A DNA stretch of 64,000 nt from Antedon bifida. Lineage: Eukaryota; Echinodermata; Crinoidea; Comatulida; Antedonidae. Both the position numbers and the translations under genes were made by a program. Location of the stretch: NCBI GenBank assembly GCA_963402885.1, contig OY727093.1:17675036-17739035 (forward strand), written 5' to 3'. Every line of letters begins with the position of its first letter. Position 1 is the first letter of the stretch. The notes below the pieces were generated by a model, which had not been told where the DNA came from, did not search any database, and worked only from the letters and a program-made list of their open reading frames with translations. Below are positions 1-64,000 of the stretch, one piece after another.

Positions 1-132
1 TGTAAAAAAAAAAATAATTGAACAAAGGGACAGATGATATTGTCTTTAATTATACAGAAATTGGCCAACCAATAAGAGTAATCAATCAAAAGTGAGGTTG
101 ATGGCAGTTTACAGATATTTTTCGTGACATAC

Positions 133-1037
133 CTTCACAAGCGAATTCTTTGCAAGAGACATATTCATCTTCTTCAATGGTGAAGTCTGGAGATGCACTG
201 GGTGATTTGGACAAAGAAGCACAGATGTGGTTAGCAGTGACACTGCAGATAACACCATCAAGATCCAATTCAGCAGATCCTGAGATAGTGGTAGCAGCAC
301 CAGAAGCAAGATCTTGGCTTGCATCATCAAGTGTGGCAGTTGTCTCAGAAACACGTGTTCCTGTGCCTGCATTGTTTGTGCTGAGGAATATCACCACGTT
401 CCACAAGTTGTCACCGGCTACTGATGCTCCATCATCGTTTGAGGTTACATCAAGCTTTGTATAGAAAGAAACTTGATTATCAAACCACTCATTACAAGTT
501 TAATAATATAAATTTACAAATGTATTACAAAACAAAATGTTCTGGTACTCTGATAAATGTTATAAATTTAATATATATACAATATAATGTACACTGGAGA
601 CATGACAAAAAATAGTTAGAAGCAGAATAAAGCAGAAGACACTCTTTCGAATGGTGGTTATACGCCGGCTTAGATGAAGTAGGTTAACATTATATTTGGA
701 TTTTTTTTTTAATTTCAACAAATTAGTTTGAAAGCTTAAGAAGTGAATTTAGTAAAGCACAATTCATATAGGGACAAATCAGCGAAGGAAACGTCACCAG
801 CAGAAAATGTAAAAAAAAAAGTATAAACAAACAGTGTTGTGATTAGCGCCTTGAGCACTTTTAGTGGATATGTGCGCTATATAAATTGTTATATTATTAT
901 ATTATTATTATTAATCTATTTATTTATTTTAAAAAAAAGAATGTTCTAACTTACAGCAAAATCAAATGGAAGTGAGCTTGCATCTTCCAGGATTGTGAAG
1001 TCACCAACATTTCTAAGTTCTGTACTCACAGAAACCC
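133..1037 (-). other. Module 28 (residues 3805-3939), two exons, last seen
   Basis: Exons 955-1037 and 133-454, phase-0 intron well before the Trp. Motifs are GDNLWNVVIF, NAGTGTR, ICSVTANHIC and CKEFACEG. It ends in phase 1 with a GTATGT donor, so at least one more exon lies beyond the window. Bases 1-132 are intron. Confidence 0.85.
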
Positions 1038-4000
1038 CTGTCGAAAAAAAAATATAAAAAGCACATTTTAATATAACAAATTTTAAGATATCAACAGATG
1101 GTAATCACTGTTGTTATTGATTAAGTCATCAAACATTTTATGTAAAAACAATCATGTTGTGTTTACTATCATTATTTGACACAACTGGTTCAAAATGACA
1201 TTCACAACATTTTGCCATTTATCCACAAACAGAATCATTTCGGGACCCTGCCATATACAATGATTAGACTACAGATATCTTTTGAAATACATTCTCTAAA
1301 AAATATTCTAAAATTATAATTATAATATTTTGTGTGGACTCTAACAGTTATAGGTTATTAAGTGAGTGCTTACTTAGTCGTCAGGCCAATGTTCACACAA
1401 TGAACTGTAAGATCTGACAAGCAATGAAGCATAAATGAGGTAAAATTACTGTGCAATATGAATAGCTGCTACGCAACAAAAACCTACCAACGCAACTAAC
1501 TGCAGAACAAGCAGCTAAATCACTTGTGTCTTCAATTGTGAAGTCCGTTTCTGGGTTATCACCCTTTGACACAACCAAGCAAAGGTACTGAGCATCTTCA
1601 CAAAGAACACCGGTTAAGTCTAACATTCCATCAATGTTGTCCAATCCAGTTGTCACACCGGAAATAACTTCAGAATTTCCAGTAAACGGCACGACCAGAG
1701 ACGAGGAAGGTAAATAGGCTCCACTTCCATCACTCTCACTGTTTGGAAAGAAGGTTAGTTTCCAAAGATTGTCACCACTAACAGTTCCACTATCAGATGC
1801 AATATCTAAATTGACAGAGAATGTAAGGGCATTGGCTTCCGCACTAACCAATGGTGATCCAACAAGATTAAAAGTTGATTCCTCAATTTCAATGCCTGAA
1901 ATAAAAATAAAATAAATCATAACAGTTTGTGTAAGTTTAAAAAGGCAGTTTTCAATACTAATTGCACATGGTCAGGGATTACAATAGTAAATTAATCACT
2001 GTTCTATCAGATGTGTTCTATCACAGGGGCCAATTAACCCCTACATCTCAAATGATGAATTAGGTCCTTTAAAGTGCATACAAACAAACTTTGTACACTG
2101 GACCTACAGTGTATCCTTATCCGAGAGCACAACCAAAACTAGGAACGAGTCTGCCTCGAACACAAGCCGATACTGTTGGCTCTTTATGTACGGTAAAGAA
2201 GCTTTTGCCTTAACCGCTCAGCCATTTAACCCACTCAGTACATGACATTGAAGCAAGTTGTAGTAAAATAAAAATCTCCAATTGTGATGTTGAATTAAAT
2301 TAATTTTACCTTGACAACTAGCAACGGGAGTGCATCCAACTTGTGCTGTTGCTCTGTCTGGCATTGGAGACATTGTAAAATCTATGGAAGGAGAATCTCC
2401 TCTACGGAAGTCAACACAAATGTAAAGAGCATCATCACAAGTGATTCCATCCATTGGTAAAGATGCTGTAAGACCAGTTATCTCAAGAGCACTGCCAGCA
2501 GTAAGATCAGCATTGGCCTGTGCTGATGTCAGTACAAGTGGAGTCTCACGGGAATCAATTTTTCCATCTTCACCATCAGTACTACTGAAAAACATGGTCA
2601 TTTTCCAGAGATCACTTCCAAAAATGCTGGCACCATCTGAGTTTGATTGGACAGCAATATCAAGAACAACATCTTCAGAATTTTCGCCTTCAACCAAATT
2701 ACCACCACTACTGATAGTCGCTGAGGTGGATGTAGTTTCAACATCTAAAAAAAATATTCATATAATTTAATACACGGTTCTCAAAAATAGTGTGTTCATA
2801 AATGTATGTTGCAAATTTGTACACACATACATAAATATATATAACTGTCATTAGCATTTGTAACTTCTGGTTATTTCACATCACTATGGTTGCCAAATAA
2901 ATATTGTTATCCTAGATTTATAAATAACTTCAAATATGTACATAATTCTTATCTTGGATTTTTATTTGGACAGTGGTCTAGTATAACCAATTTTTTAATT
3001 TTTTTAATGGAGAGAATATTTCTCACCATCCAACTAATTATATTATTTGTATACTATATAAATTAACATCATAAAAATTCTACAGTATATATAAGACACA
3101 CTCAAAGCATTCATTGCACAATATATGCCATAGATTACATTTTAAACAATAGCAATTTTAAAATTAACAGTTGCTATTTAACTTACTTCTACAAGTAATC
3201 TCTGAACATCCAATAGTCTGTCCAATTAAGACAACTCGTGGTTGGGCTGTGGTGGCTTGACGGGCTTCCACACATATGTAAGCTGCCTGGACACAAGTTG
3301 TCTCTACATCTACTGACACAGCTACAGGATCAAAGACCAATGGTGTACCAGCAGTCAAACGTTGTGTCTCAAGTGTGCTACTGATGGCACCATTTGCTTC
3401 GTTAAAACGATCAGCACTTGGGTCGGTTGTATCCTGATCGCTTGTAAAGACAGTGATAAGCCACAGGTTTGTCACTGACTCAAGACTGTTATCTTCACTA
3501 TCAAGAGTTACGGACAGTGTTATAGTGTTACCAACAGAATTTTCAATAAGTGAACTTGAAGTTGTTACAGATGTATCGGTAATAGTAATAGCTGTTAAAA
3601 AAAATATAACAAAATTGGCTTTAGAAAGTACTATGTATTTATGAAACTATCATCTCCAAAATGTGGTGTCTCTAAATCATACAATGATTCTTTTTAAAAC
3701 AAGGCCAACAGCCATAAGTCGCGTGCTCTCAGAAAAAAAATGAACTTTCAAAAAGTAATGTACTTTAAAACTTTTCTGTACATCAAAACAGTTCAAAAAG
3801 TACAGAAAAGCGATAAAACGCATAGTGATACCGGACCGACAGACAGACCGACCGACCGACATAGTGAACTATAGAGTCGCGTCCATGCGACTAAAAATAC
3901 TTGACACCACCACCCACATGATTCCTTGACACAGTTTTGCTTGATGCATTCTAATATAATAATATGGTCATGGTTTGAAAACTATGTTTTGTGTTATTTT

Positions 4001-7000
4001 AATTTAATTAAAAATCATTCTTTCAATATATCTACATTATTTAATACCATAAGAGCAACCTACCCAAGCATTCTAAAGGCTGGCAACCAATCAGTTCACC
4101 ATCCAGTGTAAAGTCTTTTGGTTGAGGAGAATTTCCTTTTCCCAATTCAACACATAAATACATGAGGTTAGAACAGTACTCATTTTCCAATGAAACAGTT
4201 GTCTACAAAACATGAAGCATAATAAAGATTTGATATAACATTAGATTCAAGATCTAAACTTTTGATCTTCAGTTTGTTTTCCACCTAGCCTTCAGTTTGT
4301 AAGATCTTTGAATTTCACAGCTAGTCGGGATTATAAATTTAACTTTAAAGGTATCTTTAAATTACATACACTATCACTAACCTGTAGATTGAGTAGAGCA
4401 AGTTGATCATTGTTGATATCGTTGTCTTCTTGTGACCCTAATGTCACCAGGTTCTCTATATATCTTGTTCCTGTTCCATCACTTTCACGAGTTGCAAAGA
4501 GTGTCAACTGCCAGAGACCATCACCAGCAATGGTAGCACCAGTTGGATCTATGCTGAAGGCAGCACTTATGTCAAAAGTATGTGCAGAGTCACCCTCTGA
4601 GATGTCAGCTCCTGTGTTGATGGTCAGTGCGGCCTGCGTTACTTCCACCCCTAAAAAAAAATTTTTCCTCTTTTCTATTCTCATTTATGTACTTAAATAC
4701 CCTATTTTTATAGCGTCCTTTTTATAAATCAACATGCTCAAAGGAGCTTCATAATGAATGAGTTCTACATGGACTTAGATATTACAGTTTTTAACTGCAT
4801 GCTTCTCCCCTAAGGTTCACGTCTAAAGACAATGAAAGCCATCTCAATCTCTATCAACAAGAACAAATAAAAACTTCAGTGTACCTTTACACATGACTTC
4901 CACACACGTAGTAAGAACGCTTGCATCAGGGAATGGTTGCAATGTGAAAAGCCGGGTTGGATTGCTGCTTTTTGATAAGGTTAAACAGATGTACGGAATC
5001 TATAAATTAAAAATGAGAGAGGAAAGTTCAATCCTGACCTAGGTACAGGGATTTAACATTTCATTTGTTGAGTATAATTCTTTTAATAACTTTTAAAAAT
5101 TCTAAACAAATTTGCCTCTTTCTTCTTCTTATATTTCTGATATTTATATTGATTTTTAATTTTATGTAATTAAGTTCTTCTGGGTCCCCAGACATTTCAT
5201 GTTATGGTGACTCTGTTGCTTTTAGGGTCCTAGGACATGATGTCGAATAAATAAATGAAATGAAAATGAAAATTTTGCTTGGAAAAATTGTGTTGTGAAA
5301 ATTCGACATTCTCAACCATATTTTCCTTTTGGAAATACACATGGTGTCTGCAAACAAAATTGTGATATGTTGGTCGAATAAAAAAATAAAACAAACAAAG
5401 TAAATACAAAAATAAAATAATTTTACAAACCTGATCACACTCAATTGATGAAATGTCAAACGTTACAGTCTTTGGGGTAAGCAAGTTATAATTATGTGTA
5501 TTGATATTAGACGTGACATCTGGAATAATGTGTTCAATTCCATTGTTGTCTCCCGAACCATCTTGCTCCGTATTTGCAAAAAAACGATAATCCCAAAGTC
5601 TAAGACCGGATCCAAGTAAGGCACTGTCATCAGAAACCAATACATATGTTGTTGTCTGGAACTGATAGTTACTGTCATGTTCTACTGGATCTGAACTTAC
5701 ACCTTCTGCTGTTAATTCAACAATAATAACTCCTGTGAAAATATGACAATAAAGGGTTAGTATGAACATGAAACAAAAACACTAAAATTACAAACTCCCT
5801 TAAGGTCCGTTTATACTAGGACAATACTGAATGATTTGTTCTACAGAAAACAAAAATTTTAACAAAATTAAATGCGATCTTTGATGAAAATAATATTTTA
5901 TGACTTCATGATTAGTAAGAACAATAACATTGATACAATATAACAGTTTGATTGTTCTTACAGATCATGTGTGACGTGTAAAAATATTATATTCATCAAG
6001 GATAGTATAAATGGTTATTCTATAGTTATGATAAAAACTGTTAATTTCTTTTCTGTATACTGTATGTAAAATGTATACTTATCAGCATAGTAGGACTCTT
6101 AATCATAAATTCTGTTGTTACAGATATCCATGTAAATGACAGATGGTATTATATTATTCACATAGATGTGTTATAATACATTTTAATAAATTAATTTTAA
6201 AAAAAGAATAAATACCATTGCATGATAGAGGAGTACATGCAGTATCCGTATTATTTTCTGCTGTAAAAGAAAAGTCTCCTTGATTGCGGCTAATATTAGC
6301 ACAAATGAATGGCACAATCTCACAACTTATGTTGTCAAGATTTATCGAGAATGTAAGGTCTGAGAGGGTAGTGGTTTGGTCTGGAACAACACCTAAAAAC
6401 AAAACCATTACATGTTAGTTGTTACAGTGGCCTTGGAAATCTATGAGTACAAATGCAAATAGTCCAAAGGACACCCCTGGCAACAGTCAAAGAGTTGTAG
6501 AGGGCCACATTAATGTCTCTCATGCATGACATTGTCCTCATATCCCTTTTACCAACCAGATCAACCTTGAAAGATTGATTGGCGCTAGACTGGCATTCAG
6601 CATATCTGTGTGGCCGCAAGTACAACCATCTGTGACATGTACGTCTCGCTGGCCTACTGCAAAGTAGTGGATCTTATCTCAATCTAGCTCTCGGGGTAGG
6701 ACCATACCTATGAGTGTTCAGGCAAATAATCCTGACCAAACGTCTTCTCAAGCATCTAATGCCTGTAGGAAATCCTTGGCCCAGACGAAATAGACTATTT
6801 CCAAGTTTTTTTAACAATAACACTTTCTTTCTTTTTACACTTGTGTTAAACAGCGCATAGAGACTATTTGTATTTTGCGCTATACAAATTTAAACCATCA
6901 AACCATTTATTTTGTTTATAAATCATTGCTTTTACCTTCTTGTGACTGTGCTGATGTAAGAGTAATTTCTGTAGAAAATGCATGTGACAGATCCTTTCCG

Positions 7001-10000
7001 GTGTTATCTGAGTTGGTGAATACTGTAACACTCCAAAGACCAGAACCACTGACACTAGCGGACAAAGCACTGGCAGTCATTGAGAAATCAACCAATACAT
7101 TAAGGTTGTCTTGGTTCTCTTTAACAGCAGGTGAAGTTACACTAATAGTACTACTGATAATAGTAACACCTACAAAAAAATAATCAGTACTGTTATAATA
7201 GTACACTGTACTTTATATTCTCCTCATATCTCTAGTTGATATTTGCACTGTTCATTAACCATTTGTATGTTATAATGGAAATTGTATGTGACATGTAATT
7301 GTTTTGCCATTTCTTTTTTAAGGACATCTTTATCTGGTATTTTTCAAAACTTTAAAGTTTCAATATTATAAAGAACAAAACTTTTGTGTGTAAGAAAACT
7401 GACCATAATTTATAATTTAAGGTTTCCATTATCATAAATTCAAAATGAATTGTGCTTTATCCACAAAAAACAATTGTGAAAAACTTATTTAGATTCTCAT
7501 TTATAAAAGTGAAAGTTAATATTCTTGTAAATAGCTTACCAACACATGTAACTTCTTCGCAAACTGTTAAAACACTGTCATCAGGAGTGCCTTCCAAAGA
7601 GAAATCTCTGCCACTTCCTTTTATCAGATTCACACATAAATAAGTTGTTAACCCCTCACAGACAATATTGGAGAGGTCAAGATCAACATTAACATTGGAA
7701 AATGTGACAGAATTGCCAGCTTCAAGATCTAAATCAGCATCTGATCCTAAATCAGCAGTTGTTAATGTGCTGAAAGAGTCACCAGTTCCATCGCTTGCAT
7801 CATTGATAAACACTTGCAAACCCCAGTTACCATCACCATTGACAGCACCGCTATCTGCCTCTGATGTAAATGAGGCATCAAGTGTTACAGAGAATGAGTT
7901 CTCATTCTCAATTATACTACCACCATCAGTAACAGATAAACTTGAAGTACTAATAACTACACCTGTAATTAGAATTGGATAAAAGAAAAGAATGTTAGAG
8001 ATTGTGCAATGCTCAGTTATATAAAAAATTTGAATATTATGTAAAAAGACCATTGGGCCAACAAGAGAGAATCAAATTGATTAGCAGAGGGAATGATGAT
8101 AGTGATGATGATAATCATAATCAGTGGCATTTTCAATTAATGACATAAAATTGGTTAAAATAATAAATTTAATATGAAACTATAGGGATTAATTTTATAT
8201 CAGATATTTTTTTACAGAAGAAAGTGGCTACAAACAAATATTCCATGATGGAATAGAAACAATGTTCTTAATTCTTAAATAAACTGTACTGTCAAACAAC
8301 TCCTAACATTCTTTTTAGTAAATCAATTTTAGTAATCCTTAAAATAGCGGATATTGTATTGTTGTGGTACATTAGATTTTGGCTAAGTCCAACACCTTAA
8401 ATTAGGCCAATTTTATAGTGCATTATCAATACTAGTCTCTTACCTTGACAATCTACTGTTTTACACACCGTAAGCATGTCATCATTAATTTCTAGCACAC
8501 TTGCATCGTAACCATTCAGGGTAAACTCAGGGTCTGAAGACGTGTCTCTAACCAACTCTGCACAGACATACAGTTCATTACCACATGTCGTGGCAGTGGT
8601 GTTAAGATCAGCCATCAAACTATTGAAAGTCAGACTATTCCCAGCCATTATCTGCTGAGTTTTAGATGAACCATCTAATATTCCAGACACTTTTGGTGAT
8701 GTAGCTGGCATTCCTGTGTCACTTGATGATGTGAACACCTAAAAGAAACATTTGATGGAGAATTTTATTAACATATAACATATGGAAACAAAATACTAAA
8801 AAAACAATTTAATAATAATAATTTACACCTAAATATATTCATGTCATTTGATTGCATGATTGTGGGTCACATGGCGTGCAATGGTTGTTCAATAGTACTT
8901 TTTTCGTGTACAAAAAAAATCTTATCGTTTGGAAAGTATTTTTTTTATACTTTTACTTTTGAAATACGCCGCAAAAAGTGTGATGACGGGTATTCCGACA
9001 TAAGTACATTTTTGGAGAGATGTATGTACTAATTTAGACCAAAAAAGCATTTAAATTAGCTTCAGATTGTTTGTATGAATTTGATTAACTAATCTCTAAA
9101 AGACGTGGAATGGTTGGAAAAAACAGATTTAGCCTAGATTAGTTCCAATTGCCTGTCAAAGTTTTGTAATGGTATCGCTGCCTAAGCCTAGCTAGGCAGG
9201 AGGTGAAACATTAATTATTTGTATAAATTCAACATTATGCACTGCAATCAAAATAAAATGGCAAAACATTCTTTCAAAATACAATACAAATAGTTTTAAG
9301 CTGTCCTAAAATTGCATATGGATATAAATAGGCATACAATTTCAAAGTTCAAAAGAGGCCCAAGAAAAAAACGATAACCATAATGTTTTGGGATATACAG
9401 ATCTATAGAATGCGGCAAGTAGAGACTCTCTGAACATGAAATTATAATAAATAGGTTTTCTTGTATTGATGTGTATATATTGTATAATATTATTACAACA
9501 ACAAGGGTCAATACTTATATATGCAAGATACAGTGCTCAATAATACAAATACAACTCAAAGGAAAGTTAAAAATTAACAGAATATATGGGTGTAACCATC
9601 ATTCACACTGAACATTATTAGGCACAATGCAACATCACAGAAATAGGAAGAACATAAACATAAATAAAAATAGACTAGAAGAAAACAACCTTACCTGTAG
9701 GTTCCAGAGATCGGCGCCCATAATATCAGCTCCACTACTATGAGTATTAAATTGTACGTTCAGTCCAATGTTTAATGTTTCTAAGCCTTCTAAAACAGGT
9801 AATGTGTTAGATTCTACATCAATAGTTCCACCAGTTACACGAACACCTGAAAAAAAAAAATGCCGATTAATAATGTATGGTTGTGTTTATATCATACATT
9901 ATTTGTACAGTTTATTGTTTTCCAAATGGTGTTTTGATCGTAAATTGTCTGCTATGTTGGTAAAATATGTAAAATTGGCAGGAAATGTCTCAAGAAATTA

Positions 10001-13000
10001 TTATATTATTCTAGTAGCAATTCACAAAATTTACAACATTCATTTTGTAAAGAAGTCCCCTCTTTAGTTTGCAAGAAGCCCACCAAGAGTACTAAAAAAA
10101 GAAAAAGCCCATGGGCCTCTTTTCGAGGTTTGACAGCAGTTTATGTCTATGGTATTTTTGGTTTGATTGACACAAATCTTTCATCATCACATATTTCTAA
10201 TACTTACCAATGCATTCAATTTCTACACATCCCACAAGAGCAGCATCGGTCGGTGAACCATCAAGTGTGAAGAAAGGGTCAGCTGCTTGGTTGCGAGATA
10301 CCTCCACACACATGTGGTTGAAATTCGAACAGCTGATATCAGTCAAGTCGAACATTACTTCAAATCCAGTAAAATCTGTTGTGGATCCTGTGGTGAGAGA
10401 AAGATTTAATAACTTTAGTTATTCAAAAAGTTGTCTTCATATTCATCAAATTAATTAATATTTGTCTTATAGGATTCCGATATCATTCTATAGATGGGAC
10501 ACGTCCAGATGGAAGCACAAAACAGTAATTCCTTACAAAATCGTTGTTTTTGAAAACTCATCTCTACTTTCTGAAATGCATTTAAAAAATTCAGACTTGA
10601 GACTTTATATTTGGTCAAATTTACTGCATATACTTTTAAAAAGTTATAATCACTGAAAGTGTAAATTTGTGTCAACCATTTATTTTAGCACATTGCTTGG
10701 CTAACAATCGTTTTTTTTCTGATGCTGAATAAAGAATAATATGTGGAGGGCTTGTATTATTTGTATTTTAAAGTCTTAAAATATATACAACTAAAATAAA
10801 AACTACTGAAACTTTTACGCTTGAACATTATAACTCTTTGTTGTATAAGGCATTATTTATGTTTTACTAAAATGACTAACCTGGAGTAACTCCAACCATT
10901 CCAACTTCAGACGGATTTATCGCCACAACTGAAGCGAAACGATCACCTGAACCATCACTTATCGAGCTGCCAAAAGCTTCAACAGTCCACAGTGAAGTAC
11001 CATTGGTTAAAGTTGAAGACTCACTATCTGGAGTCAATACAATGTTAAACTCAAGAGTCTCAGTACTTCCCTCCTTTACAAATGGATCAGATGTGGTAAT
11101 AGTGAGTTCTGTTGTCTCTATAATGACACCTTCACAGTCAATTTCCTCACAAGCTGTAACAGCCTCAGCGGGACGCCCTGAAAGGCTGAAATTCTTGGTT
11201 GCTGTATCAGCCTTCTCTAGAGTTGCACAGAGGTATTTGATATCACGACATGTTAAGTACTCTGGGCTAGAAAAGTCCAAAGTTGCCATGATCGAGCTGA
11301 AATCCAAATTTTCCCCAGGAACGGCTGGTATATTAGGCAAATTTGCTGGCAGTATGCTGTAAACTTCTGAATACACATCACCACTTCCATCAGATGCATT
11401 GTTTACAAATACTTTAATATTCCACTGATCACTGCCGTCAATCCCACCAGCATCGTCTGCAACCAGAAAGCGGAGATCTATCTCTACATCCTGATTGTTG
11501 CTGCCTTCTTTGAAAGTAACACTACTGGTTTCTGTTAATGTTGAGCTGGTTATCACAACACCTGAAATTAATTCACAATATTACCCTATCTCACATTTCA
11601 ATTTGTAGTCAAAATGCTATATTACAGTGTTGGCTATTAGTAGTACTGTACATAAAATACATAAACAAGTAAAATTAAAAAGGACGTTTTTAATCTAAAT
11701 GTAATCGAAAATGAAATTGAGATATATTAATACTGTACACTCTACAAAGAATTGTTATAATTTAATGTTCAATTGGTTGAATTATACCTTCACACTCTAT
11801 ATCAACGCAGGAAGGAAAAACGCCAGAAGCTAGCATTAGAGTAAAGTCTGGATTGGCTCCAGAATCCTTCTGAAGATTAACACAGAGCTGAATTTGGTCT
11901 TCGCAGATGAAATTGGTTAAATCTACAGATACTGTCAAACCAGAGAGTTCCAGATCAGTTCCTGCAGTCAAATCTTCACCAGCCTCACTTACTGTTATTA
12001 CAACATTCTCTTCTGGTGTAAAATCATTACCATCCTAAATCAATTTTATTCAAAAACAGTCTTAAAGAAATGGTGTGTCTTGTACATAAATTTACATAAA
12101 AATATAACAATTAAATAAAGAGTGTAAACTTCATGGCAATTAGTATTGTAAAACAGGAGTATCAATATAAGTGTCATTAAGCTGAATGTAGTAAGTATTT
12201 ATTAATAATTAAATATATAATAAAAGAGATGTGTCCAAGGGAATAGGTACACAGGAAGCCTTTGAAATGTGTGAGGTCACTTAATTATTTACGAAATTCC
12301 TAGTTTGTTACATGACTTAGAATTAAATTAAGTTGTAGGCATATGACAATACAAATATAGGAACTTGAGTGGTACATTTATAATGTTCTAAATTTACAAA
12401 ACAAATTAGTTATAACTTACTCTGTCTTTGAGGTCTGCTGTCAGCGCCCACAAATTGTCACCAATTGCATTAGCCCCCTCTGGATCAGATTCCAGCGTTA
12501 TTGAGAATCCAATGGTGTTGGTATTTCGTTCCAATACAGGATCTCCACTAGTTGTTTCCACTGTTGCACCTGTTATTTCAACACCTGTACGTCAAAGAAA
12601 CTTAATTAGAACTTCATCAAACAACTAATTCACGAGTGGTTCATTTTAAGATTGTTGGTTAGAGTATATAAATAATTTAATCAAACAATATTAATTGTTA
12701 ACCTTAAATGAGTAATAATGATAAAGAATTTTCTTTATCCAAGTTCAATTAAATATCCAAAGATTCCTTTGTTCATTTAAAATTCCTGCCAACTTTTGAT
12801 TGGCTTTTACACAACAAGTCATGGTAAAAACAGTAGTATTGGGTCTTAACACAGTATAACAAAACTCATCATACTCTATGCAACAAATAAAGTATCTCTT
12901 CAATCTTATAGTAACAAGTACTGTAGCTTACCTCTACAAGGAACAATACTGCAGTATGGTCCCAAGGGATTTCCATTTGTAGTGGTCATACTAAAGGCAG

Positions 13001-16000
13001 GATCACTCTCCGAATTACGCATAAACATTATACATAGGCGATAGGCTAAATTAGGATCTTCGACACATAGCAGATCTGACAAATCCAATGATGCTGCAAC
13101 ATTTGTAAAAGATAACAGATCGCCAGCTCTACTGATTGCTATGCTTGCCTGTGCATCTGTGAGACTTGCCATCGTCTCTCCATAACGTGGCTCGGCCCCA
13201 TTCATATCAGCACTTACAAACACACTAAAAGCCCACAAATCTGTTCCACTTAAAACTGCACTTGCCACATCAGAATTAATATCAAAACTAAATGTAACAT
13301 TTGTTGGAGATTGTTCCCTGATGTAATTATCAGTATCATTAAATGGTGCACTTGTATCATCAAAGACAACACCTTGAATATATATAAAAAAAATAAGTAC
13401 AAAAGAAAAAATTAAGATTATTTGTTCAGTTCAATATGTATGTGTATAAATAGACCTTGTAATAGTAATGTTGCATTACTTAATTTTTTGGCTTTCCCTC
13501 CACCTTTTAAAAAGAATCTATGTGCTGTTGTGCATAATTGTATTAGTTGAAATGGAAGAATATTTCAGATTGACTATTCAATTTACTAAGGTGGAGCCTA
13601 TTTTTAAAAATAGTAATGTCAATCTTTCAATGAAGGAAATACTCTCTCCATTCTAAAAATACAAAACATTTCTATTTAATACACCTACTGTCCTAAATTA
13701 AAGTTTTATTCAATTGATTCGCTGCTTCTTGAATAAATGTCATATGCTAGACATAACGCTATTCAAAAAGGCAGTGCTTGTATTTGTTTTGTTTTGTTAT
13801 AGACAGTGCACACAACCAGTCTTGTGTGGCACAAAATTCTCAAAATGTATCAAATGTGCAATAGAACCATTTAATAGAACCATTAAATAGAACTCTTCTA
13901 TGCAGTAGAACTAATACTGCACAAATAATACACAAATACACATTTAGGTGTGTTATAAAAACAAATGATAAGTAAAACATACAGATTATGTACTAACCTT
14001 TGCAAGTCACAGCTATGCATGTTGGTTCATTTGGAAAAGTGATGGTAATATCAGGAGTAATATCATTTCTCTTAGAAGCTACAATACACAAATACTGCAT
14101 TTCATCACATGTCAGTCCATAGGTATCTAAGGGAGTATCAGTCGTGGTAAACTGGCGACCTGCAATACTTGCTATTCCATAGGCCAATTGATCATTTGTT
14201 AATGGAACAACTGTAGGGGATCCATTGATGGTACTGCCATCACTGTCAGGGCTTGTAAATAATGTAAGATTCCAAATGTTCTGTACTTCGCCATCTAAAG
14301 AGAAAAATATAAACAAAATAAAAAATGAGTGTTATTTTCATTTGTCTTGTTTTCTCACACCAAATGTTTCAATATGTTTTACATAGTAATCAAGAGAGTG
14401 TGGGTCATTGATCATTGTGGCACAAATTTGCCTAAAAACTGTGGCCTCTGCTGATCACAGACAATAGGGAGCTTTCGGAAACAGACGAAGCGGCAGTGTG
14501 CGACTCGCAAATCAGAAAAAGCCCTGCATTGCCTCCCTTCAGGTAATACCAAATTGACAATCGTATCTGTATGCACACTGTAACTTGCATGCTCGGTTGC
14601 GGGTTGCACACTGCTGAGTTGCCTGTTTCGAAAGCTCCCTAATCATACAAATAAACTAAGAAACATAGAGGGGTGAAAACGTAACCTCCTTGGCAGAGAA
14701 CGGTACGTACCATTGAATGTTCTAGAATTATCAGCTAAATATAAACTAACATAAAGGTCGACTAAGAAGTCCATATCAGCTTCACAAATTGGTTGGTCAT
14801 CATTACCAGTCACACTTAGTGTTACATTATCAATAATAACACCTGTAGACAAAATAAATGATATCATTTTATAAGCAATCAGCGTAATGTAGGTCTAAAA
14901 GGTGAACAGTTTATTTTGCTAATTCATGTGCCAATCAAGTTGTTACCAAGCTTGAATTTTACTTAACAAGTGCCTGTCCACAGCAGGAACAGTAATACTG
15001 TGGTTAACAGCTAGAGCAATCTATGGATAAACCCAGGAGTTAAGGGGCCCCAGAGCAACTCCAATGAAACTACCAAGCTTTGGATGACTCCTTAGCAGTG
15101 CTAAACAAGGAGGACTTTTCCCCTGCGTTACACCACTTCTGTAATAACTAGTAAGCTCATACGCCTTAGGTCAAGTTAATTATTCATATTATATTCTCTT
15201 TATACTATTTAACATCTACGAATGGTTTCTTTCAGTTTTACTGGGGCGATGTACTACATATTTTGCACACTGGTGAATTGTATACTATAGACCTATATAG
15301 TTATTTTTCTGAGAAAACTTATAGAATCCAGTCTCATAATCATATTTATAAGTTACCTTCGCATGGGATAAGTGTAGAACCCTTGATGTATTCAGAGTTT
15401 GTGGCAAAATCTGGAGTTGCCGTTGAAGCTTTCTCTACTCGTACACAGAGATAAGTCAACTCATTACAATATGAGTCAGAAAGATCAAAATCTCCTTGCA
15501 CATTCTGAAGCACAATGTTCTCACCCATCATGACGTCTACCATACTAACATGATCGGCCATGATCGTTGATCCAGTACAGTCATCGTCAGTACCAATGGT
15601 CAGCTCAACATCCCAGTCAGTGCCATCAAGATCAACATCTGGGTTGCTGAGAAGCGTGATGTTAGCGGTCAATGAATGAGAATTAGTAAGTTCAATCAAC
15701 GGAGACCCAGATATGACATCTATTTCCAATGTATCAAGCTGCAGACCTGAGAAAAGATCAATCGAGAAAAGTTATTAGTTAACATTAATTTTTTAATTCT
15801 TAAAATCATTTTTTTTAATGTAAAGGTGTTGTTATTTTCTAATTAAATCAGGGAAAAAATATATCTTCATCTTCATATATTTTCATTTTAACAATTTTGA
15901 TAATAAATAAATGAAAATGCTGAAATAAAATAAAACATTTTTAGAGTGAATAAGGAAATTTTGTTTTTTTTATTTGATTTCTTATTGGCACACAACCAAG

Positions 16001-19000
16001 GATTGCTCAGATTGGAAATCACTGTCCTTCAGAGAGGTTGAAATCCATTTTACACACTACAAACAGACACATGATGCTCTACACAAAGTATTGAAACAAG
16101 TCTTTAGAGTGAAGTTGAACATACTGTGAGAACATTGTTGAATTTAGGGTAAAAATCACCAAGCTACAATTGTCCTGTTGCTTCCTTAAGCTCTGTCTGC
16201 ACTACCAAACTGTATGTGGCAACAAATGTGACATGCTCATGAGGCCATATCACTGCTGTATTTGGGCATATCACACTTTTTTTTTTCAAACTAGTTTGAT
16301 AGTGTAGACAGAGTGTAAGATTCTAAAAAACGAACCTGTGCATTGAATTGCAGTGCAGGCTATTGCCGCACTATTGTCTGGAGTAGGGTCAAGTGTAAAA
16401 TCAGGATTTGATGTTGGATTCTGAGCTACTTCAACACATATGTAATCAAATTTAGAGCAGCTGACATCAGACACATCTAAATTGGTTACTACATCGACAA
16501 GGAGAGTGGTGACAGCTGTAGGAAGGTTTATGTCTTGGTAGCTACCAGTTTCAGCAACCTTTAGAGAAAAGAAAATTATGATAATTATAAAACTACATCT
16601 GAGGTAGGAAATAGTTTGTGTAGATTTATGTATCTAATTTTCTTTCCAAAGATAGTTAGTATTTTATTTTTCTTTATGTACTGTTGGTAATGTGAATTTT
16701 TGTAGTTTTAGGTAGTTTTATCAGTACATTTTTAACCTAAAAAGACATGTGATAGGAACAAGGCCCTAAACCTGTATTGTTAAAATCTTTAAAGTAACCA
16801 TAACCATATCTATAATTCACAATTTGTAAACTGCTTTTTACTATATTTCCAGAAAATCATAGCAAGATCATTCTCTGCCATGATTTTGGTAAACTTTTCA
16901 GTTGACATAGTGCACATGCAAATTGAAAAGTCCCTAATCTAATTGACTGGTTCCTGATTAGCTCTTACCATTTCAGCAAACCTATCTCCATCACCATTAG
17001 AATCTGCACTCAGGTATGTAGTAATCCTCCATAGATCAGTTCCCACAATCGTCGCTCCACTCTCGGCAGAAAGCAATGTCAAGTCTAATGTAACTTGATG
17101 TGCAGATATGTATTCAGTAACTATATCACCACTGTCGATGGTAACTGTCACTTCCATAAGCTCCACCCCTTTAAGAAAAACAAATTGTAAAATTTAATAT
17201 AAACAACTAGATTTCACATTGAAACTCTTGATAAAATTTACAATTGTTTTTATTTGAAATCATTTATAGATAGGCCTATAGTCATATGAATGTGTATCAA
17301 ATGCGACATTATTATAGCATATCTGTCAAACAAACCCTGAAAACCCTAGTGGTCTTATGGAAGCAGAGTAGAACACTTATTGACAGTAACCACTACATGT
17401 TTCAAGAGCCCCAAGTGACGAAATGTATCAACATTTCTTTTAAAAGCTGAACATTCAATAGTGCTGTTTATTATTCATTAGTGCCAAATAATAAACAGCA
17501 TGTGATGTGTTATAACACAAAATAATTTATGTTTTATATTGAATATAGAGTATATTTGATTTGGTGACTTCCTTATTTCATTTAGCTCCGCTTCCACAGA
17601 ACAGTCAATAGTTTAGCATCATTAAATATTCTGTCTATTCAACTCATTCATTATCTTATTTGTATAATGCTCAAGCTTTACTAGCAAATAGTATGTTTAC
17701 CTCTGCATGTTATGCTCTGACAAACTATGCTTGAATCGCTAAACTCCAACGTAAATTCTGGAGCTGCAGCAGCTTTCTGGAGTTCTACACAAAAGTAGGT
17801 TGTTGCTGGACAAACAAAATCTTGGAGATCAAATGATGCAATAATGTCTTCCATGCTAAATGAGGTTACAGAGCTTCCACCAAGAGCTTCATTGGCAGAG
17901 TCACCAATGTTAGGGTAGAATTCTGTTCCTTGGCTGTTACCCATTCCATCTGACATATCATTCAAGAATACTCGTAATTGCCAAATATTTGTACCAGAAA
18001 TTTCAACAGTATTAGCTTCGGCAGTTACTTGAAGGTTAAATTTAACTTCATCCGAGTCAGAATGTTCAATAACTTCTTCATCTGTTTCATTTATTGTTAG
18101 TGAAAGAGAATCAACTACAACTCCTAAAATAAATTAATTGAATAAAAATAAGACATTTATGTGTTTGAAAAAAAATGAAATTAATATGTAATTTGAGTAA
18201 CCCCAACAAACATATTCATCAATGATTTTTTGTTTAAACTGAACGCAGATTTTTCATATGTATTATCTATGTATGAAGAGACTCCAAAGTATATCATTTC
18301 CTAACATTTTGTTGAATGACATTAAATATAGGATGAATTTACTTACATTCAAATTACTACTGTATATCAATATTATATTAACTTAAAGATGTTGTCCTCC
18401 AAAAACAATTAAGATTAACAAAATAAGAATTTGAATAGGCCATTTTTTAGTTTTAATTAAATTAATAACTTCTGCAGAAAAAAAAAATGTTTTCACTTAT
18501 TAAAAGACAAAATAAACAATTAAATTCAACCAAAAACCCACTTACTTCCAGTCATTTTGACTATTTTTTGCTTTAAATTACAGTTATTTCAGGTAAATAA
18601 TTTGCTTTCCATCCAATTGTGGTCAAAGTGAATAACTATTATGTGACATTAAAATGGCATATTCAACAAAAACATTTTAAAAAAGTATTTTTTTTCAGGG
18701 GGACAATATATATATATATCATTTCAATATTATCTTAGCTTAAGTCTCAATTGCTTTCACACATTTATTTATCTTCATCTTTTCATATGTTTTACTACTA
18801 ATTACTTACCTTGACAGTCAATTTCTACACAGTCTGACAGAGCAGTATCCTGTGGGTTGCTATCGAGAGTAAAGTCTGTTGATGGGTTTTCACCCTTTGT
18901 CAAATTTACACAAATATACGGCACCTACAAAGTAAATAAATAAAATGTTATATAAGCAGGATAAAAAATGACTATATATATCATTATGTCCTATCCCTGA

Positions 19001-22000
19001 CAAACACATCTGTAAAAATCTTGGCTACAGGCTTGGTTAAGGTAATGAACTTGACTACTGGTAACCACTACTTATTTGCAGGTTGTACACTGTACATTTA
19101 GCAGTAATGTCAAATAAATTATGTTAAATTGGGAGAAAAACAAGGTGTTGTAAACAATACAATGTAAACCACCGTCATACTTCCTATAGTCAGAATAGAA
19201 TGTATGTCTATTCAAATAAGTTTGACATATCTAGTTGTCTTAGGTTTCACCTTATTACAAATGGTCGACATCATTATTTTTTTCCCTAGTATGTGTGTTT
19301 AATAAATAAATTAAATAAATGAATAAACTTTTTTTTACTTACCGAAGAGCAGATAATATTTGTAAGGTCAATGTTTAAAGAGACATCACTCAACATAAAG
19401 GTATTGCCTGCTGGGTAAAAGTCAACACTGGGCCACAACGCATTTGTACTTCCTGGAAGTTGTGTCTCAAATAAGATTGACCCTTCACCATCTGCTTCAT
19501 CATTAGTAAACACTGTTAATGCCCAAAGATTTGATCCATTAATAACTGCGCCTGCGTTGTCCGTTACCACAGCAATAGACAGGCCAACACTTGCACTTCC
19601 TTCTCTCTCCAGGATTGGCTCTCCATTAGTTACAGTTAATGTTGTGTCAGTTACAATAACACCTATGATTAAACAAATAGAACAGTATAGAAAAGATCTT
19701 TTACTTTGTTCTCATTAAGTCTGTTTTCCACTAGGTGGAATTATTTACACATCAGCTTGTGAGCATGCATATTCATATTTAACAAATCTCATTCTACAAT
19801 GAATTTTAGTGACAGTTTTAGTAGAGATTTTCACTTCATAATATTTTGTGTTTGACTTTTATGAAGCAAAAAATCAGATCTCAGAAAATGGGTCACATGC
19901 ACATGCAAAGCAAACAGCTCTGACGACATTTGACCTAAATGAAAAGTATATCGCTAGTTTTATTTGTATGGAAAATATTAAAAGTGTAGGGCAATGTTTT
20001 TCTTGACGTTGGATTTTTGCGAATTAATTCACCTAGTGTTGATAGGCTAGTAAGGGAAAGGAGGGATAAATGGACACATTTGTTTTTTTTTTGGCATAAA
20101 AATGTCTATACTCTCTATTTATTTTCTAAAAACGCAAAAGAAATTAAATTTTGTGTACAAACACATACCATTGCAGTCAAGCTGAGCGCATGCCACATTT
20201 TCTCCACTAAGAGTAAAGTCAATGGATGGTGGATTAAGCATATCTGTGTTTTCTAACACTTCAAAACAAAGATATTCAACTTCTGTACAAATAGCTTCAT
20301 TTAACTGGAAATTGACAGACACACTTGTGAAATCAAGATCTGTAGAATCATCAAACATGGTGCTTGTGGGTGTAAGGCTGTGTCGTGATTCTGCTGTTCT
20401 TGTTCCAGATCCTGTTGAACTGACACTTCCAAAAATATTCACTTCCCATAGATCGGTTCCATTTACATCTGCACCACTGTCATCATGAACAAAATTGGCA
20501 GTGACATCTATGTTCTGATTGATTCCTCCTTCAATGATTGGTGTTCCACTTTCAATTGCTAGACTTGAAGATTCAATAACAACACCTATAATTCAAAGAA
20601 GAAATTATTTAAAGTAGGAAAATTTAAAACTACAGGACACTGATCCCATTTCCTTTTTACGACCTCCTAACTCTCACGATAAATATTTTGTGTTAAAAAC
20701 AAAAACTCAAGACAAAAAATGTATAAAAAATTATAATTTCTACCACTAACTGTACTAGGCTCTGAGCAGCGTTTAAAAAATACAGTTTTGGGGGCCAAAC
20801 CGCGGGCGGGTCATGCACAGTTTGCTGAACGCCACTCTAGAGAAAAGAAAACATACCAATATAGGTATGTAAGATGCTTGTAATAAATGTATTCGTTGTT
20901 TAATACGTGTATAATGAGTTGCCACCGTATTTACAGCCTTTGGCATGAATGACATAGTTGTCTGCCTTTAGCCTTTTAATAGCGCCATGTGTGGTTTGAT
21001 ATATATTCAAAATAGTATAGCGCCATCACTGGTTTGGACATGCTTTTGTAAAACTTCCCGCCGTATTCCCAATATATTTATTTTTATAAGTTGGGAGGTT
21101 TCCCCTTAAAAAAAACAAAGCATAAACCTACCTGTACAAGATGATAGAGTACATGCAACATTTTCGCTGTCAGCTTCATTAAATGTAAATAGTGTGTCAG
21201 CATTAGATGACTGAGTAATTTCAATGCAAACATACATAAGATTGTCACATGCTGCATCCAAGTTCACTGTAGCCTGTATGCTTGAAAGTGTTTCTGAGGT
21301 CATTGAAATTTCTGTTGATTACATTGATAAAATTGATTAGGTTAATGATGTTTTAGAACAGCCTAAGGGTATACTGATGTCCTGAAGAAAGCTAACAGAG
21401 ACTTCTCCAAAACAAGCATTAGCTATGTAACTGACAGGAAAAAAAAGATAACTACAGATACTATATAAATAATTCAACAGCCTGTGCCTTCCTTTTTTAT
21501 GTTCTACCTTATTTTATTCTAAACCATTCAGGTAACTCATATTATGTCTATCATATCATAAGTACTCTCACTTGCACTGAGGATGGTTGAAATGCTCTGT
21601 AATTTAATTCTTTCTGGCTGTTTTACTTTATCGTTTTTGGATTATTTATTTGTATCCCCATTGAGATCCAGACACTGATACCCACAGCATTGCCATTTCA
21701 GTAATTTGATTATACTACAATACTACAATCATACTAGAGTGTAGTATATAGTATAGTGTACTATAATATCTGTATGATAATATATGATAGATAGTCCTAC
21801 AAAAACCAGTAGCTTCTTTATCATTTATCCTGTTCACAAATTTGTAATTAGATGCCAAATGTTCTATACAAGTGATTTTGATTTTATTTAATTTACCAGT
21901 GTTTCTCCAGGCTCCCCCTACAGTAGCAGGTGTTTCTGCATAACGCACACCACTCCCGTCAGACATCGGGCTATAGAAGACAGTGGCATTCCACAAATCA

Positions 22001-25000
22001 GTTCCTGCAGCATCTGCTGATGTGGTGTCAGGGTTCACCAAGACACTTAATGTTAGAGCATGATTCTGATTCCATTCTATAATATCATTTCCAGTATCAA
22101 CTGTCAACACCATTGAGTTGATCTCAAAACCTATAAACAAATAGAATATAAATCTAGAGAATAGCATATAGAAGGAGAAAATCAATCAAAGTCCAATCAT
22201 CACGCTGTCTCCTTTCACATATGTAAATAAATTGTCTGATGCAATTATGTTTCACGGAAGACAGAATGCGTCTCTAACAACATTCTATCAGATACTGTAT
22301 TAATGGTAATTTATTGTTCTACTCAAGGCTAGAACTGAAGGATTATTAAGGCAATTTTTCCGCAGCCAAAAATTAACCGATAAAAGTTTAAAAAGTGTAA
22401 CAGAATGAAAAATTAACCAACAATTATCTCATTCTAATCAGATAAATGCGATAATTTTTTTGGTTTGCTGGACTTGGAGGGAGGTGGAGTTTATTACAAT
22501 TTTACTGTAATTTTGATTGTGTAGGCTACTGTGATCTCTACCCCTAAAGGGCAAAAGTACAATATTTACTTTAAATTTAATTTCTTTACTTACCACGACA
22601 TTGTAATGGCATACAGTCAAATGTGTTACCCTCAAATGTGAAATCTGGATTTGACACACCATTGTTCTTTTTAATTTCAACACATATATATTCAGCCTGG
22701 TTGCACAAAAATGCACTCAAATCCCAATTCACAACCTTACATTAAACAGAATTAAAACTATCATTAAAAATGGGTGAAAAGATTTGAATATAGGAAAGTC
22801 CAAAAGGTTTGCCAAAAGATACTTGTCTGGATGTATCCAATATATCAAGCAGCAGATGACAAAGCAGAACATAAGTTAAGGGAAACAAAGCAAAACCAAA
22901 CACTGGCTATTTCTTAAAAAGACGCACTGATGCATCCAAAATGGGGCATGATACACCTCTATATTATTGAAAATATTTTCTATAAGAAATGATAAGTAAA
23001 TTAAAAAGAATTGCAGTGGTCCTTTTAGCGGGACCAATAATACAAAAATGAAGGGAAAAAAATAAATATTAAAATTAATGTAATAATCTTACCATAACAT
23101 TAGTGAACTCTACTGGATCACCAGTCGTTAATTCTTGATTTGACTGTGTGTTGTCCAGATTAGCATCATCATTATGCAGTCTCATCCCTGTACCATTTGC
23201 AGCTTCACTGAGGTAAAAAGTAAATATCCACAAGTTGGTCCCAGAAATATTTGCTGATGCAGCATCTTTAGTAACTGTTACATCAAGAAATACATCCTGA
23301 AGTTTTCCTTCTACTATTGGCCATTCGTTGGTTGCACCATCACCAGCAGAGATAGTTGTTACGTCAACAATGACACCTAAAAAAACAAGATTGCACTTAC
23401 ATTTTAAAATATACTAACACACTTGACAACATAGTAATATAGAGTCACATATAATGTATATAGTACCTTGTACAAGGTCACACATTACTGTACTAGAAAA
23501 GTGGGTTAATCAATCAATGCAATGCAATGTTTCATTTATTTATTGATAAGCTATTAAAATAAAAACCAGATTTACCTTTGCAAGTTACACTAGTACATGC
23601 TTGTACAGCGGTTTGATCAGGATCTTGTGTAAGTGTAAAGTTTGGGTCAGCATTAGCTCCTTTACTTAAAACTGTGCAGAAGTAGTTAATCTGTGAACAA
23701 AGAAGTGTTGACACATCAAATGTTGCCATCGCTGATGATATTGTTCCGGCTCCATTGCTGACCGAAGCATCGTCTACAGTAGTCTGTGCTGAAATTAGCT
23801 CAGCCGTACTGAAATCGTTGTTACCATATATAGAAGAGGAAATACTCCATAGGTTTGTACCATCCACATCTGCTTTTGTGTTATCGGCTGCTACAGCAAG
23901 ATTGTAAGTTATTTGTGATGAAGTAGACCTCTCAATGATTTCAATACCGTCTGTGATAGTAAGTGTTGTACCTGTCACATACACCCCTGTAAACAAAAAC
24001 AATATAGAGTTTTAAGATAAGTACTGTATAAGTGAAATAAACAACTGATGCCTTTATCTTGGTCAATTGGTCTTGGGTAGGGAACAAAAATAAATGTATT
24101 TATACAGGATGATAATTCAATAACTACTATAATAACTTTATTGACAAACACTTTTGGATCAGTGGCAACACACTCATTAGTGGTGCAGTCAACTTAAACT
24201 ACATACAAATAAACATTATAAACCAAACATGTATGTATGTACACTCAACGATACATACATAGACATTAAATACAATAGTAATACAAAACCAATGCAGTGG
24301 CTTTCTTAACTTTTAACTTTTTAAACTTTTTTTTGCAACAACAATTTTTTAACTCAGATCTTTTTTCTCAGGAAAAAGTTAATTGGTCGGATGTTTGCCC
24401 TACACTCTGACATAATTGTACTTTACTCTAAGTACATTTGAGAACGCTTGTGAATTGCAAGTAATTCTTAGGTGAGACTGAAACCCATGAATTCAAGTTC
24501 TTGAAATTAAACACTTTAGATCACCAAGCTTGCGCTGATGGCTTAAGTTAGATTCAAGCCCAAGGAAGCAGTTGGTACTGCACCAATAAATGCACTTAGC
24601 CTACAGTACAATTACGTCAGTATTGAAACAATTATCATCATGCTTTTATAGGCCTACAATTGTACATTGTTTAAAAAAATAGTAATAGTTATTGAGGGGT
24701 TACAAAGCACAAAGATTCATCAGGGGTTCCACAAGATTATGTAAAATTATGGCAACAGATGACAATTATTGAAGTATAATAAAACTCTTATTAATTTCAA
24801 TTTAATCTCTATACAATATATATCTATCTACAATTTGAACATAAAAAGGTATTTTACATAAATATCATGGTTACAAAATACATACCATAACAAGTGACTG
24901 GTTGACAACCAATCAAATCATTGTCTGAGCCTGATACTCCAGATAATTTGAAGACAGGATCTGAGGAGCTTTGCCGTTTCAGTTTGACACAAATGTACAT

Positions 25001-28000
25001 CGCATCATCAAGACATGTTTTATCAGTCATGTCAATGTCTGCCATCAAGTTTGTGAATTGAATTGTCTAGGAGGGAAAAACAGACCATCAAAGAAATAAT
25101 AATGTAGGAAAAAGAAATATAAGGTTTGAATGCGGAATAGCTGTGTTCATAAGCGTATGAAATAATAAATGTTTTAAACTTTAACCTAAAAGAAAGTACC
25201 TGTATAGGATATTTGTACAGCACTTTCCCCCCAGAAAAATTGATTTGTAAGAGCATATGAAACAGAGGGCGCAAAAATTCATGACCACAATTATAATAAT
25301 TGCATTATGACAAACCCTTAAATGCCAAACTGTAAAGGGTATAACATGATAATTAGACAATAAAAAGAATAAGATCTTTTTTTGTAGACAAAGAGAATTA
25401 GTTATTTGAATACTAACTTCATTAGCAGCTAGATCCATGTCATCCAAAACTACAGTTGTTCCAATGGGATTAGCTGCAAATGTGCTGTCATCTGAATTAA
25501 CAAATATTGTTGCTTCCCATAAACTAGAGCCATTAATAGATGCACCAGTTCCACTAGAAGTGACGTTTAATGTTGTTATTACGACTGGATTTTCAATACT
25601 CATAGACAACTCAATTACTGATAAGCTGTCTTCAAATGCTACTGTGGTAATTAATACGCCTGTAAAAGAAAATAAACCTATTTAGTGATTACAATTCAAT
25701 TCAACTTTATTTTCCACAGAGGCCGAGATCAAAACATGGCTGTGCTTCCCTGGGGCCGTGTACTTATATATATACAAATAGAATGTGAACAATGTTTTAA
25801 CAATATTATGTATACAGTATTATATTTAAAAGTTTCAATGAAGTTTTGATCGTAGACGAGTGAATTTCAGCACCAATATTGTTTCATTTTAAGTGCACCC
25901 TTAGATGCAAGGCTGGGTTTTTTTTTATTCAGTCTTGGGTAAAGGCAGAGCAAAAAGGCTTATTTAAAAAATATGAAATTAATAAAAAGCTGTTTTGGTG
26001 ACAGAAAAACTGACAAACTGTCTTAAACAATTCTTTACCTACCCAATATTTAAAGGGTACCTGTGTATATTAATATAAATTAAACAACATTATTTCAAAC
26101 TACTGTTTACCATTTACATTTACTGAATGATTTTAATTACAACTTTGTATAAGTAGTACACTAGACTCTAAACATCCCTTATTTGTTCGACTGTACTGTA
26201 AGTATCACTTTTCCAAGCAAAAATTGGACTGTACACACATACATACATTTTAGTATTATTTTGCATTTATCTTGGTCACCATCAACTTGAGAGACAAATA
26301 AACACCAAATGTCATTGTAACATAAACTATTGGATATATTTTGATCATCAACAAAGCTATATGGTACCAGGAAGAAATGAAATAACATAATTTCACTCTT
26401 CCTTCTTGATGGTACTGATTCACATAACTTAAACATAATTAGATTACAATTAGATTGCCTAGTGCATGTTAAATCTAATAGACTGTATAATACAACCTAC
26501 CTCTGCAGTCTGTCCTAAGGCTAGCTGTATTGGTTACTGGTGTCATTGTGAATGTTTCATCATCATTAGGAGATAGATCAGCACATATATATTCCATATC
26601 TGAACACATGAGTGCAGATATGTCTAGACTTGCAGTAACACCATCAAAGGCTCTCATGTTTCCAGCAACCAGAGTGACAGTGGTGTCCATTAGGGTTGCA
26701 GGTGCTAGAGCATTTTTGTTGCCAGAACAATCAGAATTTCCACTAAGGTAAATATCAATCTTCCACAGGTTCGGGCCATTGATGGCGCTGCCTCCATCTG
26801 CATCTGGTAGAACCAACAATGCCAACTCGGCATCAAGATTTGTTGTTTGATACTCAGTTATGACAGGAGCATCACTAACAATATTAATAGAAGTGATCAT
26901 TACTCCTGAAATAGAATATAACTTTTTTTTTAAACATGAATATAAATATAAGTAAACAATAGTAAAACTTTTACCTTTACTTTCAAAAAATAAATGCAGA
27001 AACAGAGTAGTACTGTAGTAAAACGTATTACTAAACATGTTTGTATTCAAGAATAAATAAATATAACAGGACTCAAAATAAATCTCTTAGCTCCATTCAC
27101 TGTAAATCTAAGGATGGGAGAAAGTTGGAGAATGCCCTAGGATCAAGCAGACATGCTAAATTGTACCTGGTTCTTCTATTTAACAAATTTGGAAACAAAA
27201 AACTTAAAATACTTCCTGTATTACCTAAGCAAGTGGGAACAAAACATCCTTCAAGTACACTATTAGAATCAATTTCAAAATCTACAGAAGAACTTGATCC
27301 TTCTACCATTCTGACACAGATGAACGGAGCATCCACACATTCAGTAGCATTCAGATCAAATACTGCTGTGATTCCTGTCAAGGTACTAGTAGAGCCAGCC
27401 GTAGCATCCTCATTCATGGCTGCAGTGCTGACAGTAACATCAGCAGTAACAATGGGTGTTCTTGTTGTATCATCTGCACTAGTGAAGACTACTGCATCCC
27501 AGAGACCAGTACCGCTGACACTACCACCAGAACTACTGATTGCGAGACCAACATTAATGGAGATTGTTGAAGCCCAATTTTGAAGAATACTATCAGACGA
27601 GGTTGGTGTCACACTTGATATTAATACACCTAGAATAAATTGTTCAGTTGATGAAAAATTGTTTTGTTATAGCTTATTTTATTTGTATTTGTATTTTTTG
27701 GAGATCCAGCCACAAATACCCACATATTATTTTTTCAGTAAACTGCTTTTTGATTTATAAAAAATGACAGATAGAGGGCATATTATACATAAAAATGGTG
27801 TCACAAAATTATTATCTTTCAGTTATTCTAATAGTATTATACATTAATTTAGTAAAAAAATCAAAAATTTAGTAAAACATGAAAAAAAAAACCTGTTTGG
27901 TAGTACAGTATTTATATTGCCTTAAATCTAAGATTTTCAATTGTTATGAATGGTTGATTTACCTGAACAATTAGCCAGGGTGCAAACTGTGAATTCACTA

Positions 28001-31000
28001 TTATCATTGCTTGCTGCTGACAGTTCAAAATTTGGGCTAGCAGAACTAGATTTCGACAGAACTGCACACAAATAGTCTATACTGCCACTTGCACAGTAAA
28101 GATTACTAAAGTCCATAGTAGCACTTAAACCTGTTAGACTTAAAGTATCTCCAATAGTTGTTATATCCATTCCAGCATTGGCGGCTATAGAAATAAAATC
28201 CAAAGTTAACTAGGCGAAAGAAATTTGAAAAGTTGTTCACAACATCAAATTTTCTACTGAATATGGGTTGGCTGTGTTCCCCATTAAAACTACTACTACT
28301 GTAAATTGTCATTTGATGTAGTTCATTGCTTAATAAGTAATATACGTTTATACATATGTCAATGTTTTAATCAATATATCTGTTTCACTGAAATGTAATA
28401 CAGATAAAGGCAATCTAACAACACATTAGATCAAAGGACTGTTCCTATCTTGGAAAACGAGCTCATCGTCCTGTTGTTAGATTGCCTTGGACCTACTAAC
28501 TCACTTGATAGAATCACTTGTTGCGCACTTTGCTGAGTACCACTTCCATCAGCATTAGCACTGGCATAAATGTTGACCTGCCATAAGTTGTTACCAGTAA
28601 CACCAGCATTACTGGTAGGATAGGTAACATCAAATGCAACGGTTGTTGATCGATCTTCCAAAAAACCTGCACTGATAGTCAAACTTGCATCAGCATTGAT
28701 TACAATTCCTGCACAAGAAAATGATTATGCAATAACCAAAGAAATAAGTAAATGCCTTTTCTCAACAGTTTTGTAGTATTTATTCATTTCACAATGATCT
28801 TGTTTGACAAAAAGCCTGAAAATACCAACACAATCTCAAAATAAAACTAAATGTTTGGTCTTTTGTACAGAAAGATTACATTGCACATCAGATCCCTCAG
28901 ATCAAGCATGCTCAATTTGTAGCTAAATGTACTATACTTACCAGTACATTGTATTTGAGCACAGCCAATGTTAGCTGTGTCTGGTGTAAAGCCAAGAGTA
29001 AAAGCTGGGGATGGACTTGTGCCTTGTTGAACTTCAATGCACACATAATCAAATTCCGAACAACTTAAAGAAGTAAGGTCAAAGTCTACATGTATCTGTA
29101 AAATTGAAAAAAATATATCCATTAGAGCCATTCCAATGATCATTGCTCATAAATGCTGTCCAGGTGACTTTTCAAAGTACATGCTTCTCCCCTAAGGTTC
29201 TCATTATTTCATTGCTGCCATTTCAGGGCCTCTCCTGTCTGTGTGTGTGTGTGTGAACTAGTAAACCGGGGTAAAGTAAGTAAACCCCTACTGGTCTCCA
29301 AAGATATAGTAAAAGGTTATTTTACACAAACAATTTTGTGTATACTGGACCTTCCGTTTTATAGGGTAGTCCTTAAAAGTGAATGTGGACCATTGCAGGT
29401 ATTATCATGGATTACAGTTTCATGTCTTATTGCTCACAATAACTTAAACATACCAACCAGAAATGAGTTATATAAAGAATAAAATAATATTTTATTATGT
29501 CTCAGAGGGAGAATCCAATAAACAGGAATGAGAGGTAGAAATATATCAAAATATATGTTAATGGTTTTTCATTACCAATGGCCAGACTGAATTTCCATTA
29601 TTGTCCAGACCGTAATCTGCTGACGTCAACATGTCAACATCATGGTCTTGAATCCTTGTTCCAGTTCCATCAACTTCTGAATTCAAAAAGCCTCTTGCTT
29701 TCCACAGACCAGTTCCTTAAATTTATTATAAATATAATTATATAAAATCAATCAATATTTTTATAGTTTTTAATTTGATCATTGCACTACTTGTGTATGT
29801 TACTTACTTATATTATCATAGCTTCTTTTTTTTATGGTTTTTTATTAATCTAATTTGTATATACAGTACATCATCACTACTATGTTCAGAACTAACAAAG
29901 TGTTTTTCAAATACAATGCTATAGGTATTGGCCCTTGTTCGTTTTAGGGAAAAATTTCCTCTTAATAGGAGTGTGTCTCCTGAACAGGGTTGTAACAAAA
30001 GAGGTTTTCTACTGTAGGTTTGCAGTCTAGATGATATTTTGAATGATCCAACTATGGAGGTATAAAAATAACTAATTGTATACCTCCAAAATCCAACTTT
30101 ACCTTGTATACTGGCAAAGGATGTGTCAGAAGACAACGTCACAGTCAAATCTACATCATTATTGTTAGTTCCTTGAACCAAAGGTGAGTTTGCAGTTTGA
30201 GCAGGTAAAACATTTGTGATGACCACACCTAAAGAAATATAAACATTTCAAGTGATGGTACAAATACCTAATCAATTATTATTAGGATATATAGATATAT
30301 ATACAACAGCAGTTTATTGTATATAGTTTATACTTGATAGCACAAGAGGGATGAATAAAGATACAGTATATTCTGTTGTATTATTTGTTACTAGGGAACT
30401 ACACTAAACTAAGCTGTGATTGGCTCTGTAGCCTACAGTACTGTAAGCATCATTTACTGTACCTCATGTCAACATCGTTGTGGGGGAATATAACTGGTTC
30501 AAAAAAATATTAGTTACTAAGCAAATCATGTTTTTTAAGTCAAGTTAGATGAGTAAAGTATTCATTGTAAAAATCGTATGTATTTTTAAGTAGGCCTATT
30601 GTGTAGACCATGGTGTTCCCTATCAGGACAACTACCACCTTTTCATCTCATTTGGGACAAGCACTGTTTTTCTAAAATAAAGTGATTCAACTGGTATACA
30701 ATAAAACCTTGAGTTTTCAAGGTGCTTTTTGTTATGGTGAGTTGCGTGGCCAAGCTCACCACCAGAACAATATAGTCGAGGAGTGCCTTGAAGTCTGTGT
30801 GTTATATTATTGTTATGGTGAGTTGAGTGGTCGAGCTCACCACCAGAACAATGGTCGAGGAGTGCCTTGAAGTCTGTGTGTGATATTATTGTTATGGTGG
30901 TGAGCTTGGCCACTCAGGCCTAAAGGTACCTCCAGATATCTCTGATAGGAAGAATAATAGCTATATACGTAGTAGGTAATAGTAGCAGCAAGGTACTGCA

Positions 31001-34000
31001 ATTTTCTAGGAAGCAGGTGGTCGACGGATGTCCCGGAAGGTAATTATCAGAATAATTTTATATGATTTAAAGGATTTGTACAACTCTCTGGTTTATATGT
31101 GGATATTATATTTTATTTTATGTCTTAGGCAATGTGGCCAAGGATTATTAATAGTAAATTAATCACTGTCCTATCAGATAGGTGGTAATAATCCCACTAA
31201 TACAGGGGCTATTTTAACCACCTACTGTATACTCTTCTCGAATAATGAACTGGGTTCTTTAAAGTGCACAGAGGAACTGTCTACACTGGACCTACGGTTT
31301 GTAGTCCTCATCCGAGAATACTTGTTTCACCTTCAGAACTAGGAGCGAGTCGGCCTCGAACCCTTGCTTATATTGTTGGCTCTTTAGGTATGGTAAATGG
31401 CGCCCCTGTCTCCACTCGGCCATTGACTGAGTGTCTAGAAAACTCAGATTTAGAAAAGTCAGATCTCAGATATATCTGACTTTTCTAGATCTAGAAAACT
31501 CAGATATATCTGAGATCCGAGTTTTCTAGACACCCGCCATTAACTCGCTTATGAAAATGAACTATACCGTAAACTAAAATCAAACATAAATCTTAACAAA
31601 CCTTGACATTCTATAGCAGTGCACACAGTTGTGTCATATCCAGTGTCTGGAGTTAATGTAAAACTGCCTTGTGACGTCAATGTAGCGCAAAACATTGACA
31701 ATTCTGAACAAATCCTATTTTCAAGATTCAAATTAGCTGTTCCTTGAAGTGTAAATGTTTGTCCTGGTGTCACACCAACATTGGCATTAACTAGGGTGGC
31801 AGTAGCTTCCGTTCCTGACACCAGAACATTGGCAGAATCTCTTATGAAGAATTCCAAAGCCCATAGGTTTGAGCCAGTTAAGGAATCACTTCCAGCCGTT
31901 GTACCAATAATAAACGACGATGTTATAGCATGAGAAGTTGTGTGTTCAATTAACGGGTCACCAGAAATTAGATTAGGAATAATATTTGTAATAATAACTG
32001 GAAAAAAAAGATAATGAATTAATAACTTCGTTTTACAATTGTTAGGTACTCTCCAAACACCCCACTATAATTTATTTAATAGGTAGCACTTATACTGTAT
32101 GTGAAATAATATTGTATAATGATAAACATTTTGACATATTGACTACAGTATATTAAGCCTAAAGAAAATAATTGTTTTTCATGCCTTACCATCAGCATTA
32201 GCTGTAAAAATCTGCAAGAAAAGTAGATAACATAAATAAATTATAACTATATCCTACACAGTTCATATGCCTACCCACAGTGCAACATACTTTCAACAAT
32301 ACTCTTTTTAATTGTTTTATTCTTTTATTTAACAACAGGATTACACAATCAGGAAAAAGAAAAACCTGTTTTATATTGTGGTCCTGTCTTAAATACAAAT
32401 ACAAAAACAAATCGAAACAACAAAGTTTTAGTTTTGCGAAAAGAAAGATCGATATCTAGCTTAAATGAAGTCCAATTTGAGTAAACTTTTGATATATGTT
32501 TTTTGAGACTTTATTTTATTGTAATAGGCCTACATCAAAAAACCTTTTCTTGCAATTTTTCTTGCAGTTTGACTCGACTAAAGTAATTGTTGGAGAATTC
32601 AGAACTTGTCAATTCAATTAATTATTAGGTCTATCATGATTAATTTTGTGATTTTTAAAAGAGTAAGAAAACATAACTGAAGAGGCTTCCTAAATTACGT
32701 TTTACTTTCATTTACTAAAGCCTAATCCTTGACAAAATGTAGGGAGTACGATAGGCACCAAGTAACACAAGGAATGCAATATATAAACTATGTACTGTAG
32801 AACCCGGTATTGGTACCTATTGTTATACAAATCAAGTTAGTTTATGCTCCATAAATTATGAAATACAAGAAAAAGTTTTAACAATAACGTCCACAGGCAT
32901 AACAGTGTATTGTAAAAGAAAAACCAAACATCAGGTCAAGTCAACCATGATAGAAACTACAGAGGTATACGACGGGAGTGTCACAAAGAGTTGATAATTG
33001 TCACCGTAATCTTATAGGCTTAAACATCATGCTAAAAAATACTTTCAGTATTTTACAAATATGCTTATCATACATTGTTTTCTAGAAAATGTAGGCCTAC
33101 ATAAAACTTCATTTCAACCCTGTTTACAATTAATGTGCAGTCCTTTTCTTAGAGAAACTCTCAACTCATGAATAAAATTATATAAAAGTGTTATTTGTTA
33201 ACAAACTTTTTGTAAATTAATTACAAAGTGTCATATTAAAGATATTTTGGTGCACTCCCACACAAGTTCAAATCACACTGCTCCGTTCCCCTCTCCTTCG
33301 GTGCACTGCCACACAAGTTCAAATCACACTGTTCCGTTCCCCTCTCCTTCGGTGCACTGCCACACAAGTTCAAATCACACTGTTCCGTTCCCCTCTCCTT
33401 CGGTGCACTGTCACACAAGTTCAAATCACACTGCTCCGTTCCCCTCTCCTTCGGTGCACTGCCACACAAGTTCAAATCACACTGTTCCGTTCCCCTCTCC
33501 TTCGGTGCACTGCCACACAAGTTCAAATCACACTGTTCCGTTCCCCTCTCCTTCGGTGCACTGCCACACAAGTTCAAATCACACTGTTCCGTTCCCCTCT
33601 CCTTCGGTGCACTGCCACACAAGTTCAAATCACACTGCTCCGTTCCCCTCTCCTTCGGTGCACTGCCACACAAGTTCAAATCACACTGTTCCGTTCCCCT
33701 CTCCTTCGGTGCACTGCCACACAAGTTCAAATAACACTGTTCCGTTCCCCTCTCCTTCGGTGCACTGCCACACAAGTTCAAATCACACTGTTCCGTTCCC
33801 CTCTCCTTCGGTGCACTGCCACACAAGTTTAAATCACACTGTTCCGTTCCCCTCTCCTTCGGTGCACTGCCCACAAGTTCAAATCACACTGTTCCGTTCC
33901 CCTCTCCTTCGGTGCACTGCCACACAAGTTCAAATCACACTGCTCCGTTCCCCTCTCCTTCGGTGCACTGTCACACAAGTTCAAATCACACTGTTCCGTT

Positions 34001-37000
34001 CCCCTCTCCTTCGGTGCACTGCCACACAAGTTCAATCACACTGTTCCGTTCCCCTCTCCTTCGGTGCACTGCCACACAAGTTCAAATCACACTGTTCCGT
34101 TCCCCTCTCCTTCAGTGCACTGTCACACAAGTTCAAATCACACTGTTCCGTTCCCCTCTCCTTCGGTGCACTGCCACACAAGTTCAAATCACACTGTTCC
34201 GTTCCCCTCTCCTTCGGTGCACTGTCACACAAGTTCAAATCACACTGTTCCGTTCCCCTCTCCTTCGGTGCACTGCCACACAAGTTCAATCACACTGTTC
34301 CGTTCCCCTCTCCTTCGGTGCACTGCCACACAAGTTCAAATCACACTGCTCCGTTCCCCTCTCCTTCGGTGCACTGCCACACAAGTTGAAATCACACTGT
34401 TCCGTTCCCCTCTCCTTCGGTGCACTGCCACACAAGTTCAAATCACACTGTTCCGTTCCCCTCTCCTTCGGTGCACTGCCACACAAGTTCCAATCACACT
34501 GTTCCGTTCCCCTCTCCTTCGGTGCACTGCCACACAAGTTCAAATCACACTGTTCCGTTCCCCTCTCCTTCGGTGCACTGCCACACAAGTTCAAATCACA
34601 CTGTTCCGTTCCCCTCTCCTTCGGTGCACTGCCACACAAGTTCAATCACACTGTTCCGTTCCCCTCTCCTTCAGTGCACTGTCACACAAGTTCAAATCAC
34701 ACTGTTCCGTTCCCCTCTCCTTCGGTGCACTGTCACACAAGTTCAAATCACACTGTTCCGTTCCCCTCTCCTTCGGTGCACTGCCACACAAGTTCAAATC
34801 ACACTGTTCCGTTCCCCTCTCCTTCGGTGCACTGCCACACAAGTTCAAATCACACTGTTCCGTTCCCCTCTCCTTCGGTGCACTGCCACACAAGTTCAAA
34901 TAACACTGTTCCGTTCCCCTCTCCTTCGGTGCACTGCCACACAAGTTCAAATCACACTGCTCCGTTCCCCTCTCCTTCGGTGCACTGCCACACAAGTTCA
35001 ATCACACTGTTCCGTTCCCCTCTCCTTCGGTGCACTGCCACACAAGTTGAAATCACACTGTTCCGTTCCCCTCTCCTTCGGTGCACTGCCACACAAGTTC
35101 AAATCACACTGTTCCGTTCCCCTCTCTCCGTCGGTGCACTGTCACACAACAAGTTTCATAACTGTATCATCATAACATTTTAATTTTAACCATGGAAGAA
35201 TTATTTTTTGCTACGGCCCTGTAAACAAGACTACCCGAAATTAACCTTCTACATAGAGATATAATAATAATATAATATCTCTATTTATCGCATGTCCTTA
35301 CGACTCCTATGAATGCAAATATCATTCGGTACATCGTATATAATTCACATCCTTCTTAACCATGGAAACCGCAGTGGGTAATAATTGGTAACAATTATTT
35401 ATATCGATTGTCATTATACCATCATGGATGCTAGTTTCAATTTATAAGTGACTGTCTCAAATAACGCACACACCGTTTATTGTTCAGAAACAGTGAAATA
35501 ATATCAAAGCACGTCGATCTGCCTAAGCCTAATATGCTGTATGCGTCTACCTAGGACTACAGTTTGGAGACACGATAATATTGTCTTATGGAGTAGTGGA
35601 TAATTTTCATTAAACCCCTCGCTCACCCTGTGAAATATCTGGATCCGCCATCATGCACGATATCTCATCAGTCGATAAAGTGAATATAATAAATGTAGGG
35701 GCTATCCAATCCTGTTTTACACTGTTATGTCATAGGCTTACAGTACATAATGTAGTAGCCTATTACAAGGATTGTTTAATAACATTAATAACAGAAAGCA
35801 ACTCGAATTGATAATAAATGTATTATGTACTATGATAGCTATAATGTGTAATATTTAATGAAGACGTATTACAATATTAACTAAGCGTGATGGTTTAATG
35901 GTTTTAAATTTAGCCTATATAGCGCAAAATACAAATATTCTCTATATGCGCTGTTTAACACAAGTGTAAAAAGAAAGATAGTGTTATTGTTAAAACAAGG
36001 GAAAGCCTAAAATAAACCGAACAAATTGAAAGTCCGAAGATGAATATCATGTGATTTTGTAGGTTATAATATATTCTCTACCAGAATAAAATACTTCAAG
36101 ATCATGAAATGTGCTATGGTGTGTTGATGTTTCAATCTTTTTCTTACGAATTTTTTTTTCTGTTTAAATTGAATACGGTGAACCGAATTAAGGTTAACCC
36201 ATCACTAAAAATGACATGACGTAATGACAAGAGTCCCTGTGTTTCTCCCCCATAGAGCAACGTTGCTCTATGATGTTACACCGTGTTCATGCATCTATCG
36301 AATATCACTGTCTCGATCATCGTCCTTCATGTTTAGATGGTTTTAATATCGATCATGCTAACTAACAATAATTGTGACAATTACAGTATTTTTTACGAGC
36401 ATAAGAAAGAAAATAAAAGCCAAGTCGCGGTAGATAAATATGCATACTTCTGCAGTATCAATACTATATAATAATACAGTAAACAGTTTTCTTGATAGTA
36501 CAAACACAAAATGGCAATGCATGTTAGACCTTGTATCAACTTTTCCAAAGGATCTTCACAAGCCTAGCGTCAGTGAGCCCAACATGGGTAGGTCTATTTG
36601 AAATAAATTATGTACAATGTACACAATTATATTTGTATTATTACTGTATGTTAGAAGCAATGACAATGATGCGATTTTACAATGGTCTTGATCTTTTAGT
36701 GATAGTGGTCGAAGTTGTTGAGAACGGGAGAGCATTCCAGTCTCTAACTGTGTTAGGGAAGAAAGAGCTCTGGAATCGGTTGGTCTTAGCCACAGGAACT
36801 TTAATTGTAAGTGGATTGTGGTTCCTATGGTACAAACGCATTTGATACGCTTACAAAATTCAACGCGTTTACTGACTATACGAACTTTTAGCACGCGAAA
36901 TTCAAAGACAATAAAACGTTTGAATCGAATACCAATTTAAAACGTTTAAATGTAGTAATTATTAAAAACATATTATATACGTACCGTAAATAATACCGCA

Positions 37001-37032
37001 AATAGCGGAAGGAACATTTTCGTGTTACCCAT
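133..37032 (-). CDS. Giant secreted modular protein, 28 tandem Cys4/Trp modules, 3' end outside window
   Basis: I do not recognise this gene. It starts at ATG 37,032 and is open at the left edge (last exon seen 133-454, ending in phase 1). Exons 5' to 3': 36985-37032, 32190-32211, 31602-31997, 30103-30228, 29576-29715, 28942-29095, 28497-28708, 27963-28209, 27225-27629, 26501-26905, 25418-25659, 24886-25066, 23576-23986, 23093-23376, 22594-22735, 21897-22130, 21132-21311, 20169-20585, 19343-19662, 18810-18924, 17701-18123, 16969-17168, 16336-16558, 15357-15746, 14711-14842, 13998-14294, 12932-13372, 12421-12584, 11788-12034, 10881-11561, 10208-10387, 9695-9846, 8444-8738, 7540-7962, 6936-7169, 6216-6392, 5431-5732, 4885-4999, 4382-4650, 4064-4202, 3187-3591, 2310-2744, 1488-1895, 955-1037, 133-454. 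All have AG/GT borders and the frame holds through 3,939 codons. A signal peptide (1-23) precedes 28 modules. No transmembrane segment or known enzyme motif is visible. Secretion and a beta-sandwich fold are inferences. Confidence 0.9.
841..915 (+). repeat. SINE/LINE-like 3' tail with ATT repeats
   Basis: GCGCTATATAAATTG followed by an (ATT)n run resembles the 3' ends of short retroelements, and its GCGCTATA core is shared with the 6,808 and 35,891 repeats. The body is not recognisable. Confidence 0.45.
1488..1895 (-). other. Module 27 (residues 3669-3804), single exon
   Basis: One 408-nt exon with GDNLWKLTFF, ESDGSGAY, LCEDAQYLC and CSAVSCVG. Confidence 0.85.
1975..2232 (-). repeat. tRNA-derived SINE, copy 1
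   Basis: On the minus strand there is a box A-like TGGCTGAGCGG (2214-2224), followed about 55 bp later by box B-like TGTTCGAGGCAG (2152-2163). This spacing matches a class II tRNA (Leu/Ser type) promoter. The downstream part shares blocks with 31,130-31,430, including the CTTTAAAG(T/A)GCA and ATTAATCACTG segments. It lies in the intron between modules 26 and 27. Confidence 0.75.
2310..2744 (-). other. Module 26 (residues 3524-3668), single exon
   Basis: One 435-nt exon with GSDLWKMTMF, TDGEDGK and TCDDALYIC. The closing pair has one extra residue (CTPVASCQG). Confidence 0.85.
3187..3591 (-). other. Module 25 (residues 3389-3523), single exon
   Basis: One 405-nt exon with VTNLWLITVF, TCVQAAYIC and CSEITCR. 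The border codon becomes Asn (A|AT) instead of the usual Gly. Confidence 0.85.
3831..3861. repeat. GACC/GACA simple repeat
   Basis: A (GACC)n run with GACA interruptions, inside a longer repeat-like stretch (about 3,700-3,895) in the intron between modules 24 and 25. Confidence 0.7.
4064..4650 (-). other. Module 24 (residues 3253-3388), two exons
   Basis: Exons 4382-4650 and 4064-4202, phase-0 intron after LLNLQ. Motifs are GDGLWQLTLF, ESDGTGTRYIE, YCSNLMYLC and CQPLECLG. Confidence 0.85.
4885..5732 (-). other. Module 23 (residues 3114-3252), two exons
   Basis: Exons 5431-5732 and 4885-4999. The phase-0 intron is between the first two Cys (ECDQ|IPYIC), as in module 11. Motifs are RLWDYRFF, EQDGSGDN and CVEVMCKG. 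Confidence 0.85.
5130..5275 (+). repeat. LINE-like 3' tail in module 23/24 region intron
   Basis: AATAAATAAATGAAATGAAA after a GC-richer stretch (GGGTCCCCAGACATTTCATG) resembles a truncated LINE 3' end. No coding part remains. Confidence 0.35.
6216..7169 (-). other. Module 22 (residues 2977-3113), two exons
   Basis: Exons 6936-7169 and 6216-6392, joined in phase 1 (SQEG|VVPDQ). The second exon alone looks like a truncated module, but the two together give a normal 137-residue unit. Motifs are GSGLWSVTVF, SCEIVPFIC and CTPLSCNG. Confidence 0.82.
6808..6907 (+). repeat. Dispersed repeat tail, copy 2
   Basis: Homologous in opposite orientation to 35891-36000. The preceding non-coding stretch (about 6,420-6,807) is richer in GC than the flanking introns and may be the body of the same element, but I see no second copy of that part. 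The element ends about 30 bp before the donor of module 22 exon 6936-7169. Confidence 0.65.
7540..7962 (-). other. Module 21 (residues 2836-2976), single exon
   Basis: One 423-nt exon with GDGNWGLQVF, ASDGTGDSF, VCEGLTTYLC and CEEVTCVG. Confidence 0.85.
8444..9846 (-). other. Module 20 (residues 2687-2835), two exons
   Basis: Exons 9695-9846 and 8444-8738. The phase-0 intron is four residues after the Trp (ADLWNLQ|VFTSS). The Cys pattern is TCGNELYVC and CKTVDCQG, with a slightly long segment before the third Cys. Confidence 0.85.
10208..11129 (-). other. Module 19 (residues 2544-2686), part of a shared exon plus one exon
   Basis: It uses 10881-11129 of the shared exon and then 10208-10387, joined in phase 1 after GVTPG. 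Motifs are GTSLWTVEAF, ISDGSGDRFAS, SCSNFNHMC and CVEIECIG. Confidence 0.85.
11130..11561 (-). other. Module 18 (residues 2400-2543), fused in-exon to module 19
   Basis: First 432 nt of exon 10881-11561. Motifs are GSDQWNIKVF, ASDGSGDVYSE, TCRDIKYLC and CEEIDCEG. It is the only module whose 3' border carries no intron: the Gly codon at 11,128-11,130 that is split by a phase-1 intron at other borders is here intact. Confidence 0.88.
11788..12584 (-). other. Module 17 (residues 2263-2399), two exons
   Basis: Exons 12421-12584 and 11788-12034, phase-0 intron after ADLKDR, inside the segment that normally carries DGSG. Motifs are GDNLWALTAD, ICEDQIQLC and CVDIECEG. Confidence 0.85.
12932..13372 (-). 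other. Module 16 (residues 2116-2262), single exon
   Basis: One 441-nt exon with GTDLWAFSVF and CSIVPCRG. The first Cys pair is spaced wider than usual (CVEDPNLAYRLC). Confidence 0.85.
13998..14842 (-). other. Module 15 (residues 1973-2115), two exons
   Basis: Exons 14711-14842 and 13998-14294, phase-1 intron a few residues before the Trp (VQNIWNLTLF). It has an extra Cys near the start (QPICEAD) on top of the usual four (TCDEMQYLC, CIAVTCKG). A MITE sits in its internal intron. Confidence 0.85.
14465..14641. mobile_element. MITE with about 45-bp inverted repeats inside module 15 intron
   Basis: GGGAGCTTTCGGAAACAG at the left and CTGTTTCGAAAGCTCCC at the right, extending inward through CAGTGTGCRACYCGCAA on both sides. 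A TA dinucleotide flanks each end, consistent with a 2-bp TA target duplication (Tc1/mariner-type MITE). It has higher GC than the host intron. Confidence 0.8.
15357..15746 (-). other. Module 14 (residues 1843-1972), single exon, rearranged cysteine
   Basis: One 390-nt exon, the shortest module. The Trp lies in GTDWDVEL. Cys three is lost (GSTLIPCEG) and a new Cys sits in the DGSG loop (DDDCTGST), as in module 5. The pair YCNELTYLC is intact. Confidence 0.85.
16185..16319. mobile_element. MITE, about 135 bp, in the intron after module 13
   Basis: Terminal inverted repeats CTTAAGCTCTGTCTGCACTA and TAGTGTAGACAGAGTGTAAG. It has no coding capacity. The right end lies 17 bp from the donor of exon 16336-16558, very close to a splice site. 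Confidence 0.7.
16336..17168 (-). other. Module 13 (residues 1702-1842), two exons
   Basis: Exons 16969-17168 and 16336-16558, phase-0 intron after RFAEM. The loop reads SADSNGDGDRF, which resembles a calcium-binding DxNxDG loop. Motifs are GTDLWRITTY, SCSKFDYIC and CTAIQCTG. The last donor is GTTCGT, weaker than its neighbours. Confidence 0.85.
17701..18123 (-). other. Module 12 (residues 1561-1701), single exon
   Basis: One 423-nt exon with GTNIWQLRVF, MSDGMGNSQG, VCPATTYFC and CQSITCRG. Confidence 0.85.
18392..18716. mobile_element. MITE family B copy between modules 11 and 12
   Basis: Left end TTAAAGATGTTGTCCTCC, right end CAGGGGGACAATATAT. The interior blocks GTCAAAGTGAATAACTATTA and TGTGACATTAAAATGG recur at 54,640-54,690. 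Degenerate ends suggest an old copy. Confidence 0.6.
18810..19662 (-). other. Module 11 (residues 1416-1560), two exons
   Basis: Exons 19343-19662 and 18810-18924. The phase-0 intron lies between the first and second Cys (IICSS|VPYIC), the same place as in module 23. Motifs are GSNLWALTVF, EADGEGS and CVEIDCQG. The intron between the exons is short of known features. Confidence 0.85.
20169..20585 (-). other. Module 10 (residues 1277-1415), single exon
   Basis: One 417-nt exon with GTDLWEVNIF, STGSGTRTAE, ICTEVEYLC and CAQLDCNG. Confidence 0.85.
21132..22130 (-). other. Module 9 (residues 1139-1276), two exons
   Basis: Exons 21897-22130 and 21132-21311, joined in phase 1 after AWRNT. Motifs are GTDLWNATVF, MSDGSGVRYAE, ACDNLMYVC and CTLSSCTG. 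Confidence 0.85.
22594..23376 (-). other. Module 8 (residues 997-1138), two exons
   Basis: Exons 23093-23376 and 22594-22735, phase-0 intron between FTNVM and VVNWDL. Motifs are GTNLWIFTFY, ANGTGMR, LCNQAEYIC and CMPLQCRG. Confidence 0.85.
23576..23986 (-). other. Module 7 (residues 860-996), single exon
   Basis: One 411-nt exon. It has GTNLWSISSS, LCSQINYFC and CTSVTCKG. The stretch after the Trp is Ser-rich and lacks the usual VF and DGSG motifs, so this module is divergent in the loop. Confidence 0.85.
24886..25659 (-). other. Module 6 (residues 719-859), two exons
   Basis: Exons 25418-25659 and 24886-25066, with a phase-0 intron between LAANE and TIQFTN. Motifs are GSSLWEATIF, CLDDAMYIC and CQPVTCYG. 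The DGSG loop is degenerate (SDDSTFA). Confidence 0.85.
26501..26905 (-). other. Module 5 (residues 584-718), single exon, rearranged cysteine
   Basis: One 405-nt exon with GPNLWKIDIY and MCSDMEYIC. The third Cys of the pattern is replaced by Ser (SLRTDCRG), while the DGSG loop has gained a Cys (NSDCSGN). Module 14 shows the same exchange. Confidence 0.85.
27225..27629 (-). other. Module 4 (residues 449-583), single exon
   Basis: One 405-nt exon with GTGLWDAVVF, ECVDAPFIC and CFVPTCLG. The DGSG loop is replaced by ADDTTRT. All four Cys are present. Confidence 0.85.
27963..28708 (-). other. Module 3 (residues 296-448), two exons
   Basis: Exons 28497-28708 and 27963-28209. Motifs are NNLWQVNIY, NADGSGTQ, YCASGSIDYLC and CTLANCSG. 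At 153 residues it is the longest module. The internal splice (GAGTTA|GTAGGT joined to CTAG|TTAACT) keeps the frame but is the least certain junction in the gene. Confidence 0.75.
28407..28488. repeat. Perfect 16-bp inverted repeat beside module 3 exon
   Basis: AAGGCAATCTAACAAC (28407-28422) is repeated inverted at 28473-28488 with a 50-bp loop. The right arm ends 9 bp from the donor of exon 28497-28708, so a pre-mRNA stem could form next to that splice site. Confidence 0.7.
28942..30228 (-). other. Module 2 (residues 156-295), three exons
   Basis: Exons 30103-30228, 29576-29715 and 28942-29095. It is the only module cut twice: once in phase 1 just before GTGLWKARGF and once in phase 0 before the strand leading to SCSEFDYVC. 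It closes with CAQIQCTG and has a well-kept VDGTGTR loop. Confidence 0.85.
29241..29255. repeat. GT microsatellite
   Basis: Fifteen bases of alternating GT in the intron between exons 28942-29095 and 29576-29715. Confidence 0.8.
30731..30925. repeat. About 80-bp tandem duplication with internal hairpins
   Basis: Units start GTTATGGTGAGTTG at 30,731 and 30,812 and a partial third at 30,891. Each holds GGCCAAGCTCACCACC or a variant. The last piece carries the inverse GGTGGTGAGCTTGGCC, so the array ends with an inverted partial copy. It lies in the intron between modules 1 and 2. Confidence 0.75.
31130..31430 (-). repeat. tRNA-derived SINE, copy 2
   Basis: Minus-strand box A TGGCCGAGTGG (31412-31422) and box B GGGTTCGAGGCC (31352-31363). 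The body matches copy 1 in several blocks (GGTTCTTTAAAGTGCAC, CGAGTCGGCCTCGAAC, TAAATTAATCACTG). It is the best-preserved promoter of the family here, and its 5' end abuts a palindrome (31431-31533). Confidence 0.8.
31431..31533. repeat. Nested palindrome at the 5' end of a SINE
   Basis: The outer arms GTGTCTAGAAAACTC (31431-31445) and GAGTTTTCTAGACAC (31519-31533) enclose repeats of TAGAAAAGTCAGAT, ATATCTGACTTTTCTA and TCTAGAAAACTCAGATATAT. The whole 103 bp can fold into one branched stem. Confidence 0.8.
31602..31997 (-). other. Module 1 (residues 24-155), single exon
   Basis: First repeat after the signal peptide, in one 396-nt exon. It shows GSNLWALEF around the invariant Trp, the cysteine pair ICSELSMFC and the closing pair CTAIECQG. 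The DGSG-like loop is poorly kept. Both borders are phase 1. Confidence 0.85.
32190..32211 (-). other. Exon 2: 22-nt micro-exon, end of signal peptide
   Basis: This exon encodes IFTANAD plus the first base of a Gly codon. A pyrimidine-rich TTTTCTTGCAG acceptor precedes it and GTAAGG follows. It joins exon 1 (phase 0) to the first module (phase 1) and supplies the likely signal-peptidase site, so it works as a phase adaptor for the phase-1 module array. Confidence 0.75.
33247..35150. repeat. 51-bp minisatellite, about 37 copies, in intron 1 of the giant gene
   Basis: Head-to-tail copies of a 51-bp unit starting GTGCACTGCCACACAAGTTC. Copies are nearly identical. Common variants are C or T in CTG(C/T)TCCG and GC(C/T)ACACAAG, and 50-bp units with TTCAATCAC near 34,033, 34,287, 34,643 and 34,999. 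The last three variant units are about 356 bp (seven units) apart, which hints at higher-order duplication. As 51 is 3 x 17, both strands show long open frames. These shift at the 50-bp units, and the array lies in an intron, so I do not call them genes. Confidence 0.97.
35891..36000 (-). repeat. Dispersed repeat tail, copy 1
   Basis: The reverse complement matches 6808-6907 closely through AACAATAACACT, CTTTCTTTTTACACTTGTG and TTTGTATTTTGCGCTATA. It is probably the 3' part of a SINE or LINE family. The start and full length are not resolved. Confidence 0.7.
36251..36272. repeat. 22-bp perfect palindrome in intron 1
   Basis: CATAGAGCAACGTTGCTCTA plus TG reads the same on both strands. No associated element is recognised. 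Confidence 0.6.
36677..36848 (-). repeat. LINE 3'-end coding remnant in intron 1
   Basis: Read on the minus strand, this gives a run ending in a stop that contains NRFQSSFFPNTVRDWNALP. That motif is typical of the last residues of the reverse-transcriptase ORF in CR1/L2/jockey-like LINEs. Only the C-terminal tail is here, so it is a strongly 5'-truncated copy. It is unrelated to the host gene. Confidence 0.75.
36985..37032 (-). other. Exon 1: start codon and signal-peptide core of the giant gene
   Basis: The exon encodes MGNTKMFLPLFAVLFT and ends in phase 0 before a GTACGT donor. Together with the next micro-exon it gives a short polar start, a Leu/Phe/Val hydrophobic core and an A-N-A cleavage-type motif at residues 20-22, which is typical of a secretory signal peptide. 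No other ATG nearby gives such a leader. I see no TATA box in the bases just upstream, and the 5' UTR limit is unknown. Confidence 0.8.
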
Positions 37033-38210
37033 AATGTAATCCTTTACCGTCACGTTGACGGCGGTGTCCTTGCGTGGACGTCGATAGTAATGTTTACTTG
37101 ATTATTAAAATATCCGCATCGAAGAGCAGTGTAATACAGTAATTCCAAATGCCAAAATGAATTCGGTGTGGTTGTGTGATATTGGGTCCGAATCCTAGAA
37201 AAGTATAGCTCTCTTGGCTATAATCTACCGCACCCTTTCTAAATAGGTAACACACTAAAGATATTTAACTCGATCAAGGGTGAACAATCGTGGAAATTAA
37301 TCTAGTAGAACAGGTTTGGTACGATATTAGCATATGAATAATACATGCATTGTACCGTGGATGAATCGAATCGTTCTTTTGTGATGGCTTTCCACAATGC
37401 GCGATGTCATAACACTCAACGCCCTGTCAGTGAGAACACCGCCTTTGAATAGGTACACGGAATAGTGTGAAACTTGTTGATCTTATTCTTTTCTTCTGAT
37501 AATAATGGGCAATGATTCTTATTATTTTCTCTGCAAAATATAAAATAGTGATCACAGTCTACAATAATAGTACAATTTGCACGGCTCAGCCTTAGTTTCA
37601 TCATGATTTAATTAAATCAAAAACCAAAACTTACTTACTTCTTCTTCGTTATGAGGTCTATGCATAATATACATATTATACTTCTAACATATACATTTGT
37701 TAATGGGTATTTTAAAATCATAATTATGATATGAAATTTAACTGAAACGTAGCCCACACAACATATTTTTAGACGGAAAATTGACTGCAGTAATAATAAA
37801 ATATGTCTTCCCGGTTATCACCTCATTTTATTTAATTATCTACTGGTACAGCAGGCCCACTGCACTTTTGTATGCGTGCATCCTACATGAACAAACACAA
37901 TCAAACGAATTCACTACTAAACCACGACACTATTTAAGCCTGAGCCATAACTTTGTAAGTTACAATAGGCCTATACAAATGCTTACAACATATTTATCTT
38001 GTGCAGAAAGCTCATTCACCAACAATAGGCATGTGTGTTTTGTTCAGGCCGTATCAAAGAAATAAAATGCAAATGCAATATATAAATCTATATCAATTAT
38101 AACTGGAGTACGTTACAATTGCAATTGCCCAAGCCTCACACTACCAGCTCAACTCCCATCACTTATTAGGCCGTTTTAAATTGATCAGTGGGAGGTATAA
38201 ACTTCTTCTT

Positions 38211-38285
38211 AATATATTCCTACGATCTAGATACATAACGAGATTAAAATCTCGCTACTGTATCTAGATCGTAGGAGGAATATTT
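38211..38285. repeat. 75-bp near-perfect palindrome
   Basis: ATTCCTACGATCTAGATACA on the left mirrors TGTATCTAGATCGTAGGAGG on the right around AGATTAAAATCT. It is probably a palindromic MITE or a foldback relic. Confidence 0.75.
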
Positions 38286-39701
38286 GAGAATACAAGATCA
38301 CATGCGCTTCATAATGTAGGCATATCGCCTAGTATCATAGACAATATAACCTAACCCCTAACCTAAAATCACATGAGATGGTGTATTACCGAATATTCAT
38401 ATGATACTGGGAAACCATGTGGAGATAAAGCACTGGAAATCGGGTACAAAATGACGTAATATATTAATATCATCGCTTATCAGTGAATTATTATCGGTGG
38501 TTTCGGTCGAATGGAAATCAGGATGTCGAAGTATCTCGAATTACGTATGTAGAATATAAAAAAACACATAATTATAGAGAAGAAACATAGTATATATACT
38601 GTACTAACGGGTGGGTCATTGATTTATCACTCAGATGGTTTTAAAATGCACATGGTAATCAAAACATCATGTTAATTGTAATAATCATATCAAATAGTCT
38701 TTATTCATCAGTTGTAAATGTTTATAATAGTGACGTCTTCTCCCCATAGAAATACATTTTTAAATGTATGGGCCACGTTAGTGACACATAGGCCTATTAT
38801 CGATCGAAACAAAACCCTGTAATTTTATGGAAACGTTTATTTTGTCTATTTTAAAAGCAAAAGCATCAGTGTGTTGTATGTGGTACTTTCGAAATAGGAT
38901 CAAAATTGTCCAAAACAAGCCGACAGAGTTCCTGAATAATGGAAGGTTAAATACACGGTTTTTGTGTGGGTTCACAATAGGCAATCTGTAGAGATCAGAT
39001 CAACGCTTCATTACCTTTCATTCATCATGCGGCATTCTTTCTTTACAAAACATTTATATATTGTCAGTGATTTACTGTAGAACTATGTAGGCCTATCGAA
39101 TGTAATTCAACTCTAATCTTTCGATCCTTTGGTGACAATTTACACCGAGGACTAACCATCTTTCCATAGATATAAGTCGAACCAGTCAATCGTTACAGAG
39201 TAGGTCTAGGGGCCTTATATCCGTCTGTTTGTGGAAAACTGCGAAAACCACGGGACTAAGAATAGGCCTATGTACATGCATATCTAACCATTTAATTCTT
39301 CCCTCAATCATCAACACAACAAACAAAAACAAGACCATTGCGATGACCGATGGTTCTATTGGATGTGAAGACGATGTTCTCTGTATAATTTTTGTTTAAA
39401 TTGAGTGATGCTTTCTGTATTAAAAATATATTCATTATAACAATACTAAGCTCCATTGAGTAAATTTCCACTAATTGGAACTAGGCCCTTGGTTAACCTC
39501 TTAACACTTTGTAGTGCATATAGGCCTAGTACCCATACAGTGCACCCACAGCTGAACTCCAGCGCCCCTGTTCCGCTGGAGTAAGTCTCCCATGGCTCCA
39601 TATCTAGTTAATACGTTTATAATAACATATCATGGAAAAGTGAAATATTGAACAGATTATTATCATGTTCTTGGGAATAATTTCGCGTTAGCCACTCTAA
39701 A

Positions 39702-39823
39702 TGCCAATTTACACAGACCAGCGGTAACGGTAAGCGGAAAACCACGTAGCTTGTCCCACGTAGAATCTGTATCTATCCTGAGCGGCAACCGCCCGTCAGC
39801 TCCGCGTTGTGTGTAAATGGTCA
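39702..39823. mobile_element. Possible small MITE, about 120 bp
   Basis: TGCCAATTTACACAGACC at the left and GTTGTGTGTAAATGGTCA at the right are imperfect inverted repeats. The interior is GC-rich compared with the flanks. No clear target duplication. Confidence 0.5.
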
Positions 39824-41798
39824 TAAGGAATAACATAGATTCTATATTTTATTTGTATAGCGAAAAACGAAAGTTTCATTCAAATATATTGGATCATCCA
39901 AATGAATTGAGGTTAGGCCTATACTTTCAGTTAAAACTTTACCAATATCAAATAATTATACAATCAAGTACAGCTCAAATATAATACAATTTTTTCATTT
40001 ATCTGCCTTAAGGGCATGGCAGTGTTTAATCTTCAGTATTATGCGCCTACCAGTTCTTTCAAGCATCATTGCGGTGTAAGTATTTATGGATTAATAGGAT
40101 ACTCATTTTAAACAAGCACCAAATTGTTTAATTGGGTTTAAATATATCAAAATTGCAAATGACCGACTGGTGGATCGTAAAGCGCTTTTAGGTAGTAGTA
40201 GTAGTTGGTTGGAGGGGAATGTTTGCGACCGTCACTGTTTCATTTTTTAATTTGTTAAAGTTGGATCTGAAGGGAAACAAACAATTGCACTCACTATTAT
40301 TTTAGTATATTATTCTCCTCAATAGTTAGGTTATTTATTAATGTCGCTCTTTCCTGGGTTTACTTAAGAGACGCGCAGTACATTTTGGACACTATTAGGC
40401 CTATAAGTTGCATTTCTTTGTCCAAAAAGTTGTTTGTGATTTAAGCTGTGTTCTAATTATGGTAGACCTATCTAAACTCCTTTATAGGCACTGAAGTTAA
40501 AAACCCATACAAAACATTTAAATATGAAAGTAGTAGTTTGTATTTTACTTTTTTCTTATTTAGTGTAGAAGAAACTTACATATATATGTAGCTGTAGGCA
40601 GATTGCGGTTGTGTTGAATCAAATTTTCTTAAATGCATTGTTTGTTATTGTTAATTTTCACACATTAAAGGCAAAAACAATTAAAGTCTATAAAAGAAAG
40701 ACAAATAGTGTGTGAAATATCAGAGGGAGTTGATATAGTATGGTTGCCGTTTAAGATTGTATATAAAATAATAATTACAGTACTAATGTATTCAAAATAA
40801 ATTTCAGAGTCTAATGTGTTTTTAGGACAACACCAATGATCAACTGTTTGCGGAGGATGCTGTTTTAAACAACAGTGTATACGTCAGTGTATTTGGTAAT
40901 GACCCTGTATTGTAAATATCATGGATTGAACAAACAATACAAATCGGAATTTTTGAAAAGAGTTGCTCATGCAGTATTAATCGTATACAGAACAAACAGC
41001 TATGAAAACGCCAAACCCCAGTGAACGAATGGGCGTCGGTATGTGAATGATGTCATTGCAGTTAAGTCAGATATTTATGGACAAAATAAATACCCCACAG
41101 AACAAGCGCCCGAATAAAGTTTAATACCGCCATGTATGCCCAGTAAACCTATTATAGTCTTCACAGTGTGGTTCACACTATCCTAACATTACTCCCAAAA
41201 CAAATAAAAAATTCGGAATACAGTATGTACTAGGATTGATTTTGTTAAGAGGGCGCTGTATAACACCTGTTTACAACACAGGTTAGAAACAAAGTTTACG
41301 AAGCCTGTACACACCGAGTACTATTTTTATCAGCGTTTGAACGCGCGCATTTTCATCATCAAGTTTACACGTGCGTATAAAGTCGTACTGTATTATTTTA
41401 TCAGAGTTAGAACGCGTGCGTAGGCATACAAGCGTATATTTTCAACAGCGTAGCCATAAATGTCCATTGACGTTAGAACGTACAAAAGGTGTACAATTTT
41501 CATCAACATTTGCACGTGCGCGTACACAATTTATACAATATTAATTAGCGCTTGAAGGCCCGAACAATTTTCGTTGGCATTGTAAAAATGGAAATTCGTC
41601 ACAATCATACACATTGTATAATATATGCATTTGACAAAACTATCATCATCATTATGGAAATAAGCTATTGTCAAGCTTCCATATTCATTAAACAAAAATG
41701 ATCAAGCCATAGTTTATCAAACATTCATTAAAATGTTTTGTTTTTATTATGGAATAATAACAATTAAAACGAATTATTGATAAACAGATAAAATAGTT

Positions 41799-41804
41799 TT
41801 TATT
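41799..41804 (-). terminator. Candidate AAMP polyadenylation signal
   Basis: AATAAA on the minus strand, about 510 bp after the AAMP stop codon. It is the most suitably placed hexamer seen, but other AT-rich hexamers nearby could serve, and no transcript evidence is available. Confidence 0.45.
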
Positions 41805-42314
41805 CATTACTCTCATGATTATTGTTGTAAAGACCATTCACATTTTATGAAGTGAAAGCTACATCTCTGATGGTGACATAGGAAAGTTTGTACAAATAAT
41901 CCACTATTCAACAACATACTAAAAAGCATGCACTTTCCCCATGTTAAGAATAACTTCTTTTATACCTGATTCACACATACACAAATCTTCTATGTTATAT
42001 CCAAGTAAAATCTCAGAAACAGTTGGTAATATATACAGGCCTGAGTGTGGCCTGTAAAGATTACATTGGTGTAACGCAGCAGTACCTACACTGATGCGCA
42101 TATGTTTATAATGAGTTACCCAGGTTTACATTAAAAACTAGCATGTGAAAGCGTTGTAAAAGCAGTTAGATTTAGGAGGTAATTTGATACTTTTTTATGT
42201 GTGAATCGGGTATTATATAAAAACGATTAAGTAACTACTAGAGCCGTTTCATAGTTGTTAAAATGTGTATGAATTGATCAATACAACAGGTATATGATCA
42301 ATATTCTTGACACT

Positions 42315-45300
42315 TCACCTATCAGGCTTATGGATTGAAAATACCCGAGCAGTTTTGTCTCCAGAAACTGATAGAATTGTGTTTCCATCTCTGTAAATAA
42401 AAAATTAACATGGTTAGAAATATCTATGTAAACAATTACAGCCAGTGACATACATATTTGCCTAAGAAGACATTACCAACAAAACATAATTAACAAACAC
42501 AGTTGTGCACATTAGACAGGACCTACAGTTTATAGTCCTTATCCAAAAGACCAAAAGACTTCTTCCACCACCAGAACTAAGAGCAAGTCCATCTCGAACC
42601 GATGTCAATATTGTTGGGTCTTGTGGAAAGCACCAAATATTTTCAGACAGTTTCACATTATGCAAGTTCTACCGCACCCAACAAGGCATGACAAAAACTG
42701 GTCTTTCAATGTGGTATTGACATTAAAGGGTGCAAGACAATTGTAATATGCACAAAACATGCATGACACAGAATCTATTGAAAAAACAGAAGACTGGTTT
42801 GAGGCTAACCCAACAAAGATATGCCCATTACTAAAGCAAAGTGTAGTGCTTGTGCAAATTACAAATTGAAATCTACATCGGCTCCGAAAATCAATCAGAT
42901 ACAAATCGCAGCAGAAAGAAAGAAAGATGTGTCAATGAGAACTGGCTGGAATTAAAACAAATATAGAGAGTTGCTGAATCAGGAAACATATAACCACTCA
43001 TGAAAACTCTAGGACTCACTCAGAACAGCCTCCTCAAATCAAATTACCATAGACAACCACAAAAAGCAGAGAAAAGAGTATTACTTAGAACTCTAATCCA
43101 GATACAGAGGTGCTTGTTGCAATAAAAGTTTGGCTGGTTATTGATTTAGCCAACATCTCAGCAAAGCTACATTATTGACAGCTTATCACTGGGCAAAGCC
43201 TCAAGTAGTTGTCAGAGATTTGATTAAACAATGTGCGTTCTGGAAGGAAGGGGTTTCACCTTCCAAAAATTTAAATGAGACAACCATTGAGACAATTCAA
43301 CAAGAAACTAGCATCCAAAAGGAGTTTTTGAAAACATCTCAACCAACAAATAGAAGTGCATCTCCAAGGCATTCATAACCAGCCTGGTAAGACAGACACT
43401 GGCACGACAAAGTTACCAATTTTGAGGTTCTGGTGATGCATAACTTACATGCAGACTCTGTCCAATAAATCGATTCATGAATCCTTAAGACCATGCTGTG
43501 GCAAGACAGAAGTCTAACACAAGGACATCGAAAACTGGCTGGGCTTTATGGCTAATCTTGATTGATGTAGTTGGTGGGAGTGTTGAAAAGAGAGGCTGTC
43601 GAAGAGATAAATAAAAAACCTGCAGGGCTCTGTCCACCGTTTGCTTCATCTGCGACAGAGACTGCCACAACCTATGACAACACGAAACAAGCTATCGAGT
43701 TTAAAGAAAGTTATTAAGAATAAAGCTAATTAAGCAACTTACCTGCTGATATTCATGTCCAGGATTTCTCCCTTGTGACCTGACCATGACCCTTCAACCT
43801 TTCCTGACCTTGCATCCCAAAGCCTTATGATTCCATCTAGACTGCATGTGTAAACAAATGGGTTTGTCTTATCCCATTTTAGCTTAACAATTCCAGCCTA
43901 AAGAAAAAAACAAAGCAATGAAAGTAATGGCAGAGCATGGTTAATAATATGTAAGCAAATCTTGCTTTTGCCATAGTATAGTCACACAAAAGATGCAATG
44001 GGTTCTTTAAAGTGCACATGAGAGAGATGTATATCATCTTCATCGTCATAAGTTCCACAATCAACATATTGACTGTTACAGAATAAAGAGGCCTACCAGA
44101 AGGCTTACTTGAAGTATTGGCTGTGGGTGACAGTAGGGGCTTCCGACTGATACTCTATGACAACATTTTCATGATTTGCGCATCCGCAAGTAGACTAACA
44201 AGTCAATGTTGACTTGAACCTGTGACCAATTTTGTTTAGAGCTATGGTTTGCAACGCTTTAACCGCTCACCCACTGGACTTAACGAATCATCTATATTAA
44301 AAATACACATTTTGGGCAAAGCATTGTAGAACACTTTTATATAATATTGATGTCAAATGTAAAAGATTATAAAGAAAACATACATCGTGTTGACATTTGT
44401 GACGAACAATCTGAGTAGGCATGTCCCAAATGCTAAGTGTACCATTCAAAGAGCCAATGGCTGCAAGTGGTTGACTGAAAATTAAATACATTGTTGCATA
44501 TAATTATACAGAATCGACATGAATACTAATTTTAATTGACAAGTCACTATTTCGGAAAACGGTAAGCCGAGACATTTCTGTTTCCAATCTGTGTATGCGG
44601 TTATAAAATGTAGGTTTCGTATTCTCGATGCAAGAATCATAAAAACTATAGGTGGTAGCAGAGTGTGTTGCTACACTCTCAGATAGTGCAGTGCTGCACA
44701 GACCTAGCAGCCTAGGGTACTGCAAGTATTGGCCTACAACACTCACTGAATGAAAGAGTATGACATCGTGAAATTGAGACTAAATCGGGGGTGGAATAAT
44801 ATAAAGTAGATTATACTAAAGACCCAGTCACACCACACCACGATATGTTTACCAATATATAATTCTCAGTCATAGTATACCATGATACAACAATTGATAT
44901 GTTCTGTTTCTAGGCCCTGTGTATAGGCCTGACCTGGGCGTCAAGCCAGAAAATTAGCCATCGCCAACCAAGGTGTTCGCCTTGACCAGGTATTATTCTC
45001 AATATGTAAAAAGTACTCACCACTCGTCCAAATGCTGTGATTGATCTCCTGCCAGATATCTCTTTTATAGTGTTTATAAAGAGATTTGTCATATAAAACA
45101 ACATTTTTTTGATTATCATTTTTTAAATTTTTCTTCCAGGCCATCACGACATTTAATCAAAGCCTCTAGAAATAAAGTTTTGTCGCCACTACTCTCTTTG
45201 GTTGACTTTAACTTTTTATCGTGCATGTTAAACAAAAATCGTAAAAATGTATATGAGGATACAAGAAGTGCATCATCACCACTATAATGGTATTTTGGTT

Positions 45301-48300
45301 ATCATATCGTGATCATTAGAGTCTGGTGAGACCGGGCCTTTAGTCTAAAGTAGGAACAAGAATGTGAATCCCTATTATGCAAGAAAAATTAAATTCTTAC
45401 CTGTGACAGAATCCTACTGATTCAACTGAATTTGTTTCACCTATATCTTCATTGACATCACCAGCAAAGAAAACTGCCACTTCCTGACAAGATAAATAAT
45501 AATGATACAACAACAATAAATTGAACTACTTGTTACCACTGCATGGAACACAGGTTCTCGTCAAATTAAGCAACGTTGGGCCTAGTCGCATTTTGGATGG
45601 GAGACTGTCTGGGAATCACATCGGGTGCTATATATACAGGAGAGTGATGGTGTAATGATAACATCATACTGATTGCATCCTCAGTCAAGATGCTTTACTC
45701 TCATTGCCTTGTCTTTCGTAAAGCCGATGGTCCAGTTTACATATAGTGCACTTGGTACACTATTCCAAAAGAGTAGGAGATCGTCTCCCAGTGTGCTGAT
45801 CTGGTAGGCGTTGAGTAGGAGATCGTCTCCCGGTGTGCTGATCTGGTAGGCGTTGCATATGTGTAATCTAAAAGAGTAGCAGATCGTCTCCCGGTGTGCT
45901 GATCTGGTAGGCGTTGCATATGTGTAATCTAAAGCTTTGTCTACACTATAAAACTAGTTTGATAGTGCAGACAGAGCTTTAGGGAAATAGCATGGTAAAT
46001 ATTGGATAAAAAAAGAAGTGCTGAGGTTGGGGAGAGAATCTTTTTCTTGGGTCTGGGATCAATATCTTTACCTTGCCAGTGTTACAATTATATATCTTGC
46101 TAGATCCATCAACAGATCCTGACAATATCAGGTTATTGTTGTCATGGCAATCTAATGATGTCACACTGTCTTGATGACCAGAGTTTCCTGTAAATAAATC
46201 AGAATTGTTAAATGTTTTATCAGATGCAAGCGAAGAGGAAAATGGAAGATAATGTTTTACTACTTTAATTATTTTTGTTTGTTACAAATGTTTATAACTT
46301 AAAGCTTATATTAGTAACCCACTACTATATTAGAAAACCACTACTATATTAGTAATCCACTACTTTATTAGTAACCAATACTAAAAGTTAAATGTGACAA
46401 TATTTTATTATTATTATTATTATTTAGACATACCTTTAAATGTTGTAGTCGCTTTTGCTGTCTTCAGATCCCACACCTTTATTACACCATCTTCATAACC
46501 TGTACAACACTGTTTACCTAAAACAAGACATTAATTTTAAGAATAGAATTTTAAATGTTTGATGCAAAAATTGTGATACGTATATATTAATATTCTTGGA
46601 GTGGCAGGGCAGTTAATGTTGGGTGTATTTAATACCCCTCCTGGTAGTGGTTCAGCCGAGTGATCCGATGTCATGTCTGTTGCTGACGAAGGGAGTAGCG
46701 GTCTCTTTCGAATTGGATATTGAACAATGCACAATTGAATGCTGTTATAATAGTAATAATAATACTAGGTATCAGCCTTATGCGTCACCTGATAGAAACA
46801 AGGCAAACCGGAAAGCTTTGGGCTGAACTGGATTAGAAAAAGTTGGGAGGGATTTTCACTACAATGAACACTGTAAAATATTTAGTGGCAACAGCATTTT
46901 ATGTCAAAATCTGTCATTTAGTGGGAGAGATAATTTGGTCTTATTCAAGCAGCAGTTCCTGTGAGCTCTCAAGAGATTGTGTATATCACTCGGCCAAATC
47001 ACAATAGGCACCATAGCATTACAATACACACAGGTTCAAGACTATCCTTAATCATAGTTCTGGTGATAGAACAAGTCTTCTCGGATAAGAACTTAAAAAT
47101 GGAGGTGAAGTGTACACATAATGCTTGTGTGCACTTATTATAATAATAAATAAAGTTTGCTTATTTGTTTATTCACAATTTGTATCCTCAAATGTTCGAA
47201 TATGGAACATGTACAGAAAAGAGGTGTAAAAATTCTAGGTACTGTTATGAAAAATATGATCAAGGCTGTAACCTGCTGAAGCTGTCTTGCTTCAACAACG
47301 GCAAAATGATCTTCCATAACATACTGCAAAAAAGCTGTTAAAGTCTAATATTTTTAGAGAGTTGCTCCCAGAGTACAATTCCCCCATTAGGATATGAAGA
47401 TCCAATACTCTCATTAGAACGAAGTTTCTCCATAAAAGATAGAGAAATTCTCCAGTTGTAACTATGGTTAAATTACTAAATGCCACCAACTTTTTATAAT
47501 AGGAGTTAATGAACAATAATGTTTGGTTTTTTCAATTTTCATAACATTTATTTACAATATACAGTGAGATATCTTGTTTTGGGATAGCCTTAAGATTTAA
47601 AGAATGGATTAATAAGTAAACTAAGCGTCATACCATCTGAAAATAATTCTGCCGTAGTAGTCTGACATCCATGTCCTTGCATTGTTTTGCACTCTCCACT
47701 AGGTATCTTCCACATCCAGACATCCCCATCTGCAGTACCTGCTAAGAGGACATGTGCAGATGGATGCCACTTTATCCACTGTAAAAAAAAAGAAACAGTT
47801 ATTTTTCTATCAAGAGTGAAGGGTAAATATATTTGGGGAAATTGAAATGTATGTATTATGTTTATTATTTGATACAATCAATACTATAATATTTGTAGTT
47901 TAATTTTGGATTATACAGGATTATTACAGTGCATTGAGGCAAAATAATGCTTTCTTTGGAAACAATCCTAATGGCAGCTGAGTCAAATAGTAAGAATAAA
48001 TATATATAGTCCAGTCAAAAATCACCCTCACCATGGTATAAGAACGTACCCTAATAAAATTTCATCCGTAGGTTCTATGTATATAGGTAATAACATTTCT
48101 TGATGTTGCGTCTGGCAAAACTTGGGATTTTACGAGAAAATTAGACTTTTATACCCAATTTATAACCGCCTCATGTCGTATTATTGTGTACAGTGAATGC
48201 GACGAAGCGTGACTGAAATTACGAGACGCCGTTAGCACCCGTTGAAAAATACATTAACAAAGCTATAAAACCTACAAAATTAATAGTTTATACAATAATT

Positions 48301-51300
48301 TAAATATAGTTTACAATAAATTATGTAATAAAATACATAACATATAAAGAAAACCCAAGAATAAATTAAAATATTTACAGATATGTGTTTAAAAATGTAA
48401 AGATAAAAATGGCCTTCCATAAAATAAAGTGCGCCCTCACGCGTCATACTTTTATCGGACTTGTATGGATGGTTATACTGTACCTCCAGTATTCCATCAT
48501 GATGGATTAAGTGCATATTGTATATCTGCTAACGTGTAATGATCTCCTAGTTATCTGGTTTTATTCTGGACATTCTTTTTTTTTCACAGCATTACTTGCG
48601 TGGATATCACAATGCATTGCATATTTTGAACTATCATTCGCGATTTGTAATCTTAATTAGAGTATTGAACCAATCATTTAAGGATAATATATTTCGCGTA
48701 GGCCTATACGAAAGATACTACCTCAAGTAGGCCTACTTTCACTTTCCAACAATTATTAAGAGTGTATCAAAGAGGCTGGTTGGGATTCGTCTGAATCAAC
48801 ATTTTTCATTTTCCCCTTTCACCCGCCGCCACCCACCGCTGCCCACACTGCCAATGGGGAGGAGGAGCCGGTTTGATCCTCTCTGAATCCGTCTGGCCTC
48901 CACATCGTACCGATGTGTGAAGTTTGAGCTAATAAACGTCATTCATGACGATTCTTTAAGTTCGAAGTCGTCTTCCAGAATTCAAAGTATTCTAAAGTTA
49001 AAGTATTTTCCCGTTTTTCCATTCACATTTCACTAAATAATGTTGGAGTGTGATGTAAGATTCGCGAGAAATGACATACTGTATTATCCCAATTCTCCTT
49101 TTTTTAAGACGTGACGTATTAAATACATTCTAATATAAAGTTTTTTGGTGGAGAGTAGTCCTACAATGATAATTATTATTGGACATTTTATACACAAAAA
49201 CATGTCATAAACGATCGGTTCACCTCCACGGCCTGAGTTCTCACTAGGGACGAGAAAGTTAAGCCCAAAACAAAAGTTTTTATGTGCATTTATTTCAAAT
49301 ATTGTTATCCGCCGAGTCCGACGCATTTTAATGCATTTAAATAATATTTAAAAAGCTTGGGAGAACATAGTAGCTTAATTTGTTGGCTTATTCAAATGCT
49401 TATAAATGACGTTTTAAACTTAAAAGATGTAGGCTATTGTCCCCAAAAGTGAAGATGAAGATTAATTAATTAATAAAATATAAAAGAATAACACAGTTAT
49501 CCGTCAGACGTCTTCGAACATTATAAAGAATCTTCGGTGGCAGGATTACATTTTCTAAAACACGAAATTGTCTCACACATCATACGATATGGATGTCAAT
49601 AGAAAATTCAAAGAAACTTAAACAAAACTAACAATCACAAGGATTAACTTTGTTGCGGATAACCAATGAGAAAATATTTCAGACGACTTTATTCATTTAA
49701 TCTTTATTATCGTATACGCGAAATGAACTGTCATTTAAAAATGATTCTTACTCAAATTAACATTGACTATAATCGCGAATATACAATGCATTGTGATATC
49801 CACGCAAGTAATGCTGTGAAAAAAAAGAATGTCCAAAATAAAACCAGATAACTAGGAGATCATTACGCGTTAGCAGATATACAATACGGCGCTTCACCTA
49901 ATCCATCATGATGGTATACTGGAGGTTGTAATGTGTTTCAATATATACAATCCTTTTTTTCCATGATAAAAAATAGAAATATATTTGTGAAAATATAATA
50001 TTCTGCCTCTTGCAGAGGAAATAACTAACAAACCGCATCGGGTTTCGTATAAATATCGTATTTATTAATGCCTTGTATAACCATCCATACAAGTCCGATA
50101 AAAGTATAACACGTGAGGGCGCACTTTATTTTATGGAAGGCCATTTTTATTTTTACATTTTTAAACACATATCTGTAAATATTTTAGTTTATACTTGGGT
50201 TTTCTTTATATGTCATGTATTTTATTACATAATTTATTGTAAACTATACTTAACTTATTGTATAAACTATTAATTTTGTAGGTTTTTAGCTTTGTTAATG
50301 CATTTTCAACGGGCGCTAACAGCGTCTCGTAATTTAAGTCACGCTTCGTGGCATTCGCTGTACACAATAATATGACATGAGGCGGTTATAAATTGGGTAT
50401 AAAAGTCTAATTTTCTCGTAAAATCCAAAGTTTTGCAAGACGCAACATCAAGAAATGTTATTACCTATATACATAGAACCTACGGATGAAATTTTATTAG
50501 GGTACGTTCTTATACCATGGTGAGGGTGATTTTTGACTGGACTAATATTACGATAAATGGTACTGTACATGGAATGGCATTAATTGGTTTTCTCACCTCA
50601 AGGTCAGAACATTCAAATGACCAAATCTCTTCCCAAGATTCTGTGCTCCAGACCTTCACTAACCCAGACATGTCTCCCGAAGCAACAAACTTAGAATCAC
50701 TGCTAAATCCAACACAGGTGACAGAGTCGGAATGCCCTGAATTCAAAACAGTCATCAATCATTATTATTGTTTATTGTTTAATAATTACTTGAAAAAGTG
50801 TTGACAATGTGCTGGCAGTTGAATGGAACCATTAAATATCATTTTTACTATTACTAAATTCAATCAATCAATTGGCAGAGCTGTATTTAAGGTTGTTTTA
50901 AACATCTCAATATAATGAATGTCTACTTAAAACATTCATATACCTGTGGATGAGTACCAGGCTACTACCATCCATGTGGACGTGGACATTACACATTCAC
51001 TCAAATCAAGTCCCTATGTTCTTTTGTGTTATAAAATCTGAATTCATACCTGTGCAGATAAGTGCAGTAGTGCCATCTGCTATATTCCACACATAGGCCT
51101 TATCATCTTCACCTCCAGTGACGGCAAGACTGGATGTCTTAGGGTCAAGATCACAGCTAAAAACTGAAGCTGTTACAGAATAATACAAACGTTTTAATTA
51201 GTAATTATATAGATTGTTTTGAAAATCAAATCTACACCATGTACAGTGTACATTAGGATCATGGACACTAGTGTGTATGCAAACGCCATTTATGTAGGTT

Positions 51301-53203
51301 ATTGAATATCAATGAAATCTACAGTACAGTACATGATGAAAATTGAATTTGGAGAAAAAAACTGTATTAAAAGTTTGCGGCTTGGAACGAACGATGCATT
51401 CATTCAGGTTTTGTATTCTTATTGTCACTGCCGGTGTATATTAACATTGGTTCTCTCAATTTTGGTTCTCAACAGCATGGCGACGACATACAAACCAGTA
51501 GTTCATAGAGAATGGTGTTATCATTTGATAGTTGTTTTAAAAAGATAAATAAATACTATCTATCTATTCTAACAAAATTGGATACTTCACTAAAGACATG
51601 CTTAGGGTAATCCTAGGCATACAGGAAGTTACTCAGTAGGGCGGCTTGGTCTAGCTGGCTTCAATGTTTACATTACTATTTCAATACTAGTCGGAGCTAA
51701 TCTAGTCGGGAATATTTTGCCGGTCAAACTGGCTTCGGGAGAACACTGATTATGTGGTAAGGCCTTTAATAAAATGTAAATGTTTTAATATGTAGACTTT
51801 TCTATTAGTAATAATAACCAACCTGTGTGGGCTTTAAAACAAAAGTCTGCGTCATCTTGAACATCTACCATCTCATCTTCTTCATCCTCTTCGTCATCTT
51901 CTACTTCTTCATCTTCACCGTCATATCCTTCCATCTCCATCTCACTTCCATCTGAAAATTATTTTAAACAAGAAATATATTACTACAGCTAGTAATTTAT
52001 CCCATGAAATGCCCAATTGTTTTGTCCAGATTTGGACGCTTATTATGAATGGTTCTGGAGAGCAGAAAACAACAAGAAATGATTGGTTAAAATGCATGAG
52101 GAATGCTATACCCAACAGGGTATATCCAATATGTTCTTTTTTTTCCTGTCCTTGTTTAAGTAAGTAGTTCCTGTGATGTTATGACGTCATCTTACCATAA
52201 TCATTCATTATGAATAAAGAAAATTAGAATGAGCCAATGAACTATTTATCATACAGATTTATTATTCGATGAAAAACAAATTTAGCTTGCACATCTTCAT
52301 TAGATTGATGGTGGAAGTATGCTTAAACACCTGTCTAACTACTGTACTAAAATAATTCTATTAAAAATAGTATTTTTTATATATATTTATTTTTAATTAC
52401 GCTATGGTTGTACTTAATTGGTTATTGGTGGTTTCTAAAATGGTGAGGGAAGGAGCATAAAGGTTCATGTTATTATTAGTGTACTGTAGTACATTACTTA
52501 AATACCATTTGTCAAATTTTACAGTAGTACAAAAGTTCATGTTCAAACAAGAAATATTTCTTACAAAAAACGCAGCGACTTTTTGAAGTAATTTCCTATA
52601 ATGTACAGTACTCACTAATCAAACAGAGGAGGAAGGATTTTTTTACCATTATTCAATGATAAATTGATGGTATTATACCCGGCATACATTGACAGCCAAA
52701 ACGAAAACATTGTTTATTGAATAGGTCTCATAGACTCGCTTCTTCTGGACATGCTTTGTGCTTTGAGCCAGCCATTGTGGCAAGGCCTCTGTGATGCGGC
52801 TGGCTCCGTTCCTGGACTCCCTAGACAACTCTAGCCAATGGATACTAGGGCCGCGCCCGCTGCTTTTCAGCCTTAGTAAACTATAAGCTTCAGCGTGATA
52901 CAGTTTCCTAATGCTTCTTTCTTCTTAAATATAACTGCCTAAAAGTGCGGCACGAAAATACATCATAGGAGTGCATGGTAACCCTCTCTTCCTACCCTAC
53001 TAAATGTTAAGATGATATAGGTTTTTAGTAAAACTTAAAACTGTAAATGTACATGATTATTTCATAAGAACCACCATAAATGATACTGTACCTTGTTCTT
53101 CAGATTCATCAAGGTCAATGACCTCTTCAATGTCACCTTCATTTACTTCTACAACATCAATTCCTTCTTCATTCTGATCCAAGGAATCTTGGTCACTATC
53201 CAT
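42315..53203 (-). CDS. AAMP: Angio-associated migratory cell protein, WD40-repeat protein
   Basis: Complete, 416 residues (human AAMP is 434 from memory). Coding exons: 53092-53203, 51823-51951, 51050-51169, 50597-50736, 47634-47778, 46434-46517, 46072-46187, 45401-45483, 44384-44474, 43743-43897, 42315-42390. All have AG/GT borders and the total is 1,251 nt including TGA. An acidic N-terminus ([17 protein letters not shown], then a long Glu/Asp run) precedes WD40 blades with landmark strings shared with human [77 protein letters not shown] and a C-terminal KPDR. The family is a cytoplasmic WD40 scaffold linked to cell migration and to late 60S ribosome assembly (yeast Sqt1 is the related protein). 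An AG at 53213-53214 just before AATATTGAAATGG suggests an upstream 5' UTR exon. Large introns hold many transposons. Confidence 0.97.
42505..42640 (-). repeat. tRNA-derived SINE fragment in the last AAMP intron
   Basis: It shares the GGACCTACAGTTTATAGTCC, CAGAACTAAGAGC and TCTCGAACCG blocks with the copies at 2.1 kb and 31.3 kb. Box B (GGTTCGAGATGG on the minus strand) is kept, but the box A end is missing. Confidence 0.6.
42641..43735. repeat. Possible decayed retroelement body in the last AAMP intron
   Basis: This part of the intron has a coding-like base composition and short frames with LINE-flavoured words (for example [11 protein letters not shown], and a CFICDRDCH finger-like motif near 43,650), but no continuous frame and no second copy in the window. 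I would treat it as an old LINE remnant at best. Confidence 0.3.
43985..44282 (-). repeat. tRNA-derived SINE, diverged copy in an AAMP intron
   Basis: Box A-like TGGGTGAGCGG (44263-44273) and box B-like CAGGTTCAAGTC (44211-44222) on the minus strand, with the shared GGGTTCTTTAAAGTGCACA block near 44,010. It sits between AAMP exons at 43743-43897 and 44384-44474. Confidence 0.65.
44815..45344. mobile_element. 530-bp MITE in an AAMP intron
   Basis: Ends ACTAAAGACCCAGTCACACCA and its imperfect inverse TGGTGAGACCGGGCCTTTAGT. CGATATG near the left end and CATATCG near the right are subterminal inverted words. Non-coding. It fills most of the intron between exons 44384-44474 and 45401-45483. Confidence 0.7.
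45531..45765 (+). repeat. 5S rRNA-derived SINE (SINE3-like) in an AAMP intron
   Basis: The first 107 bases follow 5S rRNA in order: ACCACTGCATGGAACAC, TCTCGTCAAATTAAGCAACG, GGGCCTAGT, TTGGATGGGAGACTGTCTGG and GAATCACATCGGGTGCT. This covers the internal promoter (box A, intermediate element, box C), with small losses in the box A region. A non-5S body continues to about 45,765 (CAAGATGCTTTACTCTC, AAAGCCGATGGTCC). That fits a 5S-headed SINE better than a working 5S gene. A plain 5S pseudogene is the alternative. Confidence 0.75.
45768..45929. repeat. Short tandem repeat, three units
   Basis: Three copies of a unit with GAGTAGGAGATCGTCTCCC, GTGTGCTGATCTGGTAGGC and GTTGCATATGTGTAATCT. The first copy lacks the last block. 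GGAGATCGTCTCC forms a small hairpin. The repeat follows the 5S-derived SINE directly. Confidence 0.85.
45930..45981. mobile_element. MITE relic, two terminal inverted repeats back to back
   Basis: TAAAGCTTTGTCTACACTAT and ATAGTGCAGACAGAGCTTTA form an imperfect palindrome of 52 bp. The same termini bound the 16185-16319 element, so this is an internally deleted copy. Confidence 0.65.
46309..46380. repeat. Short AT-rich tandem repeat
   Basis: About three diverged copies of a 22-bp unit like TATTAGTAACCCACTACTA, in the AAMP intron between exons 46072-46187 and 46434-46517. Confidence 0.6.
46990..47145 (+). repeat. Possible SINE fragment, opposite orientation
   Basis: A box B-like CAGGTTCAAGACT, followed by TAGTTCTGGTG and GGATAAGAACT and then GTGTACACATAATGC, echoes the order of blocks in the other SINE copies. 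Divergence is high. Confidence 0.4.
48007..50544. mobile_element. 2.5-kb element with about 650-bp terminal inverted repeats, in AAMP intron 4
   Basis: The left arm (48007 to about 48655) and right arm (about 49760-50544) are inverted copies beginning TAGTCCAGTCAAAAATCACC. The right arm carries an extra block of about 140 bp (about 49,940-50,080). The 1.1-kb centre has no credible ORF. Small frames mirrored in both arms are a consequence of the repeat. A TA on each end may be the target duplication, but no longer duplication is evident, so the superfamily is unresolved. Non-autonomous. The arms are close enough to suggest moderate age. Confidence 0.85.
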
Positions 53204-53234
53204 TTCAATATTCTAAATAAAAAAAATGGAACAG

Positions 53235-53775
53235 TTAAAGATGTATTGTCCCTTGAAACAAAAAAATTAAGGTAAAAAAAATCTAAATTTAAATTGGCCA
53301 TATCAAAGTACTGTAATATTAAAGTTATTCACTTTTTAAGTCGAAAATTCGAGCCAAAAACAACAAGTTTACGTAATTAACAGGTAAATTAATTTGATTA
53401 CATTTCGTCTGGAAAATCGTTGCTGGCGAAAGTAAACAAAGATTTCAAACCACTAATTACAACACGTCACGGTTGAGAAGGTGTTTTCACACAGATCTTG
53501 AGGAAGTTTTATGATTATGCATACAGAGTAGCCAAACAAGAGCATTGCATTATGAGATATGTTTTGATCGAAAACTTTGACTGGAAGTCAACGTTATTTT
53601 TTGAACTAAAAAACGTCTGTATTTCAGTTAAATGATTTTTTTTCCAACTAATTTTTGGTTAAAGTTAATATTACTAAATAATATATAACATAATATACTA
53701 TTATGATACTTCAAAATGACTCACTTTTTTTCGCAATCTTTTTATTTTTATTTTTTTGGAATTAGTCAAAGTAAT
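53235..53775 (-). mobile_element. MITE family A copy 1, beside AAMP exon 1
   Basis: Inverted relative to 54689-55222 and alignable along nearly its full length, starting TTAAAGATGTATTGTCCC. The far end (about 20 bp) is lost where the LINE fragment begins. Its terminus is only about 21 bp from the splice acceptor before the AAMP start codon. Confidence 0.8.
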
Positions 53776-54546
53776 TTTTTGTTAAGGGAGTTACCGCCTC
53801 CTAGCTTCTCTCTTAGTGGCACTGAACTCCAGGTTGTGAAGCATATTAAGCTATTGGGAGTTTTGATCCAAGACGACTTGAGGTGGAATTTACATGTTAA
53901 TGAAATAATTACAAAGGCTTCCCGTAGGTTATTTACACTCTGTATTTTACGTAGGGCTAATGCCCCAGTTGACGATATGAAATGTATTTATTTGAGTTAC
54001 ATTCGGCCTATATTGGAGTACGCCTGCCCTGTATGGCATGGTGCCATTACACAATTTAATACCCAACTTATTGAAAGGGTTCAAAAAAGGGCCCTAAAAA
54101 TTATTCTTGGTCTTAATTACATTTCATATGAATTAGCTTTAGAATTTTTTAATTTACCTTTGCTAAAAGTCAGGCGTGATAATCTTGTACTGACTTTTGG
54201 CAAGAAGATGTCGAATTCGGACAAGTTCAGTTATTTGCTCCACCCTATCCGTAGTATTCCTCGTGTTCTCCGAAGCAACGGCAAGGTCAAATATCAACAA
54301 TACAAACCGAGAACCAAAAGATTTAAAAATTCACCAATCCCTACAATAATTAATTTGCTAAACAATAGTTCATGAGCCAAAGAGTCAGAGTGATATTGTT
54401 GTTATTTCATTTTATTACATCCTTTTTATTGTTATGTAAGTATTGTATAGTAATTTTGTAAATGCAACGTTTTTAGCCTTGCGGCTACCTGTTGTAAGTT
54501 TTATACCAGAATAAATAAAAATAAATAAATAAATAAATAAATAATA
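53776..54546 (+). mobile_element. 5'-truncated LINE, reverse-transcriptase C-terminal part with AAAT tail
   Basis: A continuous frame to the stop at 54373-54375 carries LLGVLIQDDLRWNLHV, YIRPILEYACPVWHG and LIERVQKRALKIILGL. These are the palm-end and thumb motifs of CR1/L2/jockey-type LINE reverse transcriptases. The catalytic palm and the endonuclease are missing upstream. After the stop comes a short 3' UTR and an (AAAT)n tail at 54,513-54,546. The open frame suggests a fairly recent insertion. The clade is not settled from this piece. Confidence 0.9.
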
Positions 54547-55260
54547 AATGGTTAAATTCAACCAAAAATTAATTGTGCTAGCAGCCAATTTGACCTTCTT
54601 TAGTTTTTTCAGATAAATAAATTTTCTTTAAATCCAATTTTTGGTCAAAGTGGATAACTATTATGTGACATTAAAATGGTATATTAAATTAAAGATGTAT
54701 TGTCCCTTTCACTAATTCCAAAAAAATAAAAAAAATTAATATTTCGAAAAAAAGTGGGTCATTTTGAAGTATCATAATAGTTATTAACTTTCACCAAAAA
54801 TTTGTCAAAAAAAAAAATCATTTAACTGAAATACAGACGTTTTTTGTTCAAAAAATAAGTTTTCGATCAAAACATATCTCATAATACAACGCGCTTGTTT
54901 GGCTACTCTGTATGCATATATATCATAAAACTTTCTCGCGATCTGTGTGAAAACACCTTCTCAACCGTGACGAGTTGTAAACAATCCTAATTAGCATCAT
55001 GCATAATGCATACTCGTGGTTTGAAAACTTCGTTTACTTTCGCTCGCGACGAAGTGTAATCAAATCAATTTACCTGTTATTGTTAATTACGTAAACTTGT
55101 TGTTTTTGGTTCAAATTTTCGACTTAAAGTGAATAATTTTAATATTACTTTGATATGGCCAATTTAAATTTAGAATATTTTCACCTTCATTTTTTGTGTT
55201 TCAAGGGACAATACATCTTTAAATAATTATTATTTTTCAGGGGTACAATACATCTTTAAT
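54546..55260. mobile_element. MITE family B copy, partial, carrying a nested family A copy
   Basis: 54546-54688 matches the right half of the 18,392 element (GTCAAAGTGGATAACTATTA, TGTGACATTAAAATGG). Its terminus continues after the nested insertion as CAGGGGTACAATACATCTTT to about 55,259. The left part is missing at the LINE tail. Confidence 0.65.
54689..55222 (+). mobile_element. MITE family A copy 2, complete, 534 bp
   Basis: Bounded by TTAAAGATGTATTGTCCC and GGGACAATACATCTTTAA, inside family B. It provides the uninterrupted reference for two later insertions (ATCATAATAGTTATTAAC near 54,770 and GAGTTGTAAACAATCC near 54,980). TTAA or TA may be the target site. Non-coding. Confidence 0.85.
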
Positions 55261-55532
55261 ATGTTGTTTCTTTTAATCTTTTAATAACTTGAGTGCAAAT
55301 AAATAATGAACGATTCTATATTTTGTATAAATAAATTATAATGCGATATTTTATGTTCAACTTTATTATTTTTATAATGAATTGCAGTAATAAAGTTAAA
55401 TATGTAACCATCATTGGTTATGGCCTAAAAGTGGGCCGAATCGTACAGGATTAATTAGTTAGTTAATAGTATAGAGGGGCTAGGTGCAGCCAGCAGGGTC
55501 AGGCATATAGGCCTAGCTAAGCTAGGAAGGTT

Positions 55533-55690
55533 TACGATGAAATCTGTCGCGTTTGAAATCGGTCGGGATAAAATCAACTTCCGGTATTTTGTATGGCGCA
55601 CTGCTAGAGCTATACTTTTGATGATATCGGTCGCGTTTGAAATCGGTCGCGCTATTTTGTATGGAGCGAGATGCATGCTAGCTAGCGGGA
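55533..55690 (+). repeat. GAAATCGGTCGCG repeat block, left copy
   Basis: GATGAAATCTGTCGCG, GAAATCGGTCGGGATAAAAT and TCCGGTATTTTGTATGG are followed by a second round of ATCGGTCGCGTTTGAAATC. It is present inverted at 58655-58743. It may be one end of a composite element or a subterminal array. Confidence 0.7.
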
Positions 55691-56542
55691 TATACATTTT
55701 CTTCGTTTATATAGATTTAATTTGATATTTTTTAGGAACTAGATTATTTATGTGGATATTTTTTATTTGGAATAAATATTTATTATCAAACATTATTTTT
55801 TTTTTATTTCACAGGTCTCGGAAAAGGTCTGTGTCTTTTCAAAATGGCCATTTCAAAACAAGTTTAAATATTATATTAGGCATATAATAATTTACCTTTA
55901 TTTATAATATGTACTGTAATTAATATATATAGAGAATATACGTCTGTGTCTATTATTATGCAAACAATTACGTAAAAGAGAACAATTTATTTAAAAACAA
56001 TAATTGTTACAATGTATAGCCTGTAAAGCCAGCGTATCCATTTTTATACTATGCATACTATGGGAGATATATCATATCCATGTCGTTAACAACTTACTAT
56101 TCGATCACCTTATTTTTATTTCTATTTTATTTATGTCCGTACGTTATGTAGGATAATTAAGTATATAATGATTATTGTTGAGGCAAATCATGTGTATATT
56201 TTTATTTCTTATGTTTAAAATAGATTTTAGTAAAAATAATCATTACAGTATATGTGGATGGTTAAAAGGCATGCTACTGAAATAAACCCCCAAATAAGCC
56301 ATATCGGAGATGCGCCTTCTATGATCGTGCAGTCGTTTCCTCAACAGTACGTTATTTTGCGGATGGGGATTCCTCTTTTTAAAAAAACGTGCACTAGTGT
56401 GTCAAATCATGGACAAAGCATGTACGATCATTGTCCATGGCCAGGTAAAGATGACGTATATTACTAATAACCATACGTTTGAAACATCTATAAAAAAAAA
56501 GATTTCGAAAAAAAGTGGGTCATTTTGAAGTATCATAATAGT

Positions 56543-57364
56543 CAGAGCCATATATATAAAGAGTTACGACATTGGATTAAAGTCACGTGATATGCAGATC
56601 AAAATGTGTCAAACTTGTCTCCGTTAATACTTTCAATTTTTTCTTATATTTAAAAAAATGTAATTGCACATTATACGGTGAAATATCGATGTGCACAGCG
56701 TACAGAAGTACTTGCGGCAAAGAATATTGCGCGCGTGTGCGCTAATAGTAGTACATTATAAAGTTTGATTGATTGATTTTGGAACGAAACATCCAATAAC
56801 TACGTCCTATTAATAACAATAATAATATTTTCAATTCATAATGTATGCTTTGATGACTAAATAAAATAATATAAGTGTCATGGATATATTTGTTCATATG
56901 CTGAAAAGGGTATGAACAATATCAAAATAATAAAGGCAAATTATTACAAATGAAATGATGAACGAGTCTTGAAATTTACCGTAATAACGTTGGCGGCGCA
57001 GTTTGTGTCAAAAAGCACACAGAGAGCCATATATTGTATAAAAAGAGGGGTGAATTTGTGTCTTTTTTGTATTGGTTCATGCTTTCATGTATCCTAACTT
57101 GCATGTAGGCCCTAGCATTTACTTGTTTTGCTATTATAAAAAAAATATATATATGCTACCAAATCAATACCATTAATAAAATTAATTACTAAAATAAATA
57201 TGCAATCTAATCATTATTTCATAGACAACAAAATCTAAAAATAATGCATGAACTACAGGAAAACGCTATACAAAGTAGACGCGCGCGCCCTCAGCGTGCA
57301 AATTCTTTGACACAAAAATGGCTTCTAATCTTCAATGTCGTAACTCTTTATATATATGGCTCTG
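56543..57364. mobile_element. hAT-like non-autonomous element, 822 bp, 8-bp target duplication
   Basis: Perfect 32-bp terminal inverted repeats starting CAGAGCCATATATATAAAGA, flanked on both sides by ATAATAGT (56535-56542 and 57365-57372). The paralogous empty site at about 54,770 has ATAATAGT once. The 8-bp duplication and CAG-type ends are hAT hallmarks. No transposase frame. Perfect ends suggest a young insertion. Confidence 0.92.
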
Positions 57365-57514
57365 ATAATAGTTATTAACCTTCACCAAACATTTAACTGA
57401 AATACAGACGTTTTTTTGTGCAACAAGCTTGTTTGGCTACTCTGTATGCATAATTATAAACTTCCTCTCGATCTGTGTGAAAACACCTTCTCAACCGTGA
57501 CGAGTTGTAAACAA

Positions 57515-58529
57515 GGGTGTGTAGAAAGCGACGACCTCGAATTGGACGATCCCAACGACCCGGGCGACCTCGAATTGGACGAGGTCACGACCTAGAATTG
57601 GACGACCCATAACACGAAACCGACGACCCCTATAGCCTAGCCTAGGCGTTAGGCCTAAGTGTGGTATAACATCCCGAAGCCGAACATAGCCAAAGATCTT
57701 TAAACCATACCTTATATAATACTCGCAAGCAAGCAATTGATTGAAAAAATACAGAAATATCGCCATTTGATACTGAATGTGTCGAAACGAACAAACGAAC
57801 AGATATGGAACGCCAAGAGTGCATCATTAAAACTGCATTCGACTCGATTAGCACACGAAATATCATAAACATGGCAAACCAGGTCAAAACGGCCCCTTTT
57901 TCATCGGCGGGTAAGGTTTGCTCAGTGGATTGGTCATTGGTATTTCGACAAACATATTAAAAAGAAATTCAAAAGAAATAAATATTATACATTACATGGT
58001 TAAACCATGGACGTATAATTACATCTCGTCTTCATATAACGAACACTATAGGCCTACCAAGCAGCGTGTTGCGAACATGTGCATGGGGAGGGCCATAAGA
58101 AAGCTTTACATTTCACATATGCATTGTATACCGTCAAACCTTACCCGCCGCTGAAAAGGGGGCCGTTTTGACCTGGGTTGCCATGTTTATGTATGATATT
58201 TCGTGTGCTAATCGAGTCGAATGCAGTTTTAATGATGCACTCTTGGCGTTCCATATCTGTTCGTTTGTTCGTGTCGACACATTCAGTATCAAATGGCGAT
58301 ATTTCTGTATTTTTTCAATCAATTGCTTGCTTGCGAGTATTAAATAAGGTATGGTTTAAAGATCTTTGGCTATGTTCGGCTTCGGGATGTTATACCACGC
58401 TTAGGCCTAGGCTAGGCTATAGGGGTCGTCGGTTTCGTGTTATGGGTCGTCCAATTCTAGGTCGTTCAAATCGAGGTCGCCCGGGTCGTTGGGGTCGTCC
58501 AATTCGAGGTCGTCGCTTTCTACACACCC
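57515..58529. mobile_element. Foldback element, about 400-bp arms, 10-bp target duplication (Mutator-like)
   Basis: Arms 57515 to about 57916 and about 58133-58529 are near-identical inverted copies beginning GGGTGTGTAGAAAGCGACGA, with a spacer of about 215 bp. TTGTAAACAA flanks both sides (57505-57514 and 58530-58539) and occurs once in the empty site near 54,980. Long terminal repeats with a 9-11-bp duplication point to a non-autonomous Mutator-like element. That family call is inference. Mirrored frames in the arms are not genes. Confidence 0.9.
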
Positions 58530-58654
58530 TTGTAAACAATCCTAATTTAAATTAGCATCATGCATAATGCATACTCGTGGAAATCTTTGTTTACTTTCGC
58601 TCACTACGATTTTCCAGACGAAATAATAAAATTGATAAAAAGCGTATCTAGCGG

Positions 58655-58743
58655 CGCTCCATACTAAATACCGGATGTTTATTTTATCGCGACCGATTTC
58701 AAGCGCGACCGATCTCAAGCGCGACCGATTTCATCTGACACCG
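58655..58743 (-). repeat. GAAATCGGTCGCG repeat block, right inverted copy
   Basis: The reverse complement reads GATGAAATCGGTCGCGCTTG, GAGATCGGTCGCG, GAAATCGGTCGCGATAAAAT, ATCCGGTATTTAGTATGG. It mirrors 55533-55605, so the two blocks could bound a 3.2-kb composite, though no target duplication is evident. A weaker relative is at about 60,350-60,470. Confidence 0.65.
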
Positions 58744-58814
58744 CTAGGCCTAGTAGCTAGAACTTTGAAACTAGCCTAATTAGCCTAGGCCTAAGGCCTC
58801 TACTAGGATAGTAC

Positions 58815-59414
58815 GGTTCAGGGACGATTCGGCCCTGAGACGATTCGGCCCGGGACTATTCGGCCCGCTTTTGGTGGGACGATTCGGCCCACTTTTGGGC
58901 CGAAACATCCCACTTTGTGGGCCGAAACGTCTCACTTTAGACCAAATTCATATTCATTGTTTTGGGTATTTATCAAGTTTTCAAAGGTGTTTAACAATCC
59001 GCATTTTATTGATATTGACAATGTTGATATAATATATATAATAAATTACTAAAAAAACGTAATTTTATATTCAATTTATTACTTCGAAAACCTTGATTAT
59101 TTCGTGCATTCACCAAGCGGCCAACAGAGGGCGTAACTTGTTTACATCGAATAGCGTGACTAAAAATTGATCATTTTCGACAATGTTTTCAAAATGTTTG
59201 CTTTATTGCATCTTTATCCCTAGTAGTATTACCCCATAGTCTCTCTGAAAATAAAGTTTGGGGAAAAAGCTTATTTTATGCTTATAAAATGCATATCAAA
59301 GCCGATAAATGTAAGTGTGCCGAATTGTCTCAGGGCCGAATCGTCCCGGGCCGAATAGTCCCGGGCCGAATCGTCCCGGGCCGAATCGTCTCAGGGCCGA
59401 ATCGTCCCGTTACC
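58815..59414. mobile_element. 600-bp foldback element with arrays of a GGGACGATTCGGCCC motif, 9-bp target duplication
   Basis: GGATAGTAC flanks both ends (58806-58814 and 59415-59423). The left side holds about five variants of GGGACGATTCGGCCC within 110 bp, and the right side holds about six inverted variants. The AT-rich centre is non-coding. Short ends with subterminal motif arrays and a 9-bp duplication suggest a Mutator-like or related non-autonomous element. A stray piece (GTGGGCCGAATCGTAC) lies at 55,432. Confidence 0.88.
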
Positions 59415-59424
59415 GGATAGTACT

Positions 59425-59991
59425 AGTAGCCCTAGCTAGGCCTCTAGGCCTAGTTAAGCCCTATAATAGCCCTATATAACCCTATATAGGCTACGCCACT
59501 TGCTAGCATAGTAGGCTTTAGACCTAGTCTAGATTAGAAAATAGTCTACCAAATGTCAATGTACACTACCTTTATGCGGCTTATATAAAAATAGTTTGTT
59601 TATTAAAATTGTGCTCACACACGCAACTTCGTGGGAGCAGACATTTTGTGAAATATTTACTTCCACAACCACTATTCATACGAGTACGAGGTATCAGAAG
59701 TGCGCAATACAATACTCAGCAATACGCAGTTATTGCAGTAATGAGAAATTTAAAAGTGCTAACTGTTATTTTAATTTTTACATTATTATCACAAGAGAGA
59801 AAATAATGTATGCTAAAATGATGATTTTAAGCCATTTAATAAAATTAGGCCTCTTGGTATAAGGTATTACTGTATCAAGCTATTTGTCCCGAAATGGTTA
59901 CTTGAATGTACGGTTAAATAGCAAAACCCTTATATATCCGGAACGAATCTTTTTGTTTTGTTCTGATTGTTTGTTGGGTTCTCGGTATAAA
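59425..59991. other. Upstream region of the SMPD2-like gene
   Basis: Begins with a stretch dense in CTAG, TAGGCCTA and CCCTATA words (59,425-59,520), then ordinary AT-rich sequence. It should contain the promoter of the SMPD2-like gene. I see no clear core promoter element. An in-frame ATG at 59,884 exists but the 59,992 start fits the family better. Confidence 0.5.
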
Positions 59992-62900
59992 ATGAGTGGA
60001 AAACACGCTACTTTACAAGTGCTAACGTTAAATTGTTGGTTAGTATTTATAGATCCGTATTTATCATTTGGATCATGTTATGATACAGGAAGAAAAAGAA
60101 GATTTTTATATTCTTTAATTATTGTTAGGCCCAACCAACCCGATCCGGATAGCCTTCATACAGTACTAGCTAGGCCCTAGTCTAGGCCTACGCCTACTAC
60201 TACTGCTAGGCCTAGCCCTACTGTAGGCCTAGTAGCTCTAGCTAGCAAGGAAGCGGCCTAGGCTAGCCTAGTACTATTGGTTGGCATAGCCCCTGACCTA
60301 GTAGTAGGCCTAAGATTCTAGCCTAGAGCTAGGGGTAGGCTGGTCGTGATAAAATCAACATCCATTTTTTTGCTAGCCTAGGCCTAGCCTAGATAGAGAC
60401 GCTTTTTATCAGTCTGTTGTGTTTTATATCGGTTACGTTTTATTTTTGGTCGCGCTAATTTGAATGGGGCACGATACATTTTCATGCAATATAATTTAGG
60501 CCTAAACATTAAGATCTACGAACGGCGGTATGTATAATATTAAAAGTTATAACGATTTCCTTTATTACATTAAAATGATTATTATAAATGAAGAAATAAA
60601 TATACTCAAATTAAAAACCATGGCATCGCCGACGGATACGTAATCTATATACAATCATTTTACAAAAACACATGCAGATAGTTAGTACTGTACGTTTCAG
60701 AAAATGATTATTATAATCAACGTTGTATAGGCCCCTCTCTCTAGTAGGTCTAGTTTATTGTAACTTAACAGAATAAAATGTTATAAATATATGAAGAATT
60801 ACAAGAGATGAGAAATTGGACGACAAAATAGGCCGAGCTAACTAAATTTAAAAACTTTAATTAAAGAGCCGCGATTTTCTCGCCACCATGGATAGTTTAT
60901 TAGTTAAAAACGTTGTCAAGGTAGTGTGATCTGAGTGACTACATCGTCATAACTACTACTCTTGGCTAGCTATAAATAAAATAGGTCTAGTACATACAGT
61001 AGTAAAAGTAGGCTATGATAGAAGTAAGTTGAACATTTTTTTATGCCTACATATGGTCTTTTTATACTGTAGGGGTGTACCTTATTTGTCAAAAGATAAG
61101 GAAATACGATTCAAGAAGATCATCCAAGAACTGGCAAAAGGTGATTATGACATAGTTGCACTTCAAGAGGTAAGAGGTTTTTTTGGTTACTACTGTACCC
61201 TATACTAATAAATTGTTCACCACTTTAGTTTGGCCACATGGAGCAGTTTTATTTTTCGTTATATAACCATGGAGCTATAATAGCTCCATGATATAACATT
61301 TATGCAGTGGCTTATAAACTCGGTTCCCACTAATACTCTTACTCTTGTAACAAGTTGTAGCCAGGTTTAATCTCCCAACTTTTTCATACACGCATACATG
61401 AGAAAACATAGTTGCGTGCTGTTTCTTTACCATGATTGGTCAGTTTACCAGGTCAGTACATGCTTGCGCAGTAAAAATTTGGGACAGGCCTGTCGGTGTT
61501 TTCTACAAATTTGTATTCACACTATGCAAACCTGGTTACAAGTTGTTACATTTTGCAGATGTAAAAATGGTATTAGATAGAACATGACGAATCATCTGAC
61601 AATTCAGATGATCCATTGCATTAAGATTCTACAATGGAAAACCAAAATAGATGGCAAATCCTTTGTCCCTGCTTGCCTTTTTTTATGACAGATATACTGT
61701 TTTTTTTTTCATTTTATCACTTCTGGTCTAATCCCACCCCCTCTGATTTCACAAACAGGCATATCCCTGGGTATAGTCCCAGTATTGACTTTTGGTCTGG
61801 ATGTAGGCATTTCTCTAGCCAGTTCAAATGAGTTTTTACAAGAAATGATTATCAATTTTTTTTTTTCGTGAATCAGGGTTTCCCCGGGTATAGTCCCACC
61901 TCCCAAATTCGCCCCAATTTAGTGTGGGGTGGGATTAGTTACACTAGAGGATATACTGTACAGTATTATATTTATGTATGCACTGTTAATTGTAAACAGA
62001 GTTTCTATACAAGATAATAAAGTTTTAAATAAATTATAATGTAATCAACTGTACTTTTTTTTAAGGTTTTTACTAATAGTGATATCAAAGACCTACAAGA
62101 AGGACTAAAGAATGTTTTACCATATTCTCATTACTTTTACAGGTTTGTTAAATATTATCAAGACATTTAATGTACTGTCTATAGTCATGCATATTGTATA
62201 CAGTAGAACCCCTTCTTTGGAACACACCTATGAAGGGGACACTTTCAGAAAACAAGAGGGTCAATATATAAATGTTTTTAACACTATGGCTAACCCCTAT
62301 TCAGAGGATACAGTTATTAAGAGGACACTTTGTTGGGTCCCGAATGTGTCCCCTCAATAGGGATTATACTGTAATACAGTACAGAGTGTTTATTTGAATT
62401 ATTTGTACAGGCTATGTCTAAACCAGCGCTGTGTTAGATTTGCTTATCTAATCCAAAGTAGACGTCAATCCATGGCATAAAAGTCACCCTAGAGCTGTGT
62501 TAGATTTGCTTATCTAATCCAAGGTAGACATCAATCCATGGCATAAAAGTCACTATTACCATTACCATTTCCACAAGTCAACTAACATGTCGAAAAAAAA
62601 CATCTTTTGTAGCCTAGCCACATCAACTTGAATGTCTGTTCATACTCTATACCAGTCTCTGGATGCAAAGCTAATATCTAATCCTCAGCTTAAGTTTAGA
62701 CACGAAAATGTATACACCGCATAGATATCTCTATCGATTATTTATGGGTCTGAACATAGCCTTACCCTGGGGTATGTTTAACCCCTTTCTCCCTTAACCA
62801 TTTTCTTTTATCTACAGTGGCTTCATAGGCAGTGGAGTATGTATATTTTCAAAAGGACCAATTCTGGACACAGCCCAGAAAGCATTCTCTCTCAATGCTT

Positions 62901-64000
62901 TCCCACACAAGATACGGCACTGTGATTGGTACGCTAAGAAACTAGTTGGCTTATGCCAAGTGGAAATAGATGGTCTGAAGATAAATGTATATACTACACA
63001 TGTGAGTATTATCATGTCTTATCATGTTGTATATTTGTACTTTTTCCAAACACAATACTACCTTATATATTATTTCCATTATCAGTCATGTGGTACTCTG
63101 GTTAAATTGAATTAATTACATTTTTAAGTGTGATATAGGTAGTGTGAATTGGTGCTATGTGGTAATATGTAGAGATAATAATATAGAGTGGTTTTTCTAT
63201 AGATAGGCCTACATTGTATGAAAAGTTGATCCATGTAAGGCAGTATAACCCCTACTTTGGGAGACACCCCTATTAAGGGGACACTTTCCAGTGAAAAGAA
63301 CAAGGGGAAATAATGTAATGACATTATGGCCAATCCTTATTAAGGGGAGGAAGTGAAGGTGTCCCTAAGGTTGTACAGTTGGACAATTGTGGTTTACTTT
63401 GTTTGTAGATGACAGCAATGTATGGACCATCTCACCATGAGAACTTTATTGACCAGGATGAATACTATGCGCACCGTCTTGTCCAGTCTTACGAGCTAAG
63501 CAGCTTCGTTCGGCAGACTTGTCAATCAAGTGATGTTAACCTAGTTATGGGGGATTTCAACTCAGAGGAGAGCTCCCTCTCGATGCAGATTATAAGAACA
63601 AACGCAAATTTGAAAGATGCGTGGCAAGAGAGACCAAATAAAGAGGTAACAATTGATAATTGATAAACACACAAATATTGTAGCAAACAAAGTAAAAACA
63701 AAACAACAAGAACGATGACGTCATGATCATTTTATGCGTATGTAAAATCCAGAGAGCATAAAATCGGGGTATTTAAAAAAAATAAAATTGAGATATAATA
63801 CCCATCTTCTTATCTAGGATGGAAACCTTGGCAACACATGTGACAAACCAAATAACTTGTACACCCATATGAAAAAGAAAGAAGAAGAATTAACAGAGGG
63901 CATTCGGATAGACTACATCATGTACAATGGTAACGGAAAAGACATCATATGCCGTGATTGTTGCTTGACCATGGGACAGATTCCAGGGTTTGACATATTT
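59992..64000 (+). CDS. SMPD2: Neutral sphingomyelinase 1-like phosphodiesterase, 3' end outside window
   Basis: Exons 59992-60038, 61073-61169, 62066-62142, 62818-63001, 63409-63645 and 63818-64000 (cut), 825 nt in frame, 275 residues. The family is a Mg-dependent enzyme of the endonuclease/exonuclease/phosphatase fold that splits sphingomyelin to ceramide and phosphocholine, usually membrane-anchored by C-terminal helices. Seen here: VLTLNCWGVPYLSKD (metal-site Asn), YDIVALQEV (catalytic Glu), SGFIGSGVCIFSK, WYAKKLVGL, VYTTHM (His), DEYYAHRLVQSYEL, LVMGDFNSEE (Asp and Asn), GIRIDYIMY. The start at 59,992 gives an N-terminus of nearly the human length. The final SDHE-type motif and membrane anchors must lie beyond the window. 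Introns carry several repeats. Confidence 0.95.
60165..60385. repeat. TAGGCCTA/CTAG-rich tract in SMPD2-like intron 1
   Basis: The tract is built almost entirely from overlapping words such as CTAGGCCTAG, GCCTACGCC and TAGCTAG, with at least five full TAGGCCTA octamers. Not a simple tandem repeat. Confidence 0.7.
61722..61945. mobile_element. Possible MITE with GGGATTAG-type inverted ends
   Basis: GGTCTAATCCCACCCCCT at the left and GTGGGGTGGGATTAGTTAC at the right are inverted. GGGTATAGTCCCA occurs twice inside. No clean target duplication. Confidence 0.4.
62200..62375. repeat. Dispersed ACCCC..GGGGACAC repeat, copy 1
   Basis: Shares TATGAAGGGGACACTTTC, ACACTATGGC(T/C)AA and CCCCTATT with 63238-63372. 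CCCTCAATAGGGATTATACTG near the end is roughly the inverse of the start of the second copy, consistent with a MITE. Confidence 0.55.
62428..62554 (+). repeat. 66-bp tandem duplication in an SMPD2-like intron
   Basis: GCTGTGTTAGATTTGCTTAT begins both copies (62428 and 62494), and both run to CATGGCATAAAAGTCAC with only three or four differences. A recent duplication. Confidence 0.85.
63238..63372. repeat. Dispersed ACCCC..GGGGACAC repeat, copy 2
   Basis: GGCAGTATAACCCCTACTTT, CCCCTATTAAGGGGACACTT and CCTTATTAAGGGG. It is related to 62200-62375 and lies just before exon 63409-63645. Confidence 0.55.

What the first reader, a model, noticed from the sequence alone, without database searches (positions are those of the whole stretch)
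133..37032. Candidate undescribed family: secreted protein of at least 28 tandem Trp/Cys4 modules
Forty-five exons read through in one frame (11,818 nt). A signal peptide is followed by 28 modules of 130-153 residues with the pattern LW..xxF, S/D-DGSG, about 40 residues, C-x(5-10)-YxC, about 25-30 residues, C-x(4)-C-x-G. Trp is present in all 28 modules and the full Cys set in 26. I know no named domain with this signature. Size and repetition suggest an extracellular structural, adhesive or immune-type protein. That role is inference only.
Basis: partly seen in the sequence, partly recalled or inferred. Interest (0 to 1): 0.88.

Follow-up and report, generated by a model that had tools for sequence, protein, structure and literature searches.

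The report
Giant feather-star receptor with 31 modules
The 28 repeated modules are real and belong to an undescribed extracellular domain, but they are not from a secreted protein: they are most of the outer part of a roughly 5,450-residue cell-surface receptor phosphatase of feather stars whose inner enzyme lacks a key catalytic residue.

Summary
In detail: the window's minus strand encodes a signal peptide, 45 exons and 28 Trp/Cys4 modules (26 of 28 with the full Cys set). The gene runs past the window's left edge. Read to its end it has 31 modules, six FN3 domains, a furin-motif juxtamembrane domain, one transmembrane helix and one complete protein-tyrosine-phosphatase (PTP) domain. So "secreted" is wrong: it is a receptor-type PTP. 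The host is a feather star close to Antedon mediterranea. Public gene models of A. mediterranea (97% identical) and Anneissia japonica (70%), both "uncharacterized protein", have the same 31 modules; with Anneissia they pair one-to-one in order. Two acorn worms have the same architecture with six modules; three sea urchin proteins carry the module beside EGF, CUB, LDLa or avidin domains. No convincing Pfam, NCBIfam or PDB sequence match was found; AlphaFold2 gives a confident beta-sandwich (pLDDT 94.9), nearest by Foldseek to integrin alpha headpieces. The catalytic Asp of the WPD loop is Ala in crinoids and Ile in acorn worms, while HCSAGVGRT is intact: probably a natural pseudophosphatase or substrate trap under a very long adhesion-type ectodomain. 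Ligand, expression and paralogue number are unknown; the own-genome census did not complete.

The parts
36985..37032 (-). Exon 1: start codon and most of the signal peptide (MGNTKMFLPLFAVLFT)
   Evidence: aligns without a gap of 3 or more to the public A. mediterranea model
32190..32211 (-). Exon 2 (22 nt): IFTANAD, end of the signal peptide region
31602..31997 (-). Module 1 (one exon)
28942..30228 (-). Module 2 (exons 30228-30103, 29715-29576, 29095-28942)
27963..28708 (-). Module 3 (exons 28708-28505, 28184-27963)
27225..27629 (-). Module 4 (one exon)
26501..26905 (-). Module 5 (one exon); third Cys lost, new Cys 12 residues after the Trp
24886..25659 (-). Module 6 (two exons)
23576..23986 (-). 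Module 7 (one exon)
22594..23376 (-). Module 8 (two exons)
21132..22130 (-). Module 9 (two exons)
20169..20585 (-). Module 10 (one exon)
18810..19662 (-). Module 11 (two exons)
17701..18123 (-). Module 12 (one exon)
16336..17168 (-). Module 13 (two exons)
15357..15746 (-). Module 14 (one exon); third Cys lost, new Cys 12 residues after the Trp
13998..14842 (-). Module 15 (two exons); one extra Cys
12932..13372 (-). Module 16 (one exon)
11788..12584 (-). Module 17 (two exons)
11128..11561 (-). Module 18 (first part of the fused exon 11561-10881)
10208..11127 (-). Module 19 (rest of the fused exon, plus exon 10387-10208); the only module without an intron at its start
8444..9846 (-). Module 20 (two exons)
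7540..7962 (-). Module 21 (one exon); the module whose structure was predicted
6216..7169 (-). Module 22 (two exons)
4885..5732 (-). Module 23 (two exons)
4064..4650 (-). Module 24 (two exons)
3187..3591 (-). Module 25 (one exon)
2310..2744 (-). Module 26 (one exon)
1488..1895 (-). Module 27 (one exon)
133..1037 (-). Module 28 (exons 1037-955, 454-133). The gene goes on left of the window: modules 29-31, six FN3 domains, juxtamembrane domain, transmembrane helix and PTP domain, ending about 20.67 kb before window base 1 (host contig C1)

Best explanation
The modules are a previously undescribed ~140-residue extracellular beta-sandwich domain of ambulacrarian animals. Here they form the outer ~4,350 residues of a giant single-pass receptor-type protein tyrosine phosphatase. 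Shown from sequence: signal peptide, 31 tandem modules, six FN3 domains plus a long furin-motif juxtamembrane domain, one transmembrane helix, one cytoplasmic PTP domain. Inferred: the protein is cut by furin in its juxtamembrane domain and the halves stay associated (recalled for some receptor PTPs); the modules form a long (roughly 0.1-0.2 micrometre) adhesive or spacing rod that binds matrix or a neighbouring cell. Inside, the PTP domain keeps the phosphate-binding Cys and Arg but has lost the general acid Asp (WPD to WPA), so it should bind phosphotyrosine proteins and turn them over very slowly: a scaffold or natural substrate trap that shields phosphotyrosines or competes with active receptor phosphatases at adhesion sites, rather than a fast phosphatase.
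For: Gene continuity: one frame, consistent splice phases, 69 exons. The public A. mediterranea model (5,462 aa, on a contig longer than any here, so another assembly) agrees at 5,264 of 5,442 aligned residues; the only gaps of 3 or more residues are a 12-residue over-extension of mine and the last exon. C-terminal Pfam: Y_phosphatase 2.5e-80, fn3 3.3e-52 (6 stretches), PTP_tm 5.3e-7. Among single-domain PDB chains the PTP domain scores best with PTPRB (324.6 bits) and then other R3 receptors; the two two-domain rows shown domain by domain give at most 231.6 per domain. One TM helix in own model and 4 of 4 public receptors; furin-type RX[KR]R in the juxtamembrane domain of 4 of 4 public receptors. 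WPA in crinoids and WPI in acorn worms with intact HCSAGVGRT. [quoted passage not shown] Modules 31/31 one-to-one between Antedon and Anneissia, 6/6 between two acorn worms. Sea urchin relatives put the module beside EGF, CUB, LDLa and avidin domains.
Against: No expression, ligand, localisation or enzyme data. Loss of the WPD Asp does not always abolish activity, and PTPRQ with WPE dephosphorylates phosphoinositides (PMC7320164 passages). PTPRU shows that inactivity can also come with loss of phosphotyrosine binding, in which case trapping would fail. Some active-site loops vary further: the phosphotyrosine loop reads SNRY in Anneissia and the Q-loop MVLTQ in Ptychodera. Adhesion is by analogy only. 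Rod length is a rough estimate. The Ptychodera model starts without a recognisable signal peptide, so that gene model may be incomplete.
Confidence: 0.6

Rival explanations
1. An active enzyme after all: the receptor dephosphorylates tyrosines or phosphoinositides, using another acid or a different substrate, as PTPRQ does with WPE.
For: P-loop, KNRY loop and Q-loop are intact in Antedon; PTPRQ with WPE has phosphoinositide activity. The divergent deuterostome R3 group with altered WPD loops lies near PTPRQ in Chicote et al. 2017 (passages).
Against: The residue is Ala or Ile, neither of which can donate a proton; D181A in PTP1B costs five orders of magnitude in kcat.
Confidence: 0.2
2. The ectodomain mainly works as a released or alternatively spliced matrix protein; the PTP part is secondary.
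For: Furin-type motif in 4 of 4 juxtamembrane domains; sea urchin relatives with the same module have no PTP domain, and two of the three show no strong TM helix besides the signal peptide.
Against: The crinoid and acorn-worm public models include TM and PTP; the distance from last module to TM is conserved at 714-719 residues in 4 of 4 public receptors. One sea urchin relative, P0045, also has a TM helix near its end.
Confidence: 0.2
3. A recognition receptor of immune or allorecognition type with diversified modules.
For: Large repeated ectodomain with low identity between modules (mean 26%).
Against: 31 of 31 modules are positional orthologues at 55-81% identity between two crinoid families: no turnover, no shuffling. 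Copy number in the genome could not be counted.
Confidence: 0.05
4. Two adjacent genes wrongly joined: a secreted module protein and an FN3/PTP receptor.
For: No transcript was examined here.
Against: The intron between module 31 and the first FN3 exon is only 328 nt and in phase 1; module+FN3+PTP in one protein also in A. mediterranea, Anneissia, Ptychodera and Saccoglossus.
Confidence: 0.03

Closest known systems
R3-type receptor PTPs (PTPRB/VE-PTP, PTPRJ, PTPRO, PTPRH, PTPRQ; fly PTP10D)
   Same: FN3 repeats, long juxtamembrane FN3 domain with PTP_tm match and introns in phases 1, 1, 2, one TM, one PTP domain closest to PTPRB
   Different: 31 non-FN3 modules in front; WPA instead of WPD; no Tyr in the tail after the PTP domain, so no YxN motif
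Divergent deuterostome R3 sequences of Chicote et al. 2017 (Acorn worm WPI, Sea urchin_3 WVD, Sea urchin_4 WTD)
   Same: Altered WPD loop; the acorn-worm WPI equals that of P0046 (Saccoglossus LOC100372485) found here; that the two are the same record is likely but unchecked because the supplement was not read
   Different: The sections and passages of that paper read here describe no module of this kind
PTPRU (R2B receptor pseudophosphatase)
   Same: Receptor whose catalytic motifs are altered and which is proposed to compete as a scaffold (PMC7320164, passages)
   Different: Other ectodomain (recalled), two PTP domains; PTPRU also lost the pTyr loop (GSRQ), which Antedon keeps as KNRY and Anneissia has as SNRY
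Sea urchin EGF/avidin proteins (fibropellin-like; name recalled)
   Same: S. purpuratus LOC575916 has 7 of these modules among EGF repeats and an avidin domain
   Different: No PTP domain in the three sea urchin proteins found; a different architecture
Integrin alpha thigh-type Ig-like domain (part of the headpiece; domain name recalled)
   Same: Best Foldseek hits of the predicted module are integrin alpha headpieces, E 7.6e-5, TMq 0.44

Membership tests
Receptor-type protein tyrosine phosphatase (RPTP) | Signal peptide, extracellular region, one transmembrane helix | tested here: met
   Signal sequence by eye; hydropathy maximum IVAGTVGVFTILLIILLICVC, the next best place is the signal peptide itself
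Receptor-type protein tyrosine phosphatase (RPTP) | Cytoplasmic PTP domain with C-X5-R | tested here: met
   PF00102 2.5e-80; HCSAGVGRT
Catalytically active PTP | Asp in the WPD loop | tested here: not met
   WPA in own gene, P0002, P0003; WPI in P0004, P0046
R3 subtype RPTP | Single PTP domain, nearest to R3 members | tested here: met
   One stretch; best score among single-domain PDB chains PTPRB 324.6 bits, then other R3; no tree was built
R3 subtype RPTP | Extracellular part made of FN3 repeats only | tested here: not met
   31 other modules precede the FN3 block
R3 subtype RPTP | Long juxtamembrane FN3 domain with introns in phases 1 and 2 | tested here: met
   PTP_tm (PF18861) 5.3e-7; introns in phases 1, 1, 2, 2 around exons 59-61; published pattern from PMC5336234 section 14; the end phase differs from the published 1
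R3 subtype RPTP | YxN phosphorylation motif after the PTP domain | tested here: not met
   No Tyr after the PTP domain in the crinoid sequences; PTPRQ and the divergent group also lack it (passages)
A known Pfam domain for the module | A significant match | tested here: not met
   15 of 15 modules scanned: best E 0.029, four different families each in one module; 5 typed modules: best E 0.15, 13.1 bits against a cut-off of 25
FN3 domain | Profile similarity of the module to the gene's own FN3 domains | tested here: not met
   hhalign with five of the gene's FN3 domains: probability 0.1%, 5 columns
Integrin alpha thigh / Ig-like fold | Same fold over the whole domain | tested here: inconclusive

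The most novel reading that the evidence does not exclude
Ambulacrarians invented a new extracellular domain and used it to build giant adhesion receptors whose phosphatase is a naturally fixed substrate trap: the same Asp-to-Ala change that biochemists engineer. In crinoids the array grew to 31 modules and then froze, as if its length were functional, a molecular ruler between cells or between cell and matrix.
Probability: 0.3. Interest if true: 0.8.

Novelty: new variant of a known kind. Interest (0 to 1): 0.62.

Why it matters
An extracellular domain present in 6 to 31 copies per protein in crinoids, sea urchins and acorn worms has no entry in the Pfam copy searched and no solved relative found by sequence. 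Its crinoid and acorn-worm forms sit on receptors that kept the phosphate-binding loop but lost the general acid, giving a natural test of what a trapping receptor does in an animal, and a very long, strictly conserved module array whose length appears to be under selection.

Tried and rejected
Tunicate as host: tried from assembly size, rejected because the mitochondrial contig has AAA at a conserved Asn site, nad6 opposite to cob, nad1/nad2 opposite to cox1 (genes named by eye) and 73.1% AT, and because the near-identical protein is from Antedon.

Module as a divergent FN3: rejected. Module in Pfam, NCBIfam or PDB by sequence: nothing convincing. Integrin kinship: kept only as a lead. The VIA list holds many unrelated sandwich proteins (Spo0M, TRAP subunit, GH2 enzymes, transglutaminase); an absent family there proves nothing.

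Two adjacent genes: rejected on the short phase-1 joining intron and on four other species' models.

Gene-model errors found and corrected: exon 4 over-extended by 90 nt, exon 52 by 36 nt and the last exon missed. The first script failed on N letters. The final length of about 5,457 aa is arithmetic from these corrections; the scripted model with exon 4 mended is 5,454 aa.

Not obtained: census of module genes and other receptor PTPs in the host genome; a tree of PTP domains with R3 references; any transcript; the supplement of Chicote et al.; Byrum et al. 2006 (not held). The protein searches were capped by shared words and by length, so absence from other animals is not shown.

Against my reading: the non-crinoid HMM also gave 1 plus-strand piece and 1 hit in 100 shuffles at i-E 1e-3; one acorn-worm module has Phe for the Trp (P0004 module 2); Anneissia has SNRY for KNRY and Ptychodera lacks the first Q-loop Gln.

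Full report
WHAT IS THERE. On the minus strand of the window, from 37032 to 133, lie 45 coding exons with one consistent reading frame, 11,785 nt with exon 4 corrected to end at 30103. Trp is present in 28 of 28 modules; the full Cys set in 26 of 28.

WHERE IT GOES. The 50 kb to the left of the window continue the gene: modules 29-31, then FN3 domains, a transmembrane helix and a PTP domain, stop about 20.67 kb before window base 1. The intron between module 31 and the first FN3 exon is 328 nt, phase 1. The scripted model has 69 exons and, with exon 4 corrected, 5,454 aa. Comparison with the public A. mediterranea protein shows a 12-residue over-extension at exon 52 and a missed last exon, so about 5,457 aa. 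Pfam on the last 1,101 residues: Y_phosphatase 2.5e-80, fn3 3.3e-52 with 6 stretches, PTP_tm 5.3e-7.

HOST. Eleven large contigs of 19-37 Mb, 315.6 Mb in all. The mitochondrial contig is 15,844 bp, 73.1% AT, with nad1 and nad2 opposite to cox1 (genes named by eye), and reads AAA at the Asn of the cob HANGAS motif (motif recalled). A published comatulid crinoid has 15,887 bp and 72.73% AT (start of abstract and passages of PMC8820819). The best protein match is Antedon mediterranea, 5,264 of 5,442 aligned residues identical. So: a feather star of the genus Antedon or very near it; the species is not settled (A. bifida would be a guess).

RELATIVES. A search with 3,203 residues of the protein (43 rows, only the 2,249 candidates sharing most words were scored) returned P0002 (A. 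mediterranea, 5,462 aa, 97%), P0003 (Anneissia japonica LOC117114839, 5,459 aa, 70%) and P0004 (Ptychodera flava, 2,375 aa, 31%). Of the other 40 rows 35 bear a PTPRF name; all 40 cover only 7-10% of the query. A search with the six modules of P0004 (5 rows including itself, 7,985 candidates scored) added P0046 (Saccoglossus kowalevskii LOC100372485), P0045 (Diadema setosum), P0047 (Lytechinus pictus) and P0048 (S. purpuratus LOC575916). The first search with an alignment of 15 single modules gave one 165-residue piece, P0001. Module counts: 31 in own gene, P0002 and P0003, 6 and 6 in acorn worms, 13, 7, 7 in sea urchins. The sea urchin proteins carry EGF (all three), CUB (P0045, P0047), LDLa (P0047) and avidin (P0048) domains and no PTP domain; P0045 has a TM helix near its end, P0047 and P0048 show none of comparable strength apart from the signal-peptide region.

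A FROZEN ARRAY. Each of the 31 Antedon modules has the module of the same number as its best match in Anneissia, in both directions, at 55-81% identity; within the gene, modules average 26%. Acorn-worm modules pair 6 of 6 in order. The number and order of modules were therefore fixed before Antedonidae and Comatulidae (lineages) separated. The stretch from the last module to the TM helix is 714-719 residues in the four public receptors. 30 of 31 modules begin at a phase-1 intron, the class expected for spreading by exon shuffling.

THE ENZYME PART. Among single-domain PDB chains the PTP domain scores best with PTPRB and other R3 receptors (the rows at the top are two-domain chains whose scores sum two domains). 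HCSAGVGRT is intact in own gene and four public receptors; the KNRY loop and Q-loop are intact in Antedon, but the first reads SNRY in Anneissia and the second MVLTQ in Ptychodera. WPD reads WPA in own gene, P0002 and P0003 and WPI in both acorn worms. In PTP1B the same Asp-to-Ala change costs five orders of magnitude in kcat (passages of PMC10267100). Chicote et al. 2017 (abstract, sections 4, 9, 14, 20 and passages) report altered WPD loops in divergent deuterostome R3 receptors, among them an acorn worm with WPI; what I read of it mentions no extra module. The four public receptors have a furin-type motif in the juxtamembrane domain.

MECHANISM. Shown: architecture, conservation, loss of the general acid. 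Inferred: surface display of a very long adhesive or spacing rod (taking about 4 nm per module, a recalled figure, 0.1-0.2 micrometre); furin processing; a phosphotyrosine-binding scaffold or trap inside, comparable in logic to PTPRU (passages of PMC7320164). Not shown: ligand, expression, localisation, activity.

NOVELTY. Receptor PTPs are known; this one is a variant with an undescribed domain and an altered active site. The relatives found here are named only 'uncharacterized protein' (or, in one source for S. purpuratus, EGF-like domain-containing). A search of the paper library for four of the locus names found 0 papers; searches for receptor phosphatases or fibropellins with echinoderm or crinoid terms listed no paper titled on this domain. 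That covers open-licence papers only.

LIMITS. No RNA data were available. The acorn-worm and sea urchin counts rest on public gene models; the Ptychodera model lacks a recognisable signal peptide. Absence of the module outside the species named was not tested: the protein searches were capped.

Noticed in passing
window 33249-35149: A 51-bp satellite-like tandem array, about 37 copies at 97% matches, inside intron 1 of this gene; it opens long artificial reading frames in several frames.
   Followed up: no
window ~45980-50760, minus strand: Pieces of a WD40 protein (pieces 45982-46281 and 50513-50758 match PF00400); looks like AAMP by eye only.
   Followed up: partly
window ~60940-63660, plus strand: Exons that read by eye like a neutral sphingomyelinase; the three pieces tested gave no Pfam match alone.
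   Followed up: partly
window 53707-54375, plus strand; and about 27.6-31.6 kb left of the window: Reading frames that look like parts of LINE-type reverse transcriptase elements by eye; the window piece had no Pfam match alone.
   Followed up: no
P0046 (Saccoglossus), residues 1-900; P0004 (Ptychodera), residues 1-430: The acorn-worm receptors have a long Thr/Ser/Glu-rich repeated stalk in front of the six modules, P0046 with a short Cys-rich start; the crinoid proteins begin with modules right after the signal peptide.
   Followed up: no
P0048 (S. purpuratus LOC575916): Seven modules between EGF repeats in a protein that ends in an avidin domain, so the module also lives in a fibropellin-like setting.
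   Followed up: partly
P0045 (Diadema setosum), about residue 3834: A strong TM helix near the end of a 13-module EGF/CUB protein without a PTP domain: possibly a second kind of membrane protein built on the module.
   Followed up: no
module 15, window 13998-14842: A fifth Cys near residue 15-19 in all three crinoid proteins: possibly a bond to another chain or module.
   Followed up: no
about 5.9-6.1 kb left of the window: A run of 200 N in the intron between modules 29 and 30.
   Followed up: no
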